From contig OV277864.1 in assembly GCA_922989275.2 (NCBI GenBank), positions 71,490,158 to 71,554,157 on the forward strand: 64,000 bases of DNA, in the 5' to 3' direction. Every line of letters begins with the position of its first letter. Within the stretch, counting starts at the first letter, position 1. The notes beneath the pieces were generated by a model. That model searched no databases and was not told where the DNA came from. It saw nothing but the letters and a program-made list of their open reading frames with translations. A program made the translations under genes and the position numbers. Shown piece by piece: positions 1-64,000 of the stretch. Source of the stretch: Gari tellinella. Lineage: Eukaryota; Mollusca; Bivalvia; Cardiida; Psammobiidae.

Positions 1-441
1 GGGACAAATATATTTCTTAAATCTTGTAAAAAAGTCATAAATGTGACACATACTCTCCAGAATGTTAGTCAGATTCTTCTTTCAACCACACACTAATTCA
101 ATTGCTATGCGTGAGAATTTGTTTCAAAGTTTAATATCGTCACACGTATAAGAACTATAAACAGACGATTCATTGGTTGAAAAAGAAAGAAACAGTCATA
201 AAGTATGTCAGAAAGCTCAAAAGGAACAAGGTATCATATTTTCACTACTGACGTATATCAACCATAAAGCAAACAAGGATAAAGGGGCCTACAAACTGCC
301 AATATCCTACAACCCTGTTTTCACCATTAACCCATGCAGTTCCGGAAATAACCGAATAGGTAGTCATTGCTTTGACAAAGGACATAGGTGTATCCGAAAC
401 CGCACGTAAATAACAATTTAGCTGAAATTTATAAATGGCTA
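1..441. other. Unassigned AT-rich stretch
   Basis: I see no repeat, RNA gene or convincing coding signal before the first MITE. Short open frames on both strands overlap each other and have no recognisable domains. Confidence 0.5.
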
Positions 442-443
442 TA

Positions 444-800
444 CAGTGTTCCCTCCCTACAACGGCCCTCCCAACAACGACTCCCTCCTTACAACGACCA
501 TTGCCGCTGTTCCCCACAAGAACAGTTATGTCTAACGCTTTTACTGCTGCAATATAGTCTGTTTAAAGTTGTCTTCTGATGTTTTTCTCAAAGTTACACA
601 TTGGACAATTTGACAGAAAAAAACTTCATGATGGGTGACAAACAGCTTGAATCAAGATCAGACGCCGCGTGACGCGGCGTCTGATCTGGATTCAAGCTGT
701 TTGCAAATGTTAACCAATATCCCTCCCTATAACTACTCCCTTCGAACAACGTACACAATTTTTGTCTCCCAATGGATGTCGTTGTAGGGAGAGAGCACTG
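444..800 (-). mobile_element. TA-2 MITE, full length
   Basis: Ends CAGTGTTCCCTCCCTACAAC on the left and its inverted match GTAGGGAGAGAGCACTG on the right, with TA on both outer sides. The H1 hairpin lies at 639-703 with a GCGTGACGC tip. The copy carries the GGGAGGG/CGTTGT subterminal repeats typical of the family. No coding capacity. Confidence 0.93.
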
Positions 801-951
801 TACAATGGCATTTCCAACCAGATTAACCCATTCAAGGTTATGTTCAAGTTGGTTATTAAAAGCAGAAAGGGGTATACGATAAGTGAACAATTTACCTATT
901 TGAATAACGCTTTATACAATAAGTCATACATTCAACATTCAATAAGTCATA

Positions 952-1509
952 CAGTGGTAAAAACGCTATGCCTTCCCACTCTACGCGTTTCTTACGCTTT
1001 CGTTAACCGTTCACTATGAGTTTATTATCCGTTTCGTTAAACGGCTTTCCTAGCCGTTTCTTTACGCGTTTATTTACGCGTTTAAAAGAGCCCGGATGAA
1101 AGGGTCATCACTTAGCCGACGGAGCCCTTAGCTTCAGTGGTTTACACACCCACTTTATGACATGTGTATTACAGAACACTAGGTGGTATCGCCGATAACA
1201 TTGCTATCTTTAATTGGCAATACATTGTTAATCCCCAGATATCTGAGTGGCATATGTATAGGCGGGTTACATAAATAGATTGGTTACAGGCGGTGGTCAG
1301 TGCCTGTCGATAAGATCCGAAATCTCCGCGTGAAACGGATACCTGAAGCACCAATCGCAGCATCTCTGGTATAATCGTTTATTAACGCGTTTAAACGGGC
1401 TAAGATCGTTAGGCGTTAAACGTTCGTTAAGCGAATGTTAACTGTTCTCTTTGCGTTTCTTACGCATAGATTAACGCGTAAATGGGTAGGAATAGCGTAT
1501 TTACCACTG
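952..1509. mobile_element. TA-flanked TIR element (TA-4)
   Basis: Terminal inverted repeats begin CAGTGGTAAAAACGCTATGC on the left and pair with the right end, which finishes GCGTATTTACCACTG; both sides abut TA. The subterminal zones are full of CGTTAAACG and TTTACGCGTTTA blocks in both orientations. The 558-bp body has no transposase-like frame, so it is a non-autonomous Tc1/mariner/pogo-type element. It is the only copy in the window. Confidence 0.85.
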
Positions 1510-1518
1510 TACGTATGA

Positions 1519-1730
1519 CCCCTTCATTGACTTATCCCGAGTAAAATGGGTCATTTGCAAACAGTTTGGTCTCTGATTTAATGCCATATATCGTGGCGCG
1601 TGATCAGGATCCGAACTTTTTGAACCCATTTCAATATATTTTAAGTCAAAATACCTTAACTTTAAATTTGATATTAAAGCAGACGATAATTGTCAAAATT
1701 TGATGACGAAATGACTGAGAAAGGGGTTAA
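1519..1730 (+). mobile_element. TTAA-1-like MITE, degenerate
   Basis: Starts ACCCCTTCATTGAC and ends GAGAAAGGGGTTAA. An eroded H1 hairpin follows the left end (TTTGCAAACAGTTTGG, then GATCAGGATCCGAAC), and the right part keeps the family blocks AAAGCAGACGATAAT and TGACTGAGAAAG. It sits a few bases after the TA-4 element. Confidence 0.7.
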
Positions 1731-1842
1731 AGAGTTAGATTAAAAGAAAAAGAGATGTGCAATATTTAATATATTTATTTGCAAAATGCATGATAATAAC
1801 AATGCCAAAAAAGAAAAAAAGAAGAGTTTTCTAATTTACTGC

Positions 1843-2055
1843 TTAACCCTTTGCCTGCTGGTCGCGACTTTACTGATTTTTGCAAACAGTTTGGAACCAG
1901 ATCAGACGCCGCGAAACGCGGCGTCTAATCCGGATCCAAACTGTTTGACACTCGTCTTTAGGTGTTTTTACTTGGAAAATGTTTAAATCTAGATTTAACA
2001 ATATTTGCAGACGACAATTTCGAAGCAGACAATTTTACCGCAGGATAAGGGTTAA
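1843..2055 (+). mobile_element. TTAA-1b MITE
   Basis: Begins TTAACCCTTTGCCTGCTGGT and ends with its inverted match CCGCAGGATAAGGGTTAA, both including TTAA. The H1 hairpin is at 1883-1947 with tip GCCGCGAAACGCGGC. An open frame across the hairpin is a by-product of the palindrome, not a gene. Confidence 0.92.
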
Positions 2056-2842
2056 TTTGCAAAGCCTTTTTAAAATAGTTGGTAAAACATAACCATAAAT
2101 AGTAAAACATGGACTTGACTCAAATGGCAACTTGAACTTTCCATTTGAAATTTCATCGAGGAATAAGGTGAATAGATCTTCAAGTGTGCCTGTAGTAGAC
2201 ATAGCACAATCGAGAGCATGCTATTATTTCCCTTTTAAACGAGACGCAAACGAAGTTTAATAATATGTAGAAAATAGTTACAATGTTTTGAAATGTCTTA
2301 TTATTCATTTTAGTTTAAACATATTTTTTTCCAGAAGTGCATATGATTACATTTATACATGCTAACGTAAATAAACAATACTCAGGAAAAGGATTGAAAC
2401 GAATGAATAAACTTATTGAGATTCTCTCCTTATAGATACTATTATCCATTTTAATCTGAGTTGTAAACATTATTGAGATTTAAAAGCCACCGGGCTACCT
2501 GACGTCTGTTCTGTCTCCAAAATGTTTGCAACAAAAACAATGATTTTAGCGTAAACAAGTTTATTGAGAGAGAATAGCGTCCTCTCCGCTGTATCAACCA
2601 GCGCCTTTGAGGAATATCAATTCGTGTAGATTATAAGAAGAGAGGAACGGGATATCGCTGTTTCATTACTCTTAATTAAAGTATTCATATATGTCTAGAT
2701 AAATTGCATATGGAATCAGAATTGACTTTCTACTGGAGAAATAAATGGGACTTGACAAGATTCATAATAACTGATTGAAAGCACAATACTAACCTTCAGA
2801 TATGTTATATTGAAGGTGGCTATTTCATTTGCAATGTAGGTA
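2056..2842. other. Unassigned stretch with TA-1 remnant
   Basis: Mostly featureless AT-rich DNA. At 2502-2593 there is an eroded right half of a minus-strand TA-1: TCTCCAAAATGTTTGCAAC, then TTTTAGCGTAAAC, then a decayed terminus CCTCTCCGCTGTA. A possible left end with TTTCCCTTTTAAACGAGACG lies near 2230. Confidence 0.5.
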
Positions 2843-3088
2843 CTGTGGAGAATATGTTATTCTTTCCCAATAAACGCGTTTACTCTAAAACTATTATTTA
2901 CAATACAAACAGTTTGGAGCCAGATCAGACGCCGGGTAACCCGGCGTCTGATCAGGCTCCAAACTGTTTGCAACCAAGATAAACATGAATTATCAGAATT
3001 GTCCAAAAATTGTTCTTTTCTAGGTTTGAGTGCTTTGCGCTTGCGTACGTTTGCGTTTAAACGAGAAAGAATAACAGATTCTCCACTT
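2843..3088 (+). mobile_element. TA-1 MITE, full length
   Basis: Left end CTGTGGAGAATATGTTATTC, right end GATTCTCCACTT, flanked by TA. Contains the family's TAAACGCGTTTAC block, the H1 hairpin with tip GCCGGGTAACCCGGC (about 2910-2971) and the GCGTACGTTTGCGTTTAAAC block near the right end. The last G of the terminus is mutated. Confidence 0.92.
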
Positions 3089-3105
3089 TATCCTGTTACA
3101 ATATA

Positions 3106-3427
3106 CAGAACTTTTCCCTACAACGGTCCACCAAACAACGATTCTCTCATCTCAACGAAGTTTGCCGCTGTTCCACAAACAAGACAGTAATATCGAACCT
3201 TTTCACGGCTGTAATATCGTCTGCTTAAAATTGTCGTCTGATGTTTTTCTCACAGTCACATATTGGAATTTTTGACAGGCAAAACGATACTGACGAGTGA
3301 CAAACAGCTTGAATCCAAATCAGAAGCCGCGATATGGATGCAAGCTGTTTGAAAACGTAAACCAATTTCCCTTCCTATAACATTTCTCTCCGGACAACGG
3401 TGTTGTGTTAGAGAGATGGCAATCTAT
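3106..3427 (-). mobile_element. TA-2 MITE, right end eroded
   Basis: Left end CAGAACTTTTCCCTACAACG after TA, then the CAACGATTCTCTC and CAACGAAGTTTGCCGC subterminal blocks. The H1 hairpin is shortened (about 3301-3352, GAATCCAAATCAGAAGCCGC then GATATGGATGCAAGC). The right terminus has decayed. Only 17 bp separate it from the TA-1 copy upstream. Confidence 0.8.
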
Positions 3428-3448
3428 AATACCTTGATACTATAAAAC

Positions 3449-3588
3449 AAATATTACATGGCAGCTTGCGTGACATTCAAATTGTCAAACCCAAAAACAA
3501 TATGTCACCCCGAGGCGAAGCCGAGGGTGACAGTCTTGTTTTCGAGGGTTGACTATTTGAATGTCAAGCAAACTGCAATGTAATATTT
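3449..3588. repeat. Long inverted repeat with GGCGAAGCC centre
   Basis: Arms of roughly 65 bp (AAATATTACATGGCAG... pairing with ...CTGCAATGTAATATTT) close on the tip CCCCGAGGCGAAGCCGAGGG. It belongs to a loose group with 7689-7803 and 39662-39756, which also have a CpG-containing stem tip and a nearby TGACGTCA-type site. Confidence 0.85.
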
Positions 3589-4420
3589 ATTTTATTACCC
3601 CGAGCTTATCAACCCTGCCTGTGGACTCGTCTCGTTTGTGTTTTATTAAATATGTTGTGAATACCAATTAAGCGCCGCCGTGCACGTAACGCGGGAAACG
3701 ACATCGACGCCTACGACGTCACATTGTTTATATCATTACAAAAAAGAAAGAAGAACGTTAAGACAAGTAGATTGAAGACACAATGTCTGTTTCATTGTCT
3801 AGTTGCAGGGTTCGCGCTGCCTATCGCAAACGGCGCCATTTGCGCAAGAAATTTAATTTGGCTCAAGAAAATCTCATCTGGCGAAAGTAACTGACGCCGA
3901 GATTTTTCGTAAATAGAGCCGAAGAATAGAGTGTTCGTATGTTTAGTTACCTAGATTTGGTGACGAAAATCAACTCTATAGTGGATAACCAGACTAATTA
4001 TGATTACTCGAGTGTGAAATCTGGTGACCTTGCAACACATCCCGTCTGTGTTACATGTATGTCACAGTGTATTGCTGTTATGCAATATGGGTATCAAGCA
4101 GTAAGCATTGTTTACACAAAGTATATTACTAATTGATTGCTAGACCACGACACCTATCATAGTTGGTCATGCTTCTAAAGTTCAGTTTTCCAATCAACTT
4201 CCGATTGTGTAGAGTAAACAAAAGATGTAATTATTTAAGTTATCACTCACCTAAAAAGATCCTTATCCTCCTATGTGATTTTTCTAATTCAATTAATTTA
4301 ATCCCAGTAGATCTTTTACATGTACATATTCTATAAATCACACTAAAAATGTCCGCGAGTAGCCTTCAACTGTTGGCAAATATTCTCCTCCGAAATTGTG
4401 GCAAATCGTTTGGATGGAGT
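3589..4420. other. GC-richer flank with CRE-like site, no clear gene
   Basis: 3600-3900 is richer in CpG than its surroundings and includes ACGACGTCACATTG (CRE-like) and a 22-bp near-palindrome, TCGCAAACGGCGCC...TTGCGC, near 3827-3848. An open frame of 65 codons starts at 3939 and has no recognisable domain. This could be the internal part of the element headed by the 3449-3588 hairpin; I do not call a gene. Confidence 0.4.
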
Positions 4421-4424
4421 TAAA

Positions 4425-4669
4425 GTCATTTCGTAGCCGAGTCATTTCGTAGCCGGTAAAATAAGTCATTTCGTAGCCGAATTTCGAGTCATTTCGTAGC
4501 CTCGCAAAAACTGACAGTCATTTCGTAGCCGATTTTTGAGTCATTTCGTAGCCGCCAAAAAAGTTGAATAAGTCATTTCGTAACCACAAAAGAATTGAAA
4601 ATGAATGGCCCCAAATAAGGCATAAGTCATTTTGTGCCTCTGAAAATTGGAAAAGTCATTTTGTAACCG
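4425..4669 (+). repeat. Nine-copy GTCATTTCGTAGCCG motif array
   Basis: The 15-nt word GTCATTTCGTAGCCG recurs at 4425, 4441, 4465, 4488, 4517, 4540, 4572, 4626 and 4655. The first six are exact or nearly so; the last three carry substitutions (CGTAACC, TGTGCC, TGTAACC). Spacers are AT-rich, unrelated to each other and vary in length, so it is neither a simple satellite nor a CRISPR array. Confidence 0.95.
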
Positions 4670-4961
4670 AATATTTTTTTTTGGAGTTTTCTGACATTTA
4701 TTTCAACAAAAAAATCAAAGCCGTACTTGATCGCGTATTGTGGCAAATTTAACTTAAAGTATCACCTTATTATACAACTTAGCGGAATTTCCCATTACTT
4801 GGTCTGTGATCAGAATCTAAACTGTACGCAGATGCTTGCAGAGCATGCCTTAGCAGGAAAGGGTTTCCCCTTATTCAGATTTATAATTCACAACAGCAGA
4901 TTTTAAGTGCTTCTGTGGCGGCTGTAAAAAGTCGCCCCGTACTTCATTCTCAGTGTTGTTA
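4670..4961. other. Unassigned, with hairpin remnant
   Basis: GTCTGTGATCAGAATCTAAACTGT at about 4801-4824 is an eroded right arm of an H1 hairpin. TTTCCCCTTATTCAGATTTA near 4866 matches the 3' end of the repeat that starts at 4962, possibly the end of an older tandem copy. Confidence 0.45.
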
Positions 4962-5163
4962 TACTTTCTTGTCCTTTGGAATCATTGATTTCAGCGCATT
5001 TACAGTTGAAAATTGAATTCCGCTTAAGCTGGTGCTAGGGGGCGTGAGCACTGTTGCATGTTTTAGTATTGCTCATGAACACAATCAATTAAACCGAGTC
5101 TGCAATTTTCAGTATTTGCTTTGTTTTCTGTGCTTTCAAAGGATCTCCCCTTATTCAGATTTA
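4962..5163 (+). repeat. 202-bp dispersed repeat, copy 1
   Basis: Runs from TACTTTCTTGTCCTTTGGAA to CTCCCCTTATTCAGATTTA and matches 48092-48293 over the same 202-bp length with few differences. Internal landmarks are CCGCTTAAGCTGGTGCTAGG and AATTAAACCGAGTCTGC. There is no obvious TIR or tRNA box. The second copy interrupts a MITE, which shows the unit moves as a discrete block. Confidence 0.85.
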
Positions 5164-5316
5164 TCTAAATAATTTGCCAAGATAAAATTGAAAGTTATCA
5201 TTATTGTATTACATACCAATCATTTATAATACTTTATTATCTTTTGATGACTTAAAGCTTAGAGAGTTTTACATACATCTGACGAACATAATCTTAGAGA
5301 GAAGCTATTTGTTATA

Positions 5317-5529
5317 CAGTAAAATCCTCCCTTGGCATCACTAAAAAGAAGACAGAAGAATTGCATGAAAAGGCAAGTAACTACTTGAAGCAAAGTGAAA
5401 ATAAAACTGGAAGCTTCCAAAAGAGCTTTCTGTTTCACGTTCACCTTGTTTTATGTAGATATCTGCCTTAAACTTAAACAATTACAAACATCACAATTTA
5501 GTGGTTGTAGTAGAACGGATCAACAGTTG
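5317..5529. mobile_element. TA-3 MITE, degenerate
   Basis: The left end CAGTAAAATCCTCCC follows TA and continues to CACTAAAAAG. The right side carries TTTAGTGGTTGTAGTAGAAC, the mirror of the left end. The H2 hairpin is at about 5381-5458 (CTTGAAGCAAAGTG and TCACCTTGTTTTATG arms) and is partly mismatched. Confidence 0.7.
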
Positions 5530-5622
5530 TAAATAAATGCTAGATTTTGATACGAGCGTATGAACAAACGAGTCATAAAATTAGACTGAAATGAGATACG
5601 AAACCTAAGGAAAATACACTGC

Positions 5623-5852
5623 TTAACCCTTTTGTGCCCACGATCTTATATATGGGACATAGGCAAACAGTGTAGACTCTGATCAGACGCCGCATTATGA
5701 GGCGTCTGATCATAGTCTACACTGTTTGCTGATAGGAATTTCAATATAAAACAAAATGAAAATTGAAAATTTTGACCAGGCATCCCTTTGATAAAAAATG
5801 TACTATTCCAATATATATACATGGAAGAATCCACTTGGCGCAAATGGGTTAA
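5623..5852 (+). mobile_element. TTAA-2 MITE, full length
   Basis: TTAACCCTTTTGTGCCCACG at the left and GCAAATGGGTTAA at the right. The H1 hairpin at 5664-5728 uses the family-specific stem TGTAGACTCT/AGTCTACA with tip CGCATTATG. The right part holds the family block TTTGACCAGGCATCCCTTTG. Confidence 0.93.
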
Positions 5853-5870
5853 TATATTTGACCTCTTGTA

Positions 5871-6117
5871 TTAACCCGTTCAACCCTAACCAGACGTATA
5901 ACCGTACTTTGCAAACAGTGTAGCTGTGAATAGTACACTTGTCCTAAGCAATTATTGAAAATCCAGATCAAAGCGCACCTAAATGACCATCTAATTCGGG
6001 TCTGCACGGTCTGTCATTTTTCAAAAGGTGTTAAAATCAACCTAAATAGTATAAGAATTGGCTACGTTTAATTGAAAAGTGGAATTGTCGATTTACATTT
6101 TTAGGGGTATCTTTTAA
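5871..6117 (+). mobile_element. TTAA-3 MITE, degenerate
   Basis: Begins TTAACCCGTTCAACCCTAAC, followed by GCAAACAGTGTAGCTGTGAA and TAGTACACTTGTCCT as in the intact copy at 14714. The H1 hairpin is badly eroded (CAGATCAAAGCGCACC). It ends near CTTTTAA. Confidence 0.7.
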
Positions 6118-6251
6118 GTCAAATACAAGCTTAATGCAGAGCACAGGAAACGTAGAAAGTTCCAATGGGAGCTTCGTGCAATTATTTTGCTCTACATTTG
6201 GCTGGCGTTTGTCATATAGGCTACAATGAAGACGACGTTATTCTTATCCTT

Positions 6252-6330
6252 TTAACCTTTTCACCATTGGAGTCGCATAAAGTCGACTTTGCAAACAGTT
6301 GTGATCCTGATCAGACGCCGCGTAACATTA
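6252..6330 (+). mobile_element. TTAA-1 left-end fragment
   Basis: TTAACCTTTTCACC leads into TTTGCAAACAG and the left arm GATCCTGATCAGACGCCGCG. The sequence stops at the hairpin tip and the right arm and rest of the element are missing. Confidence 0.7.
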
Positions 6331-6584
6331 ATTGGCATAATACGGCTTCACTGCCTTTTAAATAAACACAATTATCACACAACCTGCGGTCTGGGAGTTG
6401 CATAAATCCATTATGTAAATATCGTAATCCACTATAGTCCGATTTCGACCCGTGAGCCGTGACCTTTAGGACGAGTTCACCCAAAGAGGTAAAACGCATC
6501 AAAAAGCATAAATTCGTTCAGGAGTTACCTACCTTACTTGGTTTACTAAGGATATTGTGCCTTGTGTAGTGAAATTAAATCAAT

Positions 6585-6665
6585 AATCGAGTTAGAGTAA
6601 TAGGTAGAGTGTAAGAGTACTTGCAATAGGATAAAAAGGCTGTGGGTTCGATTCCCAATAGAAAT
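6585..6665 (+). mobile_element. tRNA-like repeat, copy 1
   Basis: Contains a good B-box GGGTTCGATTCCC (6644-6656), a poor A-box region GTTAGAGTAATAGGTAGAG, and AGAGTACTTGC shared with the sequence at 7252-7342 on the other strand. Cloverleaf pairing is poor, so this is a tRNA-derived SINE head or pseudogene. Confidence 0.55.
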
Positions 6666-6829
6666 TATTTCTTTTAAATTTTAATTTTTATGTTTTATTG
6701 CATTATTTTTCAAACAATAGCTTATTTGAATTGTTTAACATATATGCTAAATATGTCATGGACGACCTAAAACGTTTAACTTTTTGAAGTATTGAAAGTT
6801 TTAAATGTATGTAATTTGTTTTCATTTAT

Positions 6830-7010
6830 CACTGAAATTTTAACGGGCAATTTCTGTTTCCAATTAGGTCAAGTTAATGTATGACAATTGAAAATGACAG
6901 ACAGTGTTACCCTGATCAGAGTGCTCTTTAAGGAGCCCTCTGATCTGGTATTCACTGTTTTCAGGAGACAAGTGAAGTACACTCTTTCTAAATGACGAGT
7001 ATACTTCCCG
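6830..7010 (-). mobile_element. TTAA-3 MITE, degenerate
   Basis: CAATTTCTGTTTCCAATTAG and the H1 hairpin (about 6901-6961) with tip GCTCTTTAAGGAGC match the minus-strand TTAA-3 copy at 33303. The right flank keeps GAAGTACACTC. Both termini have decayed. Confidence 0.65.
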
Positions 7011-7251
7011 TTTCAGTTTTATTGGATTCTAAATCATTTCTGCTTGCACGTAGAAGTTTTCTACAAGCTTCATTGCCATGGAATTTTAGGCGGTGTTTTT
7101 GTCTGTCGTACCATCTTTAAAAATGTAGTCAAAAATTGAATAATATATACATGTGTATTATGTAAATACTGATCAATTACTTTATGTCCTTGTGGTTATC
7201 GTCATATGTAGTATAAAATACCGTTCCAAACCAAAAACATAAATAAAAAAA

Positions 7252-7342
7252 ACCAGCATCCACTGGGTATCGAACCCATGACCTTACTCAGTAAAACGCT
7301 ATCCACGTGCAGCAAGTACTCTACTCTCTCGACCACGATGGC
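7252..7342 (-). mobile_element. tRNA-like repeat, copy 2
   Basis: On the minus strand the order is GCCATCGTGGTCGAGAGAG (A-box region), AGAGTACTTGC, a long variable segment, then the B-box GGGTTCGATACCC. The length between the boxes suggests a serine-type ancestor. An oligo-A/T run follows the 3' side, and the terminal stem is weak. Confidence 0.55.
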
Positions 7343-7499
7343 AAATATAGGTATCAAAATCTTATTTTAGATATCAAGTTAAAGTTTGAACCCTAACTTA
7401 CCCATAACATGATATGGTTGCAATTTCTATAAATAGAAAAGCTCAGTCACGGTTCAGCTCGCAAAATTTACCTATAGTGGAATATCGTTTTTTGGGCTC

Positions 7500-7803
7500 C
7501 GGCCCAGCCTGTTCGTCCACAAGCGCTGCATGTAGCAGGACACCATAATTATGACGTCATTTGAGATCAAGTAAACAACGTCACGATTTGGCGGAAAATC
7601 TATATAGCAGAGGGTCTACAAACTACGGCTTCAATTAGTTTTATAGGCTCTTAAAATTTGTATGTGATAAACAGAATCTCATATTCTTGCTCATTATTTA
7701 TCATTTTTAATAAACTCGTTGACTAAAATGAATATGACACTCGCCAAGGCTCGCGTCATATCATTTTAGTAAACGCGTTTATTAAATATGATAAATAATG
7801 GGC
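7500..7803 (+). repeat. Inverted repeat element with CRE and TATA-like sites
   Basis: ATTATGACGTCATTTG (7550-7565) is followed by AACGTCACGATTTGGCGGAA and TCTATATAGCAGAGG, then a 115-bp inverted repeat at 7689-7803 (GCTCATTATTTATCAT... closing on ACTCGCCAAGGCTCG). The CRE-to-GGCGGAA segment matches 20725-20815 on the opposite strand, so this is a dispersed unit. The layout resembles a small promoter next to a hairpin; the function is unknown. Confidence 0.7.
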
Positions 7804-7976
7804 ACTCATACAAGATCCTCTTTTTATTGTATCCGTTACCGTTTGACTACACCCGCAGAGGATTGCTACACACTGGGATATAGGCTTTAGAAAGAGGTTG
7901 AGTTCTTTCCCAACCTGCAGTAAGTTCAACAGGGTTAAAAGATTAAACACTTTGATGAATACATGACGCAAATGTT

Positions 7977-8205
7977 TTAACCCATTTGTGTCCATGATCC
8001 CATATATAGGACATAAGCAAACAGTGTAGAGTCTGATCAGACGCCGCATTAGGCGGCGTCTGATCAGAGTCTACACTGTTTGCTGATAGGAATTTCAATA
8101 TAAAACAAAACGAAAATAATGTTTATGACCAGGCATCCCTTTGATGAAACATAGACTACTCCAATATATAAACATGGAAGAATTCACTGGGTATGAATGG
8201 GTTAA
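7977..8205 (+). mobile_element. TTAA-2 MITE, full length
   Basis: TTAACCCATTTGTGTCCATG to TATGAATGGGTTAA. H1 hairpin at 8018-8082; here the left arm reads TGTAGAGTCT against AGTCTACA. The right part carries GACCAGGCATCCCTTTGATG as in the copies at 5623 and 52903. Confidence 0.93.
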
Positions 8206-8953
8206 TTCAAAACCATTACCATGAACTCTTGTCGAACTGAGACAATATAAACATGAACGTGTAGTTGATGCTTAGGTTATCGATAAGTGTCACGTATTCC
8301 TTAAGTAAATTAACTACACATGATACTCATATATTTACTATTAATGAAAATGTTCATAATACCATTCTACAGTATATGTATGAACATACTATCTAAGTAA
8401 TATAAGTCATCCGAAGTCTTATCTTGAAAGCCGAATATCAAGCGTTAACTTAATCTAATGTCAGACATTATGAAATGAAAACTTAAAACCTTCACAATGT
8501 TTAATGTTCACCTCTAGGCGAGGCATGACAATCTTCCAGCATTTCAATATAATGATCCATAATTGGAACGATAAAAAGAAGTGAGTGCATAAATTTCTAG
8601 TCCCGCAAGCTACCTTAGCGATTACATAATTCAGTTACAGTAGCTTAAAACACAAAAAATATGCTATAAACTCCAATAAAGGGAAGTGAAAAACGTTAGG
8701 AGAATTCCTGTCAAAGACCGTTAGTTTTTACATGTAACATTATCCTAATAATTTGCAACGAAGCGTGCCTTTATTTCTATTTTCTAAAACAAACAAGCAA
8801 TAATGCCTTCAACATTTTAAAAATGACTATGTTTGATGCGTTTTGTTGCCAAGACGGTCTATTTGCATTGGTAACCAGTCGGGAGTCAGATCAAACATTA
8901 GGTCACTTTGTGTTTGATTAGGGTCCAAACAGTCCGACACATATTATCTTCCT
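8206..8953. other. Unassigned, with one hairpin remnant
   Basis: AT-rich with no gene-like frame. GGGAGTCAGATCAAACATTA and TTTGATTAGGGTCCAAACAG (about 8880-8932) are the two arms of a very eroded H1 hairpin. Confidence 0.5.
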
Positions 8954-9200
8954 TGATTTAGCCATTCATTGCCAAATCGTAAGGTTGTTACCCCTTCACC
9001 GTCACACTTTCGTTTGCTTCAGTATTGTTGACTACATATCGTTTTAAATTGAGACTTAAGTCAGTATGGCTGACGAAATTTCGAAACGAGCGTCAAACTG
9101 TTTTGATCGTGATCAGACGCCGCGTCACGCGGCGCCTGATCAGGATCAAAATGGTTTGAAAAAGTTCCCTTTTGCGCTAATGACAGTGCAATGATAGGAT
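8954..9200 (-). mobile_element. TTAA-1 MITE, minus strand, eroded ends
   Basis: TTGCCAAATCGTAAGG, TTACCCCTTCACCG, TCGTTTGCTTCAGTATTGTT and CAGTATGGCTGACGAAATTT occur in the reverse TTAA-1 order. The H1 hairpin is at about 9094-9158. Here the outer arm has become CAAACTG opposite TGGTTTG, which keeps some pairing. The terminal TTAA motifs are lost. Confidence 0.8.
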
Positions 9201-9350
9201 GATTAATTTCAGTGTACATCTCGACAGTACACAAACAATTGGTAAGACGGCATATAAAGCGTCGACAGATATGGATCTAAGCTATATATTTGACACGCAT
9301 ATACATTTTAAATAGAAACAGATAAGGCGTTTGCTATTGGAGGATATATC

Positions 9351-9848
9351 TGTAGCGCGTTCAAGTACCGTATCAGCGAACAGCAACGTTAACCGATGCA
9401 AACAACCCATATAGTACGACATCTAACGTTCACCAATACTCTTCAATAATAATTCACTGCGCCCCCATGTTTATTAACTTTTCAAGGGTACGAACGATTT
9501 ATGTACGAATCGGAATAACACATGCAAAAGTGTACTAATCAACTGAAATGCATCAATTTTACCGCATATAAAAATAAGTTTTAGCTGCTCAGATGTAAGC
9601 TGCTTTGTTTGATACATTAAGTATCGGTAAATGTTGGTTTATTGATGAGAAATTAAGTCGGGACTGTTCGCTGGTTTTATTAAATTCATTTGGTCGCCAT
9701 TTTGTTGTCCTTTTTTGGCGATGGCTAACTACCTCTGAGGCCGTTCGTGCCGTTCGCAATCGGTAACAGCCAAACGGTCGTTAAAGTTAAATTGTTACCG
9801 TTTTCTGATGCAATCGATGCAATCGATACGGTACTTGAACGCGCTACA
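9351..9848. mobile_element. TIR element with TGTAGCGCGTTCAAGTACC ends
   Basis: Perfect inverted ends of about 24 bp: TGTAGCGCGTTCAAGTACCG on the left and its complement, ending GAACGCGCTACA, on the right. The 498-bp interior has no long frame; near the right end it has a tandem GATGCAATC repeat. No clear target duplication is visible. A related end occurs at 34547 and 34652. Confidence 0.8.
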
Positions 9849-10163
9849 GTTGATGTGTAAGCCTGGTTATTACGTCATAACGACAATGAAAGGGTTAAAG
9901 ACATGGAAAGGGCGCCAATACTTAAGAAGACTATTGTATTGAAAGTATATGTTGTATTTGAAGTATGATATTTTAGATGACTTCTGAAATAATTATTACC
10001 ACAAACTGCCGTTATTGTCACGTTTTGTACGCATTTAATAAAGTGAAACATTATCTTCTCTCAAGCAATTCATCATCACGTGAAAACGAAATGTTCGTTT
10101 GTTCAGTAAGAACAAACAAACCAAATTGATGTACTCTTCAATGTTGTAATAACAACAAGTGTT
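9849..10163. other. Unassigned stretch
   Basis: No repeat or coding signal recognised; a short inverted motif GTTTGTTCAGTAAGAACAAAC is present near 10097. Confidence 0.45.
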
Positions 10164-10165
10164 AT

Positions 10166-10397
10166 AGTTGAGAAGAGATTATCACTTCTGGCTTAAACGA
10201 AACTAAACGAAAACGTAATACAATAAAATGTAGAAATACTGATAAACTTTCAAAAATATTAACGACTCTTTAACGACTCTTTATTGCTAACAGTTTGGCG
10301 CCTGATCAAACGCCGGGTTACCCGTTATCGTTTATGGTTTCATACACTTTGCAATAGACAAGGGCGTTACTTTCGCAAAATAACGGGTTCTCCACGA
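10166..10397 (-). mobile_element. TA-1 MITE, degenerate
   Basis: After TA, the left end reads AGTTGAGAAGAGATTATCAC, then GGCTTAAACGAAAC and AAAATGTAGAAATAC in the minus-strand TA-1 order. A truncated H1 hairpin follows (CTAACAGTTTGGCGCCTGAT, CGCCGGGTTACCCG). It ends AACGGGTTCTCCACGATA. Confidence 0.65.
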
Positions 10398-10401
10398 TAC
10401 A

Positions 10402-10649
10402 TTAACCCTTTCGCTCTCAATGACGCTTAAAGGCGCGCTTGCAAACAGTTTAGATCCTGATCAGACGCCGCGTAACGCGGCGTCTGATCATGATCCAAAC
10501 TATTTGACACTCGTTTTGAAATATATTCAGTCATACTGCCAGGTTTTTTAACTTTGAAACGACATTGCAGACAACAAAATTGAAGCAGCCGAAACTGAAA
10601 CGGTGAAGGGGTAACAATCTCACGAAACAATTGGCAGTGAAAGTGTTAA
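10402..10649 (+). mobile_element. TTAA-1 MITE, full length
   Basis: TTAACCCTTTCGCTCTCAAT to GGCAGTGAAAGTGTTAA. H1 hairpin at 10442-10506 with an unbroken GCCGCGTAACGCGGC tip. Family blocks AACGACATTGCAGACAACA and GGTGAAGGGGTAACAATCTC are present. It lies 4 bp beyond the degenerate TA-1. Confidence 0.92.
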
Positions 10650-10979
10650 ACTGAGCTAGTAAACATGCCATTAATCAAAGTTGTAAGGATGTACTTACCT
10701 AACACATAGACTCAAAACAAACTCTTATATAATGTAATTGCTTCAAGTGCTGCCTGAAAGGTCAGTCGCCGCATGTGAGGACACTTTATTAAACCAGTCT
10801 TTTGATCGTTATAAAGTGACGTAAAACCAGCAATTAACTATTATGACATTAACCAATTCAACCTTGAAACATCATATAGACGATACCACTTTTTCTAGTC
10901 CTTTTTTCTAGTGACTACCATAGCTCTTCTATGAAAATTATATCTAAAACTTAACTCTCAAGTTTATTCTTGAAAGAGA
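10650..10979. other. Unassigned stretch
   Basis: AT-rich, no element or exon recognised. Confidence 0.45.
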
Positions 10980-11385
10980 TACATAATTATTTAGCATTTG
11001 TTTTTGTCTATTGACAAGGTCATGTACCACTGTGGTGTTTTAGTTATCACGCTTGATACAGTGGAGAATCTGTTATTCTTTCCCGTTTAAACGCAAACGT
11101 ACGCAACACAAAGCACTAAAACGCAGAAAAGAACAACTTTTGGACAATTCTGATAATTCTTGTTTATCTTGGTGGCAAACAGTTTGGAGCCTGATCAGAC
11201 GCCGGGTTACCCGGCGTCTGATCTGGCTCCAAACTGTTTGTACTGCAAATAATAGTTTTAGCGTAAACGCGTTTATTGGGAAAGAATAACAGATTCTCCA
11301 CTGTACATAATTATATAGCATTTGTTTTTGTCTATTGACAAGTTCATGTACCACCCACTATGTTGTGTTAGTTTTCATGCTTGCT
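10980..11385. repeat. 80-bp direct repeats flanking a MITE
   Basis: ACATAATTATTTAGCATTTG and what follows (10980-11058) recur as TACATAATTATATAGCATTTG (11304-11385), through GTCTATTGACAAG, TCATGTACCAC and CATGCTTG. The TA-1 copy at 11059-11303 lies exactly between them. This is far longer than a target duplication and indicates a small tandem duplication of the locus. Confidence 0.8.
11059..11303 (-). mobile_element. TA-1 MITE, full length
   Basis: CAGTGGAGAATCTGTTATTC at the left and a perfect complement at the right, both bordered by TA. The GTTTAAACGCAAACGTACGC block comes first, giving the orientation. H1 hairpin at about 11177-11240 with tip GCCGGGTTACCCGGC. Overlapping open frames on both strands here are element-derived. 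Confidence 0.95.
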
Positions 11386-11521
11386 ATAAGCATACATGTA
11401 CCATGTACGTTTTATGTAATAAAGAAATTGAATTGAATTTAATTGAATTTAGGGATTATGTTATATTTAAAGCAGAAACCCAATACATTTGATATATTCT
11501 TGATTTTAGATATCAATACTT

Positions 11522-11690
11522 TGAACCATTTTGCTCCCAAATGATTCTTCCATGTTTATATATTGGATTGGTCCATTTTTATTGAAGGGGGCCTGGTCTC
11601 AGATTTTCATTTTCGTTTTGTTTTATATTGAAAATTCTATCAGAAAACAGTGTAGACTCTGATAAATATCTCCACTGTTTGCGTATGTAC
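11522..11690 (-). mobile_element. TTAA-2 MITE, internally deleted
   Basis: GAACCATTTTGCTCCCAAAT, TTCTTCCATGTTTATATATT and TCATTTTCGTTTTGTTTTAT follow the reverse TTAA-2 order. The hairpin is reduced to AAACAGTGTAGACTCTGATA plus CTCCACTGTTTG, with the tip deleted. The outer end beyond the hairpin is missing. Confidence 0.75.
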
Positions 11691-12247
11691 AATGTACGAT
11701 ACATGTACATTGTGCTGTGTAAAAAAAAGAAATAAAGTATTACATTACGTATTTTAGACTCATTTTCAAGGGTGTACATAATAGAGAGGTTGTACTTTAT
11801 AGGTAACTAAAATGTAGTACACCAGTCTCTGGTGAATTAATGTCAAGGTTTTATTTGCCCCAAATACAACTTTGTCTAGGGATGTTTACTGTTTTGTGCT
11901 TTAAATGTAATGCATTGGATTTAAGAAAAGATAGAGGGCATTACTGATTTTCTAGAAAGCGTTTATCGAGATATTATATGGACTTATGTGACATGTTTCT
12001 GTTTCAACCGGCATCTTCGTCAAAATGTAGACGTACATCAGTCACGTCATTGAAGCCTTGGTATTCATCTTACATAACCCTGGAAGCCCTGTTTTCCAGC
12101 TGTGCATGAATTATATTTGTGGAAGATATGGAGTTGCACATGGGATTTTTTTACAAATGACATGTTTAACCTTGAATATGACATACTGTTTATGAACAAC
12201 AAAGTAGAACTTAGTTTGTGTAATCATCGTGGCAGTGTAGTGTTAAC
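11691..12247. other. Unassigned stretch
   Basis: No repeat family recognised. Several short frames occur, including one entering the next MITE, but none has a domain. Confidence 0.45.
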
Positions 12248-12249
12248 TA

Positions 12250-12598
12250 CAGCGTTCCCTCTCTTCAACGGCCCTCCCCACAACGATTCTCTCCTTACAA
12301 CGACCCTTGCCGCATTTCTCCAAACAGGACAATAATGTCTAACGCTTTAACTGCTAAAATATTGTCTGCTTCAAATTGTCGTCTGCTGTTTTTCTCCAAA
12401 TTACATTTTGACATAAAAAACTTAATGACGAGTGACAAACAGCTCGAATCCAGATTAGACGCCGCGTTACGCGGCGTCTGATCTGGATTCAAGCTGTTTG
12501 CAATTGTAAGCCAAATTCCCTCCCTATAAAGACTCCCTCCAAACAACGCACACACTTTCCGTCTCCCATTGGATGTCGTTGTAGAGAGGGATCGCTGC
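12250..12598 (-). mobile_element. TA-2 MITE, full length
   Basis: CAGCGTTCCCTCTCTTCAAC follows TA; the right end has decayed to GTAGAGAGGGATCGCTG. H1 hairpin at 12436-12500 with an intact GCCGCGTTACGCGGC tip. The 101-codon frame on the minus strand lies inside this element. Confidence 0.92.
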
Positions 12599-12733
12599 AT
12601 ACAAGATGATAAACTGTAAGATGAGACAACGCATATGCAGAATGAAGGACAGCGTACTCGTATTTGGTGTATGACGCACTAAGGTAAACCATAGTCATCA
12701 TGGTTAAATCTCGTGTTTACGATAGTAGACTGC

Positions 12734-12982
12734 TTAACCCTTTTGCTCTAAATGACGCTTAAAAGCGTGTTTGCAAAACAGTTTGGATCCTGATCAGACG
12801 CTGCGTAACGTGTCGTCTGATCAGGATCCGAACTGTTTGACACTCGTTTTGAAATTTCCTCAGTCATACTGCCTTATTTTCTAACTTTGAAACGACATTG
12901 CAGACAACAAAATTGAAGCAAACGACATTGAAACGGTGAATTGGTAAAAATACCACGAAATATTTGGCAGTGAAAGGGATAA
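12734..12982 (+). mobile_element. TTAA-1 MITE, full length
   Basis: TTAACCCTTTTGCTCTAAAT to GGCAGTGAAAGGGATAA. The H1 hairpin (about 12774-12840) has tip mismatches: GACGCTGCGTAACGTGTCGTC. The family blocks are otherwise complete. Confidence 0.9.
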
Positions 12983-13373
12983 AGCTAAGTGACAGTAAAA
13001 CAGAAAGCTTCTTTAGGAGATTTCTGTTTTAATATCACCTTGCTTTAAACTGTCACCTGTCTTTCATATAATCAATTACAGTGGAGAATCTGTTATTCTT
13101 TCCCAATAAACGCGTTTACGCTAAAACTATTATTTGCAGTGCAAACAGTTTGGAGCCAGCCCAGACGCCGGGTAACCCGGCGTCTGATCAGGCTACATAC
13201 TGTTTGCCTCCAAGATAAACAAGAATTATCAGAATTGTCAAAAAGTTGTACTTTTCTACGTTTTAGTGTTTTGCGTTTGCGTACGTTTGTGTTTAAACGG
13301 GAAAGAATAACAGATTCTCCACTGTAGCCTTCGTACCAAAATAGACTTCTAGAGATTTTACTGTACTGTAACA
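12983..13373. mobile_element. TA-3 MITE split by a TA-1 insertion
   Basis: The left part (12983-13078) has the H2 hairpin arms GTGACAGTAAAACAGAAAGC and TTTCTGTTTTAATATCACC, then CACCTGTCTTTC...AATCAATTA. After the inserted TA-1 the sequence resumes GCCTTCGTACC and ends AGAGATTTTACTG at a TA. The TA-3 copy at 60137 is uninterrupted there (CTCAATTAGCCTTC), so it serves as the empty site. The left terminus is cut off by the adjacent TTAA-1. Confidence 0.8.
13079..13324 (+). mobile_element. TA-1 MITE inserted in TA-3
   Basis: Complete ends CAGTGGAGAATCTGTTATTC and inverse. Comparison with the empty TA-3 at 60 kb shows that TA is duplicated on insertion. H1 hairpin at about 13142-13207 with one changed flank (GCCCAGACGCC) and CTACATACTG in the right arm. 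Confidence 0.95.
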
Positions 13374-13375
13374 CA

Positions 13376-14021
13376 TGTTTCTATTATTCACACATCGAAT
13401 GATTTATGTGTATTGTACAGAATACAGAGTGGTTATTGCAGTTCTAACAGGATTCTGCAGGGCTGTCATGCAGTTTAACTATAACGAATTGCATTTCATG
13501 TGTGTTCTCATCGATCATTAAAATATGTTTTGAAAAGCTAAGAAATAGTTATTTCTTTCTCGAAATAAGAAGGTGGATTATAGAAATAAATCCACTGTGC
13601 TTTAATATGACTTATGATGCTGCGTAAAACACGTAAAGACAAAGCTTTATCAGGCTAAAATGAGACTAAAACTACGATTTATATATTTCTCCGTTCAAAC
13701 TGGTGAAAATTGAAGATCTGCAGAGACAGTTGTTTTTATTAGGATATCCTAATAAGACAGGAGACACATTATATGTTACTTGATGCGTTTTGTTACTGTT
13801 CTATTTCATTCGACAATACCTAAACCATCAACGTTACGCGAAATACATAGTTTAAAAAACAAGAGTTATAATGGGAATTTATATATTTACGGGTTGAGAT
13901 GTAGGTAACTAGACCACTCAGACTAAATCCGTCATGGTATAATTCTCCTTCATATTCAACTACATGTACAACCTCAGCACAAAATAATTATAACTGACTA
14001 AAACGACATAGATTCAACTGC
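13376..14021. other. Unassigned stretch
   Basis: AT-rich sequence without a recognised repeat or exon. Confidence 0.45.
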
Positions 14022-14023
14022 TA

Positions 14024-14238
14024 CAGTGGAGAATATGTTATTCTTTCCCAATAAACGCGTTTACGCTAAAACTATTATTTGCAGTGCAAACCGGCGTCTG
14101 ATCAGGCTCCAAACTGTTTGCCACCAAGATAAACATGAAATATCAGAATTGTCCAAAAGTTGTTCTTTTCTACGTTTTAGCGCTTTGCGTTTGCGTACGT
14201 TTGCGTTTAAACGGGAAAGAAAAACAGATTATCCACTG
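14024..14238 (+). mobile_element. TA-1 MITE lacking the left hairpin arm
   Basis: Both termini are intact and flanked by TA. TTTGCAGTGCAAAC joins directly to CCGGCGTCTGATCAGGCTCC, so only the right H1 arm remains. The deletion removes one arm almost exactly. Confidence 0.93.
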
Positions 14239-14524
14239 TATAAACAAGTGACAAGTATAACGCACGTAAACAAATAAGAACAAAAACAGTTACCCCAGGA
14301 TCGTTAAGAGTCTGTACGCATGTATTTTTTTTCTGAGCAGAGTTAAAAGCTACAGTTTTGCAAAAGGAAAACTCAAAAGACAACTAATTTATTCTATTCA
14401 GAACGGCTACTATCTTCAGTAAGAATCGATGGCGAGGCTACTGTTATTTGTTCATGTACACAGTGTGGATCTAGAACAGACACCGTATAACGTCTGAATT
14501 TAAAGTGACCCTCGCCTGTATGTA

Positions 14525-14636
14525 CAGCGCTCCTTCTCTACAACATCCAATGGGAGACAGCAAGTGTGTGCGTTGTTCGGAGGGAGACGTTATAAGAAGG
14601 GAAAAAGACTTGAATCCAGATCAGACGCCGCGTCTA
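14525..14636 (+). mobile_element. TA-2 MITE, left half only
   Basis: CAGCGCTCCTTCTCTACAAC follows TA, then ACATCCAATGGGAGACAG and GTGTGCGTTGTTCGGAGGG. The copy ends inside H1 at GATCAGACGCCGCG. A second eroded H1 (GTGTGGATCTAGAACAGACA) lies just upstream near 14461. Confidence 0.85.
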
Positions 14637-14713
14637 TAAGCAATTTAAGAAAAATGCAAATATCTTAGTTTGACAAACTGTGCAAAAGGTATAACGGCCT
14701 TATAAATATTGGA

Positions 14714-14964
14714 TTAACCCTTTGAACCCTAGTCACGCATATAGGCGTCCTTTTCAAACAGTGTACATGTGAATAGTACACTTGTCCTGTGCAAACAGTG
14801 GAGACCCAGATCAGAGGGCTCCCAAAGGAGTCCTCTGATCAGGGTCTTCACTGTTTGTCATAATGCCAAAAATGAACAAAAAGAACCCTATAAAGCCAGA
14901 AATGGACTAGACTAAAATCGAAACAGGAATTGTCCATTTAATGCTTCAGGGAGGAAAGAGTTAA
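14714..14964 (+). mobile_element. TTAA-3 MITE, full length
   Basis: TTAACCCTTTGAACCCTAGT to GGGAGGAAAGAGTTAA. The H1 hairpin at 14792-14857 has the family tip AGGGCTCCCAAAGGAGTCCT. A second, unpaired CAAACAGTG lies upstream at 14755. This is the best plus-strand copy; 33303 is its mirror. Confidence 0.93.
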
Positions 14965-15012
14965 GACACAGTTTGATCAGGACTTACACTGTTTGGTAGT
15001 TTTCAATGCAGT

Positions 15013-15369
15013 GCAATGCTCCCTCCCTATATCGACACATCCTTACAACGACCATTGCGGATGTTCCCCAAATAAGACAATTATGTCTAACGCGTGCACT
15101 GCTGCAATATCGTCTGCTTACAATTGTTGTCTACTGTGTTTTCTCAAAGTGACATACATGTATTAGTGGATATTTACCGAAGTAATATAATGATGAGTGA
15201 CACACAGTTTAAATTCCTATCAGACGCCGCGTCACCCGACATCTGATCTGGGTTTAAGCTGTTTGCAAATGTAAGCGAAATATTTACTTTCCACCCTTTA
15301 ACAACTCTCTCCGAACTACACATGCAGTATTTGTCTTGCATTGGGTGCTGTTGTAGAGAGGAAGCACTG
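15013..15369 (-). mobile_element. TA-2 MITE, diverged
   Basis: The left end has decayed to CAATGCTCCCTCCCTATATC; the right end is GTAGAGAGGAAGCACTG then TA. H1 is at 15200-15265, with mismatches in the tip (GCCGCGTCACCCGACATC). Confidence 0.85.
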
Positions 15370-15384
15370 TACAAATATATTTAG

Positions 15385-16442
15385 ATATACACAGGTACTT
15401 GACACATACTTTATTATCTATGAACCCCCTCCCCCCTTAAAAAAAAAAAATTTTTTTTTTTTTTACTATACTTCTTTTATAGATACAAGGTAAACAGCGC
15501 AATTCGACACCTAGTCTTTACTATCGACTTAAACTGATGCTAAAATAGACTCGATCGCCGATATTCTCTTGTGGTACCCTCGGGAAATGATTAATTTATC
15601 AATATCTACTTTTTATTTCATCAAATTCCGTCAAATAACGCCACAGTACGTGAATTATAACGAAAATAAGCTTCAAAAAGTTTTATGTCGTTCTCTTGGT
15701 ACAGAATTTATTGCCCAAAATAAGGGGTAATCTAGTCGGTTTGCACATTTAACGGCCTTTACGGCTGGAACTTTCACCTAATTTCATTAGAGCAAATGCG
15801 TGTGTGTCGGAACATGGCCCTCTTCACTATCAGCTATATGAAATATACATGTAATTTGGCACGAAATTGACAAGTGAAAGACTCATTTCATTTTCAATGC
15901 CATTTTGAATACCGGAATGAATCGAATGAACGGAGCGATCTCATTGGTCAAAATTAAAGAGGTAAAGTTTCTTTTAATTTTGCATTCTATGTAAATTATA
16001 TAAAACTGATAATATTTCATTTAAAGATGATTTATAATATTTGGTGAAAGTTCCAGTGGCATAGGCCGTTTATTGTGGACAAATAACAGATCACCCCTAC
16101 ATGTACATTCGTTGCTATGTACCAAGAAAACGACAAAAAACTTTTTGAAGCTTATTTTCGTTATAATTCACGTACTGTGGCGTTATTTGACGAAATTTGA
16201 TGAAATAAAAAGTAGATATTGATAAATTATTCTTTTCCCGATGGTACCACAAGAGAATATCGGCGATCGAGTCTATTTTAGCATCAGTTTAAGTCGATAG
16301 TAAAGACTAGGTGTCGAATTGCGCTGTTTACCTTGTATCTATAATAGAAGTAACTATAGTAAAAAAAAAAAAAAATTTTTTTTTTTTTAAGGGGGCAGGG
16401 GGTTCATAGATAATAAAGTATGTGTCAAGTACCTGTGGATAT
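15385..16442. repeat. 1.06-kb foldback palindrome
   Basis: The outer arms begin ACAGGTACTTGACACATACT and its complement. They stay nearly identical for about 310 bp each (about 15392-15705 and 16125-16433), including a (C)n-(A)n-(T)n tract and CGATCGCCGATATTCTC. Inner arms match more weakly to GGAACTTTCACC near 15770/16050. The loop (about 15790-16030) contains GAATGAACGGAGCGATCTC. No frame of note is present. It looks like a foldback transposon or a recent inverted duplication. Confidence 0.93.
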
Positions 16443-16675
16443 AGTAAAGAATGGACCATGCCTGTTGAAACCTAGAACTGTTCATTTAGGGTAACGACTT
16501 GATACAGTTATAAAAGCAACAATAGCGTAGCATTTAAATTATTCAGAATCAATTTGAACATCGCTCGAAAACGTGAACCACTTCAATGTCAGCGTTTCAT
16601 CCCAAGGGCTCCTTACATATTAAATTATAACAAAGATGATTTATTGGTCATTCCTCAGCTGTCATTTAACCCCTT

Positions 16676-16883
16676 CACTGCCATGACGTCATCAATTTTA
16701 AACAAATGTCGTCTACTTTGATTTATCAAATTCAATGTTTAGGTTTTTTGAGTTAAGAAAATATTGAAACTAGTGTCAAACAGTTTGAATCCTGATTAGA
16801 CGCCGCGTTACGCGGCGTCTAATCAGGATCGAAACTGTTTGCAAATTACCGTTGTACTCGGGGTAAGGCAGTGAAGGGGTTAA
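16676..16883 (-). mobile_element. TTAA-1b MITE
   Basis: TTAACCCCTTCACTGCCATG to GGCAGTGAAGGGGTTAA, an almost perfect terminal inverted repeat. The H1 hairpin at 16777-16841 lies close to the right end, which fixes the orientation. A consistent change GATTAGA/TCTAATC in both arms preserves pairing. Confidence 0.93.
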
Positions 16884-18628
16884 GTTTATCTCGACCATTC
16901 ACACTATACAAACTTTACACAGACAACTTATAGAAAAACAATTTGGAAAGCCACTCATGACACTTATAATTGCCTTTAATCAAGATGTATATAATCAAGT
17001 GGTCATGCAGTTATAAGTAGTACTAGATAAGCTCTTTTATGAACAAAGACTACTAAATCATTCTATATGTAAATCAGAGATAAGAAAATATTCACATGTG
17101 TCTGCCAGACTAAACATAAAACCACATCATGTAAAATGTTGATAGTGTGATAATTTGTCTAATATCCCGAGGGATCATTAGAAATTCAATTAGGACAAAG
17201 TTGATTTATCTGTCCCTTCCGAACAATTCAGTGCCTCGCCCAATATCGACGTGTACATATTTATCTGAAATAACAACACTTCTGTCTAAGAATATGAAGG
17301 GAAAACTGCTGATCACCCATACATATTATATGCTTGCTTTGTTTCAACTGAATCTTTATTTACATTTAAAAACAAATATACCATTCAAACTAGACGCTTG
17401 TATTGTTTCTAATCAGGATCCACAGTGATGAGACTTTTTAAAACAACTGTTCTTCCCTCAAACAAATAGCCTATTGCAATAACGTTGAAGTGTGTTTTAC
17501 ATTTTACAAAATTATAAAATGTTTTGTTTTTATATTAAAACATTGTTTTACGACAACTCTGAAATTGGCCTTTATTTTCTTGTTAAGGAAAGGGTTTGCT
17601 TAAAGCAGAGTAACTATAAAGCAAAATCCCCATATTATCATATATGAACTATAAATAATTCCATTATTTACAAGTTGGACGTGTTTTACATGAAGTCGAG
17701 TTTATACATTAGCGGCGAGCGGTCGAACGGATTAATTCTATTTAAAGTGAGGTTTAACCCCAGCTGAAAATCCAACAAAATTTTGATTTCGTATATATAA
17801 AACTATACCTAAACTTATGTCAAAACCCTATTCAAATTAGCATACTATGTAAGGCGTATATGTTAAATAAAGATACTACTGACATAGATTGCAGAATAGG
17901 CATTGATATCTACAAAAGTTTGCCGAAAATGTTGCTAGTAGCTGTACAAATACTTTTCTATGAATTCCTGATAAGTAAACCAATATGTTATTTAGCCAAA
18001 ATACATTTGCATCTAAGCAAAACAGCTGTAGAAGATAAAGAACTGTATTGAAGCCAACTTAATTCTGGAATGTAATTAAGCACTGACATATTGCTTTCTT
18101 ATATATTGTGTATGGTTCAGTATGTGTTTCTTACTATGGATGAGAATCACGTGCACAACTTAGTAGCTGAAAGGGTTTCCTTGTCCATAAATACCGGGAA
18201 AATTCTACACGAACAATGTATATTTTCTTACGTTTGCTTTCACGCTTTTGCTGCAAAGTATCTATTGCTATTACATCATTGTCTTCCAATTATGACGTAT
18301 TCAATTGTTTTGATATTTTTGTTGCGTCAAGTTGTTTGAATACTGGACAAACGTCGTGCTATTCAGCGTCTGATTTGGATATTTGATGCAATTGTTTGCG
18401 CAAAAAATTACCATTGGCAGTTAAATATTTAACTCAAATGCTTTACGTCATGGTCATAAACAGGGTTGTTTGAAATATTACAGTCTGAAACAAGCGAAAT
18501 GTTTTCTGAAATTATTTTATTATGTTTGCCACTTATAATTTTTAATTTATAAACGTTTAGTTTTGTATATTCCTTGTTAACCTTCAATGCTATTTTGGAA
18601 ACCGATATTGGACACGAGACACACACAT
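16884..18628. other. Long unassigned AT-rich stretch
   Basis: The largest gap in the first third. Frames of 60-93 codons occur (for example 17147-17428 and 18091-18339) but they are rich in codons for Ile, Leu, Tyr and Phe, as expected of AT-rich non-coding DNA, and show no domain. A very eroded H1 hairpin (CAGCGTCTGATTTGGATATT) lies at about 18328-18400. Confidence 0.5.
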
Positions 18629-18812
18629 GGTAATACAAACGGAATATTACTATACTTTGCATATCTTATGCACCGGATCACTCGAGTTGTGTGTGTAAAG
18701 GCTATATCCAACGAGACCGGAGGTCGAGTTGGATATAGCCTTTACACACACAACGAGAGTGATCCGGTACATAAGATATGCAAAGTATAGTAATGTTCCT
18801 TTTATTATATAC
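18629..18812. repeat. 184-bp near-perfect palindrome
   Basis: Arms of about 90 bp meet at CGAGACCGGAGGTCGAG near 18720. The inner 65 bp per side, including GTGTGTGTAAAGGCTATATC and TTTGCATATCTTATG, carry only a few mismatches. The ends have no TTAA or obvious TA duplication. It shares no sequence with H1 or H2. Confidence 0.93.
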
Positions 18813-18910
18813 CTCTTATAATAAAAATAAAATGAAAAACGACAGAAATGTTTCGAGCGTTACTATAAATAAACGGGATTTCCCATACGTCACACTTCGG
18901 GGCACGGCGC

Positions 18911-19120
18911 GTGAAAGTAAATACTCGCTATTACGACCACTAAAACGAATGCTAATTGATTAACTAATAGAGAGGTGACAGCTTAAAGCAAGGTGACAGT
19001 GAAACAGAAAGCTCCTAAAGGAGCTTTCTGTTTCACTGTCACCTTGCTTTAAGCGGTCACCTACCGTAAACACCCTAATACTTTACATAATTTAGTGGTC
19101 GTAATAGAGAGGTTTTACTG
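18911..19120. mobile_element. TA-3 MITE, best copy
   Basis: The right end TAATAGAGAGGTTTTACTG is intact and followed by TA; the left end has decayed to GTGAAAGTAAATACTCGC. The H2 hairpin is perfect over about 72 bp from AGCTTAAAGCAAGGTGACAG to its complement, with tip AGCTCCTAAAGGAGCT. Confidence 0.88.
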
Positions 19121-19122
19121 TA

Positions 19123-19819
19123 GTTCCGAACTTCCGACTACACACCCATTACACAAGGTACATGGGTAATACGGAATTTTCAATCCGTCAAGGTGTATTT
19201 CTTCGATAAAATACAGACATATTTCGGACAGAACGTTGGTAGGTATATAATAAAGATTATTACACACCTATATCTACAAACGTACCATTTATACACCGTT
19301 TTAAAAAAAAGTGGATAACCCAATCAGTTACTTTATATATTTTGTTACTAATGGATTGTCTTTCTGACGCAAAATATTCAATGTGTAGATACTGAGATGG
19401 TGGCATTTGTTGGTGGAATATTGTAGTAGAGTCATCCGTTATTCACAAATAAAATAATTTACGGAATACAATCTTTCCGAATGCACTAAACAATAATTGT
19501 ATTGCATTTGATCATGTTTCAAGTTACGTTTGATTCTTAAATACATACTTTGTATGGACAACAACAAAAACCGATGACGATATGTTACGTTCGTCAATAG
19601 ATATGATCTTCAGTCAGAATATTATAGCATATTTGACATATACAACATATGTAGTAATATAGAATATGAGATAAACGAACACGAATACAGTTTTTGCCTT
19701 GGAATATTTCGTTCTTAATTCGAGGTATTTGAATTAGAATTATTAATTGAAGCTTGCTTTTAATCAGCAAACTTGATATTGCGGTAAATGTGTGGGCGAT
19801 GATAATGAACATAATATAC
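19123..19819. other. Unassigned stretch
   Basis: AT-rich, no recognised repeat or exon. Confidence 0.45.
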
Positions 19820-20067
19820 TTTTACCATTTCACTCTCAATGACGCCAAAAGGCGCGTTTTCTAACAGTTTGGATCCTGATCAGACGATGTTTAACGCGGC
19901 GTCTGATCAGGATCAAAAACTGTTTGACACTCGTTTTGAAATTGTTTCACTCATACTGCCATAAAATGTAACTTTGAAACGATATAGCAGACAACAATAT
20001 TGAAGCAGACGACAAATGGCGGTGTAGGGGTAAATATATCACGATAAATTTTATCATGAAAGGGTTA
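19820..20067 (+). mobile_element. TTAA-1 MITE
   Basis: TTTACCATTTCACTCTCAAT to CATGAAAGGGTTAC; the TTAA motifs are each one base off. H1 at about 19863-19926 has a lopsided tip, GACGATGTTTAACGCGGCGTC. Family blocks GTAACTTTGAAACGATAT and GGCGGTGTAGGGGTAAAT are present. Confidence 0.88.
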
Positions 20068-20499
20068 CGCATGCTATCCATTTAAACTTTAAGTTATACA
20101 ATTTGAAAATACTGTTTTGGTTAAAATGTATATCATATTTTCAATTTAAAGCCATCAACAGCAGGAAATCGCACGCGCTATTATTTATCAAAAGAGAAAA
20201 TTATCTCATTTAGATACACATTTTCGAAAGAAAGTAATTCCCTCACTTAAGAAATGACTGCCTCCTATAAAACTGTTTTGCCTGCAAGCTGAGTAACTGA
20301 AATGCATTTTCGTAGCTTAAACATTCGATTCGTAAAACTCTTGAGATATCAAAATCCAATTTCAACTTCCAGGTTCACAGATGCAATTCCAGAATGTTTT
20401 ATTGAACCAAAACATAAATCAACGAATGCATGACATAGATGCATTCAAATAAGATAATTAAAATAGGAATACTGATGTATTATGTTTCTCGTGCTCATT
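20068..20499. other. Unassigned stretch
   Basis: No repeat or coding signal recognised. Confidence 0.45.
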
Positions 20500-20820
20500 T
20501 GTTTAATTAAGAAATTATTCAAATATTTATTGTATTCATTGAGGTATGAAAAAAACACCTGGTCACACCGTGACACAAAGTGTGAACACTTTTTTTCATA
20601 CCTCCATGGATACAATAAATGTTCCGAATTATTCCTTATAATTTAATATCACTACTGAATTTAAGAAAGAAGTTAGATGGAGAATTTGACACGAGTATTA
20701 TTTTTCACTTTTTAAACGTAGGTTGTAGTCCCTCCGCCATATATATTTTTCCGCCAAAACGCGACGTTGTTTTGTAGTAACGTCGTCGTCAATGACTTCA
20801 TTTGGAATCCTACTTCATAC
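20500..20820 (-). repeat. Inverted repeat element with CRE-like region
   Basis: An imperfect inverted repeat at about 20500-20650 has strong inner arms, ATTTATTGTATTCATTGAGG and its counterpart, around ACACCTGGTCACACCGTGAC. It is followed on this strand by CCATATATATTTTTCCGCC and AACGTCGTCGTCAATGACTT. Read on the minus strand, the latter part matches 7545-7625, so the two loci share a unit with hairpin and CRE/TATA-like segment in the same relative order. Confidence 0.7.
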
Positions 20821-20928
20821 AGCCGTTGTTGAGAGAAGTTGGACTTCGAGAAAGTAGTCCCGACAAGGCGTGGCCTGAATTCTTTATTCATTGGGTTATG
20901 AAAGAAAAATTATAGCCAATCACATCTA

Positions 20929-21174
20929 CAGTGGAGAATCTGTTATTCTTTCCCTATAAACGCGTTTACGCTAAAACTATTATTTGCAGTGCAAACAGTT
21001 TGGAGCCAGATCAGACGCCGGGTAACCCGGCGTCTGATCATGCTCCAAACTGTTTGCCACCAAGATAAACATGAAATATCAGAATTGTCCAAAAGTTGTT
21101 CTTTTCTACGCTTTAGTGCTTTGCGTTTGCGTACGTTTGCGTTTAAACGGGAAAGAATAACAGATTCTCCACTG
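20929..21174 (+). mobile_element. TA-1 MITE, full length
   Basis: Intact ends with TA on both sides. H1 hairpin at about 20994-21057 with tip GCCGGGTAACCCGGC. Nearly identical to the copies at 37758 and 42252, which implies recent amplification. Confidence 0.96.
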
Positions 21175-21176
21175 TA

Positions 21177-21781
21177 ACCAAAAGTAATGAAAACAAACAA
21201 TATTAAAGCATATGATTATGACAGTGTAGCCTGTATGCTAAATGCCGAACAAGAAAGTTATTGGGCTGTTCAGTATCGTGATTGGGGTTGCATCAAACAA
21301 GATAAACTATTTACAATCTGATACTATTTGTTTTTAGCATGCAACAACTGACGTTCAAAATGAAATTTCTAAATGAGTATTTTTACAGTGAGTATGTATT
21401 GTTATCTTACGTTCTGCAGTTAAATTTCTGGAACCTAGTCAGCTGTCAAGTAACTATGTATTGAGCTTGTCAAAACTGCTCTTAGAACATGAGTTAATAA
21501 ATGATTTGTCCTGTCATAGATAGACCTAAATTTCAGTAAAGTAAATGATTAAGATATATCAACAATTGGTCATGTGCTCAACAGCTTACAGCTTGGATCG
21601 CATGAAATCGTTTCAAAAGGCTGACTCAGTCCATTCTACTAATTACTCTACAGTTAACAGTTGGTTGAAATGTTGTTTTTTACATAATAAATGAGTTTTT
21701 GTGTGTGGGAAAGGCGTAAGTGAAAGACATTCAGAAGTTCCGACCAAATCGATGTTAAAGTGAACATCCACCGTTTATGTT
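21177..21781. other. Unassigned stretch
   Basis: AT-rich, no recognised repeat or exon. Confidence 0.45.
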
Positions 21782-21990
21782 TTAACTCTTTGGTCCCTAG
21801 TCACGCATAATATATGCGTCATTTGCAAAGAGCGTACCCGTGAGGAGTACACTTTTCCTATGCAACTCTTTGCAACCGTTACTGTCAATGAATTCGCTCT
21901 TTGCAATATAGGAATAACACCAGGAATGGCTCAAAATGTAAATCAAGAATGCAACGATAGAGCAACATTTATATATTCGATGTTAAGCAG
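21782..21990 (+). mobile_element. TTAA-3-related element with a variant hairpin
   Basis: TTAACTCTTTGGTCCCTAGT and CACGCATAATATATGCGTCA match the TTAA-3 left end. In place of H1 there is TTTGCAAAGAGCG (about 21820) answered by TCGCTCTTTGCAA (about 21893), so CAAACAG/CTGTTTG has become CAAAGAG/CTCTTTG on both sides. The right boundary is uncertain. Confidence 0.6.
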
Positions 21991-22532
21991 TTAATCGTTG
22001 TATAAATGTTTCACTATATAAGAGGTAACGGTTTGACTTAATACCATTATGGTGCAGCTTTAAGTTTGGTGTACATGACTTTCTGTATTGATGAATTGCA
22101 TTGTAAAATAATTCTAAGAACATGTCAGTGTTATTATCATAACATGTTTTAACATAAACTAGAACAGTTGAATGTAAAGCTGTGATACGCCTTATGTTTC
22201 TATAATGTATACCCTGGGACCTTCCAACCTTGTCGCGGTGCTGTGGCTTAATTGTTATAGGGAATATTTCTGTTTATTTGACCGAGATTATTCCCTCTGC
22301 GAAGCACAAAAAGGGAGGCAGGTCAATGGTTTTGATCCCATGCGCTGCTTCGCAACGTATGCGATTAGCCGAAATCATGTACCTGGAATCATCATAATCT
22401 CATCGCATCATCACTCATCATTCATCGGCGCTATATGACATATTTTGTGTCACAGTGCCGTAGAACCCAACTGTTTCATTATTATAATCATATTAGTGAT
22501 GTCTTGATTCATAATGACTCCAATATTATTAC
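21991..22532. other. Unassigned, with possible decayed SINE
   Basis: GGTCAATGGTTTTGATCCCA (about 22320) resembles a weak B-box and is followed by a CATCAT-rich tail at 22400-22430. No convincing A-box is seen, so a SINE is only possible. Confidence 0.3.
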
Positions 22533-22534
22533 TA

Positions 22535-22884
22535 CAGCGCTCCCTCTCTACAACGACACCGATTGTGAACACAAATATATGTGCGTTGTTCGGAGAGAGT
22601 CGTTATAGGGAAGGAAATTGGCTTACATTTGCAAACAGCTTAAATTCAGATAAGACGCCGCGCGCGTCTGGTCTGGATTCAAGCTGTTTTCACTCGTCAT
22701 TATATATATTCTAACAAATTGTCCATAATGTAACTTTCAGATAAACAGCAGACGACCATTTTAAGCAGACGACATTGCAGCCGTGAATAGGTTGGAGGTT
22801 ATGTTTTGTTTGGGGGAACAGCGGCAATCGTTGTTGTTAGGAGGGAATCGTTGTTAGGAGTGCCGTTGTAGGGAAGGAGCGCTG
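22535..22884 (+). mobile_element. TA-2 MITE, full length
   Basis: CAGCGCTCCCTCTCTACAAC to GGGAAGGAGCGCTG, TA on both sides. The H1 tip is shortened to GACGCCGCGCGCGTC (hairpin about 22629-22690). The right subterminal zone shows the repeated CGTTGTTAGGAGGGA units clearly. Confidence 0.93.
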
Positions 22885-22962
22885 TAATTGAGTATTTCTT
22901 TAGATATATTAACACATATCCTGCAATAATATTTTCGAATTAAAACCGGCGTCTTATATGGT

Positions 22963-23260
22963 AAACTCTTTCACTGCCACTATGACGCCATAAACACATT
23001 CGTCTTCCCGCAAACATCTTTTCTGTTGTTTTTTCTCTGATATTTGAATTTAAGACAGTTTCACCTAACCCTTTCACTCTCAAAGACTTCATAAAGCGCA
23101 TTTGCACACAGTACCGATCCTGATCAGTTTAAAATTATGTCAGTTGTACTGTCTTAAAGCTAACTTTGAAACGATATTGAAGACAGCAATATTGAAGCAG
23201 ACAACAATATGGCGGTGTAGGAGTAAAAGCATCACGACAATTTGACAATAAAAGGGTTAC
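22963..23260 (+). mobile_element. TTAA-1 MITE plus adjoining left-end fragment
   Basis: 23066-23260 runs from CTAACCCTTTCACTCTCAAA to ATAAAAGGGTTAC with most of H1 deleted (only TTGCACACAGTACCGATCCT remains). Just before it, 22963-23050 begins AAACTCTTTCACTGCCAC, the left end of a TTAA-1b-type copy without its hairpin. Confidence 0.75.
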
Positions 23261-23676
23261 AAATACATTTATTTAATGGACAGTTTTGATGCTGAGCAGA
23301 CGAGCTTGAAACTGAAGGAGGTAAATTGATACACTATTGGAGTATAATTATATGTTCAGATCCAAATTTTATACCAAGATTCTCTGATTAAGGCCAGGGT
23401 GCAAATATAGCTGGGAATACTTGATTGATCCGATTCCAAATAAAGCTGTGTATACTAAACCAATTATATCTTATGCAAACAGTTTTGAACAAGATCAGAT
23501 GCAATGTATACCGTCTCTGACTCGGGCTCCAAACTGATTTTCACTCCGAGGTTTCCATTTTCAAAAAGATGTACTTTCTCCTACTGATCAAGATCTACAC
23601 ATATTCCCAGTGCTCTATTCGCAGGTAAACCAATTGTAAAGAAGGAGTCTACTTGTCGCTTTTGTCCATTTACAAG
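23261..23676. other. Unassigned, with TA-1 remnant
   Basis: 23474-23590 holds an eroded TA-1 core: GCAAACAGTTTTGAACAAGA, a disrupted tip, GGGCTCCAAACTGATTTTCA and then AAAAAGATGTACTTTCTCC. The rest is unassigned. Confidence 0.5.
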
Positions 23677-23678
23677 TA

Positions 23679-24089
23679 CAGTGAATTTCGCTTATAACGA
23701 AAGTTGATATAACAAAAAACACAATTCATTCCCTATATCTAATGTACGTTTAGTGACCTGGGTCCCGTTTTACTAAACTACTTACGCAAAATTTTTGCGT
23801 AAGTCAAATTTTTTTATTTTAATCTATATTTTTTATTATCACTTGCTACAAACAGCAAATAGCCAGATCAGAGGACGCGCTTTTAGCGCGTCCTCTGATC
23901 TGGCAATTTGCTGTTTGCAAACGTTTATGATCGAAAAATAAGAATTAAACGACTTTGACTTACGCAAAATTTTTGCGTAAGTTGTTTAGTAAAACGGGCC
24001 CCTGGACCTGCTATAAAAATTATTTGGATACATGTATAACGAAAGAAATCAGACGGTCCGGACGAGTTCGTTATAAGTGAGCTTCACTG
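23679..24089. mobile_element. pogo/Tigger-like TIR element, interrupted
   Basis: Ends CAGTGAATTTCGCTTATAAC and the near-complement TTCGTTATAAGTGAGCTTCACTG, bordered by TA. The CAGTG start plus an AACGA core is the usual layout of pogo/Tigger termini. Without the insert at 23759-24004 it would be only about 165 bp, so it is a MITE. Confidence 0.85.
23759..24004. mobile_element. GC-1 foldback element
   Basis: Ends GGGTCCCGTTTTACTAAACT and its complement, each followed by TTACGCAAAATTTTTGCGTAA, itself a palindrome. The centre is an H1 hairpin at 23849-23917 with stem CAAATAGCCA and tip GACGCGCTTTTAGCGCGTC. It sits inside the pogo-like element. Matches 47288-47527. Confidence 0.9.
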
Positions 24090-24092
24090 TAG

Positions 24093-24654
24093 TTAACCAA
24101 TCTGTGTCAACGATCCCATATATTGGACATATGCATTATGCAGCGTCTGATCAGAGTCTACACTGTTTGCTAAAAGGAATTTCAATATAGAGTGCTCCCT
24201 CTCTACAACGGCCCTCCCAATAACGACTCCCTCCTTGCATCGATACTTGCCGCCGTTCCCTAAATAGGACAATTATGTCTAACGTTTTAAAGTTGCAATG
24301 TTGTCTGCTTAAAATTGTCGTCTGCTGTTTTTCTCAAAGTAACATAATGGGCATTTTGACAGAAAAACACTTAACGATGAGTGACAAACAGCTTGAATCC
24401 AGATCAGACGCCGCGTTACGCGGCGTCTGATCTGGATTCAAGCTGTTTGCAAATGTAAGCCGATTTCCCTCCCTATAACGACTCCCTCCGAACAACGCGC
24501 ACAATTTCTGTCCCCCAATGGGTGTCGTTGTAGAGAGGGAGCACTGTAAAACAAAAATGGAAATGAAAACTTTTGACCAGGCATCCCTTTGATAAAAAAT
24601 GGACTAATCCAATAAATAAACAGGGAAGAATCCACTAGGCGAAAAATGGGTTTA
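24093..24654 (+). mobile_element. TTAA-2 MITE split by TA-2
   Basis: The left part (24093-24189) has TTAACCAATCTGTGTCAACG, then only the right H1 arm, GCAGCGTCTGATCAGAGTCT, then TTCAATATA. The right part (24547-24654) resumes TAAAACAAAAATGGAAATG and GACCAGGCATCCCTTTGATA and ends near GAAAAATGGGTTTA. The intact copies read CAATATAAAAC at the junction. Confidence 0.9.
24190..24546 (-). mobile_element. TA-2 MITE nested in TTAA-2
   Basis: GAGTGCTCCCTCTCTACAAC to GTAGAGAGGGAGCACTG, with TA on each side; the host sequence shows a single TA there, so TA is the target duplication. H1 is at 24385-24449 with a perfect tip. Confidence 0.96.
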
Positions 24655-25371
24655 TTCTGGACCGCTTACCAGGGTGTCTCACGATATTGTCATTTGCATT
24701 TCTGAAATGCATTTATAAAGTTGTTTTTGAGTTAATTTGTTTGATTTTAATGAGACAAAAAACGAGCTACAATGCATTCCACTAGGACACCAACTGTGTG
24801 TAAACATCACGTTAAGACAGTTTTCTCAAGCGATCGTCTTGGGAATTTCCTTGAGGTGCACACACCATCTTTCCTTCTCAACCACATGTCTGAAGATTGA
24901 TATTCTATCAGGTCGTATTTAGAGAGTCCGGCTGATAATCGGATAAATAGTGTCCCTAAACGCTAACATCGAGCATTGCTTGTAAAAAGAAAATGACACA
25001 TGCCTTTCTTAAATACCAAATAAATTCAGACATGGAAGATACTGAAATAACCCGAAGGTTTGGCAGCTCAAGAAACAGATTTAATAAATTCGCATCTTCA
25101 TGCTACGTCTCTGGCATTTTCAGTATTTTAGATCTAGATCGGACGTCGATACCCGCTCACGATCAAAAGGCTATGAATCTCCTCGGTTTATTTGTCATCA
25201 ACGTGCCTGAAAATTAATTTTAATTAAGAAACAAATGCTCGACAAATTAAAAGACAGCAATTTGTAATTCTATGCTGATTTTGATAATATCAAATAGCAC
25301 GCTCATTAGAGATCACGTCTTTATAACCATTCCTAAATTTAAGTAATTGCTCAAATATCTCAAACGGTGTT
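24655..25371. other. Unassigned stretch
   Basis: No repeat recognised. A 74-codon frame at 24993-25217 has a mixed amino-acid composition but no motif I can name; there is no supporting splice or promoter context. Confidence 0.4.
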
Positions 25372-25575
25372 ATACCCTTTTCTGTCCTGTTCCTTATTTA
25401 CAATGTTTATTTGCATACAGTATGGATTCTTTGCGTATTTGATCAGAATTCAAACGGTTGACACTCATTGCAGTATCATGCTAGTGAAATTACTTTAACT
25501 TAATATTGTAGAAATTAAAGTACACCCACAACTAATTAAAGCAAATGGCGTCATAGTAGTGATAGAATTAATGAT
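25372..25575 (+). mobile_element. TTAA-1 MITE, strongly eroded
   Basis: TATACCCTTTTCTGTCC, TTTGCATACAGTATGGATTC, TTTGATCAGAATTCAAACGG and TTGACACTCATTGCAGTATC keep the TTAA-1 order, with a reduced hairpin and decayed ends. Confidence 0.55.
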
Positions 25576-25694
25576 AATTCCCAATCATTGCAAAGACAAT
25601 AACATCGTGATTAACGGATTGAATTAAGCAGCTTATTTGATTTCTAAAAAACTCAGAAATCAGGTAACAAATGAAAGTCTCTGTTACTATTGTA

Positions 25695-25871
25695 CAGCTT
25701 TCTCTTAAAACCACTAGTTGAACAATTAATATTTCCTTTTTTGAAGGCGGGTGGCTGGTTCAAACATTGAATAGTTTTCTGTTTTACATTCATCTTGTTT
25801 TAATATGTCACCTAATTCTATGATAGTCATTTAATATTCTTTTCAGTAGTCGAAATAGAGAAGTTTTAGTG
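25695..25871. mobile_element. TA-3 MITE, degenerate
   Basis: CAGCTTTCTCTTAAAACCAC after TA at the left; TAGTCGAAATAGAGAAGTTT at the right. Only the right H2 arm (TTTTCTGTTTTACATTCATC, TTGTTTTAATATGTCACC) is recognisable. Confidence 0.65.
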
Positions 25872-25984
25872 TTTTATTGAATGGGTTCTATAGGAAATAA
25901 ACCAAACTGCATATATACATTATAATTTCAACAAAATAGAATATTATGCGCTTGTTGTTCATATTTCCTTCTTTGATTGCAGTA

Positions 25985-26325
25985 CAGCGTTCACTCTCAT
26001 AAACGACACCCATTGGGAGGCAGAAATTATGTGCGTCGTTAAGAGGAAGTCGTTATAGGGAGGGAAATTGACTTACTTTTTCTAACAGCTTGAATCCAGA
26101 TCAGATGCCGCATAACGCGGCATCTGTTCTGGATTCAAACTGTTTGCCACTCGACATTAGGTTTTTTTCAGAGAAAATTTCCAATACGTGACTTTGAGAA
26201 AAACAGCATACGACAATTGGAAGCAGACGATATTGCAGGTGTAAAAGCGTTAAACGTTATTGCGAAAAACGTTGTTGTAAGGAGGGAGTCGTTGTTGGGA
26301 GGGTTGTTGTAGAGAGGGAGCATTG
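25985..26325 (+). mobile_element. TA-2 MITE, full length
   Basis: CAGCGTTCACTCTCATAAAC to GTAGAGAGGGAGCATTG, TA at both sides. The H1 hairpin at 26082-26146 has a GATGCCGCATAACGCGGCATC tip in which both arms share the GATGCC change. Confidence 0.92.
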
Positions 26326-26327
26326 TA

Positions 26328-28341
26328 AATGCACAATATGCCAGCTGAATATGAAGGTATATGAAGTGATTTGTATAACAATTTGAGGTTTACTTTAAAA
26401 GAATGGCCCGAAATTGTTGGAAGCTAACAAGCCGTATACACGAATGCAAAGACTTGCTTATACAAAATTGTTCGAGCATATTTGCAACGTTTTGCAATGT
26501 GTGCATTCTAATATTCGTTTTTTCTGTCCGGGATGCATTCCCATGACATATGCATTCGCTACTGATGCTTATTTATTGCATCCGTCGGAGACTTATGATA
26601 GACATGGGAATACATGGGAATTATTTTACACTAAATGCCTAGATATAAATTTTCTAAAAGACCAAAACCGCATCAAAAAGGGAATCCGATTTACTTAAGA
26701 TAGTTTGATATTAAAGAATGGTGTTATTTAGGGGTATTCATTTAAACAAAACAGAATAACATAAATAGTTTTATCAAACAGTTTAGATCAGAGCTTTGTC
26801 AATCAAAGATTTCATGTAATTTGAATATATATGAATATATTCCCTGTCAGGCGAATCTCTGCTTGAAAAAGCATTTTTGTTATCAAATGTGGATTTTAAG
26901 ATAAAAAGATCGAAGAAAACAATTGATCTGTATTAGGAGTTTTAAATGTATCTGTACCAAAGTCTCAGAAGTTAGTGGCTACATTCGAATGTATATGTCC
27001 ATGGGAAAACTGTAACGCACCGTCACCTTAAAGCAGCTAAATACCTACCATTTCAATAATAAATACATGTGTTACGTTAGTGTCACTGGTTCATGTATTT
27101 TACAAAATACATGAAATACCTACCTGTAATTTACTGAAGCCGAGTTGTGACAGTGGTTGATAAATGTAGAAGTGTATAATTTCTATGGTGATATTGCTAA
27201 TCATTCTATTTACGCTTATTGCATTTTATTGTTTCTTTTAAACTTTAATCACCATCATCATAGGCTATCAGGACTTGGTATGCATTTCAAAAAAGTTTGG
27301 ATCCCTTGAGCAACTCTCCGCTGTCATTCCTGTCACTTGGTTCAGTTTGTTTCTGGAAAGGAAACAATCACAATTATGACGGATGTAATTAACATATACT
27401 AGTGCATAAAGGCTAGCTTAGTGTAAATTTATTTTATTTCAATATACGAGTACTAGGTTTACACAGTGAATCGGGTGTTTGCCAAAAGTTCTCGCAACCT
27501 TAAAATTCTTGTTTATTTTTCGTTGTGATAAGATGTTTAGAATAATTTTACAAAGGCTCTTAACAGTATGTAAACAAGAATTCAATGATAACAATTAAAG
27601 TTTTAAATTCAAGCAAAAATGGTATCATGTACATGTACGGCATGCACACTATTTGACACAAAAGAGTTTTGTTTAAGGTACTTAGAAATTCACCGTTACA
27701 TGACATGTTAACTGGTTTATATTTAAATTACTCTATAGTCGAATTCAAACCAAATGGAATTTATATGTACGAACTAAATTATACATTTATCACAGCAATT
27801 TAGACATCATATCCAATTTACGTATTGTTTAAAAATCAAAGAAGAAAATATGAACAACAATCACATATTCTTTTTAGCATAAAACATTTCAATCAATTTA
27901 ACGTAATTTTGTTGTAACCAGCTAGTTAATGAATATGTCTTATGGCTAAGCTGTAGATCAGGAAAACTAATGAAAATGACATCAAGTGTTAATATGCTGA
28001 AAACTGTGACATGGTGATTAAATGTAGCACGTTCTTTTCGCTCCTGGGAGAACGGATTATGTCTGTTTATGACAGAACCGTGTGAGCTTTTTGTAATAAT
28101 GCCTGATTTATGTAAGTGAAGGCTACGCTTAGTATAGCGTGTGGTGTCATTATATAACCCGAAATAATAGATCAATCGTATGTTATTAATGACTCATATC
28201 GACTGGCACCTGTAGGTTGCCAAAGGAGAATACGCACAGGTGTCGTAAATTTGTTTTTATAAACAAAAACTGTTAATCTGAAAAAACAAAGCTGCTGTAA
28301 AACGGTACTAGATTAGATTCCCAAATGGATATGACACAGCA
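26328..28341. other. Longest MITE-poor stretch
   Basis: About 2 kb without a recognised element. Frames at 26414-26698 (94 codons) and 27861-28175 (104 codons, minus) have no recognisable domain. Short inverted copies of ATTTTACAAAATACATGAA occur near 27095. Any single-copy exon in the window is most likely here or at 53-54.7 kb, but I cannot support one. Confidence 0.45.
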
Positions 28342-28776
28342 CATTGGGCGCTCTACTGTTATTTCTATCAGTCGGCATAAAGAAGCCATTTGCTTCGTTG
28401 CTCGTGGTTGATGAGGTAACGTGATCGCCATTTTGCGGGCTGTCTTTTGTATGTTTATTATGTTTATTTTATATCTAATTGTATTTATTTGTCTTTTCCT
28501 GGCGGCCTGCATTTTGGCGCTCTACTATTGTTTCTATCGGTCGACAATCATAAGCCGGTTGCTTCATTGCTGATTGATGGGAGTAATGTGATCGCCATTT
28601 TGGGGGCTGTCTTTTATATGTTTATTCATGTTTATTTTAGATCTTATTGTAGTTATTTTGTCTTTTCGTGCTTCACATTTGTGTAACTTCATGTGAAGCG
28701 CTTTTGAACGCACTACCCCTGTGTGAAAAGAGCGCTATATAAATCTGGTATAATAATAATAATAATAATAATAATG
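28342..28776 (+). mobile_element. Retrotransposon-like repeat with (TAA)n tail
   Basis: Two tandem units, about 169 bp apart, share GGCGCTCTACT..TTTCTATC, GTGATCGCCATTTTG and GGGCTGTCTTTT. They are followed by CTTCATGTGAAGCGCTTTTG, AGAGCGCTATATAAATCTGG and a (TAA)n run. The GCGCTATATAAAT-plus-short-tandem tail is typical of 3' ends of L2/CR1-type LINEs and their SINE partners. Confidence 0.65.
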
Positions 28777-28827
28777 CGAACTGAAATAGCATTGCAAGCA
28801 GTATTAACATACACTTTCTAAAAGGTA

Positions 28828-29050
28828 CAGTGGAGCAAACTTTATTATTTCCCGTTTAAACGAAACGAAACGCAAACGCAAAACACTAAAACAATTCTAA
28901 TCCTTCATGCTTATCTTAGTGGCAAACAGTTTGGAGCCTGATCAGGCGCTGGGCTACCCGGTGTCTGATCTGGCTCCAAACTGTTTGCAATAGAAATCAT
29001 AGTTTTAGCTTAAACGCGTTTATTGGGAAAGAATAACGTTTTCTCCACTG
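28828..29050 (-). mobile_element. TA-1 MITE, diverged
   Basis: CAGTGGAGCAAACTTTATTA to AACGTTTTCTCCACTG, with TA on both sides. The first subterminal block is shortened. H1 at 28923-28987 has a mispaired tip (GCGCTGGGCTACCCGGTGTC). Confidence 0.92.
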
Positions 29051-29331
29051 TATGTGCGTAGTGACAAATCAACACTTTCACTGCCATATTGTTACCTGCT
29101 TTCAACAATTGTCGATTGCTGTTCTTCATCAAATTGATAAACAGTCGAAGCTAGATACTCTAAACTCACTTAAATCGATGTTATCAGTATTTCGTAAGTT
29201 GAATTTCAACAATTCGATCTCGTTTAAGTCGTCTTTACCCATATTTTAAAGTTAAAACGTGGCTTTGACACGTTTTAACTGTGAACATTGGGTATTTTTC
29301 AAACTAACGCGATTTCAAAGTTTTGAGTTTT

Positions 29332-29440
29332 GAGTGTATTGTATTAAAGAAAATATCGATGTTCTATCGTTGTTAAACGGTTGGGAGTTGTGATGCGCAG
29401 GAATTGACCACGAAGGCCGAAGGCAACCACAACAAATATC
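29332..29440. repeat. Family C palindrome, one arm
   Basis: ATATCGATGTTCTATCGTTG, GGTTGGGAGTTGTGATGCGC, AGGAATTGACCACGAAGGCC match one side of the palindromes at 30794 and 42963. The sequence breaks off just past the centre at GCCGAAGGCAACCACAAC. Confidence 0.7.
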
Positions 29441-29480
29441 AAGTTTAGATATAAGAAAAAATATCTCAGAAATAGGACAA

Positions 29481-30484
29481 TAACTTGCAACCAATTTCAA
29501 GAACAACTGACACTAATGTCCTGTAATCATATAACATATAACAATACTATGCATGCATGTCCAATGTTTAGTTTTCGATATAGTTATATCTTTTAATTAG
29601 TTATTAACAAAGTGGTACCAACAACACTTAAGGTACAATAAAGAATACATGTACTTTATAAGTTAAAAAAATACCGGAAGCTATACTCAAGCTCAATGAT
29701 ATACAATATAAGTTTTAACAGCAAACGAGGATAAAAACAAACAAAATATTTAAACTGTATACAATAATAATGTTTTGAAAATGTTGACATTTTTTTTAAC
29801 TTATAAGTTAACAAAGTTAACAGTTTAATGCCGTTTCTGATATGCGTCCAAACTGTTTATAAAGGTTTTGCCATGAAATATGTTCTTCTACACTGTACAC
29901 TGCAAGTGTGTAGCTGTGAATAATTCAGTATATAATTTTCTTGAATAAAAAATAATTTCATTACGTCGGTGAATAACTACCTACTTAATGAATCAGGTGC
30001 ATTTCGATCGATTGTGTATCAATATTTAATCTTGCTCCAGAAGCTATCATGTTTAGTTAAAAACTCTTAAGAGAGATCTTACCTAACTTAATCTATACAT
30101 TTCAAAGATAAAACGTAATGGTGTTGAATGAGTGCTATGTAAATTACATGATAAACAATTTTCCTGAAGGAATGGTCTGGTTTACCTCCACCCTGAGTAG
30201 TACCGCCAAAAGCATTTTACATTATGAATGGGTTTACATTTAAGTAATCCGAAATAAGAAAACGTATGTGAATAAGCATTCTTGTATTGTAAATTGTATA
30301 TCATTAAAGTACATGTTTTCACTGATATTCTAACATGACACGTGAATTCGGCTCTTTAAACAAAGAACACATTTACTGTGACATATCTAGTATTATATGC
30401 CCCGTTGTTGAAATAGTCCGTTATAAAGGCTCTTCCTGTGCGCGCCCTACGTTAAAACACAGTTTCTTCAATGAAAGGCATGTG
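29481..30484. other. Unassigned, with small remnants
   Basis: An H1 remnant lies at about 29824-29865 (GCCGTTTCTGATATGCGTCC, AAACTGTTTAT). ACTTTATAAGTTAAAAAAAT near 29653 is inverted at 29789. TTCTAACATGACACGTGAAT, near 30330, recurs at about 42550, marking a short dispersed repeat. Confidence 0.45.
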
Positions 30485-30620
30485 GCGTAATATTTCCTAG
30501 CAGCTGGTAGCTTAAAGCAGGCAGAAATGAGAGCAAAATTCACCTCAAGGCAAAATCTGTTTTACTTTCATCCTGCTTTTAATGGTCCCCTTTGTTCAGA
30601 AGAAAGCTAGAAACATGCTA
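30485..30620 (-). mobile_element. TTAA-4 core, degenerate
   Basis: GTAGCTTAAAGCAGGCAGAA, an eroded tip CACCTCAAGGC, and TTTACTTTCATCCTGCTTTT form an H2 hairpin. It is followed by GGTCCCCTTTG and a decayed CTAGAAACATG. The TTAA ends are not recognisable. Confidence 0.65.
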
Positions 30621-30793
30621 CTTTTATTAGGTATGACGTTTTCGGAATGGGTAGCATGGAACAGTAATAAAAGGGCGTTCCTACTCCATGTAGATATTCG
30701 TTGTGAAAATAGTCCGATGCAGTTGTTGCCCAAAATTACTTTAAAGGAACCTAAGTAGACCCGGTTAGACCCTTATTTGTAATGTCAGTATCG

Positions 30794-30963
30794 AAATAAT
30801 CTATGTTCTGCCGTTGTTAATCGGTTAAATAACAACGGTTAGTCGTTGTGAGGCGCATGAATTGACTACTCAGGACTTCGGCCTTCGTGGCCAATTTCTG
30901 CGCATCGCACCTCCCAATAGTTATTAATTAACCGATAAACAACTGTAGAATATAGATTATTTC
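30794..30963. repeat. Family C palindrome, full
   Basis: The arms start AATAATCTATGTTCTGCCGT and end with the mirror TGTAGAATATAGATTATT; the centre is CAGGACTTCGGCCTTCGTGG. Includes the internal GGCGCATGAATTGAC arm also seen at 29332 and 42963. Confidence 0.82.
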
Positions 30964-30997
30964 TTTAATATATATTAAATATATCAACAACAGTGTC

Positions 30998-31062
30998 TGC
31001 GCGCGCGTGTGTGTATGTGTGTGTGTGTGTGTGTGTTTGTTATGATATGACTGTGTGTGTGT
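30998..31062 (+). repeat. (GT)n microsatellite
   Basis: GCGCGCGCGTGTGTGTATG followed by an uninterrupted GT run to about 31036, then a second short GT run after TTTGTTATGATATGAC. Two overlapping minus-strand frames across it are repeat artefacts. Confidence 0.95.
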
Positions 31063-31789
31063 TCTGCTTGAGAGGTGGGTGTATTGTTTGTGTTGCTTTT
31101 CCTGCTTGAGTCTTTCGTATTTATTTGTCGTTGATTTCGACACAATTGAACTTGAATGCAATGCACACTAAGCCATCGTTGAATGCTACTTCAGTCCTAC
31201 AAACTTAGTAATTATCTACGAAAGCATAGCATATAGTTAAGGAAAAGAAATGTGCACTTGTTAGAATTAAAAATCAATTTGCATTAACGCGTTTTTTGCC
31301 AACAGTTGACGTTCAATGCAAACCGTTTGTGGTTAGATAAGACGCCGAGTAATTCAACGTCAGCAAACTGTTACATGCTCAAGATTCGTTTTCGGAAACA
31401 TATCGATGTATTCAACTCGATTCGTTCTCGTCGGAAATAGCCGATAACATTGAGAAAAGCTGTTTCCGTAAAATTGTCGGGCGCTGAATACAACACACTG
31501 TACTGAATCGCCAACTTGCGATGTGTTTATAATATACCATCAATGTACACCGTGAATAGCATAATAATCGTTCAAACCAGTTTATACGTATAGAAATTAG
31601 TTGATCTTTGAAGCAGAACAATAATTTTTTAAGTCACAAGTTGTTACGCGGAAAGTGTACATGTACGTGTACATGGCATATCGCTTATCAAAAACGAGGT
31701 CGGCATAAAATACAAACGGTACGATACATACACATACTAGATGACAATGCGATACAGTGTGATGTATTCAGCTCGAAAAACGTGAGAAA
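31063..31789. other. Unassigned, with H1 remnant
   Basis: An eroded hairpin at about 31317-31371 (GCAAACCGTTTGTGGTTAGA, AAGACGCCGAGTAATTC, GTCAGCAAACTG). Near 31657 there are stacked GTACATGTACGTGTACATG motifs. No gene seen. Confidence 0.45.
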
Positions 31790-31930
31790 AGACACGTGTC
31801 AACTAGACGCAAGGTGATAGTATAACAGAAAGCTCCTAAAGGAGCTTTCCGTTTTACTGTAACATTTAAGCAGTCAGGAAACACCTAATAATTAACACAA
31901 TTCGGTGGTCGTTATTGAGAGGTTTTACTG
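31790..31930. mobile_element. TA-3 MITE, left-truncated
   Basis: The H2 hairpin keeps AGGTGATAGTATAACAGAAA and tip AGCTCCTAAAGGAGCT. The right end GTCGTTATTGAGAGGTTTTA is intact to CTG. The left terminus and part of the left H2 arm are gone. Confidence 0.78.
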
Positions 31931-32214
31931 CACTTCTGCACTATTCCGTGTTTCATGTTTCCTCCCACAACTATTATAATACACAAGCCTTTGTACTCTA
32001 ATTACGAACCGGAAATTAGTTTGTCATTCTGAAGTTTCGTAAACATGCTCGAGCAATCATGTAACTCTGCCCTCTTATTTTCATGGATATCAAAATAGCT
32101 GTACGCGGCATATTAGTGAAGATCCATAAAACAGTCGTGAAGACGGCTGGATATCATAAACAATAAATGCCTTGTGTAGGTACTTGACCACGTTATTAAG
32201 CCTATCGGTATGAG

Positions 32215-32411
32215 TTAACTATTTGCATCCTAGCGGCGGATATGTCCTACAATGATTATCTTTGCAAACAGTTTGGATACAGATGTGACGCCGCGTAAAC
32301 GCGGCGTCTCATTAGTTTCCAAACTCTTTGATAAATTGACCCCCTTTTGAAAAGAAAATTTGAAAGTACTAGTTTTAGAAACGAAAACATACCCTGCATG
32401 CAAAGAGTTAA
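32215..32411 (+). mobile_element. TTAA-1b MITE
   Basis: TTAACTATTTGCATCCTAGC to GCATGCAAAGAGTTAA. The H1 hairpin (32265-32330) keeps GACGCCGCGTAAACGCGGCGTC, with an odd flank GATGTG/TCATTAG. Right arm CTCTTTG pairs imperfectly with CAAACAG. Confidence 0.85.
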
Positions 32412-32664
32412 ACCAATCGTGTTAGGAATGTTGCGTCTATGTGCCATATTTTGGACGGTATACAATTGAACCTACTCATGTTTCAAAGACAAACGTGGCA
32501 TAGCTGTTGAGTATGTTCAATTAAACCGAGTTTGATATATAGCAATATGTAGCAATTCAAATAAGTTCTATGCAAGGGACGTTTTAGTTAACAGGTTTTG
32601 ATTGTAGTTAGTTTTGTTCTAGAGTATATAGAGGAAGACGTAACACTCCAAATGAAAGTGTTTG

Positions 32665-32840
32665 TGCATTATTAATATTTCCCGTTGTAAACGATTTAGA
32701 GCCAGATTAAACGCCGAGTGCACAGTGTCTGATCAGGGTTTGAAACAGTTTGTCACTGAGATAGAAAAACAACCATGATACTTTGTAGTAGGTAGTCTGT
32801 TCTTCCTTCCTTAAGTTTCGTTTTAATGGGAACTGCTAAC
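32665..32840 (+). mobile_element. TA-1 remnant
   Basis: TATTTCCCGTTGTAAACG, the H1 arms GATTTAGAGCCAGATTAAAC and GATCAGGGTTTGAAACAG, then CACTGAGATAGAAAAACAAC and TTAAGTTTCGTTTTAATGGG follow the TA-1 order. Both termini are lost. Confidence 0.6.
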
Positions 32841-33302
32841 ATTATCTTCAATATTATATTTATCTCTCTAATGGAAATACTTTTATTCATGTCAGCACTT
32901 TTACATGTATTTGATATAGTTGATATACAAAGTGTAGTTGAATCAAGACGTGAATATTTAAAATAAAACCATGCAATATGGAGTGATGAAAGTTTCCATT
33001 TATAACTAGCTTATCGATGTTAATATGCATTAATTGGTATAGCGCTGGAGGGAACATCGTGTTAGAGCTTTCCGAATCAAGTTTATTGGGGTTTAGACAT
33101 GGCATCTGCAGAACCCTCTCATCATATTTTAAACAAGTATATGCATGTGTAACGGTGTTAACTGCCGTATGACGGGTCTTTACTATCTTTAGGAGTTGTT
33201 ACTGCATGTATTGTATAATTAAAGTGTGTTGAAGGATGGTTGAGCATAGCATTGACGGAAAAAGAAGAAAGTTCCATTACGAGGTGGTTAGCCCGTTACT
33301 CC
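32841..33302. other. Unassigned stretch
   Basis: AT-rich, no recognised repeat or exon. Confidence 0.45.
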
Positions 33303-33553
33303 TTAACTTTTTCCTCCCTGAAACTTTAAATGGACAATTCCAGTTTCCAATTAAGTCTAGTCCATTTCTGACTTTTAAGGGTTGTTTTTTTCAATGTTTG
33401 GTATTATGACAAACAGCGAAGACCCTGATCAGAGGGCTCCTTTCGGAGCCCTCTGATCTGGGTCTTCACTGTTTGCAAGGAACATGTATACTATTCACAT
33501 GTACACTCTTTGAAAAGGACGCCTATATGCGGGACTAGGGTTCAAAGGGTTAA
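33303..33553 (-). mobile_element. TTAA-3 MITE, full length
   Basis: TTAACTTTTTCCTCCCTGAA to GACTAGGGTTCAAAGGGTTAA. H1 hairpin at 33410-33475 has tip GGGCTCCTTTCGGAGCCC, better paired than in the 14714 copy. Its right TTAA is shared with the next element. Confidence 0.94.
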
Positions 33554-33752
33554 CCCTTTACCCCATAGCCTGTTTCTAGTATTGAAGGTACATGTAGGTG
33601 ACTACTTTCAGCCTGATTTAAGCAATCATGTGCTAGAATATAGAAAATATTCCCTATAATATATATTAATGACTCATTAAGTTGGAACCATTTCTTCAGC
33701 GGAGGAATAATTCATATTCGCTAAAAGGCGCTTATATGGGGGAAAGGGTTAA
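33550..33752 (+). mobile_element. TTAA-4 MITE lacking its hairpin
   Basis: TTAACCCTTTACCCCATAGC to GGGGGAAAGGGTTAA. Where H2 should be, AGCCTGATTTAAGC joins the two halves, so nearly all of the stem-loop is deleted. It begins on the same TTAA that ends the TTAA-3 copy before it. Confidence 0.88.
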
Positions 33753-34193
33753 ATGTTTGATGCTTTACTCTCAACCAGCTTGAAGTAGTTACTTGTCTTT
33801 AAAACTGAAAATAGCTTATTTGGTAATGGGTATATCACTAAATAACATCATATCAAATAAAATATGCATTGTAATAAAATGTATAAATTATAATTGTTTT
33901 GACAATTCTGATTAGTCATGTTAAAATATTAAAATCCGAACTGTTTTAAACTAGTTTCGATGTTTTGCAAGTTAATATGTTTTGATCGGAATTTGAGAAA
34001 TAACACATACAGTAGTTGGAATTTTGCGATATTTTTGCAGCAAAATTGTTATAAATACAGCTGAGTATTCAAAATAAATAACAGTTAATCAGATGCATTC
34101 TAACAGTACCATGCTTGGATTGCTATTTTAGGAATTCGGTTCATATCCTTACGTTAAACGCAAATGCGTTTGATATGAATTCGCAAATATTGT
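33753..34193. other. Unassigned stretch
   Basis: AT-rich, no recognised repeat or exon. Confidence 0.45.
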
Positions 34194-34386
34194 TTAACTC
34201 TTTCACTGCCAAGATTTATTGTCTGATTTAAACCTCTTACTCCCAAACTTTCGTCTGATTTGGTACTAGTGATGTCTGCAATATAAACGGGCTGTTTTGC
34301 AGAAGAAATGTCGATACGTGGCGTCTGATCAAGATCCAAACTGTTTGCAAATTCGCCTCTTGGCGCCGTTGGCAGTGAAAGGGCTG
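34194..34386 (-). mobile_element. TTAA-1b MITE with one hairpin arm
   Basis: TTAACTCTTTCACTGCCAAG to GGCAGTGAAAGGGCTGA. Only the right arm CGTGGCGTCTGATCAAGATC and AAACTGTTTGC remains of H1. Confidence 0.85.
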
Positions 34387-34546
34387 ACCCTGACCAGACA
34401 CCTTGTAACTCAGATTCTTGTCAATATGAAGACTGTTTAACTATCGAATTGAATTAATTTACATTGGAATATGCTTACATTGGTTTTTGAGTGATTTCTC
34501 AGACGATAGCTTTGACCAGACATTAATTTAGCTTGATAGAGAAATG

Positions 34547-34756
34547 TGTAGCGTGTTCAATTACCACTCTTTTATCACTAGGTTAGCAGTTTGTGTCCCG
34601 TGTGCAGCGTACAGAGTTCAGTAGAGGAAACGTTTTCTTTCCAAATAACCCTGTAGCGAGTTCAATTACCACTGTTTGCTGTTAAGGTTTGCAGTTTGTG
34701 CCCCGTGTGCAGCGTGCAGAGTACAGTAGAGAAAAAAAATTCTTTCCAAATAACCC
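34547..34756 (+). repeat. Two-copy tandem repeat, 105-bp unit
   Basis: Units start TGTAGCGTGTTCAATTACCA (34547) and TGTAGCGAGTTCAATTACCA (34652). Each ends TTCTTTCCAAATAACCC, and both contain a TA-1-like terminus (CAGTAGAG). The opening matches the ends of the 9351-9848 element, so the duplication includes a piece of that family. Confidence 0.88.
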
Positions 34757-34956
34757 CGGTTACACTTACACTAGTATTTTCATTGTAAGCAGTTTGGAGC
34801 CAGATCAGACGCCGGGTAACCCGGCGTCTGATCAGGCTCAACACTGTTTGCCACTCAAATTAAAACCGGTAGTCGGAATTGTTAAAAGGTTGCCATTTTC
34901 TATATTTCATTGCAATTAGTTTGCGTTTTAACGCAAGCATTACGTATTCTCCACTG
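34724..34956 (+). mobile_element. TA-1 MITE, diverged
   Basis: CAGTAGAGAAAAAAAATTCT to TACGTATTCTCCACTG, TA on both sides. H1 at about 34788-34850 has an intact GCCGGGTAACCCGGC tip; the outer arm GTAAGCAG is mutated. Its left end lies in the second unit of the 105-bp tandem repeat. Confidence 0.85.
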
Positions 34957-35176
34957 TATTTCAGACCGGTAGCCAACTCTCAATCGACGGCCATCAATTT
35001 CTTTACTGAACTCATCACGGTTCTTATTGAACTTAACGGTTGTATTGTGCAGTACAGTGTATATCTCCTACACAACCCACTCACGCATGAAGCTACAGCT
35101 AGAGACTTGAAGTGTCCAATAACGTCTAGTCGTTATTAAGTATTTTGTGTTCTTTTTACCATTAATTAAAATTGAC

Positions 35177-35240
35177 AAACAATGGAAACCATTATCAGAG
35201 GGTTCCTTTAGGAGCCATCTGATCAGTCTATACACTGTAA
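35177..35240 (-). mobile_element. TTAA-3 hairpin remnant
   Basis: CAAACAATGGAAACCATTAT, GAGGGTTCCTTTAGGAGCC and TCTGATCAGTCTATACACTG are an H1 of the TTAA-3 type. Element ends are not recognisable. Confidence 0.6.
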
Positions 35241-35527
35241 TCTTCATAACGGTATATACTCGACAATGCTTTAGGATGACGAGTAAACTCATCGGTAGGA
35301 CTGAGGGGATTAAAGTATTGTCAACTGATTTTATTGACCTTCTCTAGACTTTTGTCATACTGACAGAAGAAACACTAGAATGAGTGTACAACAGTTGGGA
35401 TAATTATCATATAACGGAAAAGACGATTTTATCTCCCTTCAAACAGTAATAAGCACAAACGCAGTGCAATACTGTGAATAGAATGACAGTTGGATAAAAA
35501 TATATCACAATTTATTTCTGTCAGAGC

Positions 35528-35602
35528 AGTAAACAGTTTGGTGTGATCTGGCATAATAGTTTAAGTACAAATGCGTTTATTGGCAACGTGTGCCCTCTCC
35601 AC
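35528..35602 (-). mobile_element. TA-1 right-end remnant
   Basis: GTAAACAGTTTGG, TGATCTGGC and AATGCGTTTATTGGCAACG lead to CCCTCTCCACTG. The hairpin interior is deleted. Confidence 0.6.
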
Positions 35603-35783
35603 TGCACGCCCAGTTCTTCTCGGATAAATTGTTTGTCAATGCAAAATGTTTAAGTGCTTGGCGGTAGATCTTTAGTAAATACTAACGATTATCATAGTAT
35701 TAAACTTTTCAAAACATGGTACTAATGCATTAATAAAGACAACCTATGGTAAAACGTGTAGCTTTAGGTTAATTTGTGGCATA

Positions 35784-36014
35784 TGGTGGAGAAGGCGTTT
35801 AAAGGCAAACGAAACGCAGACGTATTGCAATTAATGTTGACATTACGCTTTTTTGAAATTTCGTACTTTTCTATTACATCTGAAATAAACACATTTTGGA
35901 GCATATGTAGACGCCGGGTTACGCTGCGTCTGATATGGGTCCAAACTGTTCCAATGGATACATTTATTTGAGCGTAAATGCGTTTATTGGGAAAGAATAG
36001 CGTCTTATCCGTTG
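35784..36014 (-). mobile_element. TA-1 MITE, diverged
   Basis: TGGTGGAGAAGGCGTTTAAA to AAAGAATAGCGTCTTATCCG and GTTG. The H1 left outer arm is lost; CGCCGGGTTACGCTGCG and TGATATGGGTCCAAACTG remain. It is followed 14 bp later by a young TA-1. Confidence 0.78.
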
Positions 36015-36028
36015 TAGTATAGCTGATA

Positions 36029-36274
36029 CTGTGGAGAAAACGTTATTCTTTCCCAATAAACGTGTTTACGCTAAAACTAATATTTCTAATGCAAACAGTT
36101 TGGAGCTAGATCAGACGCCGGGTAACCCGGCGTCTGATCAGGCTCCAAACTGTTTGCCACCAAGATAAACATGAATTATCAGAATTGTCCAAAAGTTGTT
36201 CTTTTCTACGTTTTAGTGTTTTGCGTTTGCGTACGTTTGCGTTTAAACGGGAAAGAATAACAGATTATCCACTG
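36029..36274 (+). mobile_element. TA-1 MITE, full length
   Basis: CTGTGGAGAAAACGTTATTC to AACAGATTATCCACTG, TA on both sides. H1 at 36092-36156 with perfect tip GCCGGGTAACCCGGC. Confidence 0.95.
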
Positions 36275-36512
36275 TAAGACGTAGCTTAAAGACATCTCCT
36301 GTCGACCTTTCTATCATAACGCCTTGCCAGACAATTTCCTTGCAAAACTCATGGATATTATGGACATGTCGCTAGCAAAGAAGCATTGAAGCTTCTCGTG
36401 TGAGACTCTACCTTTACATTTGATAGTTTGCTTAGAAATAACCATTGAAAATCACTAGAGCATGAATATAATCTGGGCCTCACCAGGTAAATTAGCATGT
36501 GACAGTTCAATT

Positions 36513-36528
36513 GGGGGGGGGGGGGGGG
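36513..36528 (+). repeat. Poly-G tract
   Basis: Sixteen consecutive G residues in otherwise AT-rich DNA. Length is likely to vary between individuals or sequencing runs. Confidence 0.95.
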
Positions 36529-36577
36529 TAGTCCATGAAAGACTGGGGATAAGTCTTTAAGTGTTAAGCAATAATGC

Positions 36578-36737
36578 CATTGGCAAACTTTTTAGATCCA
36601 GAACAGACACCGGTAAAATACTATAAGCAACTAAGATAAAGATAAGTATTCAATATTTACAACACATAGTTTTTATTATTGTTGTCCGGTTGCATTAAAT
36701 TTTTAACAGGAAATAATAACACCTTCTCCAATGATTG
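36578..36737 (+). mobile_element. TA-1 right-half remnant
   Basis: GCAAACTTTTTAGATCCAGA and ACAGACACCGG form an H1 left arm, followed by GCAACTAAGATAAAGATAAG and, at the far side, AACAGGAAATAATAACACCT and TCTCCAATG, the decayed TA-1 right terminus. Confidence 0.6.
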
Positions 36738-37557
36738 TAAATAAAACAAAACCACGAGGAGTATGTCAGGTTGTTTAGGACAATTAAATGCACTCACGAG
36801 CTGTTTCAACTCATTAAAATTATACATTTGAATACTTTTAAGGTCGTTATTATTTTGCCCGGTGGAGGAACATATGTACAACTTTCTTGTACCTCAGTGC
36901 AAGGTTTTGAAGATACCCATCGGGAATGTTCATATTGATTTATAAAATAGTTTACATAAATAAACTGAAATTGAGCTTACATATATTGTCAATCAGTTCA
37001 TATTCGATATGTTTTACCTTATCTACGATCGGTTCCGATTGTTTCAAGTGTTACACGCGTTTCTTCATCTAATGATCCGCTTTTTACTCAAACGAATCTA
37101 AAATTTGGATGAGAAATTAATCATGAACAAAATGCATGCTCAAATATTCAGGATTTTGTTAGTTCCAAGTAAGGGTATATTGTTTTGATTTGTAAATTCA
37201 ATTTCACGAATCATTGAGATGCATCTAAGCAATAGTTTAATGCATTTTCAATAATAGTTGAGTCAATGGTATAATGTTATTGAAATCACTATCCTAAAAC
37301 TGTAAATATTCAATAGAATTGAAACAAGTATGTTATTTCTTATTCCGTACGCTCACCTGTCTGCCTTTCGCCAGTCTATAAACAGTAAATTTGAATGGAT
37401 CGCACTTTTACCCAATGCTTGGGGTTAGCAATGTTAATAATGTCTGAAGCACTAGTTTCACCTTTACCTTCTTAATCAGAATTCCTTCGAACAGAGAACG
37501 AAGTTGTTCTATGCTTATCCACCACTTTTCTGCATAACTAAACTGCAATTACATTAG
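36738..37557. other. Unassigned stretch
   Basis: About 0.8 kb with no recognised repeat. The minus-strand frame at 36657-36881 runs through the TA-1 remnant and is not a gene. Confidence 0.45.
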
Positions 37558-37730
37558 TAAACTATTTGGAATCCTGATCAGACTCTGCAGAACTCAGGAT
37601 TCAAAATGTTTTACCTTTATATCCATTTGATATCGTTTCACCAAAAATGCATAAAACTTGATTTTGATAAACAATGGCAAGCGATACTTTCAAAACGAGC
37701 GATAGACTGACAGTTAACGGGTAAATATCA
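37558..37730 (-). mobile_element. TTAA-1-like remnant
   Basis: TTTGGAATCCTGATCAGACT, GAACTCAGGATTCAAAATG are short H1 arms with the tip deleted. Downstream, CAAAACGAGCGATAGACTG and GTTAACGGGTAA resemble fragments of TTAA-1. Confidence 0.5.
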
Positions 37731-37757
37731 TTAACGTGGAGATGCATTCCACTGATA

Positions 37758-38003
37758 CAGTGGAGAATGTGTTATTCTTTCCCAATAAACGCGTTTACGC
37801 TAAAACTATTATTTGCAGTGCAAACAGTTTGGAGCCAGATCAGACGCCGGGTAACCCGGCGTCTGATCAGGCTCCAAACTGTTTGCCACCAAGATAAACA
37901 TGAATTATCAGAATTGTCCAAAAATTGTACTTTTCTACGTTTTAGTGCTTTGCGTTTGCGTACGTTTGCGTTTAAACGGGAAAGAATAACAGATTCTCCA
38001 CTG
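37758..38003 (+). mobile_element. TA-1 MITE, full length
   Basis: CAGTGGAGAATGTGTTATTC to CAGATTCTCCACTG, TA on both sides. H1 at 37821-37885 is perfect. The 132-codon frame starting at 37767 is a translation of this element continued into unique flank, not a gene. Confidence 0.96.
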
Positions 38004-38439
38004 TATCAGCGTACAAAATATCCCCAACACTGTTGCCTTTTCAAATACACTCTCACGGTTCCTAAATTAAGACAAGTTAATATTGATTCTAAAGTGATAT
38101 ATAAAAATGTTTGTAAAGAGTACAGACAATGCTCAGAGGATTTCATAACGAATATTCCGATATAGGGCTACACCATTTTGCCAAAATTGTTTACTTGTTT
38201 TCCGCACAATAAGGGTTAACCTCCCACTATAACCTCGGCACTCGTTGAGAACTTGAAGCGCACCATTCAGAGGGTTCTTATGGTAATAAAACTATTATAC
38301 ATTTACATTGCCAGAAGGGTCATCATGGTTTACCATCGTCTGTGGTACTGGGCAACCTCAAATAAAACAGTTTAAATCGAATAAAGCAATACCTTTCCAA
38401 TTAATTTTCCCTACAGTCTATGGAGTTATCCCTTTCCAC
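38004..38439. other. Unassigned stretch
   Basis: No repeat recognised; lies between a TA-1 copy and a tandem duplication. Confidence 0.45.
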
Positions 38440-38471
38440 GCCTTGGGGGACATTTATCGAATTTGCGAATA

Positions 38472-38887
38472 CAGCGCTCCCTCTATACAACGACACCCAA
38501 TGGGAGACAGAAATTGTGTGCGTTGTTCGGAGGGAGTCGTTATAGAGAAGGAAATTGGCTTACATTTGCAAACAGCTTGAATCTAGATCAGACGCCGCGT
38601 GACGCGGCGTCTGGTCTGGATTCAAGCTGTTTGTCATTCGTCGTTAATTTAATTTTCTGTCAAAATTTCCATTATGTCACTTTTAAAAAAATAGCAGACG
38701 ACAATTATAGACGACATCTACATCTAAACATTACTGACCACCTTCATCAGGTTGAAGATTATGTCAGAGTCAGACATTGCAACAGTAAAAGCGCTAGACA
38801 TAATTCTCATATTTTGGGGAACAGCGACAAGGGTCGTTGTAAGGAGGGAGGCGTTGTTGGGAGGGTCGTTGTAGAGAGGGTGCACAG
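38472..38887 (+). mobile_element. TA-2 MITE with internal insertion
   Basis: CAGCGCTCCCTCTATACAAC to GTAGAGAGGGTGCACAG. H1 at 38569-38633 (one arm GGTCTGG). The extra block GACCACCTTCATCAGGTTGA near 38740, not found in other copies, lengthens it to 416 bp. The longest open frame in the window (150 codons) is this element. Confidence 0.93.
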
Positions 38888-39083
38888 TAGTTATGATCTG
38901 TCTGATCGGGGTTAATTATTTTTAACGGGTATAAAATAATTCAATGTTTCTTCAGTCAAACTAACAAAACAATGAACTCGTAAAAAATGCAGACGATTAA
39001 TTTTAGCAGACATTTCGCCTCCGGATATATTTAATAAATCGGTTTATTTATGCCTTGGGGGGCATTTATCGACTTCGCGAAAA

Positions 39084-39442
39084 CAGCGCTTCCTCTCTAC
39101 AACGACACCCAATGGTGGGAGACAGAGATTGTGTGCTGTGTTCGGAGGGAGTCGTTATAGAGAAGGAAATTGGCTTACATTTGCAAACAGCTTGAATCTA
39201 GATCAGACGCCGCGTTACGCGGCGTCTGATCTGGATTCAAGCTGTTTGTCATTCGTCGTTAATTTAATTTTCTGTCAAAATGTCCATTATGTCACTTTTA
39301 AAAAAAGAAGCAGATGACAATTATAGACAACATTGCAACAGTAAAAGCGCTAGACATAATTCTCCTGTTTGGGGAACAGCGACAAGGGTCGTTGTAAGAA
39401 GGGAGGCGTTGTTGGGAGGGTCGTTGTAGAGAGGGTGCACAG
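39084..39442 (+). mobile_element. TA-2 MITE, duplicated copy
   Basis: CAGCGCTTCCTCTCTACAAC to GTAGAGAGGGTGCACAG; the base pair before it is AA rather than TA. H1 at 39184-39248 is perfect. It arose by the tandem duplication, not by its own transposition. Confidence 0.94.
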
Positions 39443-39661
39443 TAGTTATTATCTGTCTGATCGGGGTTAATTATTTTTAACGGGTATAAAATAATTCAAT
39501 GTTTCTTCAGTCAAACTAACAAAACAATGAACTCGTAAAAAATGCAGACGATTAATTTTAGCAGACATTTCGCCTCCGGATATGTTTAATAAATCGGTTT
39601 ATTTTGGCGTGGAAAATATATTATATAGAGGATAACTGTTTTTTTCAGTGTCAGATTGAAA

Positions 39662-40020
39662 TTTAAACCATTGAGTGAACATCAGCCGTTATATTTTCAC
39701 GAGTGGCGAAGCCACGAGTATAACTATAACAGTCTGATGTTCACTCAAAGATTAAAGTCAACCTAACACTTGAAAAATACAGTTATTCTATTTATTTACG
39801 CTTTTAAGCCACTTTGTAAACAAAAGTGTTCGACAATTTAAAGCGAAAGTGCATTATCTATCCCCTGTGGAGCCCCAAATTTATATCAAACACATTTTCG
39901 TGACAGCTGGCCGTACAGTGATGTCACTAATTTATTGAGTTGACGTCATCGGAATTACGTCGTTACTTCCGATCTTGGATTCGTGTTCTTCTGCTGTGTG
40001 GTTCGAGACAAATCGGGCTG
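39662..40020 (+). repeat. Inverted repeat element with CRE-like sites
   Basis: A 95-bp inverted repeat at 39662-39756 (TTGAGTGAACATCAG arms) closes on CACGAGTGGCGAAGCCACG. About 150-250 bp further on come GTGATGTCACTAATTTATTG, GTTGACGTCATCGG and ATTACGTCGTTACTTCCG, a cluster of CRE-like motifs. The layout parallels 3449-3740, 7500-7803 and 20500-20820. Confidence 0.7.
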
Positions 40021-40410
40021 CCTGAATTAAACGATAAACACGATTGACTACAATTATTGGGGAGTACTACTGGGAAAATTCATAAAAGAAGCTCGCGCGA
40101 CGATAATTCCACTGCTTGAATCAGTAAAATTATCAAGTGATAATCCACTGTTATTTCATAGTAATCCACCGAAGAGCATAAATAAACTATTTTATTTGCA
40201 GCGAAACATGTTATTAGCCTCAATTAAGTAGAAGACTAAATGAGAATAAAGTAGCGATGTGTTAGCTGAATACAGGCAACATAAATATAGACAGTTCCAT
40301 TTTAGGCCTTTCTCAGGCTATTTGCATTATTTTAGTGATGCATTTAAGACTGTTGTTTTAGCAAGTCCTGTTTGTCTATTGTAAGTTACCTCTGTCACTT
40401 ACACAGGGTT
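40021..40410. other. Unassigned stretch
   Basis: No repeat or coding signal recognised. Confidence 0.45.
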
Positions 40411-40657
40411 CTGGGGCCCGTTTCATAAAACTTCTAACGACAAATGTTGTCGTAAGTCAGATTATAAATGTCTCAAATATTTTGTGTTTCTCCATCAAAT
40501 CTTGTCTTGTCACATCTTTTTGGAATCGTCTTGAAAAGACGATTCCAAAAGGATGTCACAATACAGGATTAGATAGAGACATCAGAAATTAAATGTATTT
40601 TAAAGTTTTGACTTACGACAACATTTGTCGTAAGAAGTTTTATGAAACGGGCCCCAG
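40411..40657. mobile_element. GC-2 foldback element
   Basis: Ends CTGGGGCCCGTTTCATAAAA and complement, extending about 42 bp through CGACAAATGTTGTCG with a single mismatch. The centre carries a different hairpin, TTGGAATCGTCTTGAAAAGA with CGATTCCAA, not H1. The terminal similarity to GC-1 (GGGCCCGTTT) with a different centre parallels the hairpin exchange in other families. Confidence 0.9.
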
Positions 40658-41300
40658 TCTTGCTTCGTAAAAGAGGCTTTACCTATCTAGGTTGATTGTA
40701 AAATTGCGCATGAAGTTATCTTTTATATAGTCATTAATTATAATTTTATCAAAATACTTCATAGTTAATTAGTTGTCGGTATTTACATTTTTTCTGCTGA
40801 ATTACACTGGTTATGACTGGAATATAACATTTAATATCATAATAACACGGTACTACCCGATCGTTTTTTTATAAGCATGAGTGGGATTTTACACAAAGTT
40901 TTATCTTGTTTAAAATGAATCCCTTAAATAATCGACATTATCTTGAACAGACACTTAATGCAAGTTTGACTTAATAAGCGTTAAAAACTTAATGAATTTC
41001 CCAATTTTATTTATAATAAAATCTATTAATAACTGAACTATTTGGAGAAAGAAGCTAAATGTTCTATAGAAACAAAGGGTTTTAAATTTGGCTCGAAGCG
41101 GAACTATTCGTGTATTGTTTACACATTGTATTTACATATCTCGGTCACACTATCACAAGGCACGTGGATACGGAGTTACGCATCTGCTTTCAATGAACCA
41201 ATGACGTATTAAATCCTACGTTTGGCATGATCTTCATTGGTTATGATTATTGTGCTATAAATGTTCTCATACTGATATCATTTGCCAACAGCAACACTAC
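40658..41300. other. Unassigned stretch
   Basis: AT-rich, no recognised repeat or exon. Confidence 0.45.
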
Positions 41301-41514
41301 TTAACCCTTAGCCCGCCAAATAAATTGTCGTCTGCTATATTTCTCGTCTGCTTCAAGTTTCAAATTGCTTCAAAGTTGCTCAAAATTGCTGAAAATGTTG
41401 TCCGAGTGTCAAACAGCTTGGATCCGGATGAGACGCCGAGTTACTCGGCGTCTCATCCGGATCCAAGCTGTTTGCATATGGAGCTATAGTCGTGAGTGGC
41501 AGGCTAAGGGTTAA
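41301..41514 (-). mobile_element. TTAA-1b MITE, full length
   Basis: TTAACCCTTAGCCCGCCAAA to GGCAGGCTAAGGGTTAA. H1 at 41410-41474 is perfect and reads GGATGAGACGCCGAGTTACT, so GATCAGA is GATGAGA here with matching TCTCATC in the other arm. Confidence 0.94.
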
Positions 41515-41538
41515 CTATGTGGTGTACTGTCAAACTTC

Positions 41539-41776
41539 TTGAACTCTTTCTCTACCAAATTGTATCGTCTGCTTTTACTCTCTCACCTCCAAACTACCGT
41601 CTTCACTGAAAATGTCGTCTGCAATATTTTTTAAAGTCAGATTTAGGTATTTTTTTTCCTGAAGACATATCGATATAAGTGTCAAACATTATTGATCCTG
41701 ATCATACGCCGCATCTGATTATGATCCATACTTTTTGCCAAGCCGCATTTTAGCGCTGTTTGCAGGGAAAGAGTTC
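41539..41776 (-). mobile_element. TTAA-1b MITE, eroded
   Basis: TTGAACTCTTTCTCTACC to GCAGGGAAAGAGTTCAA. Family blocks ATGTCGTCTGCAATATTTTT and TCCTGAAGACATATCGATA match the 34194 copy. H1 (about 41679-41738) is shortened to ACGCCGCATCTG. Confidence 0.8.
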
Positions 41777-41825
41777 AATAATCCTTTTTATATTACACTT
41801 TCACCATATTTTACTATAATCTGTT

Positions 41826-41979
41826 TTAATCTTTTCACCGCCCATAATATCGTTTGCGTGTACATGTACATTGTGGTATCATAGGGGAGACAAACGAACT
41901 GACAAACTATTAAAAGTATTGTCAAACAGTTTATAGCGGTGTCTACTCAGGATTCAAATTGTGATCGGTGAAGGGAATA
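41826..41979 (-). mobile_element. TTAA-1b-type remnant
   Basis: TTAATCTTTTCACCGCCC to GATCGGTGAAGGGAATAA. Within it GTCAAACAGTTTATAGCGGT and CTCAGGATTCAAATTG are reduced H1 arms. Confidence 0.65.
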
Positions 41980-42251
41980 AAAATAATTTTTTGTTAGAAT
42001 AAATTGTACAATACTTAAAAATGAGTTAGAGCGCACAACCAGTGAACAAATATATCTTGACTAATTAATGCATTATCAATCGCAACGCATACTAAAGATA
42101 TCTATATAACTTTTATCAAGCAATAGATAACCACTTGTGGCGACGACTGCGAATGTAGATTCTTTAATCTTTTGGATACATACTTAGTGTCTAGGGTGAC
42201 AGCAAACATGTTATTCCCTTTTCATAGTTGAATATATATAAGTATGATATA

Positions 42252-42497
42252 CAGTGGGGAATGTGTTATTCTTTCCCAATAAACGCGTTTACGCTAAAAC
42301 TATTATTTGCAGTGCAAACAGTTTGGAGCCAGATCAGACGCCGGGTAACCCGGCGTCTGATCAGGCTCCAAACTGTTTGCCACCAAGATAAACATGAATT
42401 ATCAGAATTGTCCAAAAGTTGTCATTTTCTACGTTTTAGTGATTTGCGTTTGCGTACGTTTGCGTTTAAACGGGAAAGAATAACAGATTCTCCACTG
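42252..42497 (+). mobile_element. TA-1 MITE, full length
   Basis: CAGTGGGGAATGTGTTATTC to CAGATTCTCCACTG, TA on both sides. H1 is perfect (about 42316-42380). Almost identical to the 37758 copy. Confidence 0.96.
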
Positions 42498-42544
42498 TAT
42501 AAGCAGTAAATGGTTTCAACAAACGACATTATTTGTAGTAAAAT

Positions 42545-42626
42545 GAATATTCTAACATGACACGTGAATTCGTCTCTATAAACAAAGAACATGTCTATCG
42601 TGGTATACCTGAGACGGTATACCACG
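42545..42626 (+). repeat. Dispersed short repeat plus small hairpin
   Basis: ATTCTAACATGACACGTGAA to TAAACAAAGAACA matches about 30330-30380. It is followed by the hairpin CGTGGTATACCTGAGACGGTATACCACG at 42599-42626, which has an 11-bp perfect stem and a TGAGAC loop. Confidence 0.65.
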
Positions 42627-42962
42627 CTCTTCCCTACCCCGCTCCTCCCACGGTTATATGACATGACGTGACCACGTGCGTTCATACGTTATGTTTTTTA
42701 AAACAATTTCGTTATTCATATAGCCCGTAAAGACCATATACTTTTAACCAGTAACGTTACAGTAATTTTCTCATTCTTCTGTCTTGTTTGATGTAATGTT
42801 TGTTCTGTGCCAGATTATGGATCGGTAATTGTAAATTTGCTTATGGGTGTTAGATTCTTGTAATGCCGCGGAAAAAGTTATTCGGTCGAAAAACTTCATC
42901 CGCTGAGGAAATAAGTATGGAACATTTGATTTCCTTTCTAATGAATTTCCTTACATCTGGTC
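42627..42962. other. Unassigned stretch
   Basis: A frame starting at 42863 (MPRKKLFGRK) runs into the next palindrome and carries no recognised domain; I do not call it a gene. Confidence 0.4.
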
Positions 42963-43090
42963 GTTGTGGTGCGCAGGAATTGACCACTCAGGCCTTCGGC
43001 CTTCGTGGTCAATTCCTGCGCACCACAACTCCCAACCGTTGTAAAATACCGTTTCACAACGGTAGAACATAGATTATTTCTTAAATAATA
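42963..43090. repeat. Family C palindrome
   Basis: The 66-bp core 42963-43028 has perfect outer arms GTTGTGGTGCGCAGGAATTG and complement around CAGGCCTTCGGCCTTC. It is followed by AACCGTTGTAAAATACCGTT and CACAACGGT and then CATAGATTATTTCTTAAATA, as in the 30794 copy. Confidence 0.88.
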
Positions 43091-43252
43091 CATTGTATAC
43101 ATGTACAGAAAATATGAGATTCAATATAACGACAAACTCATTACAATGACATTTTTGTTGGGAACGAACTGTGTCGTTGTATCGAGTCCTGACTGTAGTT
43201 CAATTTGTTTTAATTGTCCTCATACACCCAGTGACCACGCATCTGATACGTA

Positions 43253-43498
43253 CAGTGGAGAATATGTTATTCTTTCCCGTTTAAACGCAAACGTACGCAA
43301 ACGCAAAGCACTAAAACGTAGAAAAGTACAACTTTTGGACAATTCTGATAATTCAAGTTTATCTTGGTGGCAAACAGTTTGGAGCCTGATCAGACGCCGG
43401 GTTACCCGGCGTCTGATCTGGCTCCAAACTGTTTGCACTGCAAATAATAGTTTTAGCGTAAACGCGTTTATTGGGAAAGAATAACAGTTTCTCCACTG
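43253..43498 (-). mobile_element. TA-1 MITE, full length
   Basis: CAGTGGAGAATATGTTATTC to CAGTTTCTCCACTG, TA on both sides. H1 at 43371-43435. Overlapping plus- and minus-strand frames of 127 and 72 codons are translations of the element. Confidence 0.96.
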
Positions 43499-43500
43499 TA

Positions 43501-43940
43501 TGCCAAACGCATTGCAAGACTGAGATGTTCGTGATATAATTGTCTTACTTATACTTTACAATTATTCTTGAAGATATTTATTAAACAACATCGCTTGTAA
43601 TTGTATATACCATGTCCATGTTTTCTCTAAAATCAGAATCCTTATCAAAACGGAATACCTCATACCAATGGAGAGATATTAAGTATTCAAACAATCAGTT
43701 ACAAGTAAAATAAACGTTTCTATACAGACGGTATAATATAATTATTTCTAAACGTTGGTGACTGTTATCCTGAGTATATGATACTCGTTAAGGATCATTG
43801 CTCATATATTCAAATTTCGTGTTAATGTATTCATTGAACGTAGGTTTCAAGTTCATTTTGCTAAACTAGTTGGCGAAATGGTGCCGTTATGTCGTAGCAA
43901 GATTGCCTCTAAAATCACAAACACGTATACAGTAAAGAAG
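43501..43940. other. Unassigned stretch
   Basis: AT-rich, no recognised repeat or exon. Confidence 0.45.
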
Positions 43941-43942
43941 TA

Positions 43943-44310
43943 CAGTGAAACCCCTCTAAACCGGAACCTCTAAATACCGGAATTCCCTCTAAACCGGACA
44001 AAAACTTTGGTCCCGTTTCCAACCCTTCTTTATCTTAACCCATTACACCATCAATACGCATTTTTACGTCTTTGGTTTATTCTTACACTTAAGAAAATAG
44101 ATTGTACATTCTAGCAGATGATAGCTTAAAGCAGGTTGAAAGTAAAGCAGAATGCGCCTTAAGGCGCATTCTGCTTTACTTTCAACCTGCTTTAAGTGGT
44201 CAGTTATCTTCTATACTAGAAACAGGTAAAAAACCCTCTAAACCGGAAACCCCTCTACATCACGACATTTTTGTTGTCCCCACAATGTCCGGTTTAGAGG
44301 GGTTTCACTG
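43943..44310. mobile_element. pogo/Tigger-like TIR element, interrupted
   Basis: Ends CAGTGAAACCCCTCTAAACC and the complement GGTTTAGAGGGGTTTCACTG, with TA on both sides. The word CCTCTAAACCGGA recurs three times just inside the left end and again near the right end, as in subterminal transposase-binding arrays. A TTAA-4 copy occupies the middle. Confidence 0.92.
44035..44232 (-). mobile_element. TTAA-4 MITE nested in pogo-like element
   Basis: TTAACCCATTACACCATCAA at the left and CTAGAAACAGGTAAAAA at the decayed right. The H2 hairpin at about 44125-44196 is perfect, with tip GCGCCTTAAGGCGC. Confidence 0.86.
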
Positions 44311-44459
44311 TAGTCGTTCTCGCCTTAACGAACATGAGCGTAATCACATTGCATTTTATATAGAACCTGTATTGAGCCGCACACGTATTTGATCCCGATC
44401 AGACGTGGAGTGAATCAGAAGCATTGGAATAACTGTTTTATCGCAAAAAAAACGCGTTA

Positions 44460-44672
44460 CAATGGAGAATCTGTTATTCTTTCCCGTTTAAACGCAAACG
44501 TACGCAAACGCAAAGCACTAAAACGTAGAAAAGAACAACTTTTGGACAATTCTGATAATTCTTGTTTATCTTGATAGCAAACAGTTTGGAGCCTGATCAG
44601 ACGACGGGTTACTGCAAGTAATAGTTTTAGCGTAAACGCGTTTATTGGGAAAGCATAACAGATTCTCCACTG
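44460..44672 (-). mobile_element. TA-1 MITE lacking the right hairpin arm
   Basis: CAATGGAGAATCTGTTATTC to CAGATTCTCCACTG, with TA on both sides. AAACAGTTTGGAGCCTGATC and AGACGACGGGTTAC join directly to TGCAAGTAATAG, so the second arm of H1 is gone. Confidence 0.93.
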
Positions 44673-44705
44673 TATGTCTTAGTCATGTCTTAACCGCTGT
44701 AGTAT

Positions 44706-44938
44706 TTAACCATTTACCTAAGTGCACATTTAAGTTATTCATCCACTTAAGAGACAAACGTTCCAATGTGTACAGTCATGAATAAAAGATTACGTTTTTC
44801 TAAATCCTAGCAGGTAATAGCTTGAGGCAGGCTCAAAGTAAAGCAGAATGCGCCTTTAGTCGCATTCTGCTTTACTACCAACCTGCTTTTAGCGGTCACC
44901 GTTCTTCAATACTAGAAACAGGGTATGGGGAAAATAGT
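44706..44938 (-). mobile_element. TTAA-4 MITE
   Basis: TTAACCATTTACCTAAGTGC at the left; the right end is decayed (CTAGAAACAGGGTATGGGG). The H2 hairpin is at about 44820-44892 with one mismatch in the tip (GCGCCTTTAGTCGC). Confidence 0.85.
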
Positions 44939-45400
44939 AATGTTTTATTCGTGTGCATGTTTTGATGTTTTTTCCTTCTCATACCACCACTCCCCGTTGA
45001 ATTTTAACAAAGGCATTATAAGTCTAAGCAGTAAACAACTTCTTTAGTTATAGTTTGAAACGATGCATTTCTTAGAAAAGGTTTACATGCTTTTTTCATT
45101 TACAATGGCTACTGTTACAAACGTAGCAAAACGGTTTCATATTAGAAAGTTTTTTTCATACTTTAGTGCATCACTGTTTTTAAGTCCCGAGAGTAAATAA
45201 GGATTTCATCGAATCTTAAAGATTTAAAGAAAATCGCACTTAAATGACAAGCAATCCGATTATGAAAGAATAAACATAAAAACTGACAGTGGATAAAAGT
45301 ACTGAATATGAAACCAATTCACTTGGGAAAACAAAAAACATTCAAACATAAAGTAAATACCCAGTTTACAACCATTAATCTGAAAGTGTTTGTTCGATCA
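44939..45400. other. Unassigned stretch
   Basis: AT-rich, no recognised repeat or exon. Confidence 0.45.
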
Positions 45401-45614
45401 TTAACCCTTATCCTGCGGTGATGTCGTCTGCTTCGAAAATGTTGTCTGCAAAACTTGTTAAATTTAGATTTATACATTTTTGTAAGCGAAGAAACCTTAA
45501 AAGGGGTGTCAAACCGTTTGGATTCAGATCAGACGCCGCTTTATGCGGCGTCTGATCTGGATCTAAACGGTTTGCAAAAAATAATAAAGTCGCGAGCAGC
45601 AGGCAAAGGGTTAA
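45401..45614 (-). mobile_element. TTAA-1b MITE with compensated hairpin
   Basis: TTAACCCTTATCCTGCGGTG to GCAGGCAAAGGGTTAA. H1 at 45510-45574 has CAAACCG in the left arm and CGGTTTG in the right, a paired change from the CAAACAG/CTGTTTG seen elsewhere. Confidence 0.94.
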
Positions 45615-45737
45615 GACAGGTTGATTCGTAAGAGGTGTCTATTTAAGCCTGCGTCTTGCAGAAAACTGCTTTCCGTAGTACCTTTTTTTCAATAAAGACG
45701 TGCTTTGGAAAAAAAAGTTATCTCATTGTTAAATAAG

Positions 45738-46010
45738 CTCCCACCGTTTCACACTCTATGAGGCCATATAGCGCATGTGAGAACAGTTTTAATCCTGATC
45801 CGACGCGGGTCTAACTCTCAATGACGTCATAAAGCGCATTTGCAAACAGTTTTGATACTGATAAGACGCCACATAACTGCTTGTCACTTGTTTTGAAATT
45901 ACGGCAGTTATACTGCCTTAGATCTAACTTTGAAACAATATTGCAGACAATAATATTATGGCGGTGAAGGGATAAAAATCTCACGATTAATTTGATCATG
46001 AGAGGGTTAA
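45738..46010 (+). mobile_element. TTAA-1 MITE with duplicated left end
   Basis: The left segment occurs twice: CGTTTCACACTCTATGAGGC with GAACAGTTTTAATCCTGATC, then AACTCTCAATGACGTCATAA with GCAAACAGTTTTGATACTGA. The right half of H1 is deleted after GACGCCACATAAC. It ends ATGAGAGGGTTAA. Confidence 0.8.
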
Positions 46011-46184
46011 ATAACTAAACATCTGAAACATATACACGAGTTACATGGACATATTTGATGATTAACCTTAGAGCGTTAATATAATTAGAACACGTAGCTG
46101 ATTCAAACAGACCGACGGGACAGCAGTGGAGTTGGCGGTATTGTTCGCAATCAACGTTTTTGTGCTGAATAAATACTGCCGTTC

Positions 46185-46330
46185 CCAAGATATATGAGCC
46201 AGAACAAACGCCGGATGATCCGGTGTCCGATTAGGCATTGAACATTTTGACACTCAGAGTGAATCGTATAAAAATTCAAAAATATATACTTTTCTACAAT
46301 CAAGTTGAATGCGTTAGGGTGTGGTGGTAA
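46185..46330 (+). mobile_element. TA-1 remnant
   Basis: GAGCCAGAACAAACGCCGGA and TGATCCGGTGTCCGATTAGG are the H1 arms. They are followed by TTGACACTCAGAGTGAATC and ATATACTTTTCTACAATC in TA-1 order. Termini lost. Confidence 0.6.
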
Positions 46331-46343
46331 CGGGTAAAAAAAA

Positions 46344-46420
46344 CGAATCGGACCCCGAGTCGAATCGGCCCAAAACCAACTCGGACCCGGTCAAATAGGA
46401 CCGGGTCTAATCGGCCCGTT
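46344..46420 (+). repeat. Short degenerate array of AATCGGxCC motif
   Basis: The words AATCGGACCCCG, AATCGGCCC, ACTCGGACCCGG, AATAGGACCGGG and AATCGGCCCG follow each other every 14-18 bp. This is GC-rich against the AT-rich background. In layout it resembles the 4425 array: one word with variable spacers. Confidence 0.8.
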
Positions 46421-46829
46421 TTTATGTATTAGTGTCTAAACAGGAAAAATTACTATGCTTGGTTACGGTATATCACTTTTTAACATTTACATGTGTTATA
46501 TACAATGAGAAGGAGTAACATTTCTTTCGCATATTTCTTTCGCAGTACACTACCTTTTTCCGTTCTCTAGAATATAATTCTGACAGTGCTTTCGTTCTAG
46601 ATGATCTACGGTAAATGACACACATACTTTAAGGATTATCGATCAGTCAATGCCTTTATTTATGATAAGATAAAAGCAGCTACAGAAAGCTAATGATCTA
46701 TGATCATGTGTTGTAGATTAAGAAACTGTTAACTTAATAGTTCAGTTAATTAATCTTGCCCTACATTAACCTCTATGTAACTATCATAATATTTATAGCT
46801 CGAGTATAATAAGGATATTTAACTATATA
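46421..46829. other. Unassigned stretch
   Basis: AT-rich, no recognised repeat or exon. Confidence 0.45.
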
Positions 46830-47060
46830 ACGGGGCAGACGTTGTTAACGAAACTAGTCGCAAAAATAATAAAACAAACTCAGAAAATGGCATTAATATT
46901 AAAAGCTGACACTGGGTTTTTAATTTGAGTGGCAAACAGCTTTGAACATGATCAGATACTGGGTTACAGTATTTCTGAAACGGATAAAAACTGTCAGCAA
47001 TGGGTATAGTTGTTTAAGGACAAACAGGTTTAATGGGAAACATTTACGTTTCTTCCACTG
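46830..47060 (-). mobile_element. TA-1 MITE, strongly diverged
   Basis: GTGGCAAACAGCTTTGAACA, TACTGGGTTACAGTA, AAACAGGTTTAATGGGAAAC and the terminus GTTTCTTCCACTG before TA follow minus-strand TA-1. The left terminus is uncertain. Confidence 0.68.
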
Positions 47061-47069
47061 TATTCTAGC

Positions 47070-47222
47070 TTAACCCCTACAGTACCATGACTTCATCAAT
47101 TCTAAATTTAAGCTTTTAACTGAAGATTTTTTTAAATGAGTTATACACATTTTAGATCCTGATCAGACACCGCTTGACGAAAATAAACTCTGTACTCACT
47201 CAAGGTAAGGTAGTGAAAATAG
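47070..47222 (-). mobile_element. TTAA-1b MITE, shortened
   Basis: TTAACCCCTACAGTACCATG with ACTTCATCAATTCTAAATTT matches the 16676 copy. H1 is cut to AGATCCTGATCAGACACCGC. The right end is GGTAAGGTAGTGAAAATAG. Confidence 0.7.
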
Positions 47223-47287
47223 TTCACTACCGTACTCTGTTGCGCACGGTTGAACTAACTTTTGCAAGCTGTTTCCCAGTGTCTCAT

Positions 47288-47527
47288 CTGGGGCCCGTTT
47301 TACTAAACTACTTACGCAAAATGTTTGCGTAAATCAAAATCGTTTTACTCTTATTTTTCGATCATAAACGTTTGCAAACAGCAAATAGCCAGATCAGAGG
47401 ACGCGCTTAAAGCGCGTCCTCTGATCTTGCTATTTGCTGTCTGTAGCAAGTGATAAAAAAAATATAAATTTAAATTTAAAATTTTGACTTACGCAAATAA
47501 TTTGCGTAAGTTGTTTAGTAAAATAGT
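47288..47527. mobile_element. GC-1 foldback element, second copy
   Basis: CTGGGGCCCGTTTTACTAAA at the left; the right end breaks off at GTTTAGTAAAATAG. H1 at 47375-47443 has tip GACGCGCTTAAAGCGCGTC. The centre is inverted relative to the 23759 copy. Confidence 0.88.
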
Positions 47528-48054
47528 AAAAACTAAATCAGAACTGTTGGCACTCAGGTTGAAATATATTTGAACGAAAATACAGATATATTAAGTCTGA
47601 CACTTTGCACTCACTACAATCACTTAACATGCATTAAATTCATATGCAAGCATTTTGCCACGTCCCTTTGCGACATACTGATGTATTACAGTACATGTAC
47701 ATGTGTTATGGAGCAATGTAATACTATATTGAATGAATTATTGCTAATTCTACATTCAGTATCAATCGCGGGTGATATCGTTAATTTTAAGCAATCGTAA
47801 GGATTTTAAAAACGTTTACAAGTAAGTCATTTACTTGAAACCTAGGAAATAACTGTTTGATATTGCAGCTTGAGATCGTTTAATCTAGCTTAAACCCGAA
47901 CTTATTGCAGATTGCAATTAAAAGCAAATATTTAAATGCTATTCTAATCTATTTTTCTATAAATATGCAGGTTTACGCTTCAATGTATCCCTCCGCTTAA
48001 ATAAAATACATTTAAGTCCAACTTATACAGTCATAAATATATACTTTTGTGAAA
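47528..48054. other. Unassigned stretch
   Basis: AT-rich, no recognised repeat or exon. Confidence 0.45.
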
Positions 48055-48091
48055 TGCTCTATATCCTAGGAGACGGTAGCTTAAAGTAGGG

Positions 48092-48293
48092 TACTTTCTG
48101 GTCCTTTGGAATCATTGACTTCAGCGCATTTACAGTTGAAAGTTAAATTCCGCTTAAGCTGGTGCTAGGGAGCGTGAGCACTGTTGCATATTTCAGTATT
48201 GCTCATGAACAGACTCAATTAAACCGAGTCTGCAATTTTCAGTATTTGCTTTGTTTTCTGTGCTTTCAAAGGATCTCCCCTTATTCAGATTTA
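48092..48293 (+). repeat. 202-bp dispersed repeat, copy 2
   Basis: TACTTTCTGGTCCTTTGGAA to CTCCCCTTATTCAGATTTA, matching 4962-5163 end to end. It lies inside a TTAA-4 hairpin arm, which defines its boundaries. No target duplication is obvious. Confidence 0.88.
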
Positions 48294-48346
48294 GAAAACG
48301 CAGAATGCTCCTTGTAGGCGCAATCGGCATTCACGCTCTACCTACT

Positions 48347-48598
48347 TTAACCCTTTACCTGATAGCCTATTTCTAGTATTGAAGATATGTGACTACTTAA
48401 AGCAGGTTTAAAGTAAAGCAGAATGCGCCCTAAGGCGCATTCTGCTTTACTTTTAGCCTGCTTTAAGCTATTAACTGCTAGAATAAGGAAAGTATTAAAT
48501 ATGGCACATATTCATTACGGTATAATTTGGAACTATTTTCTTCAGCGGATGAATAAAATGAATGTGCTAAAAGTCGCTTCTATAAGGGAAAGGGTTAA
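48347..48598 (+). mobile_element. TTAA-4 MITE, full length, nested
   Basis: TTAACCCTTTACCTGATAGC to GCTTCTATAAGGGAAAGGGTTAA. The H2 hairpin at 48396-48467 is nearly perfect, tip GCGCCCTAAGGCGC. Host sequence CTACTTTAA resumes with TTAAGTGG, so TTAA is duplicated. Confidence 0.95.
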
Positions 48599-48630
48599 GT
48601 GGTTACATGTCTTAAAACAAGACTATGGTT

Positions 48631-49048
48631 ATGGGATAATTAGTTAAATGAAAAGCAGTATCACATTATAACAATCTTTCTTCCATTTCATTTTTTTTCA
48701 CTATGTTGTGTATGTATGATATCTGCCTGACCTCATCTCGCATAAACACCGATATAATCAGCTTATTTCTTGTACTTACATTAATATTTTGTTTTTGTCT
48801 AAAGCTATCTATCTGCATTTCAAACGCAACACAAAAACGTTGTATTGTAAACATATAACATCATGAACTTGACATTTGGCGCGAAAATATCTATCTTTGT
48901 TGATAGAAATTGTATTGATTTTTTAAATAAATACAGATTCATATTGTTTATAAAGTATTGCATTTTTCGTTGAAAACGACCTCTTACGTATACACAATAA
49001 CTTTTTAAGAAACAATGTTTCTGCTAATAGAACATATTAATCAGTTAG
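48631..49048. other. Unassigned stretch
   Basis: AT-rich, no recognised repeat or exon. Confidence 0.45.
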
Positions 49049-49291
49049 TTAACTATTTCGCTGCCAAATTAATCATAAAATGTTACCCATTCACCGTTTC
49101 ATGGTCGTCTGCTTCAATATTGCTGTCTGCAATATCGTCTCAAAGTTAGAATTAATGAAGTTAAACTGACGTTTTTCAAAACAATTGGCAACAGTTTTGA
49201 TTCTGATTAGACGCCGCGTTACGCGGCATCTAATCAGATTCAGAACTGTTTGCAAATGCGCTTTATGACGTCATTGAGAGTGAAAGGGTGG
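49049..49291 (-). mobile_element. TTAA-1 MITE
   Basis: TTAACTATTTCGCTGCCAAA to TTGAGAGTGAAAGGGTGGA. H1 at 49189-49252 carries GATTAGA/TCTAATC in both arms. The right end contains TATGACGTCATTGAG, a CRE-like palindrome common to the family. Confidence 0.9.
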
Positions 49292-49693
49292 AAGCTCATT
49301 CAACAATTAGAATAATCCTTTCCAAAGCACGTGATAGAAAGTAAAAGGGTTAAGGTAGATATCTAACAATGCTTTGTGAAACGACAAACAATACACTTTG
49401 CCGAGTAAATTACTACACTGCTTGCAAAGAAAAACGTAATGTCTAGTACAATGTGTTTATATGGCACATGTATCCATCTCTAGGGGTTAATGAGTTAAAA
49501 CAATAAATACCTCAGATTATGAGTGATGTTTGAATATGGCTACGGTAAATTCTGCAGCAAATCAGATGCAGAAATCAGCTTCCTGAATGTCTCATACCGC
49601 TGCTATTTATTGTAGAACTGCCATGATAATATGGTTTATTGTTAATTTAACCAACTTATACAGTGAACTGTCGATATATACTTTAACTGTCGA
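49292..49693. other. Unassigned stretch
   Basis: No repeat or coding signal recognised. Confidence 0.45.
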
Positions 49694-49695
49694 TA

Positions 49696-50049
49696 CAGCG
49701 CTCCCTCTCTACAACGACATCAAATGGGAGACAAACATGGTGTGCGTTGTTAGGAGGGAGTCGTTATAGGGAGGGAAATCAGCTTACATGTGCAAACAGC
49801 TTGAATCCAGATCAGACGCCGCTTAACGCGGCGTCTGACCTTGATTACAGCTGTTTGTCACTCGTCATTTAGTGTTTTCTGTCAAAATGGCCATTATGTA
49901 ACTTAGAAAAACAACAGACGACAATTTTAGCAGACGACATTGCAGCAGTAAAAGCGTTAGACATTATTGGTTTGTTTAGGGAACTGCGACAAGGGTTGTT
50001 GTAAGGAGGGAATCGCTGTTGGGAGGGCCGTTGAAGGGAGGGAGTACTG
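49696..50049 (+). mobile_element. TA-2 MITE, full length
   Basis: CAGCGCTCCCTCTCTACAAC to GAAGGGAGGGAGTACTG; TA precedes, TT follows. H1 at 49793-49857 with mismatches in the right arm (GTCTGACCTTGATTACAG). Confidence 0.93.
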
Positions 50050-50200
50050 TTACAGTATATACTTTCTAGAATATATCATTATAAATATAAAGGTGGGTTT
50101 TCTACATACGCTGCGGTGTTTGTCTATACATCAGATAATCTAATGAAATTGCATACATGCCACGCTAATAAGATGCTGCGTTGCATCAGAGTTTACGTAC

Positions 50201-50367
50201 AGAGTCCAAGGTTATAAAGCTATTGTGCTGAGCCTGATAGCGTTTTCAAGCATTGCATTGGTCAGATTTGAGCCTAGGCTCAGATTTGAGCCTAGGCTCA
50301 AATCTGACCAATCAAATACTTGAGAACTACTTCAGCCTCCACTTAAAAGCTTTATTACCTTGGAGCC
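50201..50367. repeat. Family D palindrome, copy 1
   Basis: Outer arms AGAGTCCAAGGTTATAAAGC and TTTATTACCTTGGAGCC. The inner arms CATTGGTCAGATTTGAGCC are perfect. The centre contains CAGATTTGAGCCTAGGCT twice in tandem. Related to 51192-51332. Confidence 0.85.
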
Positions 50368-51191
50368 ACCATTTGATAATGCCTACCTTCTAGGATGATA
50401 AGTATTAATGTGTTTCCATCTTACATTGATCTTATTAACTATACTGGTACATTATTATGTCTGACACTGTCCTTATTATCAAATTTTAAAGAGAGCGCAC
50501 TGTACACACACATTTGACTGCGGTTGAAGTGTAAACGCAACAGCTGTTATTATTATGTTGACGTGAAACGGCAAACTCATTTATTGTTATGCAACTCGGA
50601 AAATGGAAGCATAAATAAAAAAATCGCAGAACAAACATTTATTATGTTTTCATTCCTGCGATTCATATTTGAGATACAACGACTATCACGGCTGATTTCT
50701 TTGAAGAATAAATATTCTGCAAACATGGCGAAATTGTCGACCCATGTTTGTTTGACCTCCTAAATATGATTTGAAACATGCGCTTATTGAAATGAAACAA
50801 CACATTCTTGCCATTGAAATTAAATTAGTAGTACTCGATTTCAGTTTTTTGGACCATTTGCTATTCCCCTGTGTTTTATTCGTTCCAAGCAACACTTTCT
50901 GATGAGCCAATGGGCACTCAGATGACAGATAAATTTCCATCAATTTGTACATAATTCATGACGACACAAATTCAATTAGACAAAACAGCACGTGTTACAA
51001 TGCAAATTAATACAAAAAGAGATTTACAAAGTATTTTCTAAACAATCTGCAAAACAACGATTAAACAGAATTTGAGAGACACGTAGTAATCATCAAATGA
51101 ATCTTTGCAGCAATTATTTCGAAGGTCGATGTCAAAATTCACAGTTTTTGCGCAGATACGATATTTTGCCCTACATTACCCAAATAAACCA
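50368..51191. other. Unassigned stretch
   Basis: About 0.8 kb between the two family D palindromes. Overlapping opposite-strand frames of 79 and 88 codons have no recognisable domain. Confidence 0.4.
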
Positions 51192-51332
51192 TAGTCCAAT
51201 GTTATAAAGCATTTGAGTAGAGTCTGAATTCGTTCTCAAGCATTTGTTTGGTCAGATGTTTAGCTTTCGCTCAATTATGACCTATCAAACGCTTGGAGAC
51301 TGCCTCAGACTCTATTCAAACGCTTTAAAAGC
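51192..51332. repeat. Family D palindrome, copy 2
   Basis: TAGTCCAATGTTATAAAGCA, GTAGAGTCTGA, TTCTCAAGCATTTG, GGTCAGATGTT pair with TGACCTATCAAACGCTTGGA, TCAGACTCTA and CGCTTTAAAAGC. More eroded than copy 1. Confidence 0.75.
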
Positions 51333-51413
51333 TTAGACATAGATCACTCATACAGTAACAAAGTCGATATTTTCCAAAGGTAAATGTGTATGTGATAAAA
51401 CAAGAATCCCAAT

Positions 51414-51605
51414 TGCAAACAAATAAGTCAGATAAGACGCCGTGTAACTAGTCGTCTATTAGAGTCCAAACTAATTGCCACTAAGAATCAAAGACATCGT
51501 CAACGATTCAAAGAAATTTTCAAAAAAACTTTTTCTATATTTCATCATATGGCGTTTTCGTTTAGTTTCTGTGAAAATAAGAAATAATTACACATTGTCA
51601 ACTGT
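51414..51605 (+). mobile_element. TA-1 remnant
   Basis: TTGCAAACAAATAAGTCAGA, GACGCCGTGTAACTAGTCGT and GAGTCCAAACTAATTGCCAC form a decayed H1. CACTAAGAATCAAAGACATC and GCGTTTTCGTTTAGTTT follow. Left end lost. Confidence 0.6.
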
Positions 51606-52775
51606 TTGACCGTACGATAAGAATAAGGAAAAACAATACCAGGTAAATGTAAAATCTAGCCAAGGATTTTTTGGTAAAACGTACTCCTTGTCGACCCATA
51701 ATAAATGTTTCCTAAACAATATCATTGTGAACTACTAATCCCAGGTTAGATACACTACTAGTTTCTAGTGGAGATAGTATATTACAGACTAATATAGGGT
51801 TCCTTCCAATTACATTGTACATGTACATGTTCTATATTCTCTACTCCAACAGCTTGTGGGAGTCGGTGTCCTAAAAGGATCGATTCTTTAGCGTCAGCAC
51901 TGTAGGGTACTTAAATATATCCCTTATTAGACAGGATATTTCGTGATTCAAAACTTCCGTCATATTTATGTGGTAAAACAGACGTGTGATATTTTTGACA
52001 ACATATATTTTCAATTTAATCCCAAAACAGATATAATCTTGATCGGACGGCGCTGTACGTGGCGTTCGATCAGGATCAAACCTGATTGTAAACTATATTT
52101 GCTTGCGGTGTAAGGCAATGACGAGTTTAGAATTGGAAACATGTTTTGCAATCGAGGGAGTAATAGATATATAGTGGGCCATAAATAATAAATATTCCAT
52201 GGCAATAACGGTATGGTTCATTAAAAAGGATGATAGATAGTCCGTTCATTATAACATCATAGCGTATTACAGTTTGTCGAAAAAATATGAAAGCTTATGG
52301 ATGCACTTTTAATTTTAATGTTCGTTTACTGTCAAGTCACCAGCTCTAAAGGACGTATACTGACTAGTAAAAAATTAAATATACACTTATTGAATTTTAT
52401 TCTGTTCATCCCTTCCCTGTCATGACGATATATAACTATTTAGATAGTTGTCGTCAAATGAAATAGTCTAAAATCTGACAACTGCCGAGAAACACAATCA
52501 AAATTGTATGTAAATCCAAACCTATGTATCCGTTAGTTTTTCCGTTCGTCTATCCGAACACATATACGGTACATGATTCGTCCACCCAACTGCTATGTCT
52601 TACAAGCTAGAATATTATCATTTTACATGATGTAATCACGTATACCACAAATCTATATATCCTTTAGACTTTGATATATTTCAAAATTGTGGATGGTTAA
52701 ATCGAGTCTACAATGAACTTCACACATGTATTCTACTGACAAAACTACAACACTAGTGTATACATGTATTTGAGT
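51606..52775. other. Unassigned, with H1 remnant
   Basis: A decayed H1 lies at about 52025-52090 (AAACAGATATAATCTTGATC, GGACGGCGCTGTACGTGGCG, TTCGATCAGGATCAAACC). It is flanked by GTGTAAGGCAATGACGAG, suggesting an old TTAA-1b. The rest is unassigned. Confidence 0.45.
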
Positions 52776-52892
52776 GGCAAACAACGTTGAGCCTGTGCAC
52801 CTGGTGATATGTCGGGTGTCCCGTTGTCGGTTATTTATTCATACCGTTTTCAATAGGAATACTTGTTTTAGCAAATACACTTAGTATACATT
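52776..52892 (-). mobile_element. TA-1 remnant
   Basis: GAGTGGCAAACAACGTTGAG, GGTGATATGTCGGGTGTCCC and ACTTGTTTTAGCAAATACAC follow the minus-strand TA-1 order. Both arms and termini are eroded. Confidence 0.5.
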
Positions 52893-52902
52893 GTAACATG
52901 AA

Positions 52903-53128
52903 TTAACCTATTTGTGCCCACGATCCCATATATGGGACATAGGCAAACAGTGTAGACTCTGATCAGACGCCGCATTAATGCGGCGTCTGATCAGAGTCTA
53001 CACTGTTTGCTAATAGGAATTTCAATATAAAAAATGAAAATGAAAATTTTGACCAGGCATCTCTTTGATAAAAAATGGGCTAATCCAATATATAAACATG
53101 AAATAATCCACTGGGCGTAAATGGTTTA
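52903..53128 (+). mobile_element. TTAA-2 MITE, full length
   Basis: TTAACCTATTTGTGCCCACG to GGCGTAAATGGTTTA. H1 at 52944-53009 is perfect, tip GCCGCATTAATGCGGC. GACCAGGCATCTCTTTGATA is present. Confidence 0.94.
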
Positions 53129-54705
53129 TGGATCAATTATGGAATTTGAAATGTAGGTGAGTGCGATAGGCTAAATATGAAGTTTGATTTTGAGGTTTGA
53201 TTGTTGCAGGTTATTGTACAACAAAAAATGAATAGCTAATGGGATTGTCAATAATAAGTAACCCTTTAAAAGTGAATGTTCACAAGGATCGACTCATTTT
53301 ATCTCAATAAGTATGGCTGCTAATATAAGGAAAGAAATGAACTATAACAGAATTTAGGAAGACTGTTTATAAAGTGGTCAACTGTGCAAAATAACATATT
53401 AGACATGTAGGTTAAAACTGTTAAAGCAGACTGATTTAAGAATTAAAAAAATGTTTTCTTTACCATAATTCCTTTACACCCAGATGACCACCTAAAACCG
53501 AATGCAATACAAAACACAAACAGTAGCACGAACGAAATATAATGCTATTTAACCATTTTCTTGTAACTAGTTTAAAGATGTTATTAGAATGCCATCATGT
53601 ACTTGAATTTTTTCTCACTAGTCCTTTCAGATTGCAAACTTGTAATCAATCGCAAGGCATCGTAAAAATGTTGATGTCCGTAAATAACCCCGCGAAACTC
53701 TTTAAATGCACGCAGGTCCTTGTACGGATACCTTTAAGGAGATGCCTATGTGTTACCTAAAACGAAATTAAGATTTTCAATGATTTATTTTTCTATCAAT
53801 AGTTCGTAAAATCTCCTAAGTATCATATATCGGGCACAATGTATCACTTAAACCTCCGTAAAAGTTCTCACATAATCCTTAAAATGTCCGTCACCGGCAC
53901 GTATTTATCTGTCATAACTATTGGAAAATCGTGGGGTTTTGCATACATTTTCCATAAAAATGCAAAATATATCTTTTCTTGTTTCTTATGTGCGGCGGAA
54001 TGTCAGTTGTAGAATATTGATACATTGAGAATTGCATCATTTTTGCAAACACATGTATAGACCCGTGTGCTTTCACATACACAAATGATTCTTACGAATC
54101 CTTACAGTTAGCAAACTCGTAGAACATCGCAAGCATCGATAAATAACTCGTTGGTATCAGTAAAAAAAACTCGTAAATAATTCGAAAAAATTAGCAGACG
54201 AGTGTTCGTATCCGTGAGATGAGGGTCAAATACTCATATTTTGACATGTCAAACATTTCCACGGATTACTTTGTCAGCCAATCGTAGTTCACTAGTAGCA
54301 ACGAGTAGGCAACATAGACAACCGGTCACAATGACATGTTATATTCATTTTAATTTACGAGTGATTATCTATTTCATACGATGTATTACGAAGACGTTAC
54401 GGATCATTGTGAGAATTGTGTGCGTAGTTTCCCGTAATAAATCGAAAGTTTTTTCCATTTACTAAACCGTAATAACATATAGTAATTCTAATTCCATCTT
54501 CAAAGCGGCAAAATTCTAAAATATCCGTGTACTTATACGAATATGTGATACGTTAAGATTCTAAAGAGAAATCCGTATATGTGATAGAGGTATTAGATGG
54601 TTGCTTAAAGCAGTTTTCGAAGAGATGTTTGCTTTAGTACCCATCCTAATGCAGCACTCACCTGTAAGAATACAGAAACTGTTTCCCTGAATGAAGACAT
54701 GGTAG
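53129..54705. other. Long unassigned stretch
   Basis: No MITE recognised over 1.6 kb. 53600-54200 has several related TCGCAAG-CATCG and CCGTAAATAA words, possibly an old diverged repeat. Frames of 72-74 codons have no domain. Confidence 0.4.
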
Positions 54706-54707
54706 TA

Positions 54708-55029
54708 CAGTGCTCCCTCCCTACAACGGCCCTCTGAACAGCGACCATTGCTGCTGTTCCCTAAACAAGAAAATTATATATAAAGCTGTCACGGCTGCAA
54801 TATCGTCTGATTAAAATTGTCGTCTTCTGCTTTTCTCAAATTTTCATATTGGCCATTTTGATAGAAAAAACATAATGACGCGTGACAAACAGTTTGCGTT
54901 ATGCGGCGTCTGATCTGGATTTAAGCTGTTTGCAAACGTAAACTAATTACCGTCCCTTTAACTTCTCCCACCGCACAACGCACACATTTGTTGTGGCCCA
55001 GTGGGTATCGTTGTAGAGAGGGAACGCTT
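54708..55029 (-). mobile_element. TA-2 MITE lacking the left hairpin arm
   Basis: CAGTGCTCCCTCCCTACAAC to GTAGAGAGGGAACGCTT, TA on both sides. GTGACAAACAGTTTGCG joins straight to the tip TTATGCGGCGTCTGATCTGG, so the left arm is lost. Confidence 0.9.
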
Positions 55030-55031
55030 TA

Positions 55032-55633
55032 TCATGAAAAACAGTATTGTTGAGGACCATAAACCCGGCAAAAGGCGCTACTACGTGAAAGGCTTACGAC
55101 AGTCACACCATATACCCCTCTAATTTCCATCATCACCAGCCGTGATTGTTTTCTTCATGGGAACTACGAAACTAGGTTAGAACTATTGGATTCTAAGCGT
55201 CCCATAATCTTCTGGAATCCATGATAAATAATTAATAAAGGATTCGGATGATCCCAAAATAGCATTTGCTGTCATGAAATCCCATTAGTTTCATATAATT
55301 GAAAAAACGACTCACTATTTACGGAATATCGAGTTGGAAACCATAAATTATATGAATCGGTGTAATTGCATTGCCGGTGCCATTGTCTTCCAAAAGCATT
55401 TCATATTGCAAACTGCAGTGTAATAACGTTTTCTATTATAGCGTCATATACATATAACATTTCTGTATAATGGAACAGTTTCATATGCCGTTGATAAATG
55501 GTATTATTATTGTTCTATGTAAAGTGTATTACTTGGCGTCGTTAATTCTAATAGTTTTCAAATTACTATTCCTCATTAACCTAGTTTACAGTTTGGCGTT
55601 CAAAGAGTTACTTAGTTATTCATACATCATTTC
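55032..55633. other. Unassigned stretch
   Basis: AAAAGGCGCTACTACGTGAA and AGGCTTA near 55070 resemble a decayed TTAA-family right end. Otherwise nothing recognised. Confidence 0.4.
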
Positions 55634-55635
55634 TA

Positions 55636-55856
55636 CCGTGGAAAAGAAGTTTTTCTCTCTCAATAAACTTTTCTATTCTAAAACATTACTTTTCATTGCA
55701 AACAGTTTGGAACAAGATCAGTCGTCGGGTAATCTGTCGTATAATGAAAACCCAAATATATTTGCCATTCAAACCATTATCATTTTCTTAACTTCAATTG
55801 CATTGTGTTTGTGTTGATTTTCGTTTAAACTTGTAGAAAAAACGTCTTCTCCACTG
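55636..55856 (+). mobile_element. TA-1 MITE, strongly diverged
   Basis: CCGTGGAAAAGAAGTTTTTC to AAACGTCTTCTCCACTG, TA on both sides. The left H1 arm is readable (TTGCAAACAGTTTGGAACAA); the right arm has decayed past recognition. The 115-codon frame across it is a chance product. Confidence 0.78.
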
Positions 55857-55931
55857 TAAGCGGCATTAGTTAAACAGCCAATACCATCTTTTAGCGGCTC
55901 TGGACTCAATCAATTTTGGATATTCATGCTA

Positions 55932-56100
55932 CAGCAGGGAACATGTTATTCGTTCCCGTTTTAATGGAATTTATAGCAAAAGTCAGGTAAATAACTACCC
56001 TGTCAAACATCGTTTTATTTGAGTACCGAATAGCCTTGCACTTGATTACTAGCACGTGAACCGGGGTCTGATTTAATTCCAAACTGAAAAGCAAAGACGA
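55932..56100 (-). mobile_element. TA-1 remnant
   Basis: CAGCAGGGAACATGTTATTC after TA, then GTTCCCGTTTTAATGG. GGGGTCTGATTTAATTCC with AAACTG is the residue of a hairpin arm. Right end lost. A separate CAAACAGTTTAGAGCATG fragment lies near 56276. Confidence 0.55.
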
Positions 56101-56362
56101 CTTTTGAAAATAACCTACTGTGTGCATCAAGTAAAAAGCAAACTTATGAAAAAAGGCTCCTCAGTAGTTTCAAATGGATTATACTACATGCATTCATTCA
56201 GAGAAGGCATGTATGTAATACCGTGCAAAAGAATATCTATCAGAAAACTCATATAAGTGTTATAACCTTAGTTTCAAACAGTTTAGAGCATGTGACCTGG
56301 TATTGTTATACACAAGTTGCTCAGTGTTTTGTTATGAAATATGACCTATAAATCAGATACTT

Positions 56363-56840
56363 AAGAAATGAACTGATTTTTTTCGGCGTTCAAGCGAAAT
56401 GAACGACAGAAAATTATCGGCAAATACCATGAATCGCGCTAGCGAATCATGGTATTTGCCGTTAATTTTCTGTCGTTCATTTCGCTTGAACGCCGAAAAA
56501 ATCAGTTCATTTCTTATATTCACAATATATTTGCTGTAATTTCTAACATTAAATAAACATTTTGTTAGTACGCATGTATGTTTAATCCATATATGAGGTT
56601 GATAACACGAACAATGCTTTCCCTATAAGGAACAGCCATGACCGATTTACTGAATTTGTGTACATTCGAAAGCAGACAGTTTGGCGCGAAAAATGCCGAT
56701 TTTGCATGTATGTGTTATCCATATTAGAGGTTGTTAATACGAATACTGTGTACCTTGAAAGGAATAGCCGAAACGGCACTACTGAAGCAACGCAACAAAA
56801 TGATTCGCGGATAGCAGACCAATAAGTCCCGCCTCCTCTG
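56363..56840 (+). repeat. Family E: 153-bp palindrome plus tail, copy 1
   Basis: The palindrome 56363-56515 has arms of about 70 bp (AAGAAATGAACTGATTTTTT ... CATGGTATTTGCC) with very few mismatches and the tip ATCGCGCTAGCGA. The tail matches 58253-58440: TTTGCTGTAATTTCTAACAT and TAGAGGTTGTTAATACGAAT. The tail itself holds two related units, near 56580 and 56710, each with a GAGGTTG(A/T)TAA(C/T)ACGAA core. Confidence 0.88.
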
Positions 56841-57284
56841 AGGAATTGTATACACAAATACCCCCTAGAGAAATAGCGTTTATACAAGTTGAACGTCACT
56901 TTGTCCAATGCAATTGAATGGGGTGAATGTAAATATTTGGGAGTAGAGTGAAAATCTCATTCAGGAGCATGAATGGCCTTCACGCTAATCTGACTTCCTA
57001 AATATATGTATAGTAGGTACTAAAACCATCGACGTTCAAAAATATCTTTCAACAACCAATTAACCTTTTGGAACCTCTCACACTGCTTTTGGAGTCACCA
57101 GAAGCGCACCTCTTCAGTCAACACCTTCCATTTTATTCTAAGACGAAGGACTTTGGTTGATGGAATAATAAGACGGAATATAACTCACTTATTTTGACCG
57201 AAACAATATGATAGGCCAGGAAAAGCGGAATGTCGAAGATTCTATCAGATATAATCACATTCTGTATTTGTTGCGGCAGCTACG
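56841..57284. other. Unassigned stretch
   Basis: No repeat recognised. The 108-codon minus-strand frame ending here covers the tandem units in the preceding family E tail. Confidence 0.4.
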
Positions 57285-57532
57285 GTAGACCTATCATCTG
57301 TTTGAATTTGTCGTCTGCCGTTTTTCTTAAAGTAACATATAAATTGACAATTTGGCAGAAGAAATATTATAACGAGTAACAAACAGCTTGAATCCAGATA
57401 ACTTATCTTGATTATAGCTGTTTGCAAATATGAACCAAGTCTTAATGTCCCTCTCTTAAACAACTTCCTCTGAACAGCATACATAATCTGTGTCTCCCAT
57501 TGGGTTTCATTGTAGAGAGTTGGGCATGCTAC
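57285..57532 (-). mobile_element. TA-2 MITE, left-truncated
   Basis: TTGAATTTGTCGTCTGCCGT, GAGTAACAAACAGCTTGAAT, a hairpin reduced to CCAGATAACTTATCTTGATT, then GTCTCCCATTGGGTTTCATT and a decayed end. Confidence 0.75.
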
Positions 57533-57687
57533 GACATTGCTACGTCATTGCCGTTTGCAATATTCTGTCGACTGCAACAAATTTCCACTTTGCTTGGTCA
57601 TTTCATTGTTTTTATGACGTTGTTACCTGACTAATACAGTCACCACCAAATCATCGTCCTTTTATATTCAGCATTCACATTCACGTG

Positions 57688-57854
57688 TGTTCCTCGTCAT
57701 TTTGTCTTTTTTCTGTAAAAATACCCAAAATGTTACTATGAGAAAAATAACAGCCGACGATTTTAAGCAGCCGAAGTTGTTAGGGGGAAAGTGGCTAGCG
57801 TTGTTGTTCGGATGGAATCGTTGTTCAGACGGCCGTTGTAGGGATGGATCACTG
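57688..57854 (+). mobile_element. TA-2 right-end fragment
   Basis: CCTCGTCATTTTGTCTTTTT, AACAGCCGACGATTTTAAGC and the terminal array CGTTGTTCGGATGGAATCGT...GTTGTAGGGATGGATCACTG before TA. The left end and H1 are absent. Confidence 0.78.
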
Positions 57855-57899
57855 TATTTTTAATAGGATTGTTGTAGGTAACTACAACATCTTAGTTTT

Positions 57900-58540
57900 T
57901 GTACGTGTCTTCATTATATCTTGTATTCAATACATGTTACGTGGGGAACCTTTTTGTCTCAGTATTCCTGTTCATCCTGCTGTAAAAGACTCGCGTCTTC
58001 TTCTGGTGTTTTTGAAGCAGCTTCCCCAACGGTGTGTGCTGTTTATCTGACATAGTTAGTTAAGAAATTAACTGATTTTTTCGGCGTATAAGCGAAGTAA
58101 ACGACAGAAAATGATCGACAAATTCCATGAATCGCCAATACGATTCATGGAATTTGCCGATCATTTTCTGTCGTTGTTAGCAATTCATGGAGTTTGCTGG
58201 TAATTTTCTGTCGTTTGTTTAGCTTAATCACCGAAAAACTCAGTTCATTTCTTATAATATATTTGCTGTAATTTTTAATATTAAATGAACATTTTATTGG
58301 TATTCGTGTAAGTTTAATTCATATTAGAGGTTGTTAACACGAATAATGTGTACCCTGAAATAAATAACCATAACGGCTGTGGCCGGCGTTACTGAAGTAA
58401 CGCAACAAAATGAATCGCCGAGAGCAGATTCATAAGCCTCGCGCCAGAAGAAGACGCCAGTCTTTTACAAACAGAATAAAAGACCAAAAAGGTTCCACGG
58501 AACATGTATTTAATACAAGCTATAGTGAAGACACGTACGT
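57900..58540. repeat. Composite foldback enclosing family E
   Basis: Outer arms 57900-58010 and 58443-58540 are inverted: GTACGTGTCTTCATTATATC with CTATAGTGAAGACACGTAC, AATACATGTTACGTGG with CCACGGAACATGTATT, AAAAGACTCGCGTCTTCTTC with GAAGAAGACGCCAGTCTTTT. The family E palindrome lies between them. Confidence 0.85.
58062..58440 (+). repeat. Family E palindrome plus tail, copy 2
   Basis: Palindrome 58062-58252: AAGAAATTAACTGATTTTTT to CTCAGTTCATTTCTT around GAATCGCCAATACGATTC. One arm holds a partial second copy (CAATTCATGGAGTTTGC then TTTTCTGTCG), so the right arm is longer than the left. The tail from CTTATAATATATTTGCTG matches copy 1. Confidence 0.86.
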
Positions 58541-58852
58541 TAACTTAAGTGATGTAGTTAGCAACAACAATCATGTTTAAAATACAGAGCTCCATCTCTA
58601 AAACAGCCATACGAAGCTCCTGTTCTTTTGTATCTAGACTTATACACATTTGAAAGATTATTAGTATTATTGAACAATGGTAACATCTTAGACGAGTCGT
58701 TAGTTAAACAGCTCTGTTATAGAAGTGTCTTAAGGTTTGAGGCACCAGCACGGAGTGTTGCAGAGTGTGCCAGTTTGAGCACAATGACAGGACTGCAATA
58801 GCGTGATTGCAGTACGGAACATAACCAATGCACGATTTGGTCTTACGATCTA

Positions 58853-59142
58853 CAGTGCATGTCTAGGACATGCTTCTCCCCTTCAAGGTGCACAACTCTA
58901 CGGACAAGAGGAACCAGGTGATACACCCAACAGGAGACACAAATTGTGGGCGTTGTTTGGAGGGAGTCGTTATCGGAGGGAACTTTGCAAACAGATTGAT
59001 TCCAGATCAGACGCAGCGTAACGCGGCGTCTGATCTTGAATCAAGCTGTTTGTCACTCATCATTAAGTTTTTATGTCAAAATGTCCATAACGTAACTCAG
59101 AAAAACAGCAGACGACAATTTTAAGCAGACGACATTGCATCC
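58853..59142 (+). mobile_element. TA-2 MITE, rearranged left end, right-truncated
   Basis: CAGTGCATGTC after TA may be the terminus. From ACACCCAACAGGAGACAC through GTGGGCGTTGTTTGGAGGG the family order is normal. H1 (about 58988-59052) reads ACGCAGCGTAACGCGGCGTC. The copy stops after GCAGACGACATTGCA. A detached TA-2 end (CAGAGCTCCATCTCTAAAAC) lies at 58584. Confidence 0.78.
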
Positions 59143-59318
59143 AGACAATAGTGTGTGTCAGTCATGAACCAAAACGTAATTCGACAAGCTATATAGCGAA
59201 CAATGATTCTAACCAACAAAGACTAAACATGTCCTTTATCTGCGTTATTTACCCACAAGTCAATACAATTGGACTTTTTTAAAAAAAAAATAATAAAGAA
59301 AAAAGGAAAAAAAAGTTT

Positions 59319-59393
59319 TGATTCGAATGAGACTCGAACCTATGACCTTTTGATTGTTAGTCAACCACACTACCGACTGAGCTATATCAGCAC
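59319..59393 (-). pseudogene. tRNA-like sequence
   Basis: On the minus strand: TATAGCTCAGTCGGTAGTGT (A-box region), a four-pair anticodon stem TTGA/TCAA around CTAACAA (nominal anticodon AAC), then GGTTCGAGTCTC (B-box). The acceptor arm pairs at only about three of seven positions, so an intact gene is unlikely; a tRNA-derived SINE head or pseudogene fits. A T-rich run follows. Confidence 0.7.
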
Positions 59394-60136
59394 TAAAGAA
59401 GAATGGTGGTACATGTATGAGCTGGGTGCTGGGATCCTAACACCTTTTATTCATAATTTATGCTAATCTAGGGCCAGTGGCGATACGGAGTACAAAACGA
59501 CTGATGTACGTTTTATAATTTTCATTAAAATTAATTCAGATAGCACAGCTAGTATAATATTGAATGAAGAATTAATTATTATGATATATTTCCACGTAAC
59601 CATGTGAATTTAAAAGCTTTTTGTATTACTTTCAGAATTTATATTAACTTGCTGAATGTTAGAAATGTTTTATTTAAGATGTCATAAATTTCCCTTCTGC
59701 CAATTTCATTGAAAAGTGCAATACTTGCGTTCTTTGAATAGATTACCGTAAGGGTAATCACTGACGCCTTTGGTATCATTGGTATTTGTATGCACCGGTC
59801 TTGCACCGACGGGGTGAATTAGACTGTGCGTTTGATGCTCTTATACAAGAGCAGCATGTGAGTGCCTGACTATTCTGTAAGCCACTCGGCTTCTTTGAGT
59901 GCTTGGTTATACCTGTAAGTCACTCAGTTTGTTTCCTTTGCACCATTCCTTTTAGGGGATAGTGCATCAATGGATAGAAGTCTGACATATGGTCGTCGGA
60001 TTCTTCCAGTTCCAACTCATTCCCAAAATGGTCTGCTTTATTTCTGCGTTCGATTCTCAAAGCTTGCTTAAATCAAACATACATACTTCTTTTAAAGCTT
60101 TAGTTTTGAAATACATGTATGTTTGTTCTGAGTAAT
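59394..60136. other. Unassigned, with small repeats
   Basis: A 37-bp direct repeat: GAGTGCCTGACTATTCTGTA (about 59861) and GAGTGCTTGGTTATACCTGT (about 59898), each ending near CCACTC/GTCACTC. A short hairpin GATTACCGTAAGGGTAATC lies at 59741. No gene seen. Confidence 0.5.
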
Positions 60137-60312
60137 AATAAAACGTCTCTAATACGACCAGTTGTTAATTATTAGGGTTTTACAATAGTTTGTTTGCTTA
60201 AAGCAAGGTGACAGTAAAACGAGGAGCTTCCTGTTTCACTGTCAACTTTCTTAAGCTGTCACCTGTCTTTTAAACACTCAATTAGCCTTCTTTTAGTGGT
60301 AATGGACCTTTC
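60137..60312. mobile_element. TA-3 MITE, uninterrupted
   Basis: TAATAAAACGTCTCTAATAC at the left, TCTTTTAGTGGTAATGGACC at the right. H2 arms GCTTAAAGCAAGGTGACAGT and CACTGTCAACTTTCTTAAGC enclose a deleted tip (ACGAGGAGCTTCC). CTCAATTAGCCTTC is the empty-site match for the TA-1 insertion at 13079. Confidence 0.75.
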
Positions 60313-60852
60313 CACATTAAACTTAAATGTAATTGTAAACTGAAATGTACTATGTAATTGCTTTATTTCTGAGGGACGTTCTCAATATTATTTTCATTGT
60401 AATATAACGCACAAGAACACGCACTTTTAATTAGTTTAATGGATAACATTTAGTGCTTTCCTTTTACACTTCTTTGAAGCAGCATCCTTCTGTTCCTCCA
60501 AACTGAGCTAACCATGCTGAGTTTAGTTCAACATTTATGAAATTATGTCAAAATGAGCAATGCTACTCAATTGAAGGACAATCAACGTACAGGCAAGTTA
60601 TAGGCAAGTTTAAAAGCCCTGTATTTATCTTCGCTCGCAAAAGCTTGTTCAACACAGACCCTGTTCCGGCATATACTTCGATTCAGTTTTCTCCCTTTCC
60701 TTCGTTCTCTTTCACATCGTCTATTAGTTGTTACCGGGACATATGTGCTTCTAGCGAAAGCAGTGACATCTTCGAAGAACATGCGCTGCCTGACATTAGA
60801 ATAGGATCTGGGGTGGAATTTGTAAAGAAATGAAAGCCGATCTAATCTGTTG
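60313..60852. other. Unassigned, one weak coding candidate
   Basis: 60537-60833 is open for 98 codons on the plus strand with Ser/Phe/Pro-rich text and no repeat match; the opposite strand is also open for 66 codons. Neither shows a domain or obvious splice context, so I do not call a gene. Confidence 0.35.
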
Positions 60853-61046
60853 GAAGTAGTAGTCCAGTGGTAACACGTTGGACTATGGTACCAGGGGTCG
60901 TGAGTTCGATCCCCCGCCGGACCAGCGGTCTGACTACCGGTAGGGGATTTTTCCTGAATCCCCGATGATGTACAGGAATGTTCTTGAGCAAGACATGTAC
61001 CGCGAATTGCTCCTCTCCACCCAGGGATTAAATTGGGTACATGTGA
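60853..61046 (+). mobile_element. tRNA-derived SINE
   Basis: A tRNA-like head with A-box TAGTCCAGTGGTAACACG and B-box GTGAGTTCGATCCCCC, then GACTACCGGTAGGGGATTTT. A central region follows, GTTCTTGAGCAAGACATGTA with CCGCGAATTGCTCCTCTCC. Similar central domains (AGCAAGACA...ATTGCTCC) occur in broadly distributed metazoan SINE superfamilies such as V- or Meta-type; I cannot tell which. The 3' tail is not clear. Confidence 0.85.
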
Positions 61047-61638
61047 AGGGTCTGAGCCGGTACTGCGACTGCATTTGATTGCGTCATCATATGTTAGCAG
61101 TGCTCAATATTGTAGGCAAGATGGTTCAATTTTCAGGGGAGTAAATGTACAGTCGACTGAGTGGTCATTCGGACTGAAAGTAGACTTGAACTTGGTATAT
61201 TACTCTTTTGTTTTTCGTCCTCTGTCGATTGAAGTAAAGCAGAAAACGAAGCTAACAGCAGGTGCCGTCGATTATTATTCATCTTAGAAAAAAAACGTAA
61301 CAAGCGTTACACGTGTACTTAACGCCTGATAGCAGAAACGAGTCGATATGCACACAGTGTAGGCCCGAACCAACCATTATTATTCCAAATTGATCCGAAA
61401 ACAGGTCTAAAAGAAGAAGACCCAGTTTTATCGATTCGCTGAGGCTAGTCTAGAGAGACTCTGTGTATATAGATCATTTTCGTTTTGGGGCAGGTAAAAT
61501 CTAGCTACAACGCCCTGTGGGGTTTAGTAGACATAACGACACGAAAAGCCCGTGCGTACCAGCTTATCATACCTGTATGGTTTACCAATCGGATACAGCA
61601 AGTAAACTTTCATTGTCGTGTACATGTGAACATGTAGA
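61047..61638. other. Unassigned stretch
   Basis: An 84-codon frame (61033-61287) overlaps the SINE 3' part. CACACAGTGTAGGCCCGAAC near 61350 may be an old hairpin arm. No gene called. Confidence 0.4.
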
Positions 61639-61640
61639 TA

Positions 61641-61991
61641 CAGTGACCCTTCCCTACAACGACCCTCCTAACAACGACTCCCTCATCACAACGACCATTG
61701 CCGCAGTTCCCTAAACAGGTCCATTATGCCTAACGCTTTTACTGCTGCAATATCGTCTGCTTAAAATTGTCGTCCGCTGTTTTTTTCTAAGTTAATAATA
61801 GACATTTTGACTGAAAAAACTGAATGACTGGAAACAAACAGCTTGCATTTAGATCAGTCGCCGCGTTACGCGGCGTCTGATTTGGATTCAAGCTGTTAAC
61901 AAATGAAGCCACTTTCCCTCCCTATAACGACTCCCTCCGAACAACGCACTCAAATTGTGTCTCCCATTGGGTGTTGTTGTAGAAAGAGCTG
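61641..61991 (-). mobile_element. TA-2 MITE, full length
   Basis: CAGTGACCCTTCCCTACAAC to GTTGTAGAAAGAGCTG, TA on both sides. H1 at 61835-61899 keeps GCCGCGTTACGCGGC; the outer right arm CTGTTAAC is mutated. Confidence 0.92.
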
Positions 61992-62436
61992 TAGTAATGC
62001 GAAAATGGAAAACCATTTGCATAACGTTCATTGTTCATTGGGGGTTTGGAGCTGAACTTGGCACTTCATGTCAGGTGCGCTAAAATGGATTTTTAGGCCG
62101 TGACAAAACTAGACTTATTGAAACACAAAGAGTGAAGACCAAAACCGTCGCCACATAAAACTATTTCCATGAGTTCTATACACTGATAATAAACTTGGAT
62201 GTATTCTGATCAATGACATACGATGCAGACCCATATCGGACGCCGCGTCACATACGCCGCAGCTGATCTGATCATACACTGTTTTCATTTCAGTAAGTCT
62301 GGTTTTGTCATGGCACGGCTAAATTTATGAGTATGAAGTTAGGAGCGCTTCCAAATAAATATATATGTTATATATATTTTGAGACCACCCCTAATTTTAT
62401 TACATATTACGTTTTACATTTACATTTACATTTCAA
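61992..62436. other. Unassigned, with H1 remnant
   Basis: GATGCAGACCCATATCGGAC, GCCGCGTCACATACGCCGC and TGATCTGATCATACACTG (about 62223-62282) are a mutated H1. A TATATATGTTATATATATTTTG palindrome occurs near 62359. Confidence 0.5.
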
Positions 62437-62471
62437 TGTGGAAAGGTCCAATAGAGAGGTTTTACTATTTA
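62437..62471. mobile_element. TA-3 right-end fragment
   Basis: GGAAAGGTCCAATAGAGAGG and TTTTACTATT resemble the TA-3 terminus. The preceding ATTTCAATGTGGAAAGGTCC is an inverted copy of 60300-60330. Confidence 0.6.
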
Positions 62472-63016
62472 TAGCAATAGAGTTGTGTTCGACTGATTGA
62501 GAGATTCCACTGATTACAGTGGAACCTTTGAATCCCGAACACCTATATTTATACTTCAAATAAACATTAAGTGGCGAGATGCTTTCCATTGGCGCAGAAA
62601 TTGAGTGTAACCTGTCACGAATTCGCCTATAACATCTAGATGCGTGTTATTATCCCACTTTCACGAAAACGTAACACAAAGTACTAACTCGCATTCCGTC
62701 TAAAAGATGTTCGAAGAAAAACAAAATGTTGGGGGAGGGGGGATTTAATTTTAATCAGAAAAATGTCGTTTTACGGTTTATACTTTTTATATTTATAGAT
62801 AACAGTGGTGTAGATATTTGTGTGCTGTTGAAACCTGTGCTTCGTCTATATTAGTGTTTTCTTCTGACCTGTCCAAGTTATGTTTAGATTGGAACATTCT
62901 AAAACTTTAAAAGCGATGAGTTTTCTCTACATCCAGTTAGAGATACGGATAGCTGTAATTTTTGTGCGTAATGTCTCGGAGTAATAAGAGCTCGCTCTAA
63001 TTACTCCGTGGTAATA
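62472..63016. other. Unassigned stretch
   Basis: CAGTGGAACCTTTGAATCCC after TA (62518) looks like a lone pogo-type terminus with no partner found. Near 62990, TAAGAGCTCGC and ACTCCGTGGTAA are short words of no clear origin. Confidence 0.4.
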
Positions 63017-63018
63017 TA

Positions 63019-63225
63019 CAGTAGAGGATACGTTATTATTTTCCGTTTAAACGCAATGCACTAAACTGGTACATTTATTTTTAGAAAGGTTAACTATGGT
63101 TTTAATCTGAGTAGCAAACAGGAGTGCCATGTTTAAATTTTCATTTTCGTTTTGCTTAATATTAAAATTCCTATAATGCGGCGTCTGATCAGAGTCTACA
63201 CTGTTTGCCTATTTCCCTTTCGTGG
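63019..63225 (-). mobile_element. Chimera of TA-1 and TTAA-2 halves
   Basis: 63019-63120 is the left half of a minus-strand TA-1 (CAGTAGAGGATACGTTATTA, CCGTTTAAACGCAATGC, AGTAGCAAACAG). It passes at the hairpin into minus-strand TTAA-2: TTTCATTTTCGTTTTGCTTA, AATTCCTATAATGCGGCGTC, TGATCAGAGTCTACACTG. The join falls at the CAAACAG arm common to both families. Confidence 0.8.
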
Positions 63226-63242
63226 GATGGATTAAATACAAG

Positions 63243-63305
63243 AATGAGGAGAAGGCGTTATTCTTTCCAAATAAAGGCGTTAAAGCTATTATTTCCATCT
63301 GAAAC
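63243..63305 (+). mobile_element. TA-1 left-end fragment
   Basis: GAGGAGAAGGCGTTATTCTT, TCCAAATAAAGGCGTTAAAG and CTATTATTTCCATCTGAAAC follow plus-strand TA-1 up to the start of the hairpin, then stop. Confidence 0.68.
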
Positions 63306-63421
63306 AATTCATATCTTGCCGTCAACAATGAGTGGTCGTTAAGTACGTTGTTGTTGATTAAAACAACATTAAGGCTAAAAGATCATTCAAATGTCTTTAT
63401 TACATGAGATAGAAACACATA

Positions 63422-63673
63422 GTATCCCTTTCCCACATAGAAGCGACTTTTAGCGTATTTAATTTATTCCTCCGCTGAACAAAATAGTTCCTATTTAAAC
63501 AGTTTTAAACATGCGCCATAAGATATAAGGTCTACATATTAGCAGATGGTAGCTTAAACCAGGCTGAAAGTAAAGCAGAAATCGCCTTAAGGCACCTTCT
63601 GCATTACTTTCAACCTGCTTTAAGTGGTCCCTTATTTTCAATACTAGAAATAGGCAATTGGGTAAAGGGGTAT
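63422..63673 (-). mobile_element. TTAA-4 MITE, ends eroded
   Basis: GTATCCCTTTCCCACATAGA, ACTTTTAGCGTATTTAATTT, H2 at 63552-63624 (AGCTTAAACCAGGCTGAAAG, tip CGCCTTAAGGC, CAACCTGCTTTAAG), then CAATACTAGAAATAGGC and GGGTAAAGGGGTATA. Confidence 0.87.
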
Positions 63674-64000
63674 AGATGCTTAAAGTTGAACCTATACATA
63701 CCTAGGCAGGTGAAACACACAACATCTATGAGTGAAATTGGCAGATGCAAAGAGACATTTGCCCTCATCTCTTATAGACTTTTTCTTCCAGTAAAGTAGG
63801 ATAAATATATCGGGTTTTTTTTCTCATAAAGAAACGCAGATAGCCGAGCTGTTTATAAGGTAGATTCTTATGTCAATTTCTTGCAGTTTATCTCATTAAT
63901 AAAGAAGAATATTAGTCGGGAAACATGGTTTCCACTAGTAGGAAGGCATAGATCGGTTAAGAACAAATTTGGAAAAACTCCGCCAAATGTATGCTGTGCC
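63674..64000. other. Unassigned end of window
   Basis: AT-rich, no recognised repeat or exon. Confidence 0.45.

Follow-up and report, generated by a model that had tools for sequence, protein, structure and literature searches.

A covarying hairpin carried by miniature transposons with different ends in Gari tellinella

MITEs, which carry no genes themselves, attain enormous copy numbers, and the reason certain families win is an open question. The nearest report that we found in literature on hairpin MITEs, chimeric MITEs, internal enhancers and bivalve piggyBac elements concerns CMITE of Acropora corals (PMC2872659). As its main text has it, CMITEs are TTAA-ended, about 100 bp long and bear CC[C/T]T termini, and their inner region varies less from family to family than the terminal repeats do; the authors propose a role in transposition for this internal region and describe a composite element, CMITE-IN. 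In the part of the rice mPing/Ping/Pong study considered here (PMC9921582), internal MITE sequence alters transposition frequency while the transposase is constant, and the V domain of SINEs, as presented in the relevant part of the MER6 report (PMC6887750), is a conserved internal domain of two unrelated transposon types.

Here we describe a hairpin, H1, in a window of 64,000 nt (the whole stretch of DNA analyzed) from the bivalve Gari tellinella. The likeness to the CMITEs of that main text lies in TTAA-ended MITEs with an internal part more conserved than the ends: inspection of consensus sequences shows the hairpin boxes kept and the arms different. However, CMITEs as reported there are TTAA-ended, whereas H1 is a covarying hairpin found also in TA- and GGGCCC-ended elements, and the terms 'hairpin', 'stem-loop', 'palindrom' and 'secondary structure' do not occur in the CMITE main text (PMC2872659). 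By blastn, nothing in the window significantly matches the published CMITE 60-mer (best E 0.36). The rice study, in the part considered, deals with one related element group and reports no hairpin across end classes. As with the SINE V domain in MER6, H1 is an internal part found in unrelated transposon types, but the former derives from SINEs and occurs in a single MITE group, and the latter is a hairpin that spans several end classes within one genome. Literature searches with the hairpin sequence and with peptide strings found no paper, and judging by these and the subject searches above H1 is apparently unpublished.

H1 and its carriers

In each arm of H1, 10 bp separate two boxes that stay constant, CAAACAG and GATCAGA. 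Both are far commoner in the window than expected (86 GATCAGA against 6.04, and 100 CAAACAG against 11.29), and the spaced double box CAAACAG-N10-GATCAGA, which occurs 26 times on the plus strand and 28 times on the minus strand, appeared in none of 20 first-order Markov simulations. Stretches that run from CAAACAG through 30-60 nt to CTGTTTG number 28 in the window; 25 measure 65-69 bp, and all 28 sit within miniature transposons. A profile search of the window gave 70 matches at E<5e-3, part of them partial, or about one per kb; 13 of the 70 (E 2e-12 to 3e-3) have no assigned arm. The TA-1 copy at 42315 folds as DNA at -37.7 kcal/mol (z -14.7), and loops measure 3-4 nt in all seven copies that were folded. 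Each of nine family hairpin arms scored above all 2000 shuffles when set against a profile of the other eight families.

The initial annotation had placed the hairpin in six families (TA-1, TA-2, TTAA-1, TTAA-2, TTAA-3 and GC-1), all of which we located in the window, together with the stem and tip strings that it quoted. Its list was incomplete: TTAA-4, TTAA-5, TTAA-6 and a carrier at 32265 are added, and copies continue past its end at 53128 (e.g., 54896, 57380, 58988, 61835). The carriers are as follows (arm lengths in nt).

42315..42379, plus strand: H1 in TA-1; TA ends, element about 42250-42499, arms 65/120
2906, 11176, 13142, 20992, 28923, 34786, 36092, 37821, 43371: further aligned TA-1 copies
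24385..24449, minus strand: H1 in TA-2; element about 24188-24548, TA ends; 12 more copies aligned
639..703, minus strand: H1 in the first TA-2 element, about 442-802
10442..10506, plus strand: H1 in TTAA-1; element about 10402-10649, arms 40/143
52944..53009, plus strand: H1 in TTAA-2; element about 52903-53131 with a short arm of 41; the TTAA at the right end is mutated in this copy
5664-5728 and 8018-8082: other TTAA-2 copies, TTAA at both ends
33410..33475, minus strand: H1 in TTAA-3; element about 33303-33553, arms 107/78
14792-14857: other TTAA-3 copy; a second CAAACAG in the short arm, 41 nt from TTAA
1883..1947, plus strand: H1 in TTAA-4; element about 1843-2055, arms 40/108
45510-45574: other TTAA-4 copy; outer box with a paired change, CAAACCG/CGGTTTG
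41410..41474, minus strand: H1 in TTAA-5, one copy; element about 41301-41514, arms 109/40; inner box with a paired change, GATGAGA/TCTCATC
16777..16841, minus strand: H1 in TTAA-6, one full copy; element about 16666-16883, arms 111/42; inner box with a paired change, GATTAGA/TCTAATC
23849..23917, plus strand: H1 in GC-1; element about 23760-24002, GGGNCCC-type ends; other copy at 47375-47443
32265: H1 in an unassigned carrier

One copy each of TTAA-5, TTAA-6 and 32265 was aligned, three of TTAA-2, and two each of TTAA-3, TTAA-4 and GC-1. The alignment, A1, takes in 37 of the 70 matches, that is, full-length copies of the assigned families plus 32265; outside it are deleted hairpins (3301, 22632, 54896, 57380) and degenerate copies.

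TTAA is intact at both ends in at least one copy of each of TTAA-1 to TTAA-6 (10442, 5664, 8018, 14792, 33410, 1883, 45510, 41410, 16777), and one end is mutated in other copies (e.g., 19863, 49190, 52944). The ends of these six families follow the pattern of piggyBac-type MITEs, their predicted class, although the terminal motif CC[C/T]T is matched to differing degrees: TTAA-1, TTAA-4 and TTAA-5 read TTAACCCT or TTAACCCC.. at both ends, TTAA-6 fits loosely with CCCC at both ends, and the motif is not matched by TTAA-2 (CCCA at both ends) or TTAA-3 (CCCT and CTCT at its short and long ends). TA-1 and TA-2 have TA at both ends and terminal inverted repeats, as in Tc1/mariner-like elements, with consensus ends TACAGTGGAGAAT../..ATTCTCCACTGTA and TACAGCGCTCCCTC../..GGGAGCACTGTA, respectively.

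H1 also reads through as peptides of the type ..SVDPDQTPRNAASD.GLHCL.., which are catalogued as proteins from other contigs; 26 such proteins contain the peptide at E<=10, 19 of them with E below 1e-3. H1-derived peptides can thus be listed as proteins, and annotators should be warned. An open frame of TA-1 has no protein match at E<=10. Exact scans of viral contigs for the hairpin core, the spaced boxes, the TA-1 end and the hairpin-arm pattern from the P0001 peptide gave no match, nor did an exact scan of a genome contig collection for the hairpin core; these collections hold viruses and prokaryotes, so both negatives are little informative. A near-match search of plasmids with window positions 1-25000 likewise gave no match.

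Sequence shared outside the hairpin

The long arms of several families align. Scores are highest for TA-2 with TTAA-4 (z 14.9), TA-2 with TTAA-1 (11.7) and TTAA-1 with TTAA-4 (10.7), followed by TA-2 with TTAA-5 (6.2), TTAA-1 with TTAA-5 (4.9) and TTAA-4 with TTAA-5 (4.1), and in each of these comparisons none of 200 shuffles scored as high; TTAA-5 with TTAA-6 is weak (z 3.2, 1 of 200 shuffles as high). These seven are all of the 144 arm pairs compared in which at most 2 of 200 shuffles scored as high, a level at which about two pairs are expected by chance. Single-linkage clustering of 230-nt arms also joined TA-1 and TTAA-1 in one component, but the matches that link them begin no farther inward than the element ends and hence represent neighboring sequence, so this kinship was rejected.

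Several TTAA families have a common layout. Arms measure 40/108, 40/109 and 42/111 nt in TTAA-4, TTAA-5 and TTAA-6, the short arm is 40 in TTAA-1 and 41 in TTAA-2, and the long arm is 107 in TTAA-3; TTAA falls 40-42 nt from a random site in 3.0% of trials. The arms of TTAA-2 and TTAA-3 cannot be aligned with other families, and these two share the layout in part. An inner end-like motif lies at 108 in the TTAA-1 family consensus and, decayed, at 107 in the long arm of TA-2. This decayed TTAA-type end suggests that TA-2 is a TA element within which a TTAA element was trapped.

The initial annotation regarded its six families as unrelated and counted alignment outside the hairpin against a shared module. 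The families are not all unrelated, since TA-2 aligns with TTAA-1 there, as do the added TTAA-4 and TTAA-5 and, weakly, TTAA-6. For TA-1 and GC-1 against the rest, no homology was detected outside the hairpin except a possible CACTC adjoining it in old TA-1 copies, and here the core alone is shared. What stands is a structured core, covarying in excess of expectation, that is common to the TA, TTAA and GGGCCC-type end classes.

Covariation, decay and competing explanations

Cells changed on both sides of the stem number 99, against 26.8 (sd 3.9) in shuffles, paired cells make up 92.4% against 81.9 when shuffled, and 17 of the 32 stem pairs show change on both sides; on five covariation measures, 0 of 500 shuffles reached the observed value. 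The covarying stems proposed in the initial annotation are thereby borne out, but its statement that both arms agree fails at stem position 17, an A.A mismatch in 10/10 aligned TA-1 copies and 2/2 TTAA-3 copies.

Paired double changes account for 24 of 39 changes between families, counted as types, and for 5 of 61 copy-private changes, counted as events (Fisher p 1e-8). The private changes were taken from copies of TA-1 (10), TA-2 (10) and TTAA-1 (5), excluding those common to at least two copies of a family; TA-1 and TA-2 alone give 3/39 (p 7e-7), and an uncleaned count, which includes an indel in one TTAA-1 copy, gives 7 private paired doubles against about 1.2 expected. The contrast between boxes (7/58) and spacers (25/68) is partly circular because the boxes were chosen for being shared.

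By itself, the contrast between family and private changes cannot separate selection from slow correction between arms, and old copies were therefore examined. With duplicate loci removed and consensus-paired positions counted, Watson-Crick pairs come to 392/452 at divergence 0.05-0.1 (386.6 expected under independence), 225/277 at 0.1-0.2 (208.2 expected, z 2.3) and 175/279 at 0.2-0.35 (158.1 expected, z 2.1); the class above 0.35 (15 of 71 loci) comprises a second hairpin, H2, or unrelated hairpins and is excluded from the argument. Old copies thus lose pairing nearly as independent decay predicts, with a modest excess. Arm copying, unrecognized subfamilies or a structure-fitted alignment could each cause the excess in the two oldest classes and the five copy-private paired doubles. 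Given this near-independent decay and the mostly paired differences between families, pairing appears to be maintained chiefly in lineages that amplify.

A somewhat unlikely alternative is that H1 is a functionless passenger, spread through nested insertion and common descent, its arms made to agree by template switching or arm conversion. It accords with the sequence that TA-2 and the TTAA families have in common outside the hairpin, with the visible nested origin of TA-2, with the surplus of pairs in the two oldest classes and with the five copy-private paired doubles. However, that surplus is small and most broken pairs in old copies remain broken, 56 of the 61 private changes are not paired doubles, and the A.A mismatch, which correction would erase, is retained in every aligned TA-1 copy. 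Copying between the arms, raised at the outset as a source of their agreement, therefore does not explain it in full; some may have occurred alongside, and correction limited to transposition would look the same as selection.

It is improbable that the hairpin is selected as a transcript, for instance as a small-RNA precursor or a shield against silencing. Covariation would fit RNA equally well, and H1 is a long stable stem of roughly pre-miRNA size. Nevertheless, a search of Rfam at gathering thresholds returned one tRNA and no other family, microRNA precursors and other known RNAs included; loops are short in the folded copies; and G.U pairs are not enriched among consensus departures (G.T in 4 of 15 unpaired consensus types, against 18 of 70 copy-specific single changes). 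Moreover, cut-and-paste elements move without an RNA stage. Least credible of all is an independent 65-bp mobile palindrome that inserts itself into other elements, for although several element types carry H1 and the arms of TA-1 and GC-1 are unlike those of the TTAA families, all 28 CAAACAG..CTGTTTG stretches lie within elements, the hairpin edges show no target duplication (a direct repeat is absent in 27 of 28 and one base long in the other), and TA-2 carried along the whole long arm.

We moderately favor the reading of H1 as an internal cis-acting hairpin module of MITEs, spread among end classes, selected during multiplication and acting at the DNA level. H1 is most diverse in TTAA-ended, putatively piggyBac-type MITEs, several families of which share a plan, with the hairpin placed between a short arm of 40-42 nt and a long arm of about 108 nt. 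One element of this plan would have been captured in a TA-ended element to give TA-2, and the hairpin may have passed, possibly along with a few adjoining bases, into TA-1 and GC-1 or out of them. During multiplication, a lineage whose hairpin is paired would leave more copies; such selection on pairing is probable. Action of H1 as DNA rather than RNA is the likeliest mechanism, at about even odds. As a cruciform, in single-stranded form while DNA is being replicated or excised, or as a site bound through its inverted repeat, it could be recognized by a factor not specific to one transposase, probably a DNA-binding protein of the host, and recognition would raise excision or reintegration. That a host factor reads H1 is doubtful but arguable.

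A second hairpin and the wider meaning

H2 occurs in two forms.

48390..48473, plus strand: H2 in an element; TTAACC lies upstream at 43 nt, GGTTAA downstream at 125 nt
18976..19059, plus strand: H2; a TA-type end was found on just one side (ACTGTA, downstream at 63 nt)

Between the two, 26 pairs are identical, 6 are changed on both sides and paired, and 3 are unpaired in one. An H2 copy at 44119, with TTAACC 84 nt upstream, was rejected as the TTAA form in favor of 48390, as TACAGT and ACTGTA lie farther out. Against the H1 profile, as high a score was reached in 13 of 5000 shuffles for this TTAA-near hairpin, in 41 for 48390 and in 612 for the TA form, and in 683, 2889 and 4106 of 5000 for three unrelated hairpins. 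Kinship of H1 and H2, judged by these scores, is a lead.

Pairing that seems to be kept during multiplication and mostly to decay once elements are static suggests, without proving, that H1 helps elements spread, perhaps as a DNA-level transposition enhancer. A broader picture, which we think unlikely, is that a portable DNA hairpin, its two boxes and pairing read by a host protein, would enhance the transposition of MITEs from three or more end classes, with H1 and H2 as two versions, and would be gained and lost by capture in many animal genomes. A structured internal part under selection and common to several end classes would account for families with a common core but different ends, and would make the success of MITEs testable through one 65-bp hairpin.

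Abundance and fold of the H1 hairpin

The window is AT-rich (36.2% GC), and three of its open reading frames reach 120 aa or more, with a maximum of 150 aa. H1 is a hairpin of ~65 bp carried by miniature transposons (MITEs) with TA ends (families TA-1 and TA-2), TTAA ends (TTAA-1 to TTAA-6), or GGGCCC-type ends (GC-1). From the outside in, each arm reads CAAACAG, 10 variable bases, GATCAGA, and a variable tip, with a loop of 3–4 nt in the folded copies. The hairpin reported in the initial annotation is present and dense: the window contains 28 CAAACAG..CTGTTTG stretches (65–69 bp in 25 of them), 70 profile matches at E<5e-3, partial ones included, and, counting both strands, 54 occurrences of the spaced double box, compared with 0 in 20 simulated sequences. 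Folded as DNA, seven representative hairpins reach −32.9 to −41.4 kcal/mol (z −12.3 to −17.4). H1 as a solo element was rejected, as direct repeats are absent at the edges of 27 of the 28 stretches and amount to a single base at the other, where random sites would leave 18.5 of 28 without one.

Covariation and loss of pairing

In an alignment of 37 H1 copies (33 distinct), 92.4% of cells are paired, and slid registers pair at most 36.7%. The proposal that the stems covary is borne out: 17 of 32 pairs show a change in both arms, and doubly changed cells number 99, versus 26.8 in shuffles. Because relatedness inflates covariation tests, we compared changes between families with those private to copies. 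Paired doubles account for 24 of 39 change types between family consensuses, versus 5 of 61 copy-private changes (TA-1, TA-2, and TTAA-1). The boxes take 7 of 58 base changes between families and 25 of 68 copy-private ones; they were picked for being shared, which makes this contrast partly circular.

Slow arm-to-arm correction could also yield the contrast in paired doubles, so old copies were tested for pairing, counting Watson-Crick pairs at consensus-paired positions only, in four age classes, against independent decay. From youngest to oldest, the classes retain 642 of 665 pairs (642.5 expected, z −0.1), 392 of 452 (386.6, z 0.7), 225 of 277 (208.2, z 2.3), and 175 of 279 (158.1, z 2.1). 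Pairing is lost almost as fast as under independent decay. The two oldest classes keep modestly more pairs than expected, an excess for which some arm copying, unrecognized subfamilies, or the fitting of the alignment to the structure may be responsible. Moreover, an A.A mismatch, of a kind that free arm correction would erase, is retained in 10/10 TA-1 copies. Both observations speak against inverted arm copying as the full explanation, the alternative raised in the initial annotation, although the excess in the oldest classes remains. The simplest reading is that pairing was important while the lineages multiplied and much less so afterwards.

Wobble pairs are not favoured: G.T makes up 4 of 15 unpaired consensus types versus 18 of 70 copy-specific single changes (the latter counted before realignment). 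As to the function of the hairpin, we infer, weakly, that H1 acts as DNA rather than RNA, because wobble is not favoured. An Rfam search of the window at gathering thresholds matched a single tRNA and no other family.

Related sequences within and beyond the window

A second hairpin module, H2 (motif AGCTTAAAGCAGG..GTAAAGCAGAATGCGCC), was noted at the following positions.

48390–48473, H2 hairpin within a TTAA-ended element (TTAACC and GGTTAA)
18976–19059, H2 hairpin with a TA-type end nearby, on one side only
44119–44202, H2 hairpin
63547–63630, H2 hairpin

Between the first two, 26 pairs are identical, 6 are doubly changed with pairing preserved, and 3 pair in one copy but not in the other. 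Two sequence comparisons suggest kinship between H1 and H2; a third does not. The window also holds the following features.

40410–40660, GGGCCCGTTT..-type ends as in GC-1, with a different central hairpin (GGAATCGTCTT/AAGACGATTCC), by eye
56378–56501 and 58061–58254, foldback palindromes, arms 97% and 81% complementary; family start AACTGATTTTTTCGGCG by eye
15439–16382, large inverted repeat with arms of 265 nt that are 93% complementary and spaced by 414 nt
60841–61150, tRNA-like stretch (GTGAGTTCGATCCCC), which may be a SINE head, by eye
59319–59388, minus strand, Rfam tRNA match (31.9 bits), absent from the ARAGORN list

In some H1 copies a single frame is open through both arms. As protein queries, a TA-1 frame found no protein at E<=10 and a TA-2 frame found one, P0001 (E 0.66), whose last 44 residues matched 26 proteins from other contigs at E<=10 (P0001 included), 19 of them below 1e-3 and all of them unnamed ENA entries; 24 of the 26 match a both-arm peptide pattern. 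These are almost certainly read-through annotation rather than genes. The TTAA-2 family is probably also present in other genomes, because P0016 and P0019 run on with PMSLLWDARLKLVN and PMSYLWAASHKRVN, similar to LMSYIWDHGHKWVK, the peptide read from the TTAA-2 short arm (the shorter sequence between hairpin and element end) at 8018.

Families carrying H1 and their kinship

Nine families were defined from arm clusters and element ends, the six of the initial annotation plus TTAA-4, TTAA-5, and TTAA-6. All 28 stretches have family-assigned arms, with the copies at 41410 and 16777, which define TTAA-5 and TTAA-6, assigned on their TTAA ends; among the 70 profile matches, 13 lack any assigned arm, and in the other 57 one or both arms are assigned. 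Arms measure 40 and 108 nt in TTAA-4, 40 and 109 nt in TTAA-5, 42 and 111 nt in TTAA-6, 41 and 123 nt in TTAA-2, 78 and 107 nt in TTAA-3, and 40 and 143 nt in TTAA-1, which has an internal end-like motif at 108. The TTAA-3 short arm (14714–14791, copy 14792) has a second CAAACAG at 14755–14761, at a distance of 41 nt from its TTAA, resembling the outcome of a partial duplication of the hairpin arm.

We compared 18 consensus arms, with the last 14 bases removed, across families (144 pairs, 200 shuffles per pair). Seven pairs stand out, versus ~2 expected by chance, and all join long arms of TA-2, TTAA-1, -4, -5, and -6; 0/200 shuffles score as high for six of them and 1/200 for TTAA-5/TTAA-6. 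The arm lengths given above strengthen this picture of kinship. The TA-2 long arm also has an end-like motif at 107, beyond which the sequence continues to the TA end; TA-2 therefore looks like a TTAA element's hairpin and entire long arm captured in a TA-ended element. The view that the six original families are unrelated thus fails for TA-2 with TTAA-1 and holds in this comparison for TA-1 and GC-1, which align with no other family outside the hairpin; the arms of TTAA-2 and TTAA-3 are unalignable with those of other families, but part of their layout is shared. Long arms begin with ACACTC in TTAA-1, -4, and -5, CCACCA in young TA-1, CCACTC in 34786 and 46933, old copies treated as relatives of TA-1, and differently in TTAA-2, TTAA-3, and GC-1; the common CACTC, five bases noticed post hoc, is a weak hint of a link between TA-1 and TTAA-1, -4, and -5.

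The nearest report we found is CMITE in corals (PMC2872659), a group of TTAA elements whose internal region is conserved, whereas H1 is common to different end classes; the 60-mer published there has no significant match in the window. Common descent accounts for H1 in at least TTAA-1, -4, and -5, visible capture for H1 in TA-2, and an unexplained transfer for H1 in TA-1 and GC-1. H1 is a structured internal module common to MITEs with different ends.
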